Shown piece after piece: positions 1 through 64,000 of a DNA stretch of 64,000 nt. Source of the DNA: Spinacia oleracea (taxonomy: Eukaryota; Streptophyta; Magnoliopsida; Caryophyllales; Amaranthaceae); the NCBI RefSeq assembly GCF_020520425.1, contig NC_079492.1, forward strand, positions 143,809,861-143,873,860. The letters are read 5' to 3'. Positions within the stretch are counted from its first letter, which is position 1, and each line of letters opens with the position of its first letter. The notes beneath the pieces are model-generated. The model saw nothing but the letters and a program-made list of their open reading frames with translations, searched no databases and had not been told where the DNA came from. The translations under genes and the position numbers were made by a program.

Positions 1-1591
1 TTATAACCTTCTTGGCTATTCCACCCAAGTTGTCTCAAAGATAATAGTTGACCTGATATGCCGATGTAATTGCACAATAATAAGGTAGTTGCATAGCAAT
101 CGAGCTCATTAGTGAATCAATATATTACTCATATTAGAAACCTTGGCACTAGGTGGATGATAAAAAAAACACTAAACTACATTTCTGATTTATTGCATTT
201 CTAATAGCCTGAGCAATAGGTAGTAAATGCATTCCAAAAAGCCAATTTATAGTAGTGATTGTCGTGAACAGGCAGCAAGCAGAGGCTTTTATTTAAAAAA
301 AAAAAAAATCAAAGAGTGAAATGTCAAAGTTTAATCACGCAGAGTGAAAGATGTCACGGAATAACATATGAAGTTGCGAGGACATAAACAAAGAGTCAAT
401 GAGACTATTAAATTCCACTAAGCAGACATAAATCACAACAATGCATTGATTCATTTGCATCCATAATGATAGAAGCATAATTAGGCTATATAGATTTTGC
501 GAGACTTTGAGATTAATTATGATCAGATCAAATTCATTCATTCACTCATTTTCTTTTGGTGTTTTGAGTTTTTATTGCTAAGGTTAGGTAGGTGATGCTA
601 GTTGCATACTGTCAAGGCATATCGGTCTCGCTGTCAGGCTTTTATTATTCTATTATATAGATTTTAAGCATGCTGCTACATTTCAGTTGTCCATTCATAG
701 TCTTCAGACTGCCTTTGTTCATATACTCCGCCTTGGTTCTTGATTAAATCAGGTTGTAGCAGGATTTTGCTTATCATTCTGTTATCCTTTTGGTGTTGCA
801 GCTTAGTTATGTTTATTTTGCTAGAACAATGTTCTCTAACTTCAAAGTAGGCTGACTTTCCTTCCCTTCCCTTCCGTAACAACCAAATCTCTGTATACAG
901 CTTAAATATGCACAACTTTCCAATACAATCTCAATTTGACCATAGCAGCAATGTATAACATCCCATACCAAAATCCATAATAGAATAATCCATAATATAA
1001 TCTAAGGGAGATGAATAATTAAGAAGCTAAAAGTAAAAGTATTAAACATTCAAGTTAATAGTCAAACTCTAGGTAATTACCTATCAAGCATATTGAACGC
1101 AACAATTCCATACCACCGAAACGTTAAAATAGGTCTGCAGCAACAACATGTTTGAGTAGGAAGAATCTAAAACATGCAACTAATCATGAAACTAAAGAGA
1201 AAAAGCTATATTTTGTAATTAAGAACATATGTGAATCTACCAATTTATAACCAAGCTAATAGATTAAAATAACCAATAGTTAAGAATATGTAAATTTAAA
1301 AATAAAAAAGACAATACAAATATGAGATATTGCAAGTATAGAGGATAAACTGCAATTATTTCTAGGACTATTTCTATTAAAAAAACGTTAATTGCATACT
1401 GGTATAGTATGAAAAGTTGAACACTTTCCATATATTGTACAATTATCCACCACAATAAAACTAATTGAACTCTTCAAAAGAAAAATCGATTATTATTTAA
1501 CTAATTACACACAAAAGCTATTGAAACAAAAGTAGGACAAATGTTAAAATTGTAAATTAGATTGGGCGAGATTCAAAAAAAATTGACTTAC
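1..1591. other. Spacer, no supported gene
   Basis: AT-rich non-coding sequence. Short open frames on the minus strand (for example 676-915) show no recognisable domain, and I could not link them into a spliced gene. I see no transposon termini here. Confidence 0.5.
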
Positions 1592-1711
1592 AAATTGTTC
1601 CTTAAGAGACTTACAATTAAGCTGTGCCGCTAGGCCCACTATTGCGTACCATAGCCGAATCACCCACTCGAGTGCCAGGATATCAACGAGCTGATTGAGA
1701 AAACCTACCAT
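1592..1711 (-). CDS. Possible first coding exon of an unidentified minus-strand gene
   Basis: Reading minus from an ATG at 1711, a 40-codon open stretch ends exactly at a GTAAGT donor (intron begins at 1591). The peptide is hydrophobic and tryptophan-containing and includes LEWVIRLWYAIVGL, which could be one membrane segment. The codon pattern looks more gene-like than its surroundings. I did not find convincing downstream exons between 1590 and 600, so this may be a fragment of a dead gene. No family is recognised. Confidence 0.25.
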
Positions 1712-2199
1712 CAAGCCTTCCAATTAAAGCGATACACAGTCCAATTCCACCACCGAAACCGCAATCCATTACATGATCCATCACCAATTAAGCCTCTACC
1801 TATTTCGATTCTACCACCAATATCGTCTACCCCAAGGGTTGAAGTTGTTAGTGGTTGGAGATATGAACGAAAGGTGGTTTAGTCGAAGAAAGGTGGGCAA
1901 GAATTTGGGCTTGGGGTATCGGGATTCCACCTCGCCGCCACAACTTGAATCAGAGAAGAAAAAACTTAGGTTTTGCCGTTTTGGTGTGCGGTGAGTTTGG
2001 TTAAATCTTATAAACTTTTTTAAAGATGAACAATAACGAAAACACTAGGGTGAAAATGTAACTCCAGTTTATCTTTTTAAATTTTTCAAATGACCCGCGC
2101 CACTTATGTTAACGTGAATTACATGTTATCTCTATAAACGAGAATTTTTTTCCTCCCGTCGTTAGGTATTGGTCGTTAAAAGCATTAATTCTAGTAGTG

Positions 2200-2472
2200 A
2201 TGGCTGGGGTAAAGCAATTGCCTGTTGGATCTGGATCTTCTTCAAATTCAAGGTTTTTATTTTCTTTCTAATTTTCCAACAAGACCAAAATAACCAACAT
2301 CCCACAACATAAAAAGAAACTATATTATTGCAACAGCTCGGGTTTTTACGAACTGACCATCAAGGAAGCCCAAAATTCAAAACTTACCAAAAAAGGAACA
2401 AAAACGCTAAGGTTCGTAAGTTCACCTTCAATTGTACGATTTTGGAGACGAAATTTGAATGCACGTGGATGA
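2200..2472 (+). CDS. Possible small two-exon gene or gene fragment
   Basis: An ATG at 2200 opens a serine-rich start (MAGVKQLPVGSGSSS). A GT at 2253 and an AG at 2335-2336 would join it in frame to 2337-2472, giving 62 aa. The second part is basic (KKGTKTLR..). No domain is recognised. Splice signals are only fair, so this is a weak call that could be chance. Confidence 0.18.
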
Positions 2473-2700
2473 AGTCACCTATTTCCACAAGAAAATCGTT
2501 GATGATGTCATAAACCAGTAGAATTGTGGTTGAAGCAGCAGTAATGGAGGAGACAGGAATTGAAACACGGTACAGAGAAGAGAAGGGTTAAGGGTTTTTT
2601 GAAAAAAAAAATGAAATCCTTGTTTATGTGGCAAGTGATGATGACGTGTCCAATATTTTAGGAGGGAAATCAACTTTAGGTTGTCAACGTTTTTAACGTT

Positions 2701-2982
2701 GACTTTGTAGCAGGTAACCGGTCATCCAGGCTTAATAATAGTAGTTGGGTCATAAAGGTTGGATTATTTAGAAATATAGCATAAGTAGGCTTAATTAAAG
2801 AAAATCGGGCAAAGGTTGGATTAATAATTACAAATTTTCCTTGACTTTGTAGCAGGTAACCGGTTATCCAGGCTTAATAATAGTAGTTGGGTCATAAAGG
2901 TTGGATTATTTAGAAATATCGCATAGGTAGGATTAATTAAAGAAAACCGGGCAAAGGTTGGATTAATAATTACAAATTTTCC
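2701..2982. repeat. Tandem duplication, two copies of about 142 bp
   Basis: The block beginning GACTTTGTAGCAGGTAACCG at 2701 repeats at 2843 with only a few substitutions and ends in CAAATTTTCC both times. It is non-coding, and it lies directly before a degenerate MITE-like stretch. Confidence 0.9.
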
Positions 2983-3187
2983 AAAAGATTTTCACTTTTC
3001 CATTTGAAAAGAAGGGAAAACAATTTTCTTCCTTACCTCGCTCTTCCTTCTTCCCATCATCTTCAGTTCTTTACCCATCTTCTCCCGTTTTCATTTTCCT
3101 ACGAACCAAACAATGGAAACCTAATTTGAGTTTTTTCTTAGAAAATATTTTACACGGAAAATCATTTTTCACTGAAAACGTTAACGG
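2983..3187. mobile_element. Degenerate copy of the hAT-like MITE found at 30338-30679
   Basis: Pyrimidine-rich text with TTTTCCATTTGAAAAGAAGGG, CCATCTTCTCCC, GAACCAAACAATGGAAA and TTTTCACTGAAAACGTT matches, in order, the right part of the element at 30338-30679. The left terminus is missing or decayed. It abuts the start of the segment duplicated at locus B. Confidence 0.5.
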
Positions 3188-3460
3188 AGCCAATCCGTAT
3201 ATGTTTTGGAAGTCATTACGTTACAAACTAGAAAAGCACAATAATGTAAAAGGCTTTACATCAAAACTTCATGGAGAATAGATTTCTTGACTTGCATGCA
3301 TCTTAAGGCAGCTGGTTGATCAGAAAGATGGTGAAATAAATGAGTGGAAGTAGTTTTCAGTATTTGAGAACAAGTTCTAAAACAAATAATTAATGACAAA
3401 AACATTATCAGCATCCTCAGACAGTTCCATCAGACCAATCCATGAAAGATATAGACTTCG

Positions 3461-3750
3461 TACTCCCTCCGTCCCACATTACTCGTTACACTTACCTTTA
3501 CACAAAATTTTAGGTGATAAGTGATTGTTTAGTTATCAATTGTTATGTTTATTGAAAAAGTAGATGTGACAGGAGTTAGTGGAGGTACTTTTTAATTGAA
3601 TGAAAGAGGGTGTGGGGGCAAAACATTTTTTAGTGGGAAGAGAGAGACAATATAATAATTGAGAGGTCATTCGTAATTTAAAAGTGTAACAAGTAATTTG
3701 GGACGGACGAAAAAGGAAAGTGTAACAAGTAATGCGGGACTGAGAGAGTA
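3461..3750. mobile_element. Stowaway-type MITE (Tc1/mariner superfamily)
   Basis: The termini read CTCCCTCCGTCCC.. and ..GGGACTGAGAGAG, an imperfect inverted repeat flanked by TA on both sides (3461-3462, 3749-3750). A second, nested terminus-like word (TTTGGGACGGACG, about 3698) lies just inside the right end. The paralogous site at 31434-31446 reads CTTCGTACTATTT with one TA and no element, which fixes both boundaries. There is no coding capacity. Confidence 0.9.
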
Positions 3751-3822
3751 CTATTTATTACCCAGAATTGACAACACCACTAATTCAATGTGGCATTATA
3801 ATCATATTCCAGATCACGAAAA

Positions 3823-4090
3823 CACTACAAGAATTTGTATCTTTAACGACAACCTAATTACGACGGGTCAAAAATCCCGTCGCAAAAACCTTTTGCGACG
3901 GGGCTAACAACCTAACAAAGACGGGAATAACCGTTGTAAATGTCTTTTACGACGGATTAACGACGGGATTTTCTATCAACGACGGCCCCCTTTTATGACG
4001 GGTCCGCGACAGGAAATCTCGTCGTTAATCAACAATTATTGGCCTTTTACGACGGAATTTCCAGTCGTTAATAGTACAATTTCTTGTAGT
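3823..4090. mobile_element. CACTA (En/Spm)-type miniature element
   Basis: It starts CACTACAAGAATTTGTA and ends TTCTTGTAGT, the inverted termini typical of plant CACTA elements; the final base differs from the canonical G. Flanks are AAA on both sides, fitting a 3-bp target duplication. The interior is built from CGACGGG/CCCGTCG words that can fold back. Locus B (31521-31530, GAAAAGGAAT) is the empty counterpart. Confidence 0.78.
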
Positions 4091-4160
4091 AAAAGACATT
4101 CATAGTCCTGATTCAGAAGCATACTAGGAAAAAACTGTAAATATATTCCCATTTTCACCA

Positions 4161-4169
4161 CTATATAAA
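4161..4169 (+). promoter_or_regulatory. TATA box of gene A
   Basis: CTATATAAA in a TTCACCACTATATAA context that recurs before genes C, D, E and G. It lies about 110 bp before the ATG. Confidence 0.7.
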
Positions 4170-4272
4170 CAAACCACACCATGGACCTTGATCATTTGTA
4201 TCTCACTCAAGCAAACCCAATCAATCATACTCTATTAGTAGTAATTCCTCTAATTAAGCAAACCCAACAACA

Positions 4273-4788
4273 ATGACATATGGAAACGACTACTACGAGG
4301 TTGACATAATGGTGGCCCGTGACGGTCCATACGGTGCTGATTACGGGAACCGCGCCCACTACCGCCGCAATGATGGGTTTGGAAATTCCGTAACTGAGAC
4401 TGTCAATGATATCTTCCCTGGCCCCTACGTCCTCGCCAGCCTTGGAGAATATTCCGTTACTGGCGATGGTGTCATCCCTGACAACATAGTGCGTGGCCGC
4501 CCGGCCCGCCCTAGAGGAAATTTCGTTGTTTGTCCCAAACGGAGTTATAGTATGTGTTTTTTAGCTTATACTCCGTACTCCTTTATTTTTAGTGTCCGGG
4601 TTTTTTTGGTTTCAACTAGATTTCCGTTTCTGAAAGTTCTTAAACATATCAAAATAAAAATTTAATTCTATCAGCTAACTTGCCCTTTCATGTCTCGTTT
4701 TTGTACTGCAGCTTTACTAAGGGTTGGTACCTGCATGATCCAGATCAGAGAATTGACAGAAACCATGATATTAATTAATTTAGTATAA
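4273..4788 (+). pseudogene. Gene A, decayed member of the small Gly/Tyr-rich tandem family
   Basis: The start (MTYGNDYYEV, then RDGPYGADY and YGNR) is nearly identical to gene B at 31703. The donor aligned with its paralogues is GTATGT at 4550, and the acceptor is TACTGCAG ending at 4711. Spliced this way the exon junction is in phase 1 instead of the family's phase 0, so the usual ..x-Tyr-stop ending is read out of frame and translation runs on to 4788 (about 117 aa). Part of the DEYGNR segment and the ERREE..DPYRR tail are deleted or scrambled. The TATA box and polyadenylation region look intact, so it may still be transcribed. The MULE lies only 42 bp beyond the altered stop. Confidence 0.6.
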
Positions 4789-4820
4789 TAAAATGGCCTC
4801 CTAGCCTCTAAGAATAGGGT

Positions 4821-4829
4821 AGTCGTTAC
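4821..4829 (+). repeat. MULE target-site duplication, left copy
   Basis: AGTCGTTAC directly precedes the left terminus and is repeated at 29468-29476. Nine bp is the usual Mutator-superfamily length. Locus B has one copy (AGTCGTTAA, 32283-32291). Confidence 0.92.
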
Positions 4830-4852
4830 GAGGAAGTCTTTGTGTATACTAG

Positions 4853-4874
4853 GTATACCATTTAAATGGTATAC
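4853..4874. repeat. Perfect 22-bp palindrome in the left terminal repeat
   Basis: GTATACCAT and its reverse complement ATGGTATAC flank the central TTAA, with complete symmetry across all 22 positions. The right terminus has the matching structure at 29423-29444. It may be a transposase-binding site (inference). Confidence 0.85.
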
Positions 4875-5281
4875 TAGCAATAGAATAATACTAAAATCAG
4901 AAGTGGGGTCATTTAAGTTAGAAAAGAAAAAGGAAATGGGGGTTAAATGGAAGCGCCATGATATTTTGGTGAAATTGTAGAGAGAGAGTGAAATTTTCCC
5001 CAAATTGCGCCAATGTCAGTGTTGAAAAATTAGGCGGCAAAAATGGTGAAATAATTTGCATAATTTTTTTTCCGTAAACTTTAATTTCTATTCTGTTTAA
5101 TTTCTTCCCCCAATTTCTTCCCCCAATTTCATAATTATCTTTCAGATCTGGTTTGTTTGATTAAAAATTTGAAATCCGTATGAATGAAGCCCTCGAATGT
5201 GGAAGCTGGGCTCACCTTGTGTATGGTGTTTGTCATGAAATAGGCGTCGATAAGTTGGCCAAAAATTGGTAGGCGCCGGAA
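4875..5281. other. Left subterminal region of the MULE and transposase 5' region
   Basis: Contains the outer TIR-like GAGAGAGAG tract near 4981-4990. From about 5100 the sequence becomes pyrimidine-rich, which suits a leader. No gene is seen. Confidence 0.5.
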
Positions 5282-8200
5282 ATGAGAACTTCTAAGGAGG
5301 GTGAAGGAGTGGTTGGAAGCAAAAGGAGGTTGCAATTAAACCAGGTATGTTTCCAAGTTTCCGTAATTAGTTGTAAATAAACCAAACATTTCATTTTTTC
5401 ATACAATAAATGCATTCAACTATTAGTGGAAAAATAATGTCGAAAATTTTATTAAAACGAGGTCATTCAATTCAGTGAGTAGAGACTGAGAATTAGTTAT
5501 GGTATGAATTTTTTAATTATCCATGTTATAAATTTGAGTAATGTTGAAATTACGGTTTGAATTTGGTTACGAAATATGGGGAAAAAAATTAGGATAAAGA
5601 TGATTGGGATAATAATTAGGATCTCAACGATGATTGGAATAAAATTTAGGGTATTGTTATTGATAAATTGTGAATTTACGGAAAACATTTTATTAAAAGA
5701 GGAAAAGGCAATGGGGAACACGAACTCATTGGTAAACATTTTTAAGGTTTGGTATCGGAATCCTGTACCATACTCCAAATTAAACACAATAAATTTCATT
5801 ATGTAGGTTCTTGAATTGGATGGGGAGGAAGAGTTGTTGGATGATGTAGGGGAATATTGTAGTGATGATGGGTTTGACGAAGATGATGGGGTAGGTGATG
5901 GTGTAGAGTCTGAAGATGATGGAGTTGAGGAGGTAGAAGTTGGTGAAGAACGTTGGGAAGATGACGAGGATGATGTTGTGGATGATTATGATGAAGCATT
6001 AGATGAAGGAGATGAATTAGATGAAGAATTGTGTATTGAAAATGATGATGACCTGAATGAGGTTAATGATGATAATTATGATGAATCCGGAGAAATGGGA
6101 GTGGGGCGAAACACTACTTGTATGGAGGATGGAGACATTGGATGCCCTGGTGATGGAGATGGGGTTTCAACCATTAACGCAGATTTGTATACAACTCCTA
6201 CGAAGCGGAACAAAGGTCCCGTTCTACCGACCCCTTCTGTTGGAATGTGTTTTGCTAATTGGGAAGCATTGAATAACTATTTTCGATCCTATGGGGAGCA
6301 ACAAGGTTTTGGTGTAGTGTGTATGGGAGGGAATAAGAGCGGGGTGAAAGACAGTGAAACGGGCAAATCGAATTCCCTGAGGACCTATGTTTGGCGGTGT
6401 GAGTGTCATGGAAGGCCAAAGTACCGGCGGATGGTGAATGGCAGGGTAGTTACCTGCGCAGAGGAACCAATTCTTAAGAGGAAGACGAAGAAGTGTAGTT
6501 GCCCTGTTATGCTATATGGGGCTCGGACCAAAGAGAATTTATGGGTTGTGAAGAGTGTTGTTACTGAACATTTGAACCACGTTCCCACTCCTACCAAGTC
6601 CAACCATATTTCCATGTTCCGGGTCAGGAAAATTACTCAGACAATCCTGAAACAGATTGAAAATGATCACGATTCAGGTGCACCTGTGGCTCAGATTTTC
6701 AATAACTTAGCGGGAAGAAGGAATGGTGTAGAGAATATTGGTTTTACGAAAAAAGACGTGCATAATATTTTGAATAGGAGGATGCGATTAAGGCTACGAG
6801 ATGGGGATGCTGTTGCGATGATAAATTATTTAGATAAAATGACAAAGGATAATCAAAATTTTTTCCATCTGCACCGGCTTGATAAAACAGGGAAGTTGCA
6901 GGATGTAATGTGGGTTGATGCTCGTAGCAGAGCCGCGTATGAGTACTTTGGGGATGTGGTTTGTTTTGACTCCACGTACTTGACAAACAAGTATGAGTTG
7001 CCATTTTCGAACTTTGTTGGGGTGAATCACCATGGGCAAACAATTTTGCTTGGATGTGCATTAGTGTCTCATGAAACCGCGGAAACTTTCGTTTGGCTCT
7101 TTAGGGCATGGTTGTCTTGTATGGGGGGTAAAGCTCCCGCTGCTATTATGACCGACCAGGATGCGGCTATGAGGAAGGCAATTAGAATAGCAATGCCAAT
7201 GCCTAAAACCAGACATCGTTGGTGTATGTGGCATATTATGCAGAAGTTCAGCCGAAAATTGGGTTCGATGACTGATTTTCCCCAAATAAAAGTTGCCCTA
7301 CAGAATGTCATATACAACAGTTTGACCCCTGTTGAATTCGAAGAAGGTTGGGCTGAAGTGGTGGAAACTTTCAAGCTGAAGGAGGCTAAGGAAAGCTACA
7401 AGTGGCTAGTAGGTATTTATCATTGTTTGGTACTACTTTTAATTCTAATCGTGATATGATAAAGTATACATCATACGAAACCGCGATAACATTTTAGATG
7501 GGTACACGTATTCATTTAATTATGTACCAAACTGCAATAAAAATTTGATTTACATGTGCAATGTGGTTGGTATTTCATATATGGCATTGTCTTTGGTGAG
7601 AATGTCTTTCATGTTCAATTCCGTTGTTGTTAATTTACCTAATGACCTTTTTTAAATGTATAGGGTTGTATAATCAGCGAGAAATGTGGATACCTGCATA
7701 TGTGAAGCATATTTTTTGGGCGGGGATGCAGACGACTCAGAGGGTTGAGAGTATTAACAGTTTCTTCGACGGGTACTTGAAGAAGAATACGAGATTATAT
7801 CAGTTTGCTCCTAGGTACTGCAAGGCCATGGAAAGTAGGGCCAATGATGAAAAAGCTGCTGATGTGAACTGCTGTCGTTTTACTCGGTCTTTGGTTGGAG
7901 AGTTTGCTGTGGAGAGGAAGTTCCAGAAACTATATACGGATGCGAAGTTCGTTGAAGTCCAGATCCAATGTATGCGGGTATGTTACGTAACACCTATTAC
8001 TTCGAAAGTAGTTTCTGATGTGGAGGTTGAGCATACGGTGTCTGACAAAGTATGGGTATGGTCCAAGTTCTTGAGAAAGGAAATATCTTTGGCAGGCCGG
8101 AAGCGTATATACGTCGTGGTGTTCAACAAGGAGACCTCTTTTGCAAAGTGTGACTGCAAACATTTCGAGTGCCACGGCATTATGTGTAGGCACATCATTA

Positions 8201-9738
8201 AGGTGTTGGACGTGGAGGATGTGGAAAATGTGCCTGTTGGATATATAGTTGACCGATGGAGGAAAGATATACAACGCAAGCACACTCTTGTGAAGGTTGC
8301 TTATCATGATCCCGAGAAAACAGAAGAAGTTAAGCGCTATGACCGGATTATGAATGCGGTGGAACCTGCTGCCCTCCGTGGATCACTTTCCGAGCAGAAG
8401 TTGGATTTGGTCATAGAAGGTATTATGAATATTGTGTTACGTCTTGATGAGAGTGATGCTCTTTCAGCATTTGGTGATAACGAAGCTGGTGCACTGACTT
8501 CCGGGGGGAACATGATGGCGATTGTTGGTCCTACGACACCAGGCTCCGTTAACAAACCTCCAAACAGCGTTGGGGATGATACTACCACACTTACCCCCCC
8601 TATTATGGTTAAAGATCCTGTTCCGCGAGGTGGTTTAAAGGCTCACAGGACTCGTGAAAAAAGATTTTTACAACCAGGTGAGAATAAAAACTCCGCAAGG
8701 AAGCAAGTCAGGAAAAACAAGAGTGTTGTACCACAAGACTTTCCAGAAACCAGCAATTGTCAGAACACTTTCCTTCCTCAACACAACTACGTGCAGCCGC
8801 CAAACACCTTCCATCCTGGTTGGGGATCCCACGATCAATGTGTGAGTGAATCACATACGCTACAAATTAAACTTAAACAAATATTGATGTGAGTTTGTGA
8901 GTTTGTGATATTCTATTTAAACACATATTGATTTGAGTTTGTGATATTTCCAGGGGTATAGTGCTGATTACCCGCCTCAAATGGCTGGGCAAGTAAGGGG
9001 GACTATGGTATACCCTCAGCAGAACTACAACAATGGGGTATCTGTTCAACTGTTTCAGGTGATTTTTTTCGTGTCCTTTTGTACCACTCATGTTATTAAA
9101 TGTTTATTAACCGTCAACAACATTTACCTTGTATTTATTAGCGTTTGACATGTATACAGTCATCCGGAAGAGTAAGTGGAGTTGTTGCCACAAATTTGTT
9201 TCCCTCAGGACAGACAGAAATTCGCATGTCTGTGGGTGGGATTCGTATGACCCCGGAGGGTGGTGACGTACTTTTGTCCCAAGACCGTTGTGGTATATCA
9301 ATGTCACAAAACATATCTGGTGGTCCAATTGCCCAAAACCGATCCGGTTTACACATGTCCCAGAACATTAATGGTGTGCAAATGTCGCAAAACTTGAGTG
9401 GAGTGCAAATATCTCAGATGTCGCAAATGTCCCAGACTGCTGGTTCCATTCGTTACTTCACCAGTAACAGCAGCAACAGAGGTGGAAATTATCAAGAGGC
9501 CGGGACTCATTGTATGCCTGCAAATCATAACCAGCACCGGCATAGTTTCCAGGTTGTGAACGAAACCTCCCATGGGGATCATCGTAGTTATCAACCAACT
9601 ACTAAACACTTGTTGCAGTCCAATCCGGGTTTATTAGTCAATGAGGGTGGGTGTGGAACGCATTCTACACATGGCGCCAGTGGTAATCCAGTATTCACTC
9701 AAGACCTGCTCGGTTGTCATGACCTTACGAAGAATTAG
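5282..9738 (+). CDS. FAR1/MULE-type transposase
   Basis: Five exons fit by frame and splice sites: 5282-5344, 5807-7412, 7664-8841, 8954-9058 and 9160-9738 (1176 aa). The large exon has no in-frame ATG at its start, so the 21-codon first exon ending in a GTATGT donor was chosen. Domains: an Asp/Glu-rich N-terminus (about 25-125); a FAR1-type zinc-finger region (about 160-270, with CECHGRPKYRR and KKCSCP); and the MULE DDE core, with Asp in CFDSTY (about 409), Asp in MTDQDAAM (about 471), the RHRWCMWHI Cys/His pair and Glu in QRVESINSFF (about 585). A SWIM finger CDCKHFECHGIMCRH lies near 719. The last exon has a degenerate repeat around MSQN-x-SG-V. It should bind the terminal repeats and cut and paste the element in the nucleus. 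FAR1/FHY3 regulators derive from this transposase class; the element ends mark this copy as the transposon's own enzyme. Confidence 0.87.
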
Positions 9739-10528
9739 AATTGATTTCCATGGTGAAATCCACCCAATAAATCTACCTTCGTGGTACGTTATTTGAAGTT
9801 GATTGACTTCCATCCAATAAGTCTGAATTATGGCGTGTTACCATATGTGCATTCCTCTGTAACCATATGATTCAATTTGTAACCCAATTTGGGGTTTACA
9901 GGATGTCGTAACTTAAATAAGGTTACTTTAGATACTTTCGTAAACTGAATTTTCATAATTGACACAGAACTCTGAATTACTTCGTGTTTGCTATGTACTA
10001 AACCATGTATAATTCGGTAATTTGGTACCCTTCGTGTTTGCTATTTTTAACAGTATTTGTGTTATTGTTTTTGCGGTTTTGTGTTAGTGTTTTTGCGGTT
10101 ACTTTGTTTTAAAAAATAAAGACGAATAATACGTATGAAGAATAAGAATAAGACTACTAATACGAAAAGCATCATCCGCAAAATATTACATGGAAGGCAG
10201 CGCCGCCTAGGTTGAAACTATAAAATACACCTCAATGTCTTAACAACAACAAATAACTTACCTGTTACTATTACGCCATAGAAGTAGATAGAAAAATCTA
10301 CCCAAACCTAATAACTAAATACGTCATGGTGATGAATACTATGCCGATAAATACTACGCCGTAGTTAAGCTAGTACCTAACTAAGTTGTTATACTATAGG
10401 TACAAAACAACCTACGTCATAAGTACTATACACACACTGATGGGGAAAATTGTGTATAACCCTACATAATAAGTACTACACACACACTGATGGGGAAAAT
10501 TGTGTATAATAGCTCCAGACTCCGGCGC
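9739..10528. other. Spacer between transposase and first EEP-like gene
   Basis: Non-coding. It contains TTTGGTAC (about 10023) and a short duplication at 10411-10509. The two convergent genes presumably terminate here. Confidence 0.5.
10411..10509. repeat. Tandem duplication, about 50 bp x 2
   Basis: The word CACACACTGATGGGGAAAAT followed by TGTGTATAA occurs at about 10431 and again about 50 bp later, with near-identical flanks (CCTAC..ATAAGTACTA). Non-coding. Confidence 0.85.
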
Positions 10529-11826
10529 TTACAGTTCCAGTTTACGCGCAAGTGGTTGCTTCTGGAGCTTCACCGACTGCATAAATCAAATAAACCATTA
10601 CAATCAACTAAAATGTTTTCTAATTGTCTACATTATATAGTTCGTATGAGACATAATAACAGCGGTAGCGGTACCATACTCCCCATAACGGTACCATACT
10701 CACCCATAAATTATCGGAATGCATTGTAATGCAGTACTATGTACACCTGTTTGGTACTATGGAGTCAACCCAATGCAGTAAGCATACCTGTTTGGTACCT
10801 TAATGGAAGTACCAGACGGTGTAAAACAAAGCGTTGGGAACCGAAATAAGAAATTAAATGAAGTACCTCAAATAAGACAGTAAACAGGAGGTTGGCCGAA
10901 CCCAAATCAGATTCATTGTAATTTGGTAACAAGTCGTTTCCCCGCCACATAAGGACAACCCCTCCGCATTGATTCTCAAACCATTTGGATTGATATTCTC
11001 CTGGTAAGTTGCTAATTAGCTCCCTGCAGTCGTTGTTACTTATTCGGGCTTCAGTAACCACCATGAGTGATGGATGGTGCCTTGCAAACATCTCAAAGAA
11101 GGTGGCTCTGAATGAGGGTCTGCTCATGGATAGGGCGTTCCATGTAACGACCACCGTACCTCGTGGTATGAAGGCGGAAATCGCCGTCCCAACCATAGTC
11201 TTTCCCTCTAAACACACCTCAGTGTAAGCCCGTCGTTTGGTCTGAAAATACCTTGGAACAACAGTAATTTCCACCCCAGTAAACGTATGTTCCACACTCA
11301 TAACATGAATAGCATGAGCGTTGGATGCAATGAAAACGTGGCTCCTTGATTCAGGGAAATTGTACACAGGGAGGTCGTCCACAACTACAGCTGGTCTAGG
11401 GTCTACCACAGCGAGGAGGTTGTTCGGGTACAACAACCACGACCCTTGTGCAGCAAGCCGGTTGGAACACCAATCTAAGTAAGCCCAAAACCCAAGATGC
11501 ATATTAGGGTGGTCCGTAATTAAAGGGTGGTGTGCAGGCAGGATTTTACCTGCACAGGTGACCATCACAGAACAAGGGAACATAACAGGGTGGTAAGGCA
11601 ACTTACTAACGGCACAGTAAAGATGGATATTCAGGTCAGTTTTGATTGCGTGCGGCACACGGAGACCATTTTCTGCGTCTTCGACGTCGATGGAGTAGTA
11701 AGTGGTGTTGTAGTTCAATTCAGGCCCGTTTGAAGATTTTGGCTGGTCGAAGTACATTATGGCTTTTGGGTGGCAGAGTAGTGTTCGGCTGCTATCACAA
11801 ACAAGGATAGATTTGCCTTTGTCCAT
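10529..11826 (-). CDS. EEP-half protein 1 (unrecognised domain plus truncated endonuclease-like fold)
   Basis: Exons (minus) are 11826-10867 and 10576-10529, joined in phase 0 by GTACTT..TTTATGCAG; 335 aa. The ATG at 11826 (MDKGKSILV) was chosen because the frame upstream has no ATG. Residues about 1-220 form a domain shared with the two paralogues (HPKAIMYF near 19, MHLGFWAYLDWCSN near 109, DLPVYN, SHVFIAS). Residues 224-295 resemble the first strands of endonuclease/exonuclease/phosphatase proteins: VVTWN (Asn 230), VVTEARI (Glu 259) and GGVVLMW. The later GDFN- and SDH-type motifs of an active enzyme are absent. The last exon adds a short basic tail ending ARKLEL. Catalysis is therefore doubtful; a nucleic-acid-binding or regulatory role is only a guess. 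The start faces the zinc-finger gene at 13578. Confidence 0.72.
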
Positions 11827-12179
11827 TTTTGGCAGGTTTGCCGGTGGAGAATTTGGAAACAATTAGGGTTTGAACAGGTAGAAGGAGAAACAAGTGGGTT
11901 GGTTTGAGGAGTCCCCACTAGAAGGAGGTTGTCAACTATAAAGGGAAGTGAATACTACACTAAAGTTGTCGGTGAAAAAACGTAGTGAAATAAATTCCTA
12001 ACAACCTAGGTGGGTTTAAAATTTATTACGTCGTTTGGTACCACCGCTCCAGAGTACTTATTTCAGTAAATGCAAACTACTGCAAATTAACGTTATCTGC
12101 ATAATTGTTCCTATTGTTGAGTGAAATCAATAGTTGAATGTTGAACACAAGTTTTCCGACTTTGGTGATGTTTTCGTTT

Positions 12180-12590
12180 GATTCAGTAGTTTGGGACACT
12201 AATATTGTCGGTAAGGAACAACAGACTACTAAGAATCGGATTTTAGGGTTATGTGTTGTCGTTACTATGACTTGTATAGGGCACTTTTTTTGTCGGTATA
12301 TGTAACAGTAGACCACTAAGAATTGGATTTTAGGCAAATGTGGTTTCGTTATCATAAGTAGTTTGGGACACTAACATTGTCGGTATGGAACAACATACTA
12401 CTAAGAATTGGATTTTAGGGTTAGTTACTATGACTTGTAGGACACTAATATTGTCGGTATGTAACAGTAGACCACTAAGAATTGAAATTTAGGAAAATGT
12501 GGATTCGTTATCGTAAGTAGTTTGGCACACTCATATTGTCGGTATGGAACAGTAGACTACTAAGAATCGGAAATTAGGGTTATGTACAAG
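12180..12590. repeat. Degenerate tandem array, about five units of 75-100 bp
   Basis: Each unit runs from TTTGGGACACTAATATTGTC through GGTATGGAACA, ACTACTAAGAATTGGATTTT and AGG. Two unit versions alternate: one has TAGTTTGGGACAC and GGAACA, the other TGACTTGTAGG and TGTAACAGTAGACCAC. This gives a higher-order period near 165 bp. Such internal arrays are common in large plant transposons; no protein is implied. Confidence 0.75.
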
Positions 12591-13504
12591 TTAGTGATAT
12601 GTTTGAAGGTAAAGGGTGTAGGGTACTTGAATGTGTTAAAAGTCGGATATTATAGGTCTATAATTTGCCGTGACCTAATCGACACTAGGGTGTCCGAACA
12701 TTGTTAACTCATATTTGAAATGACTCCAAACCCAATATTAGTAAAAAAATGTAATGATTACATTTGTGAACTTTTATTAGTATTAGTACCTCATTAATAG
12801 GTTGTGTACGTCTTACAATATAATGTGTTTATGTCTTACAATATGTGTTTAAAATTGAAAATTCTCACGTCTTAGAATAAGATGTGTTTACGTAACAATA
12901 TAACAATGTAAGATTACATGGTTGTCTTAATTTACGTATGTTATGATGTTCGATGATGTTATCCTGATATTTATATTCAAAATATCAAGTGTTAATAATT
13001 TATGCAAATACGAAAATGGAAATTTATGGAAATTTTATGGAAATTTCTGGAAATTTTACGATTTCATGATGACCACGATCTGTTCGCATACAACCGTACA
13101 ACACACTTAGTAAGACTATTACTACATAATTATATACATATGTGGTTATAAAATGATAATTACCTCCTAACTAAATGGATTAGGTAAATCTAAGGTAATC
13201 GGATTGAATGGATTTTTGAAATCAACTATCGGGTTCTTAACACCACTAAGGGTTTATCTGTAATTGGTTAGATTTTCAACCCTACACCCAAATGAGATTA
13301 ATTAACCAATAACAAATACTTTACATTAAGAACTAATTTTACATTTAGTTCCCAAACGTACGAAATGGCCTATCCCAAACAACGTAGTAATAGGAGAATT
13401 CCAAAATAATTTTGAAACATTGAGCGGGAATTTTCCCGCCTCCTTCAGTAACATTTCAAAATTTTTGGAAGCTTGTCAAAGAATCTTTGACTTTGACCAC
13501 CACA

Positions 13505-13513
13505 GCTATATAA
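13505..13513 (+). promoter_or_regulatory. TATA box of the GRF zinc-finger gene
   Basis: CTATATAAG, 65 bp before the ATG at 13578. Confidence 0.65.
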
Positions 13514-13577
13514 GCCACAAGAAGTTGGCCACATCCTACCTCATGTTAAATAATTTAAAATCAAATAACGCCGGCTA

Positions 13578-13946
13578 ATGTCTCATAGTTCTAATTCCCT
13601 AAGGTCACCGCCGGCAAACGTGGGATGCGTAGATGGCCGGAAGATGCTCTGGTGCGAGACGATCAGTTGTCCAACATGCATCACTTGCATAACTGAACTA
13701 AGGATTTCACAGACAACCACAAATCCACACAAATTATATTTTAAATGTCGATTTTGTGGGTGGTTCCGGTGGGTTGAAGATCACAATTTAATAACAGAGG
13801 AAAACATGCTGCCATCGCGTCTTGTTGATGTTGGGCTGGACCGCGTCCTCCACCGCCTCGACAAGATTGAATCAAGCATTTGGATGTTGTATAAATTATT
13901 CGTCGTTTGTCTTATAGTTTTTGTGTATTTTCTCCTCCCAAAGTAA
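13578..13946 (+). CDS. GRF-type zinc-finger protein with C-terminal membrane anchor
   Basis: Single exon, 122 aa. A cysteine cluster at residues 31-60 (CPTC..TTNPHKLYFKC..C) followed by GWFRWVED matches the GRF zinc-finger pattern: Cys residues, an NP-x-x-x-(Y/F)-x-C core and an aromatic W-x-(D/E) end. A linker with amphipathic character (LDRVLHRLDKIESS) leads to a hydrophobic segment at about 101-120 (LFVVCLIVFVYFLLP), predicting a tail anchor. Plant genomes carry many such small GRF-TM proteins of unknown role, and GRF fingers elsewhere bind single-stranded nucleic acid. Its presence within a MULE and head-to-head with the first EEP-half gene is unusual. It has its own TATA box. It could be a captured host gene or a stable part of the element. 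Confidence 0.75.
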   Translation: MSHSSNSLRSPPANVGCVDGRKMLWCETISCPTCITCITELRISQTTTNPHKLYFKCRFCGWFRWVEDHNLITEENMLPSRLVDVGLDRVLHRLDKIESSIWMLYKLFVVCLIVFVYFLLPK

Positions 13947-14176
13947 ATCGACGTTTCCTTTGTAAAAGATCGTAATAATCAATAAAAAGCGTATTTTAAG
14001 AGTTGGACAATTTCATCAATATCTTTCGTATGTAAATTACATCTGTTTGTCGTATTCCCGTAAGTTTTGTTCGCGTTAATTGGTGGACTGTTTTTAGTTA
14101 TTATGGATTAGGGAAATCTAATATTGATTAGGGAAATCTAATATTACCTTTCATTGGATCTGTCCGTCTGCAACGC

Positions 14177-15570
14177 TTAGCACATCAATAGACGTCGTTT
14201 TGCTCGGGAAGTCGTTCCAGGGATCACAGCCTACGTACGAATAAAAGGAACAAATTGTTATATGTTTTATCAAACATTATTGAGCTACATTGAACCACAA
14301 ACATACATTCCTCCATTGTAACCCCCATTTGTACACTATCCAACATTTGGTGTTTTATATGCCCTCGTTTGGTATTGTAATACCCCAAAATACGTGTTTT
14401 TCTCGGTCAAATCAGTTTTATATGGATCGAAAATGCATGGCCGAAACTGGATGGTTTGGTACACCATGTAGTTATTGTTTCTGTACCAAACCGTCGTTCG
14501 GAACCTTATGTCATACTATATGTCTATGTAAAACGGAAGACACTTACGTGAAATTGTAACGACGCAAGGTGTTTAGGTTTTGCTCCCCCCATTTGACAAA
14601 CGGGATCATGCCGGTACGTAATCGATGGCTGGACTTGGTTGACAGACCAGAACATAACAACACCCCCGGCTCGTCCTTCGGGACCGAATAAGTCGTGTTG
14701 GTACGTCCCAGGCAGTGTTTGTGCGATAATCAGTAGTTGAGGTTCATTTATTCTTGACTCGGTCACGATGATAATGGACGGTGTAAGTTGGGAAAATATG
14801 CGATAGAAGTGTTCCTTGAACGAAGGCCTGGTTACACCTCTAGCATTCCAAATGACCACTAACATTCCCTTTGCCAGTAGTGTCGGTGTTGTATGACCGA
14901 CGTATTGTTCTGTTGATCCCAGGTGAATATGGTGGTAACCCTTTTTATACAGGTTCCCTTCATGGTAGAAGACATCAACGTCAATTGAGTGAATGTAGTT
15001 AGAGTTTTTCATGACATGAAGTCCATCGGTGTAAGAACCAAAAAATATAGGGGTTTTTTTGATTGGTACAGTGTATACCGGTGTTTGGTCAATATGTAGT
15101 ACTGGAATGGGATCAATGAAAGGTAAGTAATTATAAGGGATTACCTCAAACGCCTCAAACTCGGCCCTACTCCTAGCTTCCCACTCTATGTAAGCTAACA
15201 AACCAGCTGGAATACGACCACCCGAGTCTTCGGGAGTGGGGAGGTGGAATGGTAGTACACGGTTGTTCTCCGTTACCATGAACCTACCGGGAAATTCTTC
15301 TCTGTCCGATGTTTTTGAAAATATTGCCCGTACGATAGTGTCCCTATCAACGGGGTTCCACTCCTCTTCCCCTATGATCTCGTCATAGGTCTGAAAGTAA
15401 AAGGTCCGATTTATATCCAACTCATATCGCATACCCGCAGCCGGGGAGAAGTACATTGCTTCGCGAGGATGATATAGGAGGTTCCTGGTTGGGGACGTTT
15501 CATTGCTTACACATTGTTTTAAAACGTTTTGGGTTGGTGATTTTGGCATTAGGCTTCCTTTGATTAACAT
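14177..15570 (-). CDS. EEP-half protein 2
   Basis: Exons (minus) are 15570-14548 and 14230-14177, phase 0, donor GTAAGT; 358 aa. An alternative start at 15549 (MPKSPTQ) aligns better with the paralogues. It is the most divergent of the three, but keeps HPREAMYF, LLAYIEWEARS, TPVYTVP, LVVIWNARGVTRPSFK (Asn 242), IIIVTESRI (Glu 271) and GGVVMFW. The WNARG and TE-x-RI words are close to the start of plant LINE endonuclease domains, which suggests where this half-domain came from. The rest of that domain is missing. The last exon is basic (SRAKRRLL). It diverges from the 16013 gene across 442 bp. Confidence 0.72.
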
Positions 15571-16012
15571 TATAGGGGGACTTCGGGTTTGATTGTAGGG
15601 GAGGACCTCAAGTCAGTCAGTCGTTAGTGATAAATAGGGCAACTGGTAACTTTAATTACGGACGTTGGTGTTAAAGTACGTTGTAGTTATTGCATTTCCC
15701 CTAAATATTTTATAATACATAAACAATACAAATTCAGATACTTTGACCTTGTATTTTTTCCTCGTATTTTTTGTGAATAGTACATTACACAAGTAAGTTT
15801 ATTTTATGTCTTTTCATTAATATACTCTAGTTACGCCAACTACCCTTTACTAAAGTTGTACTTGGACTTAAACCCCAACCACCAGCAAAGGTAATCATTC
15901 ATTGTTGCATTCCTTATCCTGTACTTCTATAATTAAAATGAGGCATTCCTAGGATTTATTTCATTTTGCATCCAACTTTCTATAGAGATTTAACAAGAAA
16001 CTACTTCCAGTC
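15571..16012. other. Divergent promoter spacer, EEP-half 2 / 309-aa gene
   Basis: 442 bp between two start codons on opposite strands, so both promoters must lie here or in leaders. CTATTTAT read minus at about 15630 and TTTCTATAGAG at about 15978 (plus) are the best TATA-like words. Confidence 0.45.
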
Positions 16013-17137
16013 ATGGCGGGTGGTCCTACTCGGAAAGAAAATAAAAGGTAACTTCTGCTAATGTATGACCTTGTTCTGTTAAAGACAAATATGTGATAAA
16101 TACGGCTTTTTTGTTGTGTTTATGTTTATATTACACCATTGACATCTATTTATTTTAGTTTATTAATGTCGATCGTACTTTACTAATACGGAGTGTGTAC
16201 TAAATCGCTTGGTATGGTACATTTGTGTAAATATATTTGCAGTCATGGAAAAGGCAAGGCAGCTGAACAGGAAGAAACACCGAGGACTAGGAGGTATACA
16301 GCCAGGGAGAAGGGAAAGGCCAAGGTAATGGATAGTGACGAAGTGTTAAAGGTCATGGCTGATTCCGGCCAACGCGACGTAAAGGACGTCGTCGGGATCC
16401 ACACGGTACGTAAAAGGGCTGACAACCTTGTCTTCCCCCACCTTCTGGCAGCTGTGTCCAGGAACGGGGATGAAGCCATAGGTGGAATAGACTTCAACCC
16501 TAAATGGCCGTACCTCACACCTCTCAAGATAGTTAGTGCAAGACGCTTCAGGAAAGAGGCGTACTGTTTTTTATATTACTTACTAGATTCGTATAAGATG
16601 GCTTTTAGTTTTAACCTGAACAAACTTAAAAAAATCATCCTTAAGTGCATGGAAAATGATCTTTTCTACCGCTACCTTGTCAAATTCTTTGAGATGTTCA
16701 AGCCCTTGAAAGGGTGGTTGGATGAGGTCAATTACAGGTTACAGGTACATGAGACAGAGTCGGGTCCATTCGGCCTACTAGTGCTTGGTCGGAAATACAT
16801 GGGTTTCAAAGAAAGGGAGACCACGTTCGAGTGGATGAATTTCGGAAACGAGGATCTTTTTTACTACCTCTCTTACGATGAAGACAACTACCTCCATTTC
16901 AAGAACGAAATGATAGATCTGAATGGGTTGGAGACGATGAGTGAGTTGGATTTACTCCTTGAAAACCCTTTTTACTCTACGCATAACTACCCTGCTCATT
17001 ACGATCAGCAGATGGAACTGGCCTACGCTTCGAGAAGTTCTAAGATATATTATCACGACGAGGACATGGTGTACTTTCACCCTGACTCAGCTGATGAGTA
17101 CGATAGTTCTAACAGCGACGCAAGTGAAGAAATTTGA
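16013..17137 (+). CDS. Unrecognised 309-aa protein of the MULE
   Basis: Exon 1, 16013-16047 (MAGGPTRKENK), splices by GTAACT..TTTGCAG in phase 2 to 16243-17137. The N-terminus (1-60) is basic and Lys/Arg/Glu-rich and could carry a nuclear signal. Residues about 80-250 look globular, with aromatic-rich motifs (FNPKWPYLTP, RRFRKEAYCFLYYLLDSY, FFEMFKPLKGWLDEV, GRKYMGF). The C-terminus is acidic (DSADEYDSSNSDASEE). No known family is recognised. The intact frame across the intron argues that it is a real gene. It is the plus-strand partner of the second EEP-half gene. Confidence 0.68.
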
Positions 17138-17715
17138 TGCTAATTGGTACCTACACTTCGCTAATATGGGTACCAAATGATGCGGTTTGGGATACACAAA
17201 CATTACGTAATCGGTGTGTCCTCGGTAACTTTATGTTTTTTATTCTGAAAGTGTTATTACTTTAGCCCTATGAGGTTTGCAAAATTCTCCCAAAAGCTTG
17301 TATTTTTTGGTCGTTTTCAGTAAGGCCCTAGGACTGTATTTGGACTATGTAATCGGTATTTGGTACACAAGGTAGTACCAAATAGCCAATTTGGACTATG
17401 TAATCGGTATTTGGTAAACACGGTAGTACCAAATAGCCAATTCGTACTTTATGTGAATTTATATGAGTTCACAATTAATATGTTATTAACATTACATTTG
17501 TCATGATACTCTAGCATTAATAATAACTACACCTTGTTCAATTTAATACAAATTCTAACATTATATATCATAATACAACACTTAAGGAATTTAATTCTTC
17601 AGCTTACACAACACTGATTATAAGAATATAGCCGACTATGAATACAAACCAATATAGTAAGAACCCTAGTTGTTTATAATTGTTGTAGGTGACTCACCCT
17701 CAATCCTTGTCATCT
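17138..17715. other. Convergent spacer with a 51-bp duplication
   Basis: Between the 309-aa gene (plus) and the third EEP-half gene (minus). Contains the duplication at 17340-17441 and several GGTAC words; no gene. Confidence 0.5.
17340..17441. repeat. Tandem duplication, 51 bp x 2, built on inverted GGTAC words
   Basis: TTGGACTATGTAATCGGTAT starts at 17340 and 17391. Each unit holds TTTGGTA and, about 12 bp on, GTACCAAATA, so each unit can form a small hairpin. Confidence 0.88.
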
Positions 17716-19175
17716 TCATAGACCCAACTCCGACGTACGGGCTACTTTTTTCTTTCTTGACACGTAAACCACCGGCTGTACACAAAATTGTAAGTATGCG
17801 TTACATAGTAGACGTCGAATTAGGAAACGTATTGAATATAATTGGGTGCGTCCTCATTTGAACTTATATACTCTTGTACTTACTTAGCTACCTACCCACA
17901 ACATTAATTTGGAGAGGCCATCGCACAATGTCAAAGTGTCCAGAAATATGAAGGTGGATTGCAAAGATGATACTAGTGTAGTTTGTGTTTGGTACCACAT
18001 TCGTAAAAGTTATTAAGAAAAGTAGTAGAAAGGTACAACTACATGCACGGGAATGGAACCCTTTTCGACCTTATTACGGTACTAAACTCTCAGATTTAGG
18101 TCAAATTTCATGTAAAGGTCATCAATGTCGTTTCAAAGGGCATTTAATCTAAGTAGAGTATGTAGAAAGAGGGGTGTTGTACGCTTTTTACCTCAAATGT
18201 GAAGTTGAACAACCCGCTTTCTGCCGTGGAATCATCTTCTTTGTAAGATACGAATAGATCATTAACGCGCCACATAAGAACCACCCCTCCACACTGATCT
18301 ATGTTATCGAACACTGCACTCTCGTACTTTCCTGGTAGTGTAGTTATCAGTTCCTGACAGTGTTCGTCGCTTATCCTGGCTTCAGTGACAATCAACAGAG
18401 CCGGGTGGTGGGTTGCAAACAGTTCCAAGAATGTCGCCTTGAATGATGGCCTTGTCATGGACTTAGCGTTCCATATTGACACAATCAAACCGCGTGGGAT
18501 CGTATTTGGTACCCCCTCGAATTTCTTTTGTCCCTCAACGGAAATGTCTGTGTAGGCACGTGACATGCCCCAAAAAAATCGCCGGCTAACTCTGACATTT
18601 AGGCTGTAGAAAATATCCTCCGCCCTCATAATGTGAATAGTGTCTGAGTAGGATGCAATGAAAATGTGTGCGTCGAAGGCGGGGATGTTATAAATTGGAA
18701 GATCCTGGACATCTATGTCTGGGACGGGGTCAACGACTGCAAGAAGCTCCGTTGGGTACAACTTCCAGTCAAGTTGTTCCCTCAGTTGGTTGGAGCACCA
18801 GTCGAGAAACCTCCAGAAGCCCAAATGCATGTGCGGTTGGTCTCTGATTAAAGGACGGTGAGCTGCAGCAGCATTCCCTTCAGTTGTTGCCATGATGGCA
18901 CAACGGAAATTTTCATGGGTGTACGGCAATTTGTCCATGACAGCATCAACTTGAAAATTCAAGTCCGTCTTAATTGCTTCATCTAACGGAAAAAGCATTT
19001 CTAAGTCTTCCATGTCGACGTAGTACGAGGTGTTGTTGTAGTCCAACTCAGGGACGTTTGTTGATTTTGGTGGACTGAAATAAAAAACGCAATTTGGATG
19101 TGAAAGGTAATTTTGGCAAGTCCCAGAGACCTGGTTTTGCGCAACCCTACTCGAAATCGACTTCAGTTTCTTCAT
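17716..19175 (-). CDS. EEP-half protein 3
   Basis: Exons (minus) are 19175-18192 and 17775-17716, phase 0; donor GTAAAA (weak), acceptor GTGTACAG; 347 aa. It is close to protein 1 over its whole length: HPNCVFYF, KSTNVPELDYNNTSYYVD, HMHLGFWRFLDWCSNQL, DLPIYNIP, IVSIWNAKSMTRPSFKATF (Asn 236), LIVTEARIS (Glu 265) and CGGVVLMW. The final exon is basic and ends ARTSELGL, like ARKLEL in protein 1, which supports both second-exon calls. As in its paralogues the catalytic second half of an EEP fold is missing. A weak TTTATAC element lies upstream (about 19244). It is head-to-head with the 19889 gene. Confidence 0.74.
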
Positions 19176-19888
19176 GCTAAAAGGTAGTAATGAGAAATTG
19201 GCTTTTGAGTGAGGGGGAAAACACTTATGGCTATAAGTTTGTATAAAGGGAGAAGATGAAATGAAGTTATACTAGAACAGGTAGTTGATAGCCTTTACTT
19301 ACAGTGGTTGAAAGTAATTAATGTGACTCACATTTCCCAACGTTTTTACGTAAGTTAGTAAATGAACTTCAAATCTTTACCTTTGGAACCCCAAACTACC
19401 AATTACCTAGGTTTGGTATACGATGATATATTCCCGTATACTTTTTAAACCGGTATGTACTCAAACAAAACAATACAAACTTATTTATATACACGCTTAT
19501 AAATACTCCGTATCACACCTGGACCATAAATACATGAAACATATATGTGTTATACAAAAGGTTTAGTTAATAAACAATCGTTGACAGTGTGGATTGTTTG
19601 GGACTCTGTATTCAGGAGGTTGAGACTGCATAACCTTGGGAATGGTACCTCATGGGGATAAGACAATGACAAACTTGGCGTGGTAGTTTTTAAGTTTTGT
19701 AGGCGGGAATTGCGGACCATACCCCAATTGGGTAGTTACGTATAGAAAGGAGGTTTCATTATAATAATAAAGGTAGTTATTTATTTCCACATTATTTGGA
19801 TAAGGACGGAGCCAGGGATCGTCTTCTATAAATAGGAGAACACATTCACGTTTATAGAGTGCATGTATTGGAGAAATACGATAATAAA
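19176..19888. other. Divergent spacer, EEP-half 3 / helical protein gene
   Basis: No gene. It holds a plant TATA-like TCTATAAATAG at about 19826 for the plus-strand gene and CCCTTTATAC read minus at about 19244 for the minus gene. The minus-strand open frame at 19650-19910 lacks coding character. Confidence 0.5.
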
Positions 19889-20359
19889 ATGGCATCGTCC
19901 GCAAACTCAAGATGGTCTGGCGTCCCTCATAGACCCACGGCGGAAGAACGTGCCATGGAAGAAATTAATGCAAAGGTGCAACAAATCAAGGAAGCGAAAA
20001 TAACTCAACGTGACTGCATAAAATCAACGATGATAAGAATGAGGTGGGAAGGGAATAATCGGGCTGAGACCCTTTTCAAAGATTTGCTACAGAGGTATGA
20101 CGATGTGGAGCAAGGCGTTGATGAAATGAACAAGGTAATGGAGAATGGGATACGAAATTGCAAAGAACATATACATCGACTCAAATCCATGCAACGTCAT
20201 TTCTTTACATCGCTACACCAGGCGCTGCGTATCGGTGGTCATGGGGATCATTGTGAACATATGAAAGAAATCATTGAGCAATATGACGACGCAGAACAAA
20301 GGGTGATTGATCTTAATATAGGAATTGAGCGTATCAAGTCCCCTACGCTTGCTCCGTGA
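19889..20359 (+). CDS. Small helical (probable coiled-coil) protein of the MULE
   Basis: Single exon, 156 aa from the ATG at 19889 (MASSANSRW); an upstream in-frame Met at 19859 is less well placed relative to the TATAAATAG box at about 19828. From residue about 20 onward it is almost wholly helix-forming and charged, with spaced hydrophobics (AMEEINAKVQQIKEA, RAETLFKDLLQRYDDVEQ, DEMNKVMENGIRN, MKEIIEQYDDAEQRVIDL). RYDDVEQ and QYDDAEQ suggest an internal two-fold repeat of about 65 residues. No family is recognised. A dimerising partner for another element protein is plausible but unproven. Confidence 0.62.
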   Translation: MASSANSRWSGVPHRPTAEERAMEEINAKVQQIKEAKITQRDCIKSTMIRMRWEGNNRAETLFKDLLQRYDDVEQGVDEMNKVMENGIRNCKEHIHRLKSMQRHFFTSLHQALRIGGHGDHCEHMKEIIEQYDDAEQRVIDLNIGIERIKSPTLAP

Positions 20360-21087
20360 GACTGATTATTACCTTCGTTAACGCAATTCCGTATGTTTGC
20401 TAAAGTAAGGTGTGAAGCATTATAAGTAGTACATATTAATAGTAAGTTAGTGTGACGCAGTGTAAGTTAGTGCGTCTTTCTGTTTATGAAATTAGGCTTT
20501 GCAGATGTGTGTAAGTGTGTCTTATGATAAGTGATTGCAAGTATGTTAAGTGTTTGCAAGTATTTAATGAACCATATTGTGTAATTACCATTTGTGGGTA
20601 ATGTTATTGTAATTTTCGATAAACGCCTTTGTACTCGAATACGAATAATTTTCTTACGGGCTACTTAATACTCGACAATCCTATCTTTTCGTCAACATTT
20701 AGTGTAACGAAGGGACGCTGTCTGGTAATTTCTTTGGGGGTCTTTAATAAAGCTGAAATGAAATATTAAAGCGTATTAGGTTGAAAATCGCGCGAATTGA
20801 ATATCACAACTGACAACAAAGGTCAGCAGTTTGAAGAAGATATAAAGTTTGAAGAAGATATAAGGTCTCTTAAGTGTAAATGTTGGCGTCAGTAAGTGTG
20901 AGTATATTGTGACGGTTGATTATCTATATTGTGACGGTTGATTATCTAAATAATATAAAATCGAAGAGGTGGCAGTTTTGTGACCGTTACATCAAATCCT
21001 CTATAAATAACACTTAGTATGAGGGAGATATTCAAACACTTCATTCTCTCTTCACATCTCTTCACAACAAAGCATTTCATTTGCAAA
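20360..21087. other. Spacer and promoter of the 191-aa gene
   Basis: Contains two tiny direct duplications (TTTGAAGAAGATATAA at about 20831 and 20849; TATTGTGACGGTTGATTATC at about 20908 and 20928). CTCTATAAATAAC at about 20999 is the TATA box for the gene at 21088. Confidence 0.55.
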
Positions 21088-21663
21088 ATGGAATTTCCAC
21101 CAAACGCATACCCCAACGTCTGCCCTAACCACCATTACCGTTATGATCATGTCGCACAACAAAAAACTGCTCGCAAACCAGATCTCATACAAGAATTCGA
21201 GATCGACCTCGCGGAAAAGTACGGCCATGCGGTGGTTGCACCGGACCAACACGGTGATGAACAGCCCACGAGCGTCGATATTGTTGCAGGAGATGAGAAT
21301 GTAATGGGTATCATATGGTCTAAGATGGACAGGCCAACTAGGGCTAATTCAGTGTTCGCATGCAAGAAGTGGGCCATGGAACTGATCAATCAATACTACC
21401 GCCCCAACTTCGACTGCAGATTCTCCGAAAGAGTACGTACCGTTAATTTTCGATACTATGAGATCCTAGAGTACAAAGAAACAAATGGCACTTACACAAG
21501 GATTAAATATAAGTGCGTCTGTGACCTGTGGAAGGAAGCATCAAATCTCTTCTACCCTAGGGAAACGCTGCTCAATGTACCAAGTGACATTGATTTCAAT
21601 AATTTCGACCAAAGTGGGAACAATGCAAACTACAATTGGAGGATTCAGTGTGGTTCCATGTAA
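21088..21663 (+). CDS. Unrecognised 191-aa protein of the MULE (weakly cystatin-like)
   Basis: Single exon. The ATG at 21088 (MEFPPNAYPN) is preferred over 21019 because 21019 lies only about 20 bp from the TATA box. The N-terminal part is low-complexity with His/Pro. Residues about 60-100 are acidic to neutral. From VFACKKWAMELINQYYR to IKYKCVCDLWKE the arrangement (helix, then strands with an NGTYTR turn) loosely recalls cystatin-like folds, but I see no QVVAG-type motif, so no function is claimed. A second, shortened copy follows at 22284. Confidence 0.58.
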   Translation: MEFPPNAYPNVCPNHHYRYDHVAQQKTARKPDLIQEFEIDLAEKYGHAVVAPDQHGDEQPTSVDIVAGDENVMGIIWSKMDRPTRANSVFACKKWAMELINQYYRPNFDCRFSERVRTVNFRYYEILEYKETNGTYTRIKYKCVCDLWKEASNLFYPRETLLNVPSDIDFNNFDQSGNNANYNWRIQCGSM

Positions 21664-22200
21664 TGTCTTGGAATTGGAATTCTCTACCCATTTTCGTTCT
21701 GTTATTTCAATGTCATAGTTTTAGGTGTGTGATTGTTTTCTTTTCATCTTATGTTTTGCTTAATTTTATTTAAATGCCCTAGTATGAAGTGTGATTTGGT
21801 GTGTTTGTCATCCTCCTTTAGATTATGTTATTGTAATGTAACGGTGTGATTTGGTTTAATGACTATGATTGCTAAAATGAAGTATTTTTTTAATATTTGT
21901 ATAATGGTAATTAGGTTTTCAATAAAGAACGACAAACAACACTAACAGTTTCAAAGGTCATGTTATAATTTCGTCGAATGGTCTATGATCACCCTTATTC
22001 CGTAGGCATATGGTACCATTGAGTAAAGTAGTACCAAACCAATGAACAACACATGTTTGGTACTGTTTATATTGCGACAGAGGTACCAACGGTATGTTTG
22101 GTACTGTTTATATTGCGACAGAGGTACCAACGGTATAATTTTTTCAAATTAAAGGAATAGTGTAAGGTTAGCATAACGAAATATGGGTGTTTTTTTTTAT
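21664..22200. other. Spacer between the two copies of the 191-aa gene
   Basis: Holds the 41-bp duplication at 22054-22135 and several GGTAC words; no gene. Confidence 0.5.
22054..22135. repeat. Tandem duplication, 41 bp x 2
   Basis: TGTTTGGTACTGTTTATATT repeats exactly at 22054 and 22095. Each unit ends with GAGGTACCAACGGTA, pairing the TTTGGTAC word with an inverted GTACCAA. Confidence 0.9.
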
Positions 22201-22601
22201 TAAATGGATAAGGTGGCAGTTACGTGACGGTTAAAACAGGCGCTCTATAAAGAACACTTCGTGTGAGGGTTATTTCCATAAACTTCAATGTCTTCGCATG
22301 CAAGAAGTGGGCCATGGAATTGATCAATCAATACTACCGCCCCGACTTTGATTGGAAATTCACCAAAAGAGTACGTACCCTTAATTTTCGATACTATGAA
22401 ACCCTAGAGTACAAAGAAACAAATGGCACTTACACAAGGTTTAAATATAAGTGCGTCTGTGACCTGTGGAGGGAAGGGTCAAATACCTTGAACCCTAGGG
22501 AACCACTACTTAATGTACCGAGTGACATTGATTTCAATAATTTCGACACAAGTGTGGGGAATGCAAACTACAGTTGGAGGATTCAGTGTGGTGGCATGTA
22601 A
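22201..22601 (+). pseudogene. Truncated tandem copy of the 191-aa gene
   Basis: The promoter block (GGTGGCAGTTACGTGACGGTT, TCTATAAAGAACACTT) matches that of the first copy. After the leader the sequence jumps to TTCGCATGCAAGAAGTGGG in mid-CDS, deleting the start codon and about 90 codons. From FACKKWAMELINQYYR to the stop the frame is open and well conserved. The first in-frame ATG (22312) lies inside this domain, so only a fragment of about 96 residues could be made. Confidence 0.75.
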
Positions 22602-23508
22602 TGTCCTGGAAGTCTGGCCATTTGCATACTATTATTTCAATGCCATAGTGTTAGCTGTGTGATTGTTTCATATTTCACAAATGTATTGCTTTAGTTATTT
22701 TTTTGATTATCCTGTGTGTTTGACATCCTCCTTCAGCATAATATTTCCTTTGATTTGGTTAGTGTGAATGTAAAAGTGTGATTTGGTTTGTTTAAACATA
22801 TGTTTATGTGTTGATTCCAGATTACTCTACAAACAATACACAAGATCACATTTTTCAACTTTCAATTTCAAATTAACGAGAATTAACCACAATAAAAAAC
22901 CAACTACCGAACTTGAAACCGAATTAACCAGCCTGTCGAACGGGTCGGACCTGACTCAGGACTTGATAAAACCTTTTTATCCTTTATAACAATAAACACT
23001 GCTGAAATGAAAAGTAGTTATTCACTAAATTCATAAACACCGCAAATTTTGATTACTGAGGTCACCGTGTTTGCGTACTGTTTTGTCTAACTCTTAAGCA
23101 TCCAACTTTTGTAGCAACAATTACTAATGTTCGTGTGGTACATATCTGATCTTGTACTAAATTTATGCTTGGTACCATGCAAAGCCGGAACAAACCTCAG
23201 GCTGTACCAAACTAGTAGATTGTACCAAAACTTTTCTAATAACGGTACAAAACAACCTATTAGGTATCACAACACGTACCAAACTCGTATTGTAAATCTT
23301 TAATGCACGATACAAAGCATACCACAAAACTTGCAAAACATACCTGCAAGCAATGAATCCCACCTCCTAGAAAAAATGTGAGGATCAAAGGACAACGACT
23401 ACGATTAAGTTCACGCGTTAATCACATTTCAAAATTTGACTAGATAAGTGTGCAATTGTTTTCTCTGTTAAAAACCCTAAACGTTAGCAGAAGAAGCACG
23501 ACCAAACA
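22602..23508. other. Convergent spacer downstream of the ULP1 gene
   Basis: No gene. Several GTACCAAA words cluster at about 23173-23285, which is the 3' flank of the minus-strand peptidase gene. Confidence 0.5.
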
Positions 23509-26500
23509 TCAACGAACTGGGCAGTGGGTTGCAACGATTTGGGGAAGAAGCGGGCGGCAGGAGTTGAAATCTGAATTCAAGTGAGACAAAAACAGTGCCC
23601 TCCGAGCTACATTGATGTCCCCCTGTCCCAAAACAAGTTTGAAAAGACAACTGTAAGTTTATAATGTGGGGGTATGGCACTTACAGTTACAACAGTAGAG
23701 GACTTACCACATGCATCGTCTTTGTAAATGCCCTTGCACTTTCCTGGATAGCCATAAGCATTACTATTCCACACGCATGACTACAAATCCAAACAAAACA
23801 TATCAGTAAGAATTAAGGTGGTTACTCGACGATGAAAAGGTAGCATAAACAGTACTTGTCGTTGTAGTCAGGGAAGCTAATGGAATCCAAGGGCCAAGTA
23901 TGCATTTGCTTCAACTTCCAAACAAGAGCTGCATTATACTGCGTGTCCCTCCAATGTAGAACGTACTCCACAGCTGCTATCTGGAATGAGGAGACCGTAT
24001 TATGTTAGTACAATAAACTGAGTGAAGTCAATGTTCTTAAACTCCCACCAAACCAGGTTAAGATACCAATTTTTTAACATCCCCAGAATGCTCGGAAGCA
24101 GGATTAGTATACATGCTGTCAATGAACCATATCTTCTGGTCTTTCAGTGCAAAAGCAACACACCACCAATGTCCGTTGTCCACAACTGGAACATAGACCT
24201 GGACATGATAATTACAAATTCTTACAAATCGCATACCTGTGTGTCGCGGACAATTAATACACCAAAAACTAAAATAACAAATTGTACAAGGACGTTCCTG
24301 AAAAAGAAGACAGATCCCGAACTGACCAATTAGAGAGCAAACATTCAACGTAAAAGGCATGTAGGAACTTATTTCCAAATCCTTAAAATACGGCCTCATC
24401 ACTCAGTTATTAGTCCGAAAATAGTCAGACACATGTTGTTGGCATATAATCAGACATTTAAACATGGAGTGAAAAGACTAATTAGACTTACCACAGATAT
24501 ATCAGCTGACACAATCTTCTGGAGAGGGGTGGACCACTTCTTCAGCAGACCAGCATATGTTTCCCTCGTCTTTAATTTCTGATACTGTAAAGCACAGTAA
24601 CAAAATAACTAAGCAACCTCGTACGCTTACTGTATTGATTTCATTAATGGTGAATATTAGGAGAACATAATATTAGGAGAACATACCGCAAATGAGGAGT
24701 CCAGCATGATTCTGCGAGAATTCGTTGGGTATTCCAGAGCCCATTCCCTGTTGTATATGTTTGCAACGGCCCGAACGTATTGGGAATGCACGTACTCCCT
24801 AGGACGCACAACCGAGTAGCACATCATCCGATTTGCATCATTACCATCACACTCGATAAGCATGGCCCCCCTGCAAACATAAAATACAGATATGATACAA
24901 GTGATTATCATTACATAAATGTACAACGTACATTAGTGTATACAACGTACTTAAGTGTTACATGAGTAAAAGTTGTAGAACGTACTGCTCTTTCCCTTTA
25001 GGATTGTATGACTCCACATAAGCTACTACGTCACTCTCAAGTTTTGTCATTCGTACTCGCGTCTGCCGATAGCGTGTTTTTGGGTTTGTTCTCGGAATCC
25101 TTAGGATCAATTTCTCCCGTGGTCCTTCTTGGTCATCAGTTTGGAGATTCTCATCAGTGGTGTTCCCTTCAGTGGGGTTATCTTGACTGGTGTTCTCTTC
25201 ACTGTTCTTATCTTCAGGGGGGTTCTCTTGAGCGATGTTCTCCAAGGGCGATGCTGCAACCGTTCCTTGCACAGGACCATTAGCCGGTCCCTCATCATCG
25301 TCATCATCCCTATTATTCGGCCCCCCATCCTTGACGCCACCATCCTGCTCTTCCGGCTCCTCAACATTCTCCTCACCATTGTCTTCACCATCCTCTTTGT
25401 CTTCAACTACACCCAGCTGTCCCACCTTCTCCGATGACATTCCATCTGGAGGTGGCCCGTCACCAGCTTGAACCTGTACGTGCTGTTGTGTCTGGTCGAC
25501 CGGGTGCTTGCTTGTTTCTGGGTCAGTTGCTACTACACCAACATCATCAGCAGTGTGGACCAAAGGTACATCACCGTGGCTGACCGGGTCTAGGGGATTC
25601 ATAACTGGCACACTCACATGAGGGCCCACAAATACACGTCCCCCATCAGACGGTTGCAACTCCACATCGGAATCGTCATCGGCATCCAACTCTGTAAGCA
25701 CCTTATTCACAGACTGGTCCAACGGCATAGCCACACCATCAACATCTATCGTCAAATGATCGGTAGCATGATATGACCTCATTCCTCTTTCACGGGATAC
25801 GCCCCGGCGATCTTGCAATAATGGAGCAAGCTGCCCCATGACCTAAACAGAAAAATATGTACAGTAATTCATGCACACAGAAATGACTCCTCCAGACCTT
25901 GGTGAGTACTATTTTTTACTAGTTAAACATATATGCCTGTTTATCACTAACACTCAGTATTTGAAAATTATCCCACTACAAAGAGTACCAAACAACATCA
26001 ATATCATTCATATGGTACACCTAAAGACATTTATGAGTACTATTTGAATCCCTAAAACATTTTTGGCTATTAATCACTAACATCAACATAAAATTGAGGA
26101 AATCGTTTAACTTCTCATACCATCTCTGTGACCTCCTGAGCTAGGGTGCGTCTCCATTCTGAAGAAGTCATCTGTGCTACCATCTCAGCAACCTCTACTG
26201 CGGGAGACCGTCTACCCTCCCTGCCGTAAAGGGGATGAGGATCCCCGTACACAACATCAACAGTCTGGAAAGATTATAAAAGGAATAGATTTCAGTCAGA
26301 TTAGATAATACAAAATTTAATATGACAAATACGACCAACTAACAACCAGTTACCCACCGTAATCCTTCCATAATCTTCACTCGCTTTCCTATCCCGATTC
26401 TTGGCCTCATCCACTTCCTCCTGTGTCCAGACTTTGATCCTGGGAAACTCATCCCATCTCACAGGATGCCTGCATAAATGGTCTAGGTAGAAAATCTGTA

Positions 26501-28342
26501 AAACAAATCCACTTTCACATAAGGCACTGTAATAGAAGACAGGATACTAACACCACAACAATAACAGTATTAACCTTTTATATAATTTAATACATTAAAT
26601 ATTTCAGTAAGATAGACGCACCAGCAAAAACAACACACAACCACCAGTCCCAGCGGCATACCCCTGATGGTCTATCTTCCGCTGACAGGCGTCTCCGTAG
26701 TCTAAAAGCCATGTGTGACAAAACTCACACCAATTGTACAGTGATGCATTCTTTGCCACGGAAACTGCACCTAGCAATTTTAAAGACATGTTACCCCCAT
26801 CGGTAGAAGGACATAAAATCTGCCCCAGCAACACAATCATGAAATTTTCCATGAACGAGGCCCTATCACGCTGATTAGCCAGGGGCTTTATTTTTCCTTC
26901 ACCGTCTACCGGCCCTGCCAATTCCTTTACAGATTTCGCTATGATTATTGTGCTCTTTGAGGTTGATGTATTCTTTTCACCATACTTGAGGGCCATCGCT
27001 TTAAGGGTGCCTGGAGGAAGATCAGACTCCTTCACTGGCACCGGAAGACCGCTGTTCTGGAATCCGAATACATATTCCCAATGGGAAGCAGTTATCGGCA
27101 ACACATGGCCGTCCCCTCCAACAAGGTAACTGTTACCCCCATCCAACCGGGACATCAGCCAGTAGCACAGCTGCCTAGGTAGCTTGGATATTTTCAAATC
27201 CAACATTCCCCCGAAACCCATTTTCCTAACACAACTTCTCCTTGACTCATCAAAAGCAGCAATAATCTTAGAAAATGCATCCGTGCGACAGATAACGCTT
27301 GGTTGCTACACATAATAGTTTAAGTAAAAACCTAATCAAAATACACAATTCATCTTTAAATAAAGGATCAATAGTACCTTCCGGCCACAATTAGCCCGCT
27401 GAGTAGCAACTACCACGCCGTGAAACTTCGCATACTCACCCCTAGACATAGGATGTTTGGGAATCGGTACCTAAACATGAAAAAAACATTACCATCAACT
27501 ACGTAGAAAAAACATTATTATACCATAAAAATCCTTAAAAACAATGAATAAATTTCAAAATTATATACCCGCACAAACATCCTCCTGTTATTCCCTCTGA
27601 TTGCCTTCTGTTTTGCAGGGGGCTTTCCTTTTGCTACCCCTGTTTCATCAAACTTCCTACCCATCTGCTTCATCGCAGGAAGTATCGTCTTCTTCACAGG
27701 TCTCCTTCCCTCGTCAACATCATCATAATCCTCTCTACGCCTCTTCCGCATCATCTGCAGATGTGCCTTCTTCTTCAAAGCATTCTGCCCGACCTCCTTC
27801 CAACTCTTCCCTCTTTTCTGAACGCGAACAACAACATCCTCTCCTTCATCTTCATACCCACCATCCATATATTCACCGTCTTCGTCTTCTATATCTTCTT
27901 CCTCCTCTACTTCATCGTATGAAATAACCCTCCTGCTTTTAGCAGATTGCCTTTTCTTTGGCGCACGTTTCACTGTTCTCTGGCATAATTCATCCTCGAA
28001 TTCTTCGTCCTCATATATCTCATCCTCATATTCATCATCTTCAACATCTTCATATGCATCCCCGTCAAAAACAGATTCTTCACTGTCATCCCCAGACAGC
28101 GATCGCCCTTCCTCATCTTCTTCCATTTCTTCATCGACGACAGGGTCTTTGCCCTTTAGCTTACTATTCCGAGCAACTTCCACGCGTTTTTCCTTAAAAA
28201 CAATATTGAAATACTATCTTGTTAATAAACGTATAACAATATACATACTATCAATTATCACCAAATACAATACACTCATAAAAAGAGCAGTGACACTCAC
28301 CCTAGGTTTGCTGCTGCTACCACTTTGTCCCTTGATAACCAT
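23509..28342 (-). CDS. ULP1-type cysteine peptidase (MULE-borne)
   Basis: Fourteen exons fit in frame with GT-AG borders (minus): 28342-28301, 28192-27569, 27470-27378, 27305-26622, 26495-26358, 26264-26121, 25842-24986, 24870-24687, 24584-24492, 24381-24343, 24198-24067, 23980-23856, 23780-23708 and 23622-23509; 1113 aa. The N-terminus is Lys/Glu/Asp-rich. Residues about 254-575 match the region preceding the peptidase in plant transposon ULPs (GFGGMLDL, VFGFQNSG, LLGQILCPS, IFYLDHL). A long acidic, Pro-rich linker follows (about 580-830). The C48 core shows His in VVDNGHWW (about 976), Asp in IWFIDSMY (about 993) and Cys in NHACGIVML (about 1055). ULP1 enzymes cleave SUMO-type conjugates in the nucleus. 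It is comparable to Kaonashi MULE peptidases. No frameshift or stop was found in any exon, so it is likely functional. Confidence 0.88.
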
Positions 28343-29422
28343 CCTACAAATACAATTTTACCAATCATTATACCATGCATACCTTCGATATAACAGTACC
28401 AAACACATTGATAATTTAGGTTTGGTTCCAAAGAAAATACCAAATCACATATCCTTTACCTAAATGTATCAACATATGTAATATTTTCTATTTGGTACCA
28501 GATCAAGTACCAAACAACAATCAAACAAACAAAGGTAGTTTTAAAAGCATGCCATCACACGAATTAAACATTGATCAGGCACCCCTTCATATCAGTTTAA
28601 CTTTACCTAAACGAAGGCTTATCAAATTACTTAATTCGACTTGGAAAGTAATTCAACAACAAACATCAAAGTATAGAATTCGCATAATAACCACAAAGTA
28701 ACCACTAATTAACCCCAAATATGAAAATTCCATAAAAGTAGCTACTTCATCACTAAATTAAATATACACTTAAATTTCCATTAACAACAGCTACTTCAAG
28801 TAATTAGAACATAATTGTGAAAAAAATTCACTTTCAATTCATCAGCAACACAATTGTCAAACAAAATGGTGAAACCCTAAAAATCAAATCAGCCCCTAAA
28901 AACTGTGAAAACAAAAAATATTACCAAAACAAGAACTAAAGAACAATTGATACAAAAATAAATTAACTTCACCTGGAAAGTAATTCAGAACTTCCTTAGT
29001 TAACAAATTTCACCAAATATAATCGCCCTGGCAAACACCCTTTTTGGACTGTATGAATTGGAAACCGGTCACGAAGTGGCTAACCTTCTAACGAGAGACT
29101 GAGAATTTGGCCAGTTCTTGGCGGAGAATTTGGAGGGAGATCAATTGAGCGGGAGAGCACGCAAGGAGGAAGAAGAAGAAAGAACCGTATTTTGGAAAGA
29201 AACAGTAATAATGAAACCACCACCTGATTTTTTACATAACATTAAATTAATAATCAGTAAATTATAAAAGACAAATTAAAGATAAATTGAGAAGTCAAAA
29301 AAAATTTTGAATTTCAAATTTTGGAACAGAATTTTAGAGAGAGAAGTTGCAAAATATCTGAAGTGGTGATTAAGGGTGGGCCACCCACCTTTACTCCACT
29401 TACAATTACCTTCTTGTCCCTA
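28343..29422. other. Right arm of the MULE: ULP1 promoter region and subterminal DNA
   Basis: No coding signal. It includes GTACCAAA/TTTGGTAC words at about 28397, 28492 and 28508. The last 150 bp match the left subterminal region in reverse (TTTTAGAGAGAGAAGTTGC, CAAAATATC). Confidence 0.5.
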
Positions 29423-29444
29423 GTATACCATTGTTATGGTATAC
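29423..29444. repeat. Imperfect 22-bp palindrome in the right terminal repeat
   Basis: Nine-bp arms GTATACCAT and ATGGTATAC flank TGTT. It corresponds to the perfect palindrome at 4853-4874. Confidence 0.85.
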
Positions 29445-29467
29445 CCAGTATCGTTTTAGACAACCTC

Positions 29468-29476
29468 AGTCGTTAC
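29468..29476 (+). repeat. MULE target-site duplication, right copy
   Basis: AGTCGTTAC, identical to 4821-4829. The flank continues GGGCCATTCAATAC, matching GGGCCATTCGATAC after the single copy at locus B. Confidence 0.92.
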
Positions 29477-29954
29477 GGGCCATTCAATACAATGTGTGCT
29501 TTGCTATCTTGTACTTTGTTTGACTATGTATTTCAGTTTCTAATGAAGTTATAACTTATAATACATGGTGTTTTCTTTAAAAAAGAAAAAATATATATGT
29601 TCTGTCTAAATAGAATGAAACTGCATTTATACGGAATAAAATTTGGCACACCATTTTGTTGATTTTAGCACACATCTATATGAGTAGAGTACAGTTTCTT
29701 GTGCTCTCACAATGGATGTGCCTAAATCACTTCTCTACTTGTACTAACTTTACACATCTCAACTCTCAAGCAATATACAAGTATATATATAGAAATGACA
29801 ACGGTAGAGAACGACGAAAATAATTACCTTCATTTATGCACCTTAAAAAGCAAGCTAGCTTCTGAAAGTGAAACCAGTTTTATGACACAACAACAAGAAC
29901 TGCCAAGTCTCTTCTCCATTGCCAAGTCCAGAGAGGACATAACAAGGAAATACA
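29477..29954. other. Displaced 3' flank of gene A
   Basis: Matches locus B 32292-32700 (ATGTGTGCTTTG, AATACATGGTGTTT, AGCAATATACAAG, ATGACAACGGT, ACCTTAAAAAGCAAGCTA). It was separated from gene A by the MULE insertion. Confidence 0.8.
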
Positions 29955-30260
29955 TTTAGATGGCTTCAAATACTATGTCATATTCATTGATCATTACACC
30001 AAATATATATGATTTTAGCCACTCAAAAACAAGTCGGATACTAAAGCCGTATTTATTCATATTAAAGCCTTTGTCGGAAAATTCTTTGGCAAATCGATAA
30101 AAGTCTTATACTTTGACAATGGAGGTGAATATGAAGCCCTAGAAAAATTTTAGACTATGATGGAGTTTCTCATCTTACATCTCCTCTTCACACTCCCGAA
30201 TAAAATGGATTTGCAAATTAAGCAATACAACAAATTAGTTATGCAATGAAACCAAATAGA
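29955..30260 (+). mobile_element. Ty1/Copia integrase-core relic
   Basis: Conceptual translation gives pieces typical of a Copia integrase core (LDGFKYYVIFIDHYTKY, then VLYFDNGGEYEAL, then a TPE-NG-like word), interrupted by stops and frame changes. Only this internal scrap is seen; no LTRs were found nearby. It is flanked by two copies of the locus-A 3' sequence (GCCAAGTCCAGAG at about 29921 and 30764), so a local duplication accompanied or followed the insertion. Confidence 0.72.
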
Positions 30261-30337
30261 GAAGCAATCAAAGCAGTTTTTCCTGTAAGGTGATCCTTAC
30301 ACAAAAGTTCCGTACATGACATTTCTGCGTGCAACTA

Positions 30338-30679
30338 GGGCTCCGTTTGATAGGGCGTAAAACGTTTTCATGGAAAACGATTTTCTCCTTTTCAATCATT
30401 TTACGTTGTTTGGTTGGCTAAGGGATGATAACTAATTTTACATGACTCCCCCAAACGTGGAAAATCTTTTTTCATTTAAAAGGGAGGGAAACCACTTTTC
30501 CTTCTTTCCTCCTTACCTCCCTCTCTTTTTTCCCCTCAATCTTCACCATCTTCTCCCATTTTCCTTTAAGGTACCAAACAAAGGAAAACTAGTTTGAAAT
30601 TGTATTTTCCCTTGAAAAATATTTTCCATGAAAAATCATTTTACAATGAAAACGTTTTACGCCCTACCAAACAGAGCTT
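30338..30679. mobile_element. hAT-like MITE
   Basis: The left end GGGCTCCGTTTGATAGGGCG and the right end (read inward) AAGCTCTGTTTGGTAGGGCG both continue GTAAAACGTTTTCAT; the inverted repeat is about 45 bp. The interior is pyrimidine-rich. I could not define a target duplication, so the superfamily assignment is tentative. A degenerate relative lies at 2983-3187. Confidence 0.7.
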
Positions 30680-31211
30680 AGAAAAACAAGCTAGGTTCTC
30701 AAAGCATGCAAAACCAGTTATTGACACAAAAGCATAGACCGGCAAGCTAGTCTCATATCTATTGCCAAGTCCAGAGGGAACATAACAAGGAAATACATGT
30801 AGTTTTGAAGTAACTTGGAGCTTGACATAAGATTTTAATATTTTACAAAGTCATTACCAATACCGCTAATTATGACGCCCGTCAAAGTATTGTAAAAATT
30901 TCGATGATGACATTAAACTTTACTCAGGTAAAACATTACTGTGCCGGCCTATTTTATCGTTTGGTTCATAGGAATTAGAGGCTTTGTTCTTTTCAACTTA
31001 TTATTACTCACTCTATATAACTTAGTTTTCTTAAATGACAATAATTAAAAAAAAGTCAGATTAGACCAGACAGGAAAAAATCTCAGGCCAGATGAACTAT
31101 TCAAGTTAGGCTCGATCAAAGTTTGTTTTGATGGGGCTCATCTAGAGTTTAGGTCTTTCTCAAAATCTTACTGGCTTAACAAGCCAAACACAAGCAAGCT
31201 CATACTCATAC
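30680..31211. other. Spacer between loci A and B
   Basis: The first 220 bp are a second copy of the gene-family 3' flank (compare 32590-32810). The remainder shows nothing recognisable. Confidence 0.5.
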
Positions 31212-31593
31212 TCAAGCCAATCCGTATATGTTTTGGAAGTCATTACGTTACAAACTAGAAAAGCACAATAATGTAAAAGGCTTTACATCAAAACTTCATG
31301 GAGAATAAATTTCTTGACATGCATGCATCTTAAGGCAGCTGGTTGATCAGAGAGATGGTGAAATAAATAAGTGGAAGTAGTTTTCAGTAATTGAGAACAA
31401 GTTCTAAAACAAATAATGACAGAAAGATATATACTTCGTACTATTTATTCCATAGAAATCTAGAATTGGCTCCTACAGGCTACAACACCATTCAATGTGG
31501 CATTACATATTCTAGATCATGAAAAGGAATTCAAGGTCCTGATTCTGAAGTATACAAAGGAAAACTGTAAAAATATATTCCCATTTTCACGAT

Positions 31594-31600
31594 TATATAA
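31594..31600 (+). promoter_or_regulatory. TATA box of gene B
   Basis: TATATAA within CACGATTATATAAGAACACC, equivalent in position to the TATA boxes of genes A and C. Confidence 0.65.
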
Positions 31601-31702
31601 GAACACCGTATACGTTGCTCATTTGTATCTCACTCAACCAAAGCAAACCCAAGCAATAATCATACTCCAGTAGTAGTAATCCATCTAAGCAAACCAACAA
31701 CA

Positions 31703-32180
31703 ATGACATACGGAAACGACTACTACGAGGTTGAGAGAGTGGTGGTCCGTGATGGTCCATACGGTGCTGATTACAGGATTGATGAATACGGGAACCGCGT
31801 CTACTACCGCCGCGATGGATTGGGAAATTCAGTAACTGAGATTGTTACTGATGTCATTCCTGGCACCCACGCCTCCCCTGACGCATTCGGAAATTCCGTA
31901 ACTGGGATTGTGACTGATATCATCCCTGGCCGCCACGCCCGCCCCAACGCATTGGGAAATTCCATAACTGGCCTCGTGGCTGATAACCTCCCTGGCTACC
32001 ACAGGGTACGTGTTTTTTAGCTTATACACCGTACCCCTTTATTTTCAGTGTCCTCTGTTTCTGAAAGTTTTTTAACATTTTATTATTTGTACGGAGTCCA
32101 ATTTGTTTTCCATCCTGTATCATAATCCTATCAGCTAACTTGCCCTTTCATGTCTCGTTTATGTATTGCAGAGGTACTGA
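31703..32180 (+). CDS. Gene B, small Gly/Tyr-rich tandem-family protein
   Basis: Exon 1, 31703-32005, splices (GTACGT..TTGCAG) in phase 0 to 32172-32180; 103 aa ending ..GYHRRY. The N-terminus TYGNDYYEVERVVVRDGPYG precedes DYRIDEYGNRVYYRRDGLGN. Three tandem copies of a motif of about 21 residues follow (GNSVTEIVTDVIPG-x-HA, GNSVTGIVTDIIPGRHA, GNSITGLVADNLPG). There is no signal peptide. The ERREERIVD block of genes C-E is absent. The function is unknown; the protein is probably disordered. AATAAA follows at about 32249. Confidence 0.78.
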
Positions 32181-34120
32181 GGGTTGGTACCTGCATGATC
32201 CAGAACAGAGAATTGACAGCAACCATGGTATTAATTAATTTAGTATAATAAAATGGCCTCTGTTAGCCTCTTATAATAGGCTAGTCGTTAAGGGCCATTC
32301 GATACGATGTGTGCTTTGTTATCTTGTACTGTATTTTGTTTGAATGTATATGGTTTTCTAATGAAATTATAATACATGGTGTTTGCTTTTAGAAAACAGA
32401 AGATCACTTTGTTGATTTTTGCACACCTCTCTGTAAGAAGTGCACAGTTGTGCTCTCACAATGGGTGTGCCAAAATCACTTCCCTACTTTACATATCTCA
32501 AATTCTCAATTCTCAAGCAATATACAAGAATATAGAAATGACAACGGTGGAGAACAACGAAAATAATTACCTGTAATTGTGCACCTTAAAAAGCAAGCTA
32601 CCTTCTGAAAGCGAAACCAGTTCTATGACACAAGATCATGAACTGGCATGTCTCATCTCTACTGCCAAGTCAAGAGAGGAGATAAGAAGGAAATATATGT
32701 AGTTTTGCAGTAACTTGGACATTGACACGAGATTTTAATTTAGTATACAAAGCTAATTACCAATACCGCCAATTATTACTGACGCCTATCAAAGGGTCGA
32801 AAAAGTTGAATGAATACCTGAATGAGAGAATCAGCAGCTTGCTGCCTTCACACATCAAACCGTATAATGCACCACCAACACCCCGACCATCCATCTGCAA
32901 CCCTTCCTGCCTGTAGAGGAACATAATTAAGCTGATTTACACAAACCATTCAACTTTTTAACTACAGTATATTAGTAACAAAAATCTATAAAGCATACAA
33001 AACCATGCATTTTTATGATGCACATCTTCCTTGCTCTATGATCAACTCCACAGAAAATTTTACTCCCAAACATTGCACCCTTCCATAATTTACTAATTTC
33101 TCGGGGTGACCAAGATTCAAATATCACAAAATCCAAATCCGACTAGATTGATCAATTTAACAAAGTCTAACTCTTGAAAACGGAAAATTTTCATGCAACC
33201 GGTTGTATCTTGTGTCTGACCCAAATTGCACCATTCTATTTTTTAATACTTATTGTATATGTTGCCACAATATATGTTTTGGAATTCGTTACCTTACTAG
33301 TTAGAAAGGCACAGTAAGGCTTTACATTAAAACTAGTTAAAATTTTGTGGAAAATAGGTTTCTCGACTTGCAATCTTACATTGAAATTACTTCACGTCAG
33401 TTAAGTTTAGATAATACTTCGTATATATTTAGATAAGATAAGTAATTGGAATAAGGCGTTCCAAGTTTAATTTAGAGTAAGATTTGATAAGTTTATTATA
33501 TTCTAATTACTGAAATAAAACCGATTTACACAGACTGCAGTGAGAGTGATGCTTAAAACCAAAACACCATTTTAATTTACCATCTCCTACCGTTCGAAAG
33601 AAGAAGATAAAGCATATGAGAAAAGTACATACAACTTTAATATTACATGGGCATTTTAATGTTCACATGATTTAACTTATACTTTGTATGAATTTATTAG
33701 AATTATCAAAACCTATTTGGTTGTAAATTGTACTTGGATAACCTTTATTTTTCCTGAAATTAGGGAACTAGGGTGAACAGAACACGGCCAAAGTTAACTA
33801 CCAAAGTCATTAGCATTAATACGACAAAGATGAGAAGAGAGTTAATTAAGGGAATTTGGTTGATCAGTAAGATGGTGACAGGAACAAGTGGAAATATTTT
33901 CACTATTTGAGAACAAGTTCTAATCCAATGACAGAAAGATGATCAGCATCCTCAAGCAGTTTAGACCATCCAGGAAAGATGCTGTAGATTTGGCTCCCAA
34001 AACACCACTCAAAGTGGCATTTTATATTCCAAATCAAGAAAATACACACAAAAAGGGAGAAAATATTCGTCACGTCCTTCATCCTGAAGCATGAATAGTG
34101 AAAATATATTCCCAATTTCA
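32181..34120. other. Spacer B-C
   Basis: The first 700 bp are the conserved 3' flank of the family. Near 33690-33790 (GTACTTGGATAACC, TTATTTTTCCTG, GGGTGAACAGAACA) lies a partial copy of the MITE at 41880-42085. No gene. Confidence 0.45.
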
Positions 34121-34123
34121 CCA

Positions 34124-34132
34124 CTATATAAG
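34124..34132 (+). promoter_or_regulatory. TATA box of gene C
   Basis: CTATATAAG in TTCACCACTATATAAGCACACCA, 80 bp before the ATG. Confidence 0.7.
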
Positions 34133-34203
34133 CACACCATGGACCATGCTAATTTGTATCTCACTAAAGCAATAATAGTAATCCCCTAAGAAAACCAACA
34201 GCA

Positions 34204-35059
34204 ATGGCATACAACCACCCTTATGGAAACAACTACTACGGGGTTGAGAGAGAGGTCATCCGTGATGGTCCATGCGGTGCCTACGCTGCTGACTACAGGG
34301 TTGATGAATATGGGAACCGCATCTACCACCACCGCAATGGATTGGGAAATGACGTAACTGAGATTGTGACTGATGTCATCCCTGGCCACCTTAACCACCA
34401 CCACCACCACCCCCGAAACGGTTTGGGAAATGTTGTAACTGAGGTTGTGACCGATGTTATCCCTGGCCACTACCACCACCAACGCCACCACCCTGGGTTC
34501 ATTCAGAGGAGGGAAGAGTGCATTGTTGACAGTGCCTATGACCCATACAGGAGGGTATGTGTTTTTTTTAGCTTCTTTTTTTTAAGTCTTTAGTTTTTGG
34601 TTTCAACTAGATTTTTCTGACACCCAACAATTAACTAAAGGTATGAAACCATGAAGTATTTCATTTTATTTTTGGCAAGTAAGAAATTTTATTAAAATAA
34701 AACAAGCACAAACACCATACATATACAAGCACAAACAAGGACCTCTCCTACCTCAAGCCTCAAACATACCAACTTAGCCAACAGGCCTAACTAACCCAAA
34801 CAGAACAAAAGTACCATACTACCAATCACTCATTTTATTATCGACTCAAACCATTCCTTGTCATGCAGGGGGACTTTCTTACTCATCATACTTCTTATCC
34901 TTGAGCTCACAATCCCCTTAACCCCTTTTAGCTACCGTGTTCATGTTAGTTTTATTATAAGATATTCAAAAGTAGCTTAAGATAATTTGTTTTCCCTCCT
35001 GTATCATAATTCTATCAGCTAACTTGCCTTCCATATTTTTTGTACTGCAGATGTACTGA
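34204..35059 (+). CDS. Gene C, His/Gly/Tyr-rich tandem-family protein
   Basis: Exon 1, 34204-34554; exon 2, 35051-35059 (Met-Tyr-stop); 119 aa. Layout: NNYYGVEREVIRDGPCG, DYRVDEYGNRIYHH, two GN-V-TE-(I/V)-VTDVIPGH repeats separated by histidine runs (HHHHH; HYHHQRHH), RREECIVDSAYDPYRR and a final MY. The C-terminal block is shared with genes D and E. The intron (496 bp) is about three times that of B because of an insertion at about 34655-34910. The His runs could bind metal; that is inference. Confidence 0.8.
34655..34910 (-). mobile_element. Possible 5'-truncated LINE tail inside the gene C intron
   Basis: Read minus, the block ends in AATAAAATTTCTTACTTGCC followed by AAAAATA, a common 3' end of plant L1-type LINEs, and is preceded by TTTGTGCTTGTTTTATTT. 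It is absent from the introns of B, D and E. No target duplication was identified. Confidence 0.38.
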
Positions 35060-38000
35060 GGGTTAGTACTTGCATGATGCAGAGAATTGACAGCAACCAT
35101 GGTATTATTAGTATAATAAAAATGTGCTCTTAGCCTCTAAGCATAGGCTAGCTAGTTGTTACGACTTACGGGCAAGGATTCAATACGATGTGTGCTTTTC
35201 TATATTGTACTGTAATCATATTTGGTTTGGTTATGTATTTCGGTTTTCTTATGAAGGTATATATGGTTGTTTTCTTTTTAGAAAAAGAGGATTATGTCCT
35301 GTCTCTAGAATATGAAACTGCACTTATACTAGCTTTTATATCTCAACTCTCAAGCAATATACAAGGTTATAAATATGAAAACGGTAGAGAACTAACATTC
35401 TGCACCTCAAAAAGCACTAGCTTCTGAAACGATACCAGTTCTTGACACAACAGCAAGTCTCTTCTCGATCTATTGCCAAGTCCAGATAGGACATACTGCA
35501 TCCAACCTGCACCCTAAATTATTTTTGAAATTCTACTTACGGAGAGATCTGAAGCAAATGGATTTTGAGAATTTGTTGGTATTAAGAGAGAACCAATGCT
35601 GAATCAATACTCAGTCATTTCTATAGAAATGACAAAAGCGGAGAGGAAAGAAGCCTAATTTGGCCAGCTAATTATAATTACAGATATAATACCTAAGAGC
35701 CTATGTCCTGCACATGATATTGGATATAAGGATAGACTACGTACTGAGATCCAAAGTGTTTGATTAGCAAAAATGGAAGCCAGGCACAATAAGACTGTAG
35801 TTAAATATCAGTTAAATTTTCTACGGAACTTTTGTGGGAATTATCAGGCTGGAAAAATGATGCCAAACCTGGTTTAGAGGATGGATAACAAGAAGTCTGT
35901 TAACAATCCTTTCTTCTATTTTCATAATCTGCAAATTGTGGAGAGATAATTAGAATTAATTTGAATAACAGCTGCAGTTTCTATGCCATATACCCAGATC
36001 TCCCAGATCTCATATTTTTTTATAAGCAGAATGGCCATAACCACATTGATGTTGTAGCTACAAGATCAATATTGAATTGTACTAAATGTCTAAGCAGATA
36101 AAATGATGTTTAAGCTTGTTTGGAGGACTGAACTAGATATCTGTTGACCACCCTACAAGCTAATAGAATAGTCAGCTCTAATAAGTTGCAGTTTCATACA
36201 AAATAGTTTGGTCAAAAAGGTAAAATTAGACTTGTTCAGAGTCTGCACTACAAGGAAGACATGGAAAACACTATCGATTACCTCCAAGAGAAAACCAGGG
36301 AAGCCAAATAGGGTTTGTTTGCTTTCATGTTTTAGTTTAGTCTTTTGAGTTGCTTCATTCATGAAAAGCATCCTAAAGATCAATGGTTTAAGATCCACCC
36401 TTAAATGGAGCCAAAAAAAAATGGTAAAGATTCACCCAACATTAGACTCAGTGAAAACCTAATTCCATGACACCCAGGCTTGTATGCACTACTCTGCAAT
36501 TTTTAGAACAGCAAAGACTCTTTGACTTCCATTCACCTCTCATATTTTAACCTTCTTTTTCTTTAGGCAAGTGTTCAAGGAAATGAACGGAGAACTGGTG
36601 GAATGTACAGGAATTCTGCTGATCTCAAGTACTCCATCAGAAGGAAATAGAATGAACAACGTTGAGAAGAATTTCACTCCCCCTGCTAAAATAAGGCAAA
36701 ATCCACTAACTATGAAGCAAGGTGAGATTAAGATGACAGTAAAACCTGAAAGCAACACCCCCATCTGAATTGGTATCATATTAACCCTTATCCTCTGCTG
36801 ACTTGTGAGTTGAGACTGTTTTTTGTGTAGAAACTTGTTATCAAGGGATGGGTTTTAGAATGATTAGATTCGTCATTAGTAAGAAAAATGGATGAGTCTG
36901 CTTCTGGGACATACTTTCAAACTTCATGGAGTCCGGTTATGGAAGAAAAGAAGTCCAAATCCTTCACTTGTCTTTTTTGAAATCCTTGATTTAACTCCTT
37001 ATAATAGGGGCATAAGGTAGTTTGGTCAAAGGTAGACTGTTTTTAGCCAATCCTTGTTTTAAACCTTAACATGGTGGGAAAAACCATTACGTTTCTTTGC
37101 TAGATTCACTTCTCCACTTACTAGTATTGACTCTGGCCTTCAGCAAAGCTTTTCTTAAGAGGTACTTTTCGTAGAGATTCTTTAGATTGAAGAGGCAGAA
37201 AGATAACAAATACACCACAAAACTTGAAGAAAATTTGTTGAAAGAAAATCACAAACTTGCAGTGGATAAGATTTATGGGACCCAATACTTGGAAACCGGA
37301 AAACATTCTCTCGAGAATGAATTATGATGTTCCAATCTTCAATGATGACAGCATCGGGATATTTTCTGATTAATCAGAAAACTCAATTCAATTTAAAATG
37401 CTAAATTTCTCAGTTGATTGCAATGACATGAACATAACAGCACATATACCCATGGATAAAAGACGTGAGAATAATTAACATATGGTCAAGAACCACGATT
37501 TCCTAGCAATACACACTTTTTCCAAGGGATGCCTCAAAAAACTGGTTGAAGTATTGTCTTTGGTTGTGATTAGTTTTATAGGTGTAAAGAAAATGAAATG
37601 AAAGAGTAAAAATTTACCAAGAGAATCCAAGAGAGTTGTGAGGAATATCGCTTGCTAAAATGTTCTGATTCTCTGCAGCAGATATAAGGGTTCTGGTTTC
37701 AAACATCTTTTATAAGGGTTCTGGTTTCACACTTCTTTTATATCAGACTATCTGAGTGGGACCTGCACAAGTGGCGATTCAACAAAAATCAATCATCAAT
37801 AGCATGCTGGAAATTTATTTAATAATCAATCAGAACAGTAAATATTTTAGGTTGCCAAATTATTCTAGTAAATAACAGCTTTGTAAAAATTATTCTAGTA
37901 AATAACAGCCTTGCAAAAATTATTCTCTTTACTGATTGACAAAAATTAAGTCGCTAAGTCAGACATGATAGTTCACATGTTTTGCAAAATTTCATTTTGG

Positions 38001-38537
38001 CTTAGTGGGACAGAAAAGCTATCTGCATTCTGCAAGACTGCAACAGGAATATGAATATTGTGAAGAATAAGAAAAGAAGTCGGAGAAAAGCAGAATACGG
38101 AAGTTAATTACAGAGTATCGCTGACCTATCTGACCGAAAAGGTGGCCTTGAAGCTTCTTTTACTACCTCAAGAGTAAAGAATAGGTCATAAATTGTGAGT
38201 TTGTGACAGATCAGAAGTGGGAGTCCTCAGCATCTGTAAGTCACCACAAAGATGCCATAAATATCAGCATGAAAAGAATACGAGCCAAAGGAGAAATTCA
38301 AATTGCTCTTCGCCAAGATATTTCAGGAAAAGAAAGTTAGATCTGAAGAAAACAATAAAGCAGCAAATTCCTTTTCATAACTGGAGCTCATAGGTGTCAC
38401 TTTCCTCTGCATGGATAATACTAGTAGAAGCGTCTAACGTTAATCCAAGAAGTCCTTAACTAAAAGAGGAGAATAAAAATATTCGAGCCAGGAATATAGA
38501 CAAGCTAATGCACCAAAAAAAATCTCCATATTCACCA
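35060..38537. other. Spacer C-D
   Basis: The first 400 bp repeat the family 3' flank (AGCAATATACAAGG, AAAAAGCACTAGCTTC). The remainder holds no supported gene; the open frame at 36571-36768 has no domain. The stretch 37340-37800 is similar in patches to 41160-41640 before gene E, showing that D and E arose by duplication with their upstream DNA. Confidence 0.45.
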
Positions 38538-38546
38538 CTATATAAG
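38538..38546 (+). promoter_or_regulatory. TATA box of gene D
   Basis: CTATATAAG, 103 bp before the ATG, in the conserved TTCACCA context. Confidence 0.7.
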
Positions 38547-38640
38547 AACTCCATGACAGTGCTGATTTTTATTTCACTCAAGCAAAGCAAAACATTATCA
38601 TAGTACCAATCTCTAAGCACTCGTAAGTCAATCAACAACA

Positions 38641-39218
38641 ATGTCATACCTTAACCGCCCCTATGAAAGTAACTACTACGAGGCTGAGACGGAGGTCATC
38701 CGTGAGGGTCCATACGGAAGCTACTCAGCTGAGTACAGGGTCGATGAATATGGAAACCGTGTACCTCATCACAACCACCACCGTCACAACGGGGTGGGGG
38801 AGGTAGTCAGTGAGATTGTGACTGATGTCATCTCTGGGGGCCGCCACCATGGAAACCACAACCACTACAATGGGCCAACTGAGATCATTGAGAGGAGGGA
38901 AGAGCGCATTGTTGACAGTTCCTATGACCCATACAGGAGGGTATGTGTTTCTTAGATTTTAGAATTTTTATTCATTTATTCAGGGTTTACTTATTCTGAG
39001 TGTTCAATATTGGTTTCAACTCTCTTTTACGTGTCTAAAATGCTTGTTCAAATTACAACCATTTTAATTAAGAACTTAAGTTTAAAACTTGGATTAACTC
39101 ATAATGATGCGGAAAGAGCCCTAAATAAGAGTTAGTTCAAACTTTTTTCCCTGTATGAAATTTTGTGGTACAATTTGGTATTTTCTAATGGCTTCTTTTT
39201 GTTCTGCAGAGCTACTGA
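38641..39218 (+). CDS. Gene D, His/Gly/Tyr-rich tandem-family protein
   Basis: Exon 1, 38641-38940; exon 2, 39210-39218 (Ser-Tyr-stop); 102 aa. SNYYEAETEVIREGPYG and AEYRVDEYGNRVPHHNHHRH are followed by a single VSEIVTDVISGG unit, then HHGNHNHYN and ERREERIVDSSYDPYRR, ending SY. Compared with C it has one VTD-type repeat instead of two and His/Asn-rich linkers. The donor is GTATGT and the acceptor TTCTGCAG; both are strong. Confidence 0.8.
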
Positions 39219-39827
39219 TTAATGACTGCTGCCTTCAAGATCCAGAGAAGTTGACAGCAAGTATGTATTGGAAAAATAAAACACCCCCCTTAGCCTCACG
39301 GCATGACTAGTCGCTAGGGCTTGGTGTTGTGCTGTAACTTTTACTTTTTATGATGATGTATTCCTCTCAAGTTCTAATATATGTTCCTTTTCCCTCTAGA
39401 AAAGGGATTCTACGACTTTAAGTCAGGTTCCTGATACGGAACTATCCTACTAGCTTATGTATCAATATATATGATCATATGAATTTATGGAAGCTACTAG
39501 TAAAACTGTTTTATGTGTGCAACAAACTTCCGTGGATTTCTGCACTGCACAGACTTTGCTTCTTAAAACGTATCATGAAGCTCTAAATTATACGGAAATT
39601 GTTTATGCTACAACAGTAACAAACTAACAACTAGCACATTTCCTGTCGTTGATGAATTCCAGAAGGGGACAAGCTAAGATGTGTATGTGTGCAACCTTAT
39701 CTCCAAGCAGTGTTAGTATTAGTATTAGTATCAACAAGAACCAATACTAAAATCAACTGTCAGACATTTCTGAGATGCAATGATAGATGAAGGAAGGGAA
39801 AATGCAGCGACGTATTTAACACTACCA

Positions 39828-39846
39828 GGGGGGGGGGGGGGGGGGG
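39828..39846. repeat. Poly-G tract (19 G)
   Basis: Uninterrupted G run flanked by CTACCA and ACACC. It may be a true homopolymer or a sequencing or assembly length error. Confidence 0.85.
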
Positions 39847-41879
39847 ACACCAATTACAAACATATTCACTTTGTATGTTTGAGCAGGAAAAGAAAATCCA
39901 CATATACTGCTATTTCCTAACCGCTATCTGTTCAACAGGATATTCATAGGATTGAAACCTATGTGTCAGATTAGCACAAACTAGGAAAGCCAACAACATA
40001 CAGATTAGTCACAACTCACAAGATCAGTATCTTAGATATTCAGCACAATTTCTGTCAGTTCTGTGGTTGTTTTTTTGGGGTGATAGAATGATGTTCAAGT
40101 TGGTTTAGCAAAAGCAACAAGATGTCCATCTACATTCCTTTTTTTGCTTCAGCTTCGTCCACAAATTAGGAATAAAATGGCTACTAATTTGAATATGAGC
40201 TGTAGTTTAATTCCAAATTTTGGTCAAAGAGGCAGAGCTGCATAGATGATCTTGTTCACAATCCCTACTACATTGAAGACTCGGAAACATTCTTAATTAT
40301 CTCCGAGAATATCGATTCATTGAAGTTATGTGAAGCTAGATTCTTAGCACTTGGCCACTTGTCTGATAAGGTGCATCAGTGCATCTCCCTTTAATCTTAG
40401 TTAAGTTTAAATAAATATTTTGTGCTTCAAATCCACAAAAATTGAGCTTAAAAAATTCATGGTGTGCTTGTGCAAAGTGGTCTCATTTATAGGTTCAATT
40501 TTTAAAGTTTCAGTTTAATACCGTCATGTCCAACTCTTTTCAGTTGGTTTCTTCATGAAATGCATGCTTACAGGCTTAGAGTTGAGCATAGAAAACATGC
40601 AAAACCGAATTAACCATTAGAGTTGAGCGCACAACAACGAAACCGGTTTGTTTATTTCTAGGTTATGCTCACTACCAACCAAAATCCAGTTTCTGCACAA
40701 TGCAGCCAATTTAGAACCAAATGACAAATCCTTGAATATCATCAATATGTTTCAAGCTTATCTTACGAAGTAAGAATTAAAAAGAGCTTTTTGTATTCAT
40801 TTTTACAAACTTTGTTCAGCACATGTTAAAAGAACTAGGTTCATCTTGACAAGTCACATTTTAATTCTTTCCTCTGTTGTTCTAAACTTGTTACCTTGAA
40901 CGGATTTGACTTCCAAATCTTTGTTGTTTTTGCTTTCCGTTTCAATTTTGAGTAGAACTGACTTCTAGAAACAATATAATATGTTTGATAGAGTAAGAAG
41001 CCATTGCGTTCCTTAACTTAATACTATTGCAGTTTGCAAACCTCGCATTATGTTCATCTTAGCAAAACATAAACAAAAAAATGTTTAAAGCAGTCACAAA
41101 CTTGCAGCTAGATAATTAGAGTACTAATTACACGCCTTTTTCCATGTATAAATTGTGAAATCTGTTCTAACAATGAAAGTATCGGAAGGTTTCCTCATTG
41201 ATTGCCAAACTTAATTATCGAAAGATGTCATAAACAACTTGCAATGACATGGACATCAACAAAACATATGCCTGATCTATATGGATAGCGTCATAGCGAA
41301 TCAAATCATCCATAAGTGGTCCAGATTTCTAGCATTATATTCCTCTTCCAAAGGGATAATTTTAAGTGTTAGGAGCATTGTATTTGTTCACAATTAATAT
41401 GACAGGCTAGAATGAGTGAAAATATTGAATTCAAAGACTGATTATAGTATTATATTTACCTGGTAAAGAGTTGTAAAGAATCCAGCAAGCTACAATGTTC
41501 TGATTCTTTGCAGCTGAGATAGTGGGTGCAGCTTGCGCAACTCTTTTAAAAAGCGCCTATTTCAGATTATCTGTATGGGGGCAACACCCAACACGATGGT
41601 TCAACTTGGATCGCTCATCAATGAGATGCTGAAAAAATAGTACCAGTCAATCAAAACAGTAAATATATTTGGCAAGTACAAAATTAAAGTTTTGCATACA
41701 TGATTCTCTTTGCTGATTGATACAAGTGAAAACATGTGGTCATTTTTGGCAAATAACATTTCAACAGCCTGCAAACTTATTATTATAAGTTAGCAAAAAA
41801 ACTTTCATCTTATATGATTGGTGACTAACATTTTGGACCTAGAATACTATGTGGAACAACATTTTCTATTAGCAACTTA

Positions 41880-42085
41880 GGGTGCGTTCTATTTGCCTGA
41901 TTCACACTTATTTCCTGAACTTATCTTATCCGAACTAAACTGAACTTATCTAAACTTATTTTAGTTTTTAATTGTACTTGGGTAACCCTTATTTTTCATG
42001 AACTTATCTTATTTGAACTTATCTGAACTTAACTGAACTTATTTTTCATGAAATAAGTGGAAATAAGATGAACAGAACAGTCTCC
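41880..42085. mobile_element. MITE-like element with AACTTATCT/GAACTTA repeats
   Basis: Begins AGGGTGCGTTCTATTTG and ends ATAAGATGAACAGAACAGTC, weakly inverted (GTTCTRTT). The interior is made of repeated GAACTTATCT/TGAACTTA words. Partial relatives lie at about 33690-33790 and 63690-63790. Target duplication not resolved. Confidence 0.45.
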
Positions 42086-42545
42086 AAATTGAAAAATGAC
42101 CCCTAAGTGAGGACGGAGAAGAGGAATAGAAGAAGAAAGGTAGTTAACCAAAATTATTGACCTACCTGATTGAAAAAGTGAATTTGACTGCAACTTAACT
42201 TTAGAGATTGGTGTGAAGATAATTATAACAAGCACCAGAAAAGCAATTCAAAATATCCTACACCGAGAGAATGGAATATATCAGAAGTTGCAAACTTCAG
42301 AAGAAGAAAGTGGGATTTGAACTAGACATAAAGCAAGCAAATGGGCAATTATTCCCTATTTTCACAACTGCAAAACCTCATCTTGGAAACTTGATTTAAT
42401 TGATGCCATACATCCATAGTCATCAGTATGAACGTAATAGGCATCTAACATAATCCAAAAGACCTTCAATGTATGAGCAGAATAAAGGTATTCGGTCAAG
42501 GCTTAAAAGCAGCAAAAGAACCTCTAAATATTCCCAATTTCACTA

Positions 42546-42554
42546 CTATATAAG
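42546..42554 (+). promoter_or_regulatory. TATA box of gene E
   Basis: CTATATAAG, 80 bp before the ATG. Confidence 0.7.
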
Positions 42555-42625
42555 CACACCATCTTTCCCTCTTAAATATCACCAAACAAACAAAAAACCA
42601 CAAAGTACCTGACTACTACTAAGCA

Positions 42626-43035
42626 ATGGCATACCAAGGAAACAACTACTATGAGCGGGAGGTCATCCGTGACAGCCCATGTGACTCTTACTCTGAGTAC
42701 AGCAGGGTTGAGGGTGGATATGGAAGGCCTGCAGGCTACCCAATTGGCCACCAGCTACCCCACCACCACAACCACAACAATGTGGTGACTGATGTTGTAT
42801 ATGAGACCAGCACCATTCCTAGGTATGGACACCACCACCACCACCACGGCGGTGCTGAGGTTGTTCAGAGGCAGGAAGAGAGGATTGTTTATGAAAATGA
42901 TTTCGACCCATGCAGGAGGGTATGTGTTTAAACATCAATTTTATTTTACTCAACTGGCTTATATTTTTTAATCATAATATTTCTGCCAGCCAATTTTCCC
43001 CGAGTAATGATCTTTCTTGTTTGCAGATGTACTAG
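42626..43035 (+). CDS. Gene E, His-rich tandem-family protein
   Basis: Exon 1, 42626-42919; exon 2, 43027-43035 (Met-Tyr-stop); 100 aa. GNNYYEREVIRDSPCDSY, a Gly/Pro segment, then HHHNHNN, VVTDVVYETSTIPRYG, six His in a row, and GGAEVVQRQEERIVYENDFDPCRR, ending MY. The DEYGNR element is lost. The intron is only 107 bp. It is the closest intact relative of pseudogene F. Confidence 0.8.
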
Positions 43036-44309
43036 ATTAGTGCACCAAATCTTCTCGTGTCTGCAAGATCTAACATCAAGTGCTCAAGTATGGGTATTAG
43101 TATAATAAATTTCCCCTAAGCCATTACAGATGGTCTGTTTGCTACTAAATATTGCAGGATGCTTCTTCTACTACCATATATTGGTACTATTATTTGTAAT
43201 GTATTTGACTATTCCAGTGAATTAATATGGCATTTTCGTTTAAAAAGAAGAAAGGATTATGTTCCGACTTCCGACTCCTGACATGGAATTACAGTAGCTT
43301 TGCATATTCGAGAACTACACAGAACTGATAATAGTAAAAAAAAACACTTAATCCCCTAGTAACAGAATTAATCCCATGATGTACCAATATATAAGATGAT
43401 GCCTTTTGGCTTCTAAGTATTAATATTCATCATCAACAACTAAATAACTAATTTGAGTACCTACGGTAGTTTCAATCACAGAATCACAAATGTAAAAGTG
43501 CTAATACAAGTTTACTCACAATCTGCATGCTCTACGAGGAAGACAAAGAAAAAAAAATTAGCTGCCAAAGTCATGACATTCTTGATTACCTCCAATGCTA
43601 TCAAACAATCGACAACGAAACCGGTCATACAGACATACAGTATGAATAAAACGAGTCACATATTGATCAATGGTTGAAACTTGAAAGCAACCCATCAACC
43701 AGTGGTCTGTGTTAAATATGCCTGCGAGAAACATTATGCAAATATTCCGTTCCCGTGCAATCTTACATAATATTAACCACTGAAGTAGTTTTCATTCTAG
43801 CTCCCAGCATTACTTGTTAAGAAGTAAAATAGTGAAAAAGACTTCAATTATTTCAGATATACCATATGTCCATATTACTATGAAGGTAAGGAACAGCTAA
43901 GAATAAATGCAAGAATGTCCTACACCCAAAGAGCGGAACACAACAGAATTTCCCTGCTCGGGAAAATAAAGTTGGATTTAACCCATAAAAGCAAGCAATA
44001 GACTGAATTACTCCCATTTTCACAACTGCGCTTCCAGCTTAAGCAACTTGACCTCAAAGATGCCAAAAAATTTCACCGAAAGGTAATTGAGTCCTACAAG
44101 CAGTTTAAACAGCTCTCACTAAATAAGCAAGATGATATTCAACCAAGACATACTAAGCAGACAAATGGAAATAAAAAAATATTCCACTTCATCACTATTT
44201 AGGATTAAAGGCATATCATTTCCCTCTCATCTCATCAAGCCAAACAAACCCAAAAATATAAAAATTAACACAGTTTTAGGCAACTAGCAAGTCTCAGTGT
44301 CTCGTTATA
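43036..44309. other. Spacer E-F
   Basis: Family 3' flank with AATAAA at about 43107, then AT-rich DNA without a gene. The TATA position for F reads CACTATTTAGG (about 44195), a degraded box. Confidence 0.45.
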
Positions 44310-44660
44310 GTGGCTTACTACAGAATCAAATATTTCAGTGATGATGAGAGGGAAACCATACCTGATGGCCCTTATGATTCATGTTCTGGGATCTGGATAC
44401 ATCATGGTTGAGACTGGAATGGCAGGTGAACAATGTTGTGTACAAGGCCCACAGCATCCCTAGGTAGGAGCACCACCATCATGATGGAGCTGCAGAGGTT
44501 GTTAAGGAGGGCTTTATTTGGGTGAATGACTAGGGAGAGTATGTGTTCCAGCCGTCTACGTGACCAGCTTCGGCCTCTGAAGCCTGAACTTTTTTCTTTG
44601 ATAAATTTGTCACCTACTTTTCTTTTGAAGCACTCTTTCCCAGTCCTGCAGATTTGCTAA
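44310..44660 (+). pseudogene. Pseudogene F, relative of gene E
   Basis: The start aligned with gene E's ATG is GTG (44310, followed by GCTTACTAC). Recognisable blocks follow: a DGPYDS-like stretch, NNVVY, SIPR, then a stop (TAG) where E has Tyr, CACCACCATCATGATGGAGC for the His block, and GAGGTTGTTAAGGAG. The intron remains (GTATGT at 44539, TCCTGCAG to 44651) and exon 2 would read Ile-Cys-stop. The lost start, the stop and the decayed TATA box mean no family protein is made. Confidence 0.82.
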
Positions 44661-46163
44661 ACTAGCACTGCACATGAGTTCCTGCATACAAGTTTCGAGT
44701 CATTGACGAGAAGCATGAATAATATTAGTAGAATAAAATGCCTCCGAGTATTAGGCAATATGCTAGTGACTTTCTAGCATGTGCACTCTGCTCACTTGTA
44801 CCGCTTGTGGCCTTGTGGGAGCTAGAGGTGCTTAGACCAATATTACGCTAAACTATCCACTTCAGCCCTTTATATGCTGATAGAAGAATATGTCCAACTC
44901 CTAATATGGAAATCATAACAAATTAACAATCAAGAATCATAACATATTTTTCCTCATTAAACTTAACTTCTACCTATTGTGGCCTGTACACATTTGATGG
45001 CTAATTCGCGTTTACACTTAACACTAGGAAAAAGAATCTTGTATTTTTAACCAAATTTTCTTGCTGTTTTCCTAGTGACTTAGTGAGTATGTAATACAGG
45101 AAACCATATAAATCACCTATAAGTCCAAGATCCAAATACTCTGCATTTTCTTAAAAGAGCATAAGTCATAGAAGTACAAGCTAGTTTTACAAGTGTCTAG
45201 CAGTAACACGAAGATGTCTCATACTAAGGTTAACAAGAAGACACTTACTCGAGCAAGTGAAACAAGGAGAAGCTAAATAAGATCTGCATAACAAATTATT
45301 CTCATTGTGCAAAATAAATCTTGAGCGGGTTTTAGGGAGTGTTTGCTAATTGCAAGTCCTTGGTTGAGCAGAACTACAGATGCCCCTTTGATCCTACCAA
45401 CTAAAGGGGCGGAGGTTAATTGAAACAGTCACACGAGTCAACTAATATTATCTTCGTTGAAATTGTTTAGAATTCGACCAAGCAGTCTACAAAGCTAAGC
45501 TTGATATCTGTACAAGCAAGCTTTTTTCAGCATATAATGGAAGCTGCAAACTTGCGATCCACAGAATTATCTCCCCTAACTCATACAGCCTTCCCACGAC
45601 CAAACCAAAGACCCCTCCTACAAACAAAATATTAAAATTATTATTATAAAAAAAAGTAAAAGGGTTTTATGAAAAGTAAACCTGAAGCTTTCTCCTTGTG
45701 CCAAAATAAGTTCCAAACAAATAATAATATATTTGACAGAATCTAAAATATGGACTGACATAGCATAATTTGGACAAGAATCCACCAGAAGAGTCTACCG
45801 ATTAGAAATTCAGTCTCAGTGGGCATAAGATTCAAAGATTAAGGCAAACAAAACTTATACCAGAATAAGTTCTAAAGATGACTTTATTTTGTATTTTTTA
45901 TCATTTAACCCTATGCCTTAGTTTCTACTCCTATACCAGACAATATATCATGCAACCAGGCCCATCACCATAAACAGAATCAGTAATTTAAAAATGAACA
46001 GACAACAGATCCTAAAACGTGGTCTATGTATAATTGGATAGGAATTCGTCAGTAAAGGCTACACGATTTAAAATTCAATATGTTTGAGCATAAGATTCAC
46101 AAATTATTTGGAGTAAACAAATTAAAAAAGAAGGTATTCTCTAATCTCTATAACTTCTTACCA
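44661..46163. other. Spacer F-G
   Basis: No gene. The stretch 45330-45500 (CCCCTTTGATCCTAC, AAAGGGGCGGAGGTTAATTG, AGAATTCGACCAA) recurs at 46970-47145, marking the repeat unit that carries G and H. Confidence 0.5.
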
Positions 46164-46172
46164 CTATATAAG
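46164..46172 (+). promoter_or_regulatory. TATA box of gene G
   Basis: CTATATAAG, 101 bp before the ATG. The gene H counterpart at 47937 reads CTACATAAG. Confidence 0.7.
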
Positions 46173-46264
46173 CATACAAATTTCCTGTCACTTCCACTAC
46201 CGAGCTAAGAAAACCAAGCACCGACTTGCAAGGCTATTAAAATCAAAACTAGCAACCAATCACC

Positions 46265-46784
46265 ATGGCCTACCGCTACCAGAGCTCCTATGAGGCTGAG
46301 AACCAAGACTACTCCTACAGTTCAATGGGGGCTGTGGGTGGCATGGGAGGCATGGGGGCTGTGGGTGGCATGGGAAGCATGGGGACAATGGGGGCAATGG
46401 GGGGCATGGGGAACATGGGCCACAATGCCCACAACAGCCGCCTTGGGTGTGAGAATGGTTTAGGTAGTAGCCAGATGGGTGGGTACTCCAGCTATGGCAA
46501 TGCCAATTCAGGATATGGGCTAGGAAACCACCATGGACAGGGCTACCACCACAACCGCCATGGTGGTGGTGCATTGGCTTCTAACTATGCGATGAACCAA
46601 GGGGGTAGCTTTTACTCTGGCAATAACTCCTGCGACCCATGCCCGAGGGTAATCTTTTACATTGAATTCATTTTCAAATTTCACTCAATCATAATAACTC
46701 TCAATTTATAAGCTTGTTTATGTGTGTTGTCCAAATATTAATTTTTTCTGTCTTTTTTTAATTGTGGTTTTGCAGTTTTTCTGA
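46265..46784 (+). CDS. Gene G, Gly/Met/His-rich tandem-family protein
   Basis: Exon 1, 46265-46648; exon 2, 46776-46784 (Phe-Phe-stop); 130 aa. AYRYQSSYEAENQDYSYSSM opens; then about 33 residues of MG-x-M/GG repeats (MGAVGGMGGMG..), HNAHNS, GCENGLGSSQMGGYSSYGN, GLGNHHGQGYHHNRHGGGALASNY and SGNNSCDPCPR. The phase-0 intron is 127 bp. AATAAATAAA follows at about 46853. Compared with H it has an expanded Gly-Met block. Function unknown. Confidence 0.8.
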
Positions 46785-47936
46785 GCAGAAGAATGTCCCC
46801 TGAAACCAGTAATCCAGAATTCTGGTAACAATATGTACTATGTAATATCTAGAATAAATAAATACCCTGCAAGCCCTAGGCTCTTGGCAGAGGTGTGCAG
46901 TTTGCTAATGGTCTGTTTGCTAAAGTTTTATTAATATAATGAAGATCCTGCAATTGTCATTCTAAGGCTTTAGGGAGTATTTTTCCAGTCCTTTATTGAG
47001 CAGAACTGCAGATGCCCCTTTGATCCTACAAATTAAACTAAAGGGGCGGAGGTTAATTGGAACAGCCCAGCGAGTCAACTAATCTTATATTTGTTAAAAA
47101 TGTTCAGAATTCGACCAAACAGTCTACTAAGCTATACTTGTGGTATGCACTAGGTAATATATGTTGCGGAGAAGTCATGGTGATTGGATTCCTATGGCCA
47201 TAAGGCCTCTCCTGACGCTAGATACTCCTGTAGGCTGTAGCAGGATATCGGATGGAAGGTGCAAAGTTGCAATCTACAGATCAAACTATCTCCGCTTATG
47301 CTACAACCTTCCCACTATCGTCCTACAAACCATGGGGGAAGGGAAAAGGGAATATCTTTGAAAAGTAAACCTGAAGCTTTATCCTTGTGCCAGAATAAGT
47401 TCTATGAAAATAATAGTATATGTAACCCTCAGCTAAAGCCCCCACTAAAATGGCCTGATCACCATACAGTATCATGTGCCATCTTCCACAAAAGTCAGAA
47501 ATTTGACAGAATCTAAAATGTGGCATGATTTAGACATGAATCCACTAGACGAGGCTAGCAATTTGAAATTCAGTCTCAATGAGCATAAGATTCAAAGAAT
47601 AAGGCACACAAAACTACAAAATATAATTCAACATAACTTACGCCATAACAAGTTCTCAAGATGAGTTTATTTGTTACTTGGTAACATTTTTATAGTTTAA
47701 TCCTATGCCTTACGTTCTACTTTCTACCAGGCAATATATCATGCCATCACCACACAAACTCTATCAGCGACTAAAAATTGGGCAGATCCTAAAACATGTT
47801 GACTATTTTATGTTTGGGATAGGGATTCGTCAGTAAAGGCAATACAATTTGAAATTCACTCTGTTTAAGCATAAGATTCTCAAACGATCTGGATTCAAGA
47901 AAGCAAAAAGAAGCTATTCTCTATAATTTTTTACCA
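46785..47936. other. Spacer G-H
   Basis: Duplicate of the F-G spacer in part (46970-47145; ATTCGTCAGTAAAGGC at about 46047 and 47827). The small open frames at 47161-47664 are not supported. Confidence 0.5.
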
Positions 47937-47945
47937 CTACATAAG
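47937..47945 (+). promoter_or_regulatory. Altered TATA box of gene H
   Basis: CTACATAAG where G has CTATATAAG, in the same TTACCACTA context. The T-to-C change may weaken the promoter. Confidence 0.55.
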
Positions 47946-48030
47946 CATACAGACTTTCTCTTACTTCCAGCATCGAGCTAAGCGAACCAAGCACCAATTC
48001 GTAAGGCTATACAACTAGCAACCAATCATC

Positions 48031-48519
48031 ATGGCCTACCGCTACCAGAACTCCTACGGGGCTGAGAACCAAGACTTGTCCTGCAACCCAATGGAAGGAT
48101 TGGGCCACAATGCCCACAACAGCTACAACTCAATGGGGGCCATGGGCCACAATGCCCACAACAACTACCATGGGTGTGAGAATGGTTTGGGTAGTAGCCA
48201 GATGGCTGGGTACTCCAGCTACGTCCATGCTAATCCAGGATATGGGCTAGGAAACCACCATCACCATGGACAGGACTACCACCACAACCACCATGGTGGT
48301 GGTGCATTGGCTTCCAACTATGTGGCGAACCAAGAGAATTGCCTTTACTCTGGGAATAACTCCTGTGACCAGAGGGTAATCTTTTAAATTGAATTCATTT
48401 TCAGATTTTCACTCAATCATAATATTACTCTCTACTTATAAGATTGTTTATGTGTGTTGTCCTAACATTAATTTGTTCTATGTCTTTTTTTCATTTTGGT
48501 TTTGCAGTATATGTTCTGA
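48031..48519 (+). CDS. Gene H, Gly/His-rich tandem-family protein
   Basis: Exon 1, 48031-48375; exon 2, 48508-48519 (Tyr-Met-Phe-stop); 118 aa. It is a recent duplicate of G: AYRYQNSYGAENQDLS, GCENGLGSSQMAGYSSYVH, GLGNHHHHGQDYHHNHHGGG and ALASNY are shared. Instead of the Gly-Met block it has two NSMGAMGHNAHNN-like units. The CDPCP motif is shortened to CDQR. The exon 2 frame gives a different terminal tripeptide from G's Phe-Phe. Confidence 0.78.
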
Positions 48520-49571
48520 GTCGGGGAATTTCCCGTGAAACCAGTAATCCAGATTCCAGAATTCTGGTACAATGTAATATCTAGAATAAATAAATACCCT
48601 GCAAGCCTAGGCTCTTGGCAGCGGTATGCAGTTTGCTAGTGGTCTGCTACATAATTGTACTGTGTCATCAACTCACTCGCTATTATGTCCTAATTACTCT
48701 CATTATATACAGAGTACTTCCTAGTTCCTATGTATGATTAATACAATTATGCTTTAGCTATTACGTGTATAAATATATAATTATGCTTAGCTGCACTGAT
48801 GATTGCTCCAATACTTGAACTAACTGAACTACATGCCCATTTCAATCCTCTTCGGCCCTTGCAAGTGCAATTCATCTTCCAAATGTCAAGAGACCGATTG
48901 AGCAAATATATTAGTAATTCGATTGTTAGCTGTTCGAAGAAAATAATACTTGGGATTTACAGTTGTATTGTACAAATGGAAAACACATTATATTCTTCAC
49001 TCCTTGCACTTGAAAAAATTTATACCTACTGAAAACGCTACATCACTAATACTAGTTACCCTCTTGCTCTTGCCAAGGCCAATAACAAGCTATCATACCT
49101 TTACTCTGGACAAGAAATTCTATCTGATACTCTTACTAAGGTCTAATCATTACCGTTATCATTGTGAGTTAAGCTTTCTGAAAACTAAAAACAAGATTTT
49201 GGAAACCAAAAAGTTTCAAGTTTTTAGTGGGTAGCGGTTTTTTCTTGTTTATAATGTGTAAATATCTTACTAATTAAACTAAACCCTAAAATTTTAAATT
49301 TTGTAATTAATATGACAAAATGCAACAATCATCTTTGGACTAAATATTTTATAACAATTTCAGAATTCAAAATCTTACTTGTGGTGTTCTTCCCAGAAGA
49401 TCAAAGTCAACAGAACTCAGCTACTTGTAGAAGAAGAAAGGCTACTTCTTCTGTAACTAACTGTTTATGCAAATCCAAACACATCCCTAACCTTAGTAAC
49501 CTATAAAAACACCCCTCTCCTTCATCTTCTTCCCCATCACGATTCATAAAAAATCCAATTTCATAACAACC
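48520..49571. other. Spacer H to beta-propeller gene
   Basis: 3' flank of H with AATAAATAAA at about 48589, then AT-rich DNA. CTATAAAAACACC at 49501 is the probable TATA region of the next gene. Confidence 0.5.
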
Positions 49572-50642
49572 ATGTCCATCTCCAACCTCCTCCTACTTTT
49601 CTCTCTCCTCCTGCCATTCATCGCTTCTGAAGCTCGAGATCTCCACACAATTAAATTCCGATCACCGGGACTTTACCCCGAAGGCTTAACTTACGATCCT
49701 TCCTCCCAACACTTCATCGTTGCATCGCTCCGTGGAAGCAACACCTTCCTCTCCGTCTCCGATGCCGGTGTCACCGAAACCCTAACCCAAATTTCCACAC
49801 AACTCCCTTTAAATTCAACAATTCTCGGGCTCTCCGTCGACCACCGCAATCGCCGTCTCCTCGCCGCCGTCAATTCCGAATCCAAACCTTTTCTCGCCTC
49901 CTTCCACCTCCACCGCTCCTCCCTCGACCTCCAATTCCTCTCTCCTCTTCCTTCCTCCGGTATCGCAAACGGCGTTGCTCTCGACCCCTTCGGAAACGCA
50001 TACGTCACTAACTCCGAGGAAGACTTCATCTGGAAAGTTGACCAAAACGGCACCGTCTCTGTCCTCTCAAAATCGCCTCTCTTCACACATTATCCAGTAG
50101 ATCGCACCTCACCGTACTCCTACAGTGGGCTCAACGGCGTCGTTTACGTGAACACTAAAGGCTACCTCCTTGTCGTCCAGTCAAACACCGGAAAAATGTT
50201 CAAAGTTGACACCGTTGACGGCACCACAAGAGCTGTTATCTTACCGGAAGACTTACAGTTAGCGGACGGTATAACCGTCAGAGATGACGGGGTCGTGGTG
50301 GTAGTTTCCATGAACAGCGCGTGGTACTTGAAGAGTGACGACAGCTGGGCCCAAGGGGTTGTAATTGACAAAATTGCCCTTGATAAAGAAGGGTATCCCA
50401 CGTCAGTGACAATTGGAGGTGGAGGGAGGGTATATGTGGTATATGGGTATGTTCAGGAGGCTATAAAGGGAAATTCGCAGGAGAGAGAATGGTTTAGGAT
50501 TGAGGAGATTCGGTCCAAGAGCGAGGAGGAAGAGAGTTGGTTGTGGCCATTTTTGCTGATTGGGCTGGGCTTGGCTTATTTTGCTTTTTGGAGATTGCAA
50601 ATGGGCCAACTTGTTAAGAATATGGATAGAAAACGTGTTTAG
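49572..50642 (+). CDS. SMP-30/NHL-type six-bladed beta-propeller protein (calcium-dependent phosphotriesterase superfamily)
   Basis: Single exon, 356 aa, higher GC than its surroundings. Residues 1-21 form a signal peptide (SNLLLLFSLLLPFIASEA). The propeller follows: SPGLYPEGLTYDP, FIVASLRG, ILGLSVDHRNRRLLAAV, GIANGVALDPFGNAYVTNS, YSGLNGVVYV, LLVVQSNTGKMFKVD, LADGITVRDDGVVVVV. These are the blade and acidic turn motifs of SMP-30/gluconolactonase and strictosidine-synthase-like proteins. A membrane segment near 324-341 (LWPFLLIGLGLAYFAFW) precedes a basic tail, suggesting a type I membrane protein facing the secretory lumen. The substrate is unknown for plant members. It is unrelated to the flanking tandem family. 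Confidence 0.88.
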   Translation: MSISNLLLLFSLLLPFIASEARDLHTIKFRSPGLYPEGLTYDPSSQHFIVASLRGSNTFLSVSDAGVTETLTQISTQLPLNSTILGLSVDHRNRRLLAAVNSESKPFLASFHLHRSSLDLQFLSPLPSSGIANGVALDPFGNAYVTNSEEDFIWKVDQNGTVSVLSKSPLFTHYPVDRTSPYSYSGLNGVVYVNTKGYLLVVQSNTGKMFKVDTVDGTTRAVILPEDLQLADGITVRDDGVVVVVSMNSAWYLKSDDSWAQGVVIDKIALDKEGYPTSVTIGGGGRVYVVYGYVQEAIKGNSQEREWFRIEEIRSKSEEEESWLWPFLLIGLGLAYFAFWRLQMGQLVKNMDRKRV

Positions 50643-52790
50643 GTTGGGCTCTTTTGTACTATTTATTTTTCAATTTTGTTTCTTTTATTTACGTTTTCTT
50701 TTTACATGTTTGACACTTTATTGCTCGATGTAGACGAATTTGATTTTAGATTTTGACATTTAATTAACTAAACTAGTTGTCATCGTGACTCCGTTTGTAA
50801 AATATTGAAATGTTTAACGTTTTTCTAACGCAAAAGATGAGTTTATGTTAACATATCATCAGAATTGTTCAAAGTCGCTTCCGAACCATCCATGATAGTA
50901 TATTAGAGCATGAACAATGGTGAGGTTACTAATGAACATAATAAATTTATATCTTTTCTATATCATCCTTTACATCACCTTACATTATCTTGAGTCACTA
51001 TTATAAGTCACCTTTTATATGTTTCTACAATGGTGAACATCCTCGTGACTCTCTCTCCTACATTTATCAATTTATATAAACTAAAGTGGGAGGAGTTGAG
51101 TAGAAAAATAAGCAAGCAGGTGACAAGTTTTAAATTTTCGTTGATGTTGGCTCGTGGGCCGAGCCTGTCAGTAACCCAACAGTCACTACAAGCAATTTAC
51201 TCGTCCCAAATAGGATGACGCACTCTTTTATGACTTGAAGTGCACTTCTATATGATGGGAATCAAAAAGTTTTTCAGTCACAAAGGGCAAGTCGACCAAT
51301 GATGTAGACATGATTCGATCTCAGGTCCTGAGTACCACCCTCAGGTATTTCATACAAGCTTCAAATTTTTCAATTACAAAAGACCATAATCGTCCTCATC
51401 TGTGACAAAATAAAATAGCCTCAACTGGTTTAACAGTGGGAAGTAGAAGCTTCTAACTAGTCGATCAACTTATAAATACTAGAGAATAAACGAGACGAAT
51501 GTTCCAGGATTTGAGTAGATTAATAGCTAGTCATATCTCTAAGCCTGTAAAGGCGGTTGATTTTGGAATTTGAAAGATTATGCTAACCACCTTAACAGGA
51601 AAGAAATTAGACACAGTTTAAGCAATAAAAATAAAACATGGCTGCAAAATTACTATCCTGATTGTCCCATCTAATCCAAGAGGCAAGAAATCATCCGTTT
51701 TCAGTTTCAGCAGCTTAGACATTCAGAAATGTGCAGATGCAGAAAAGAGCCAAACCTTAACCCACTATTGAGTTTCATCTCTACCAAGAAATAAAAACAA
51801 GGGATGTATAATTCTTGATGTGGCTGTCATTTTTGTGATCAACTAACCAACTGCTTGCATAAGCAAGGATACATCAGTTAATTTTCTCGAACTTTTAACT
51901 TCACAGATCAAGACAATGTCGAGAAACTCCAAATCTAAAACTGTACTACTCAAAATTTACATATGGCAACCTCAAGTACCTCAAAAATATCCTCCTAATA
52001 ATCCCCCACAAATCCCAAAATGTCCCTCTACAAGTCTCCAAAGCTAAAATACCCCCATAATATGCATTAATAGCACATCATTATATACTCTGCGCACTTA
52101 AAAAGTCGAAATCGATCTTGTTTCAAAATTGACTAATAACAAAAGCCAACTCTCGTGAACGATTAGAATATATCCCTCCTGATAAGAAAATGAGATACAA
52201 AAATTTGAAAGTTTTGAAGCCTGATTTTCTTTGCATAAATAATATCAATCACATGTTATTCCAGTTCCTAAAGTTGCACTATCTAGTGACGAATCTCCAA
52301 AAATACTTTACATTATCATTTGCATAAGAAGAAATAATGCCTTACATTTATTAGAAAAAGTGACAAAGGCTGTAAACTTTAAGAACTGATGCAGCAAAGC
52401 ACAAGAGGGAGAATATGTGCAAATCATGGGGCATTCAGGAAGATGAAAACATGAAAGAGAAACACATCACCTCGAGTCCTCAAGTGGTAGACGTCAAAAG
52501 AATCCAACTTGCAGAAAAATAACCATCTGATGTAAAAGTTTTGCATGCACCACCATGTTATTCAAATTCGGAGCTTGACAGATAGAAGAGCTAGTTTTAT
52601 GCCTTGTCCTGTAATTATTTAAATCATATGCAAAATAAAGAGGAAATAATTAGAAAATGGTCAAAATGGCATCGTTTTAATTGGAATGGAAAATAGAATC
52701 AATGCTGCTTCACTCCACTTCCGAAAAAAAGAAAAATACAGGACAAAACAGAGGGGAAGGAAAAATATTCAAAGGGGATTCTTCTGATTG
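50643..52790. other. Spacer, beta-propeller gene to gene I
   Basis: No gene is supported. The last 400 bp (GATGCAGCAAAGCACAAGAGGG, CCTCAAGTGGTAGA) match 55770-55900 before gene J. Confidence 0.5.
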
Positions 52791-52799
52791 CTATATAAG
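52791..52799 (+). promoter_or_regulatory. TATA box of gene I
   Basis: CTATATAAG in TTCTGATTGCTATATAAGAC; the same block precedes gene J at 56261. It excludes the upstream in-frame Met at 52788 as a start. Confidence 0.72.
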
Positions 52800-52901
52800 A
52801 CTGGATTGAAAACTCACTTTGATCATCAAGCTCAGCCAAAATTAAAAACCTCCTCCTATACACTAAAATCTCAAGAACCCACTGCCCAACTACCAGTCAT
52901 C

Positions 52902-53629
52902 ATGGCTTGCATGCAGATGTCCAGGAGCGAAGCTGAAAAGAAGATGAAGTGCAGCAATGTTTCTCAAGGTTGCAACTCGTCAGATCACAAGCAAGGGGTC
53001 CACAAAGCAGTTGGGTGTGCAACAAACCAAGTTGGGCACAACATGGCAGGCCACAATGGCCATGCCAACCATGTCTATACCCACCACGGCCATGCCAGCC
53101 ATGGCTCTGGCCACATAGGCCATGACAGCCATGGCTCTGGCCACATAGGCCATGTCAGCCATGGCTCTGGGCACCACGGACATGTCGGTCATAGTTCTGG
53201 GCACCACGGACATGTCGGTCATAGTTCCGGGCACCACGGACAAGTTGGTCATAGTTCTGGCAACCACGGCTGTGCCAACCATAGCTCTGGCCAACATGGC
53301 TCTGCCCATCATGGAATCAACCACCACAACTCTGGCCACCATGGCGCTACCCACCACCACTCTTCACACCATGCAAGCTGCGAAGAGAAGAAAGAAGAAT
53401 ACATAGTCTACAAATCAGGACATAATAAGAGTGAGAAGATTATCAAGAAGAAATCATCCAAGAAGTGTAGTGATGACAGCAGTGACAGCGAGAGTGACAA
53501 TGAAGGCCATGGGAAGGTAAGTATAGGATTAACCTGTCTCCAATATAATTCAAACATTTCTTAATCTTGATTTCTTATAGAATTAAAGGATGTACTTATT
53601 CTTTTTACTTATGCTTACAGAAGTGCTAA
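52902..53629 (+). CDS. Gene I, His-rich decapeptide-repeat protein with Lys/acidic-Ser tail
   Basis: Exon 1, 52902-53516; exon 2, 53621-53629 (Lys-Cys-stop); 207 aa. The start MACMQMSRSEAEKKMKC follows the TATA box by about 105 bp. Residues about 50-155 are decapeptide repeats of the type GHVGHSSGHH, 30-40% histidine. A charged tail follows: EEKKEEYIVYKSGHNKSEK, KKKSSKK and CSDDSSDSESDNEGHG, likely phosphorylatable by CK2-type kinases. There is no signal peptide. Zn, Ni or Cu binding is plausible from composition only. Donor is GTAAGT. Confidence 0.82.
53041..53360. repeat. Coding minisatellite of gene I
   Basis: 30-bp units such as TCTGGGCACCACGGACATGT, repeated in frame with alternating variants. 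The minus strand is therefore also open over this stretch, which explains spurious antisense frames. Confidence 0.85.
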
Positions 53630-54651
53630 ACAAAGAAGAACTCAGCGCTAGCACCAGCTAACACAAGATCAGAAACTGGAGATTACATGCTGCTGATAAA
53701 ATTACTATTGTGTTTTACATTATCGTATTTCATTAATAAGGCCCTACTACTAGCATAGCTGAGGCTCCATTTGAATGATTTTCCAATTTGTACTACAAGT
53801 GTTTTCTAATGAATTAATAGTGTATGTTATGCACTTCTATTAAAAGCTATTGCAGACTTTTCCAAGCAAATGTTTACCAATGAAACAAAAACTATGGAGA
53901 ATTATCATCAAACATGTAAAAAATGGGATCACTATCTAGATTCTCTATATAAAATTTATCACTTCCCTTAAACAATCTAATGGGATTGTTGAAGATTAGA
54001 GTATCAGCTAAAATTTTGCAAGTTGCAGTTACCTTTACTGTGTCTAGTTCACCAAACCCAAATATCATTACAGAATACAGAATATGAAATTTTTACCGAT
54101 ATGAGATGGCTTTCAAACAAGAGAGTAAGCAAAGAGAAAGAGAAATATATCATGCTGATATCCAGCCTCTCCGATTACAAATAAGATTTTAACCAAAACA
54201 ATGGCATTTATCGGGCAGTGCAGTTCCACAGTTAAAAGTTTAACAGTATCAATATTGGAAATTAGTTTGTCTTAAACGTTGAGGATTGGACTGACTATTT
54301 ATAGCCCTAATATACCTTAAATATTTAAAATGATTATCCATTATTATTATAGAGATACTTTGACTTAAAAAACAATTTGAATGGACTGCATAAGGAGAAT
54401 ACGGGTCTTTTTCAATTAGAATTATATTCATTAGGATCACGTTCAAATTTCAAGATATAAAGATAGGGTAAGTTAAATTCCAATCACAATAATTCAAATT
54501 TGTGTCGAAATCATTTCTTTTAATTTCAGATAGGTCTAATCCGATTCGAGTGAACAGATTGTTTGGGGATTATCAGTCTCGCTAGATTGAAACACCAAAC
54601 CCATGCTTGTGATGTCGAATCTAAGTTGAACTTTTGGACAACACTTGTAAC
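53630..54651. other. 3' flank of gene I and spacer
   Basis: AATAAGGCCC at about 53736 is a candidate polyadenylation region. No further gene. Confidence 0.45.
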
Positions 54652-55199
54652 TAGACATGTCAAAAATGGACCCGACCCGAAAATCGACCCGAACCCGACC
54701 CGAAAATACTGGGTCCTGAACAAGATTTTGTGACCCGTAACCCGATGTTATCCGAACCCGAGCAACCCGAAAAGTAATGGGTCAAAACCCGACCGAACCC
54801 GTTTTGGACCCGACCGATTGAAAATCATTGTATTTATAGTAATAAATGAGATTATGAGAAAATTTAAGCATAATAAACACGTTGTTTTTACTATTTTTGT
54901 GTGTAATATGATTTTAATTTGAATTATACGTCATTTTATGGTTGAGTTTGACTAAATATAAACTTGTGTAGGAAAATTTGTTAATTTGGGCCCATATTGT
55001 GTATTTTTAGCACCCAAATTAATGAAAATATAATGCGCGTTTTAAAATCTCTCAACCCGTTGGGTCGACCCGAACCCGAATGTTCTGGGTCTCGAACAAA
55101 CATTTGTAAACCCGAACCCGAAAGTGACCGACCCGATTCAACCCGAACCCGAAAATAATTTTTTACAACCCGACCCGACCGACCCGTTTGACAGGTCTA
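54652..55199. mobile_element. hAT-type nonautonomous element rich in ACCCGA words
   Basis: Termini TAGACATGTCAAA and TTTGACAGGTCTA are inverted, flanked by the 8-bp direct repeat CTTGTAAC (54644-54651, 55200-55207). Both ends carry clusters of GACCCGACCCGAACCCG. No transposase is present. It sits in the spacer between genes I and J. Confidence 0.9.
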
Positions 55200-55207
55200 C
55201 TTGTAAC

Positions 55208-56260
55208 CCTAAATCTAATATTGATAGAGATAGAAAAGGACGGGAGAGTACATCAATTTTACCATCTTCTCCCATTATCACCAAAATTCGACAATCAACT
55301 CACAGATCACACTACTAAAGGGGCATTAAATTAGACACTCTCAGTTTCAGGCTTTCAGCAAATAAAAACCACAGCTGCAGGATTCAGGAGGCATGAAATC
55401 TTCACTCTTCGTTACAGCAGCTTAAACAATGAGACATGCCCACACCGAGGAAAGACTCATGTCCCTATGCGTTTAACAGTTGTCATAAAAAACCTACTCA
55501 CATCATCACATGAACACTTAAAAATATCTCCCTTCCACTTAAAAAAGAAAATGAGAAAACTGTATGTAAGTTAAAGATAAAACCAGTTTCAATGCCTATT
55601 TTTCTATGCAGAAATCATGTAAATCAAACACTGTATTCCAGTTCCAAAAAGTGCACTATACAGTGAGGACTGAGGAGTATGACGAATCTCCAATAATAAT
55701 TACACGTTATCATCTGCAAAAGAAAATAAAATGCCTTACCTTTGTCAAAAGGGACAAAGACCATAAACTTTAGGAACTGATGCAGAGAAGCACGGGAGGG
55801 AGAATATCTGCAAAACATGGGCTGTCAGGAGGATGATAACATCAAAGAGAAGTACATCACCTAGACTCCTCGAGTGGTAGAGGACCTAGAGGTCAAAGGA
55901 TACAAATTGCAGAAAAATTACCATATGACAGTTTAGCATGTACCACCAAGCTATTCAAATTCAAAGTTTATAAAGAAGAGCGACCTGGCAAAGCCTGTCC
56001 TGTAATTTTCTCAAATCATACAAAACAAAACAGCAGATGAAAAACGATAGAAATGGTCACATATGGCACGTTTGAATTGGAATGCCAATGGAAAACAGAA
56101 TAAATGCCACTTTTCTCCACTTCAAAAAAATAGGGAAAACAAAACAAAAAGGAAAAGGAAGCAGATTCAAAGGTAATGTACTATAAGAACCTCACTACCA
56201 ACTACCAAGCATCCGGACACCAAGGGGAGGAGGGAGGGGGAGATGGGATTCTTCTAATTG
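55208..56260. other. Spacer before gene J
   Basis: From about 55700 it is a diverged copy of the gene I upstream region. No gene. Confidence 0.5.
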
Positions 56261-56269
56261 CTATATAAG
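56261..56269 (+). promoter_or_regulatory. TATA box of gene J
   Basis: CTATATAAG, 109 bp before the ATG at 56370. Confidence 0.7.
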
Positions 56270-56369
56270 ACAGCTTAGTTAACTCACATTGATCATCAAA
56301 CTTCAAGCTCGGCAAATAAACCTCCTTTGTACTAAAAGATCAAGTGCTCACAGTCCACTCACCATCATC

Positions 56370-57064
56370 ATGGCTTGCATGCAGATGTCCAGGAGCGAAG
56401 CTGAAAAGATGAAGTGCAACAACGGTTCTCAGGGTTATTACTCATCCGATTGCAAGCAAGAGGTGCACCAAGCAGCTGGATGTGCAGTGCCCCAAGCTGG
56501 GAACCACAACATTGGAGGCAGTGCTGGATGTGGGACTAACCAGGTTGGTCACAACATGGGAGGCAACCACTCTTCAGGCCACAATGGCCATGCCATCCAT
56601 AGCTCTGGCCACCATGGCCATGTCAGCCATAGTTCTGGCCACCAAGGGCATGCCAGCCATGTGAGCCACGGCTCTGGCCACCATGGCCATGCCAGCCATG
56701 TCTCTGGCCACCATGGCCATGCCAGCCATGTCTCTGGCCACCATGGTCATGCCAGCCATATCAGCCACGGCTCTGGCCACCAAGGCCATGCCAGCCACAG
56801 CTCTGGCCACCAAGGCCATGCCAGCCACAGCTCTGGCCATCAAGGCAATGTCAGTCACTGCTCTGGCCACCAAGGCCATGCCAGCCATGGCTCTGGCCAA
56901 CACGGCTGTGTCAACCACAGCTCTGGCCATCATGGAATCAACTATGGGAAGGCAAGTATTTCATTAACTTGTCTCAAACACAATTCAAAATTTTCTTAAC
57001 CTTGATTTTGAATAAAATGACAGGATATGCTTATTCTATTATCTCTTGCTTACAGAACTGCTAA
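56370..57064 (+). CDS. Gene J, His-rich decapeptide-repeat protein without the charged tail
   Basis: Exon 1, 56370-56951; exon 2, 57056-57064 (Asn-Cys-stop); 196 aa. The start MACMQMSRSEAEKMKCNN matches gene I. Residues about 65-190 are GHASHSSGHQ-type decapeptides, more numerous and more regular than in I. HHGIN is followed directly by YGK, so the Lys/acidic-Ser tail of I is deleted. The donor reads GCAAGT where I has GTAAGT at the same place, giving a GC-AG intron; the acceptor GCTTACAG is conserved. GC donors with otherwise strong consensus are usable. Confidence 0.8.
56565..56940. repeat. Coding minisatellite of gene J
   Basis: In-frame 30-bp units (for example CACCATGGCCATGCCAGCCA with TGTCTCTGGC), several nearly identical, showing recent unit duplication. 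Confidence 0.85.
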
Positions 57065-59380
57065 ACAAGCAAAACTCAGCAATTAGCCCCAGCTAACTCA
57101 AGACCAGAAACTGGGGATTCGATGCTGCTGATTAACTTATAATTATGTTTAAAATATAGTATTTCAAAAATAATGTCCAACTACTAGCATAGCTAAGCAG
57201 CATTTCCAGGTGGATATGGTTCAGCGAGTGTTATGCAAGAATGGACCAATGTCGTTATTGTACTATGCGTTTTGCTTATGAATGAACAGTGTGTTATGCA
57301 CTAATGTCAAAAAGCTCCTGCAGACTTTTCCAACCATATGTTTACCAATGAACCAAAAGCTTCTGACACTGATTATCAAACCCTCTGGAAAAGGGATTAC
57401 TGTTTGTCTGTCTCCTGGTCTGCGCCTAAGAAAAAGCCGCCTTTTGACTTCTACATTAAAAAATCATCACTCCCTTAAAACAACATAGTAACACGAAGAA
57501 CCTTGAAGATTGAAACAACAGTCAAAATTTTGCAAGTTGCAACTACCTTACTTGTGTTTGTAATTCGTCTAATCCATGTGGCTTTGCAGAGTAATGAATA
57601 AGTAACAACTACTGAGCTGGTTTCTAAGCGAGGGACTAAGCAAAGAGAAAGAGATCATGTTGATCTTCAACAGTTCAACCCCTCAAAATCAAATCAGGTT
57701 ATAACACTTTAGTATCGCTAATGGTAAAAACAGGAGTTAACATTAACCAGAACCAATGGCATCCATGCAAAATCCAAATCAGGTTATAACACTTGAGTAT
57801 CACTAATGGTAAAAAACAGGAGTGAACATTAACAAGAACCAATGGCATCGATGCAATTCCATAGTTGAAGGATAATAGTATCAATAACGGGGATTAGTTT
57901 GTCATAAAAGTCGAGGATTTGATTGACCATATCTCCCCCTAATTTACCATAAATATAAAAGAAAATTTGAAAACTACTTCCCAATTCGAGCAGCTATCAT
58001 GGCAACTCTATGCAATAAAAAATTCCCAATAGAAACTGCAAACCCAGAACTGGCTCTGGTCTCACTTTTAGACTCAATGGCTTTGAAGACAAATTTAAGC
58101 AGCTATAAAGATCACATGGAGGGATTGGATCCTGGAGGCATAATTTAAGAAAGCAATAGCAAGTACTGAGTGCTGACTGTATAACAAGAAATTATTGCAA
58201 CTGCTGGGTAGCATTCATTTCCTAGTGGCAATTATGACCTTAGTGAGACTATCTGAACCCCTCCACACATTCAAGAGAGAGAGAGAGAGAGAGAAAAAGT
58301 AGGGTTCAGAAAAAAATATGAAACTGTGAAACCAAAAAAAAAAAAACAATATATTCACCACTACTTCCATAGCTCCCTGAGTTTTTCACAACTTATTCCA
58401 AACTTGCTTCATCAGTGTTGGATATGAAGTAATACATCAAACCTTGTCAGTGTAATATCCTATTTTTAAACTGCGTTAACAACTCACAATAAAAATGAAA
58501 ACATCAGGCATAGGTTAAATATTGCTTGCTATATCCTGTGAATTTTATTCCTTTTTACTCCTTCATAACCCCATCGTCCCGTATCCTTCCCAAAAAGGCG
58601 ATGGGACAAAGTCTGTCTATTTACCATTAGACCATTACAAACTCTACTTTGATTCTGGTATAAATGTTGAAATTGTCCATGCTCCAGTTGTTTCGTTATT
58701 CTAGATAGTCCAGATTTTCTCTAGTCCAATTTCAACTCCTGGATCCTAACAGTACTGAATACACTACCTAACTATATGTCACAATCAACTAATATCCCAG
58801 GGAGTAATGTGGCTCCCAAGGCTATTCTTGGAAAGAGAACTGAAATTTATTTAAAAAATCTTCTCTGGCTTTTGGATTATTATGAACTAATTAAACAGTG
58901 GCTCGTTAAATTGTCCGCATATCCTATTTAACAGACAGATCTTGCATATAAAATAAATATCAACTAGAAATGACCTTTTTGTTAAGGCAGGAATACTGAA
59001 GCTAACATCAAATAAGAATTTCTTCGACAAAATTGGGGTAATGTTAATGTCAATATACGAGTAAATAGTCTTTTAAAGCTTCCTATTTTTCATGACTAGA
59101 TTTTGAAGTTGCTCTTCAATTTGTTTGCTCAAGTGCTCATTCTTTTTATCTACACCGTCCAAACTGATATATTCCTCCTTTCCATTACAGTTATCCTCTG
59201 CAGCTGATCTCTAGCAGTTATTCTGAACCACTTGCGCTTTTATATCGATTTTTATAAACAAAGAATCTTACTACTTTGTGCCTTCTATAAATTGTTGCAG
59301 GTCCCTCAACAGCATCAAGCAAGAAAAAAAACTCAAAAGGAAATCTCATCAAATAAAAATCCTTCAACATTCTCAATATA
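57065..59380. other. Spacer J-K
   Basis: No gene. Contains an 86-bp tandem duplication at 57691-57862 (AAATCAGGTTATAACACTT) and a GA microsatellite at about 58272-58292. Confidence 0.5.
57691..57862. repeat. Tandem duplication, about 86 bp x 2
   Basis: AAATCAGGTTATAACACTTT..AATGGTAAAAACAGGAG..ACCAATGGCATCCATGCA repeats with a few substitutions starting at 57777. Confidence 0.85.
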
Positions 59381-60352
59381 ATGGTCTCATCCAAACTGCA
59401 AAAACCCACAAATGAAGAACACAAATTTACACAGAAAATATCAGAGGTGACTGCTTGGGGAAACAGGATGCTTGGACACAAACAACAGGAACACCAAGCA
59501 GTGGCCAAACACTGTACCACATGCAAGTGCCCAGCACCGAAAGACACAAAACCAACATGTACTCACATACAGAAGAGAGAACATGCTAGCACCGTAGCTG
59601 CCAAAGACATGAAATCCAGTGCGTACACTGAGACAAAGAAGAAAGAAAAGGAAGGACATCCAAGTACAGTCCATAAGGATGCCAAACATACTTCTTGCAT
59701 TGAGCTGAAGAAGAAGGAAAAGCAGCAAACAACAAATGTTCAAACAAAGGATTCTGAGCAGCCTGTTGGTGCTGAGATGAAGAAGACGGACAAGAAGGAA
59801 CAACATGCAAAAGGCAACACAACTAACACATTGAGCAAGAAAGTTCACAAGGATGAACCAACCAACCACTGGTTTTCAAGCATGGCAGATCATTGGAAGG
59901 AGAAGATCATGATGATGAAGAAGGCCAAGGAAGGCAAGTCAAAAGATAGCAGTAGCACCAGTGACAGCGACAGTGAAGAAGAGTCCTGTGGGATAATAAA
60001 GGTATGTATTCAAAATTTTCAAATAGAAGATATCCCCTCAACTTCCTACACCAACTTCCCAGCATGAATCCCACAAATATCTGCATATTGCTAGTAAACA
60101 TGCATAGCAGAGGCCAGAGAGTGCATGAAAGAAATTATAGAAGGCCTTCTTTTGTAGTCTACTATTAGAATTCCTTGTCTAAAGTCCATTCCACCCCTTT
60201 TCCTCCCACTCCCCCTCCCTCTAAATCCTCCCCTCGAAGTTGTGACCTTCTTGACTGTCCAACCCATGCAATTTGATTTATTTATTTATTTTTGCCTTAC
60301 CTTGCAGACAGACAAGAGACACTACCAAGGGACCAAAACCTCGTCTAAGTGA
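59381..60352 (+). CDS. Gene K, Lys-rich repeat protein with acidic-Ser tail
   Basis: Exon 1, 59381-60001; exon 2, 60308-60352; 221 aa. The phase-0 GT-AG intron (GTATGT..CTTGCAG) falls near the C-terminus as in the tandem family, but exon 2 encodes 14 residues. Motifs: Cys/His cluster KHCTTCKCPAPKDTKPTCTH (about 44-63), then degenerate repeats around E-(T/L/M)-KKKEK (TETKKKEKEGHPST, IELKKKEKQQTT, AEMKKTDKKEQ), NHWFSSMADHWKEK, and KSKDSSSTSDSDSEEES, which mirrors the DSSDSESD tail of gene I. It is probably disordered; relationship to I and J is inferred from tail and gene structure. Confidence 0.72.
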
Positions 60353-61371
60353 AAGAGGCTACTGCAGAATCAACAAGGAACAAGATAATAAGGAACTATG
60401 GACCGTATAGTATTGCTTAAGTACAAGCTTTTATAATTTGATTTCCTATTTCCTCTAATTCCAATTACTTCAAATATTAATTTCGAACAATAAGATTCTT
60501 TACCTATTTTAAGATAGAATTTTCTTTTAGTTTATGAATGTCTTACTGTTTGTAAAAGCTTACCGTTATGGTCATCTTACAACTGGAACATAGACTTGGT
60601 TGTGCATTGTCACATATTACGGAGTACTAGTTTACTAATTACTAAAAGTATTTTTTTCTCAATTATGGTCAAGAACCAACCCCGCAAAAGACAAAGCGAA
60701 AAACATTGTCTAATATAATTGAAAACTCCTATTCCGTTAACATGCTTAAGTATCCAATTCCATTTGAGCAAGCTTTTGATGAACATATATGTACAATGAG
60801 AAAAAGATAGAAAAGAAGAACATCTCAATGTTTAGTAAAATCCAAATGGGTCTTGCAAGGAGCCAAACCCTGATCCACAATTTGGCAACTCTGTGCCCAG
60901 CCTATACCATGAGACACGACATTTTGAGCGGAACAGATAATCATGATTCATGACACTGAACCCTAAAATTGGATGCTGAACGGAAAATAATCAGTCATAC
61001 TGCTATATAAAGCTGCCAATTTATCCACAAAATTCAACCAGGGGAGCAAATGCATAAACCATTACTTCTGCATAGAAACCATTAAACAAATGCAATATTC
61101 TGACAAGGTACACAAACTGCAAAATGTTTAGGAGCGCTCTCTAAAACTAATTTTACAAACTTATAAACATAAAACAAAAAGGAACTGTCATGAAGTGGTG
61201 TGCCTATAACAATCAGCCACTATTAAAAAATACAAAAACAGAAAAAAAGATTGATCATGCCAATTATAATAGATAGCAGAATTGGACCAACCTTATCGTT
61301 TGTGGCACAATCTGTGACAGGCAACACACCAAAAAGCATTTCACAGCTAATACTGAAAGGATAGAAGATTG
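60353..61371. other. Spacer between gene K and the hydrolase gene
   Basis: No gene is supported. An isolated family-like promoter block (TCATACTGCTATATAAAGCTG, TATA at 61003) is followed by no open frame, possibly a relic of another member. Confidence 0.4.
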
Positions 61372-63382
61372 TCAAGACTTGAAAAGGCTATTGGAAATAA
61401 ATGAAGCAATAGACTGGACAGCAGACTCCTCGGCATCATTTTGAGTAGCTTCAGTTGCTTGAAGATGCTTCTTAGCAATTTTAAAGGAGTGATCTCCTCC
61501 ATCAATCACATGCAAGTCATTAATAGACTTCATCCTTTTCCGAACAGATTTCAACTTATCCAGAGGGCATAACCCATCTTTGCTACCCTTCAACACCACC
61601 ACAATCCCCCAAAAACCACGAAATCATCAACTTAATTGTCAAGATATACATCACAATATTCTCACAAATCACAATAACAAATGATTTTTACCACTTAATT
61701 AGCACAATAACCTGGTCATGGAGGCAATAAGTCAATAACTAAGAAACTGGTACCTGCACAAACATGACAGGAACTGTGAGCTGAACCAATATCTCATCTC
61801 GTATAGCTCCTTTCGATCCCTGAGAGAACAAGTGTTATTAAATGTTATGCGACTTGTTTCCTAAAAAAACATGAGTTACATTCTTCATAAAACTATCATG
61901 ATTCATCATCTGGACCTACGTCAAGTGCAAGTCATTAATATAATGGTTATCCAGATGAAAAGTTAAAGGTAAACCTTCAATGGGTATCCCAAACAGACTA
62001 TTGCTGATGCAGAAATATCCGATTGACTTGCTACCATGCAGCTAACTCTACATAAAATTCAAAAGGATTATTTAGAAACCCCCTGTAATCGAGAGAGATG
62101 CAACTAGTCTCCGATTATTTTATCTTATTACTTCAAAGTAACTTCACTGTTGTATCAATAACTATGAACAACCTGTTTCTAACATTTTACCCAAGTTCTA
62201 AATAAACAAGGAAGTCGAACTCAAATGGAACTTGAACTAAGTTTTACAACAGAACCTCGTAGAGATCAAATAGATTATCATGATTTGCAATTTAGAATTT
62301 ATACATCAACTAAGCATCACAACCAGAGAAACCAGTAGTCGCAAAAGTAGAACAAAATATAGGTATGCAAGAGACATCATCAATCATCACCTTGCGCCCA
62401 TAGATTTTCCGGCCAAAATTAGTGGATGATCAGGGTATCTATCAACTGCCTTTCTAACAACATCGGCATGAAAATCCACTAGCCGTTCTGCCTTTGGAGG
62501 AACTCCTTTCTTTCCACAGGCCAAATCTATCATAACATAAATTTTCCTTAACTCATGAGTCGTGACAGCTTCAACGTGTCTAATAAATCAAAAACTGATA
62601 AACTGAAATCAAACTTGTGAAATCCTTTCGGAAAAGAAAGAGTTTGAACTCACAGGGATAGTCAAATGTAACTACTTCAACAGCTTGCAAAGCCTTTCCT
62701 AACATCTCTTTCCATCTGTACAACAACATATAGTTTTCTCAACTCTACTATTACTGTCAGATGAATATAATGTACACTTCAACACTTGTATATAATAATT
62801 TAATATATTTCCAAAATTTTGCACAAAGTATTAATTTAAGAATGCATGAAAAAATCATGGGTCGATCAGAGTAATTAACGTTTGATTTAGGTTCTTATAT
62901 GCAGCCGTTGTATATATAGTTTTCCTTCTTGCATTAGGAAAGAAAACCGGACGGACTACTGAATGCTCTATTGAAGCATGAAAATCGAAACCTGATGGCG
63001 TTTGCAGCTTAAATTTCAGCATAGAATTACCAATTCAAGAAACCAAACCATAATTGTATTAGGTTATTTATAACCCTAACTTTCTTAAATTTTCTTAGTC
63101 AAAATCTGTATAGTTAATCCATAATCCACCAATTTTCAAATTAATTTCCATAGCGCGTAATAATTTCAACTAATTAACCACAATCTTAAGCAAAATTGGA
63201 GAGATTAAATTGAGAAAAAGAGAAAACCTGATCATCCAATCGGAAGAGGAAGGCGCACCAGCACCGTGAGCGAAGACGACCAGCGGAGACAAATTCTTGA
63301 GATTTGACGATACAGCGGTGTCGCTTTGAGCCTCTGGATGGTCAGTACGACGGCGTTTTGACGACGGGAGTGAATCCGCCAT
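61372..63382 (-). CDS. Alpha/beta hydrolase, KANL3/TEX30-like family
   Basis: Six exons in frame (minus): 63382-63228, 62715-62654, 62526-62391, 62047-61975, 61819-61754 and 61587-61372; 235 aa. The start MADSLPSSKRRR is basic. The core shows LVVFAHGAGAPSSSDWM, the nucleophile elbow LAGKSMGAR (GxSxG), VCLGYPL, PVMFVQGSKDGLCP (acid) and HVIDGGDHSF (catalytic His). The family includes plant proteins annotated as KAT8 regulatory NSL complex subunit 3-like; human TEX30/KANL3 share the fold. The substrate is unknown and cytosol or nucleus is likely. All splice sites are canonical and no frame break was seen. It is transcribed towards the tandem cluster. The upstream in-frame Met at 63445 lies in probable leader sequence. 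Confidence 0.92.
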
Positions 63383-64000
63383 AGTTGCTGAGTTGAATTC
63401 TCGGAAAGCAAAACGTAACTGAAAGGAAACGAAATGCCCTAGCAAAAATTAATTTGGGAATTTTTAATTTTCGCGCCAAATGGAATAGCGTAACTGGACA
63501 ACGGCCTACTGAAACCAAATTAAGCCATTCTTATTAAGCCATTCTTAATTTGCATATTTCTTGTGGCCTATGGGGCTGTGCCTGGTTGGGCTTTCTACTT
63601 TATTTTACTCTACCCTAACATGCCATTTTCAGAAGTGCGTTTTTTTCACTTTAATTTCAACTGTTGATCGTATATTTAATTTGTTTGAACATCTAACTTA
63701 TGTGGACTATTATGAATTAGTTAACAACTTAACTTATCAGAACTTATTTTTCATAAAATTGTAAACAGAAGTCGAAATCAACATAACCTGAATGGGTGTT
63801 ATGGTAAAGTTATAAGGGAAATTTGAGTAATTAACCCTACTGAATATACTATTTGATGCGTGTAACTTGATAAAAAGTGAGTAGATTGGAAGAACATGCT
63901 CGTTCAAATTCTATTACAACTTGATCTTAAGGGGCATTAGACATTAGTCCCTCCCATATGATAATAATAGAACCTTATTTCTTTTTTCAAAGTACCACGG
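63383..64000. other. Upstream region of the hydrolase gene
   Basis: No gene. Around 63690-63790 (AACTTATCAGAACTTATTTTTCAT) lies a fragment resembling the MITE at 41880-42085. Confidence 0.45.

Follow-up and report, generated by a model that had tools for sequence, protein, structure and literature searches.

Plant DNA elements that move by cut and paste are generally considered small. In the portions of the published reports consulted, no Pack-MULE of one survey exceeded 7 kb, and 16- to 20-kb CACTA elements with four to five ORFs are described from a red alga (PMC6431247). In kochia (Kochia scoparia), the duplicated EPSPS locus includes a 16,037-bp mobile element with four genes (accessible sections of PMC6808082). 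VANC proteins are reported, in the parts of the articles consulted, to bind short motifs in noncoding tandem repeats, and these motifs vary among related families (PMC5735166, PMC10398659). Here, we show that in spinach (Spinacia oleracea) a 25-kb MULE retains about ten genes through many moves. Most of these genes are under selection, and the set recurs in two families of closely similar architecture and, in part, in a third, distant one.

The window, a 64,000-nucleotide stretch of spinach DNA, contains at positions 4830 to 29467 a single MULE of about 25 kb, delimited by imperfect inverted termini (TIRs) and by an identical 9-bp direct repeat (TSD), AGTCGTTAC, directly outside both ends (Table 1). 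TIR identity over the first 48 bp is 36/48, compared with a maximum of 26 when the right end was shuffled 10,000 times. The joined flanks with one TSD align through the junction to a paralogous empty site at window positions 32123 to 32703, with 510 of 571 aligned positions identical and with gaps only away from the junction; the target at this site, AGTCGTTAA, differs by one base from the TSD. Thus, the direct repeat, the inverted termini, and the empty site, all proposed in the first-pass annotation, were recovered. The element has the defining features of a MULE, i.e., a MULE-type DDE transposase, TIRs, and a TSD within 8 to 11 bp. The focal insertion lies amid tandem gene repeats.

Table 1. 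Features of the focal element and its insertion site (window coordinates)
Feature	Position	Strand	Remarks
Left TSD, AGTCGTTAC	4821-4829		identical copy at 29468-29476
Left TIR, first 48 bp	4830-4877	+	36/48 match right end reversed; 40 scored matches in spinach genome
FAR1-type MULE transposase gene	5807-9738	+	frames 5807-7459, 7600-8892, 9142-9738; exon ends approximate
Scattered GTACCAAAC copies (16)	7425-28515		14/16 outside stop-to-stop coding frames
EEP1, N-terminal domain plus first half of EEP-like fold	10529-11826	-	intron and short tail exon inferred
Small GRF-like zinc-finger gene	13569-13946	+	under Pfam cut-off; 56% to sister
EEP2, N-terminal domain plus EEP half	14177-15549	-	exon end 14548 and tail exon 14230-14177, both inferred
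o316, conserved protein lacking a known domain, divergent EEP2 partner	16187-17137	+	relatives to 31%
EEP3, third EEP-half paralogue	17716-19175	-	tail exon start 17775 inferred
CC175, 175-aa protein	19832-20359	+	coiled coil judged by eye
D218 gene	21007-21663	+	relatives also outside these elements
41-bp x 2 tandem repeat with motif core	22053-22136		from sequence
Second D gene, truncated	22251-22601	+	about 203 aa in other copies
ULP1 (C48) peptidase gene	23509-28213	-	several frames; 5' end approximate; His stretch 24157-24174, Cys stretch 23758-23780
Right TIR	29420-29467	-	pairs with left TIR
Right TSD, AGTCGTTAC	29468-29476		matches left TSD

The spinach genome contains dozens of copies, about 25 kb long, in which a set of about ten genes recurs, and left-end matches lie on all six large contigs. 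The EEP2 gene lies inside 33 of the 40 scored left ends (37 EEP2 places were used for this pairing), and 34 are followed by a right end in proper orientation within 150 kb, which ties both termini to one element, as had been supposed; 15 spans between paired ends measure 24.6 to 26.8 kb. Six copies were read at both ends; five have perfect 9-bp TSDs, different from each other, c6 has none, and each of the six has at least one gene that is broken, cut, or missing. The tandem gene repeats flanking the insertion might suggest that the segment spread by duplication, tandem or segmental, rather than by transposition. The distribution over all six contigs, the end of similarity at the TIR in the seven other loci compared, and the five copies with different TSDs there reduce this explanation to a negligible probability, and we reject it for the copies read.

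o316 lies within 45 kb of 55/58 EEP2 places of at least 50% identity (random places, 0.8%). Seven EEP2 places below 50% identity all have o316 (7/7); these were chosen by eye after the o316 list had been inspected, and the usable count is therefore 55/58. The co-occurrence counts are based on 65 of 121 EEP2 rows, 82 of 109 o316 rows, 63 of 79 CC175 rows, and 142 of 150 rows of a fourth listing, the omitted rows being mostly second fragments of places already counted, EEP1/EEP3 paralogues at about 30% identity, and a few of the weakest matches. As a check, the first-pass annotation had named copies that share the gene set and carry different target repeats; the EEP2 and o316 counts and the varying TSDs accord with both points.

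In the focal copy, the transposase (two frames), EEP1 to EEP3, the GRF-like gene, o316, CC175, D218, and six ULP1 frames are free of stops, as judged from the best of three frames per stretch with approximate exon ends. This agrees with the earlier description of the transposase and peptidase frames as open. About ten genes had been counted; the set of this size was found, with nine genes apparently open here and one truncated, as the focal copy lacks about 320 bp of the second D gene that occur in each of the five aligned copies. From these open frames only, we infer that the element may be autonomous, now or recently.

The transposase matches the MULE domain PF10551 (E 4e-33; 114 bits, cut-off 27.6), as well as ZSWIM1-3 and SWIM above their cut-offs (SWIM, 24.0 bits) and FAR1 slightly under its cut-off (27.0 versus 28.1 bits). 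The C terminus of the ULP1 protein, pieced together from exons, matches Peptidase_C48 (38.6 bits, cut-off 20.7, E 1.4e-9), and its His, Asp, and Cys were read in both the focal and the sister gene; a domain search of the focal ULP1 frames did not find DUF1985. Usually, a Gln precedes the Ulp1 Cys by six residues. Because this residue is a Tyr in the focal gene, peptidase activity is doubtful. The reported GRF finger corresponds to a small GRF-like gene, with a match under the Pfam cut-off in both families (E 0.67 in the focal and E 0.0024 in the sister family).

Three related EEP-half genes had also been reported, and three paralogues are indeed present; their match to the fold is sub-threshold. 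The EEP half did not match the Pfam EEP family even at E 10 (one chance match only). Two PDB searches (best E 0.22 and 0.13) gave AP endonucleases or ExoIII in 26/27 and 1/1 cases, mostly versions of one protein, and these matches spanned the WN and E motifs. The full catalytic set of EEP proteins includes an Asp, an Asn, and a His of the second half. The spinach EEP halves retain the WN and E motifs, but their frames stop after the first half and are followed by an inferred exon encoding a short basic tail, so that the full catalytic set appears to be absent. Continuation of the gene into a second catalytic half was considered and rejected, as the next EEP2 exon after the GT donor, identified by eye, encodes the short tail. 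This tail is alike in the focal and sister EEP2, and in the focal copy EEP1 and EEP3 end in similar basic tails. Among the matches listed, EEP2 has 14 other places at 99%. Searches of Pfam and PDB at E 1 gave no match for o316, whose relatives, as low as 31% in identity, lie beside EEP genes. Protein searches returned 4, 2, and 2 sequences, several near-identical to the window's own; the relatives include P0004 (56% to EEP1) and P0008 (71% to D218).

A sister family, with 44 to 88% protein identity to the focal family and a 10-bp TSD, keeps its genes in almost the focal order; D218 was searched for in the sister element that was read and not found, and the rest of the set is present. Between focal and sister elements, pN was below pS in 15/15 stretches, with dS above 1 or saturated in 13. 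The transposase has a dN/dS of 0.12 to the sister and a pN/pS of 0.20 for its first frame (c6 versus c7), and EEP3 has a dN/dS of 0.20 to the sister. Constraint was also detected among copies for EEP1 (pN/pS 0.33, P 6e-4), the GRF-like gene (0.14, P 0.005; 56% identity to the sister), and o316 (0.24, P 0.002). EEP2 shows a pN/pS of 0.70 among copies, which is not significant, with pS 0.77 versus pN 0.27 at 56% identity to the sister. Among copies, no significant constraint was found for CC175 (pN/pS 0.61), D218 (0.49, P 0.08), the third transposase frame (0.53), and two ULP1 exons (1.57 and 1.87). CC175 has 87% protein identity to the sister with a dS of only 0.20. At the DNA level, it is 88% identical to the sister, and the other genes are far more diverged.

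Five copies are 98.8 to 99.4% alike, and their common cargo could therefore reflect mere recent ancestry, the genes having been captured from the host or nested by chance and carried as passengers of one recently amplified master copy. D218 relatives of about 50% identity are clustered elsewhere, as might be seen for a captured gene, and CC175 carries an in-frame TAG in 11/11 sister-like places at 86 to 90%. Against passengers stand the sister family, which apart from D218 has these genes in almost unchanged order, and the excess of pS over pN in every stretch, with dS above 1 or saturated in most. Together with the 55/58 proximity of EEP2 and o316, these findings make passenger cargo quite improbable, and for the set as a whole we reject it. 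The roughly ten cargo genes are inherited as an integral part of the element, and the gene set is shown to be kept in two families, largely under purifying selection. A distant relative (tier 3) shares part of the set. Its bounds are taken as the points where two copies cease to align; its transposase is a weak match only, and its ULP1 gene matches DUF1985 weakly (E 0.0066, under the cut-off). ULP1 elements also exist without this cargo, as 24/42 ULP1 places at 50 to 79% identity and 8/43 at 80% or more lack EEP2, o316, and CC175 within 45 kb; an example lacking EEP and o316 lies near C1:51185439.

GTACCAAAC is the most frequent non-simple 9-mer of each family, with 16 copies in the focal and 15 in the sister element, 29 of the 31 outside coding frames. 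It occurs 16 to 17 times in each of five focal-family copies counted, compared with a mean of 0.23 and maxima of 4 (focal) and 6 (sister) for 1730 permuted 9-mers. Off the element, there is one copy in 39 kb of window flank and none in two nested inserts (5.9 and 10.5 kb). GTACCAAAC is absent from the tier-3 locus, which carries GTACCATT instead, with 25/25 places outside the exon list and 15 within two 20-bp tandem arrays; in these counts, the sister nested insert and tier-3 positions 16700 to 20030 were tallied apart, the latter being included in the 25 places. One tier-3 array sits in a stretch that the second tier-3 copy lacks, and it may have been inserted separately. A short noncoding motif, partly in tandem, is thus shared by the focal and sister families and replaced by another in tier 3, a pattern that resembles that of VANC anti-silencing targets and suggests by analogy that the motif may help the element to evade plant silencing.

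Alternatively, the cargo might serve transposition itself, in excision, synapsis, or reintegration, as thought for mudrB, with GTACCA as an internal site for the transposition complex. So long an element may need helpers, the GRF-like and EEP-like domains hint at contact with DNA, and mudrB is apparently required for integration (PMC6446971, in the portions consulted). However, the motif copies are scattered across introns and spacers without concentration at the element ends, and the motif differs in the distant relative, where it lies partly in tandem arrays, as do VANC targets. We consider this role unlikely. Our best explanation as a whole, to which we assign a probability of roughly 0.6, is a giant MULE with an integral cargo of about ten genes and VANC/KIU-like anti-silencing via a GTACCA-core motif. 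The FAR1-type DDE transposase would cut and paste the element. The ULP1 protein, with its DUF1985-like stretch in the tier-3 relative, would play the anti-silencing part that VANC/KIU proteins play in VANDAL elements, and the GTACCA-core motif strewn through the noncoding DNA of the element would direct it there. The three EEP-half proteins might be nucleic-acid- or partner-binding accessory proteins and not nucleases, and the GRF-like, o316, CC175, and D proteins might be further accessory factors for silencing escape or for moving the 25-kb unit. This provides a testable address motif for self-directed anti-silencing and names two new protein families, the EEP half and o316.

A literature search without preprints, judged from its listings apart from the papers cited here, found no spinach element of this kind. 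Pack-MULEs likewise enclose extra genes between MULE termini, but these are host gene fragments moved by a transposase in trans (PMC6431247, in the parts consulted), whereas the spinach element has its own open transposase frames and whole genes under selection. Kaonashi/KIU MULEs also combine a MULE transposase with a ULP1 peptidase gene; as described in the accessible portions of PMC13317346, they are non-TIR elements with three coding genes, in contrast to the TIRs, about ten genes, and FAR1-type transposase found here. VANDAL elements share a short, repeated, family-variable noncoding motif, which their anti-silencing protein binds to remove methylation. DUF1985 is a domain of that protein, and the tier-3 relative matches it weakly, under the cut-off. 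Hi of VANDAL21 encodes VANA, VANB, and VANC (PMC5735166, PMC10398659, as far as consulted), whereas the spinach element encodes ULP1 and many more proteins and, as read from its sequence, has one motif common to two deeply diverged families.

Kochia and spinach belong to the same plant order. As described, the kochia element resembles the spinach element in its FHY3/FAR1-type gene, which encodes a SWIM finger, in having one gene of the EEP superfamily and one with no domain, and in its presence in several copies; it differs in having four genes in 16 kb and a second gene termed ubiquitin-like, not ULP1 (portions consulted of PMC6808082). Its FAR1 gene was tied to MULEs by the authors, and these portions give neither termini nor a TSD. 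The integral multigene cargo supports the cargo class proposed in the first-pass annotation; given the kochia element with FHY3/FAR1 and EEP-superfamily genes, the word undescribed is too strong. It is tempting to speculate, tentatively, that the elements of spinach and kochia belong to one ancient class of giant plant MULEs, in which ULP1/DUF1985, half-EEPs, and o316 would form an escape apparatus with a co-diverging GTACCA-core address, and which may reshape loci. The kochia element, blamed for duplication of a herbicide-resistance gene, might belong to this class, which, if real, moves gene blocks of 16 to 25 kb and can remodel loci as at kochia EPSPS.

The giant MULE family described here is one whose cargo is integral and largely selected. 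The focal element is bounded by imperfect terminal inverted repeats (TIRs) with 36 of 48 positions identical (at most 26 when the right end was shuffled 10,000 times), and AGTCGTTAC stands on both sides as its target-site duplication (TSD). When joined with a single TSD, the flanks align without a break at the junction to a tandem paralogue (510 of 571 aligned positions identical), an empty site explained by the tandem array of related plant genes that surrounds the element. Thus, the 24,638-bp insertion is directly visible. The first-pass annotation, which had reported the 9-bp direct repeat, the inverted termini, and the empty site, was right in nearly every detail.

Searches of the spinach genome with the first and last 200 bp gave at least 40 left-end and at least 40 right-end matches, lower bounds because only the best 40 of 172 first-look candidates and the best 40 of 104 candidates, respectively, were scored. 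Of the 40 left ends listed, 34 can be paired with a right end no more than 150 kb away and 6 cannot, so the termini do not belong to two different elements. Fifteen of the 34 spans measure 24.6-26.8 kb, 5 are shorter (16.9-21.6 kb), and 14 are longer, up to 131 kb. The possibility that other copies lack the internal genes was addressed with EEP2, one of three EEP-half genes, which is found, correctly oriented, no farther than 60 kb from 33 of the 40 listed left ends (25 of these at 9.4-10.4 kb) and is absent from that range in 7. Six further copies (c2-c7) were examined in 30-kb pieces; in c3, which has a 10.5-kb insertion, the covered sequence stops short of the right end. Copies with different target repeats, which the first-pass annotation had proposed to look for, were found: five of the six copies read at both ends (focal, c2, c4, c5, c6, and c7) have perfect 9-bp TSDs, all different, and c6 has none.

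Over aligned columns, the focal element is 98.8-99.2% identical to c2, c4, c5, and c6 and 96.1% identical to c7. This high identity at most suggests recent movement. Every copy read has stops, losses, or a truncation, so present-day activity is at best putative. Scored by a best-of-three-frames test, stops occur in D218 (c2), the second transposase frame and EEP2 (c4), the second transposase frame and EEP3 (c5), ULP1 frame U4 (c6), and the second transposase frame, o316, CC175, D218, and ULP1 frame U3 (c7). Copy c4 also misses about 4.9 kb, including o316, EEP3, and CC175. The proposed complement of about ten genes is largely kept, but the second D gene of the focal copy is truncated.

The transposase matches MULE, ZSWIM1-3, and SWIM above the cut-off and FAR1 just below it, and its DDE residues (Asp, Asp, and Glu) lie in FDSTY, TDQD, and QRVESIN, as expected. 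The pieced C-terminal exons of ULP1 match Peptidase_C48 (E 1.4e-9), and the focal stretches NGHWW, FIDS, and HACG are kept as EHWW, FIDS, and HACG in a second, diverged MULE family, the sister. Identity to EEP1 is 27% for EEP2 and 49% for EEP3. In these genes, whose exon models are predicted from sequence alone, conservation extends as far as a GT donor preceded by FE or FH; next comes a putative short basic tail exon, which is similar between the focal and sister EEP2 genes. A protein search with o316 returned two sequences, one a named, uncharacterized spinach protein.

Between c6 and c7 (P values uncorrected), pN/pS was low in the first (0.20, P 1.5e-6) and second (0.30, P 0.014) transposase frames, EEP1 (0.33, P 6e-4), the GRF-like gene (0.14, P 0.005), o316 (0.24, P 0.002), and EEP3 (0.36, P 0.009). 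It was not significant in the third transposase frame (0.53), EEP2 (0.70), CC175 (0.61), D218 (0.49, P 0.08), and ULP1 frames U2 (0.35, P 0.08), 25216-25842 (1.57), and 27521-28221 (1.87); among the remaining listed frames, P fell below 0.05 only for 20251-20465 on the minus strand (0.03). In the focal-sister comparison, pN was below pS in all 15 stretches (P 0.009 to 1e-79), with dN/dS of 0.12 for transposase stretch a, 0.20 for EEP3, and 0.22 for U2; for EEP1, EEP2, the GRF-like gene, and o316, pS is saturated (0.77-0.92) and pN is 0.17-0.37. On the sister side, 3 of these 15 stretches (transposase b, CC175, and U3) contain one stop each.

The sister element, reached through EEP2 relatives at 57-62%, has the 10-bp TSD GTAGAACACC, a TIR beginning GAGAAAGTCT, and a nested insert inside its ULP1 gene. 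Three more sister copies were sampled: two start at the same position to within one base, in unrelated flanks, and the third gave no match. Its gene order is transposase, two EEP halves, GRF-like, EEP2, o316, CC175, and ULP1, with the EEP3 relative adjoining EEP1, whereas focal EEP3 lies between o316 and CC175. A search for D218 in the sister element gave no match; D218 relatives grouped away from the elements may be clusters of host genes or a further element family. CC175 shows 88% DNA identity between focal and sister elements, the other genes being far more diverged, and dS is comparatively low for CC175 (0.20) and U6 (0.43), which suggests gene exchange between the families. An in-frame TAG is present in all 11 of the sister-like CC175 places at 86-90%; CC175 may thus be dead or differently built in the sister family.

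Several o316 relatives at 31-37% adjoin EEP relatives at 29-37%. The third-tier locus examined, together with one copy on C4, contains ULP1, EEP2-like, and o316-like genes and then a B3-like frame. The EEP2-like and o316-like genes are divergent, as in the focal element, and ULP1 lies on the other side and in the opposite direction relative to the focal arrangement. The locus, bounded only where its two copies stop aligning and with only a weak transposase hit, is a candidate MULE. Among the places compared in the spinach genome, o316 lies within 45 kb of EEP2 in 36/38 places at ≥80% identity and 19/20 at 50-79%, and o316, CC175, and ULP1 all do so in 27/38 and 16/20, respectively; only 0.8% of random places have o316 within 45 kb. 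ULP1 is more widely spread: 24/42 places at 50-79%, possible stripped or ancestral elements, and 8/43 at ≥80% are without EEP2, o316, and CC175 within 45 kb.

Coordinates of the features discussed (C1-C6, contigs of the spinach assembly)
Feature	Position	Remarks
Window	G000 contig C6:143809861-143873860	spinach, 894-Mb assembly
Focal element, left and right ends	window 4830 and 29467	
Empty site	window 32123-32703	tandem paralogue
Tandem array of related plant genes	window 4126-4800, 31558-32260, 34089-34386, 38503-38744, 42511-42711	repeat families include D7, D10, D13, D16, D20
Two 30-bp-repeat arrays	window 52999-53373, 56537-56966	by eye, would encode His/Gly/Ser-rich repeats
CC175, focal	window 19832-20359	compared with sister locus L028
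Sister element	C6:15923501-15958000	
Third-tier locus	C2:69762001-69792000	
B3-like frame	L035 (third-tier locus) 6777-7259	beside EEP and o316; B3-like DNA-binding match E 4e-5, below cut-off
Cargo-free ULP1 places, 50-76%	C1:51185439, C4:7656695, and 22 further	none of EEP2, o316, CC175 within 45 kb
D218 relatives, grouped	C5:92.85-92.95M, C6:47.22-47.25M, C6:55.36-55.37M, C4:90.39-90.44M	away from elements

The commonest 9-mer, non-simple by our own filter, is GTACCAAAC in both the focal (16 sites) and the sister (15 sites) elements. Fourteen of the focal sites lie outside all stop-to-stop coding frames; of the remaining two, one follows the inferred donor of EEP1 and the other is close to where the first transposase frame ends. 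All 15 sister sites lie outside the listed exons. The surrounding letters differ between the two elements, so the sites are not simply one inherited set. Permuted 9-mers served as controls, and GTACCAAAC occurs once in 39 kb of window flank and not at all in two nested inserts. The third-tier locus has no GTACCAAAC and instead has GTACCATT, with 25/25 sites outside the exon list; two 20-bp arrays, of 8.6 and 10.1 units, account for 7 and 8 of these. The second array falls in a stretch absent from the C4 copy; leaving the stretch out reduces the count to 16, against 14 in the C4 copy.

Published work provides the background on KIU and VANC (PMC13317346, PMC5735166, PMC10398659), MULE traits (PMC6446971), and size limits (PMC6431247). 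As described there, VANC targets are short motifs in non-coding tandem repeats that differ between related families (PMC5735166, PMC10398659), a pattern that GTACCAAAC and GTACCATT resemble. Most interesting, we infer from this likeness that the motif may be an anti-silencing address.

The proposal of an undescribed cargo class goes too far. This giant MULE family with integral, largely selected cargo belongs with the ULP1-MULE kind, as a variant new to that kind, and has a possible cousin in print. The kochia EPSPS element, the closest published counterpart found and compared by description only, is 16,037 bp long, with FHY3/FAR1, ubiquitin-like, and EEP-superfamily genes, the last assigned through InterPro, and a fourth gene that has no domains (PMC6808082). 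That InterPro assignment would support the EEP reading here if the kochia and spinach genes proved to be related.
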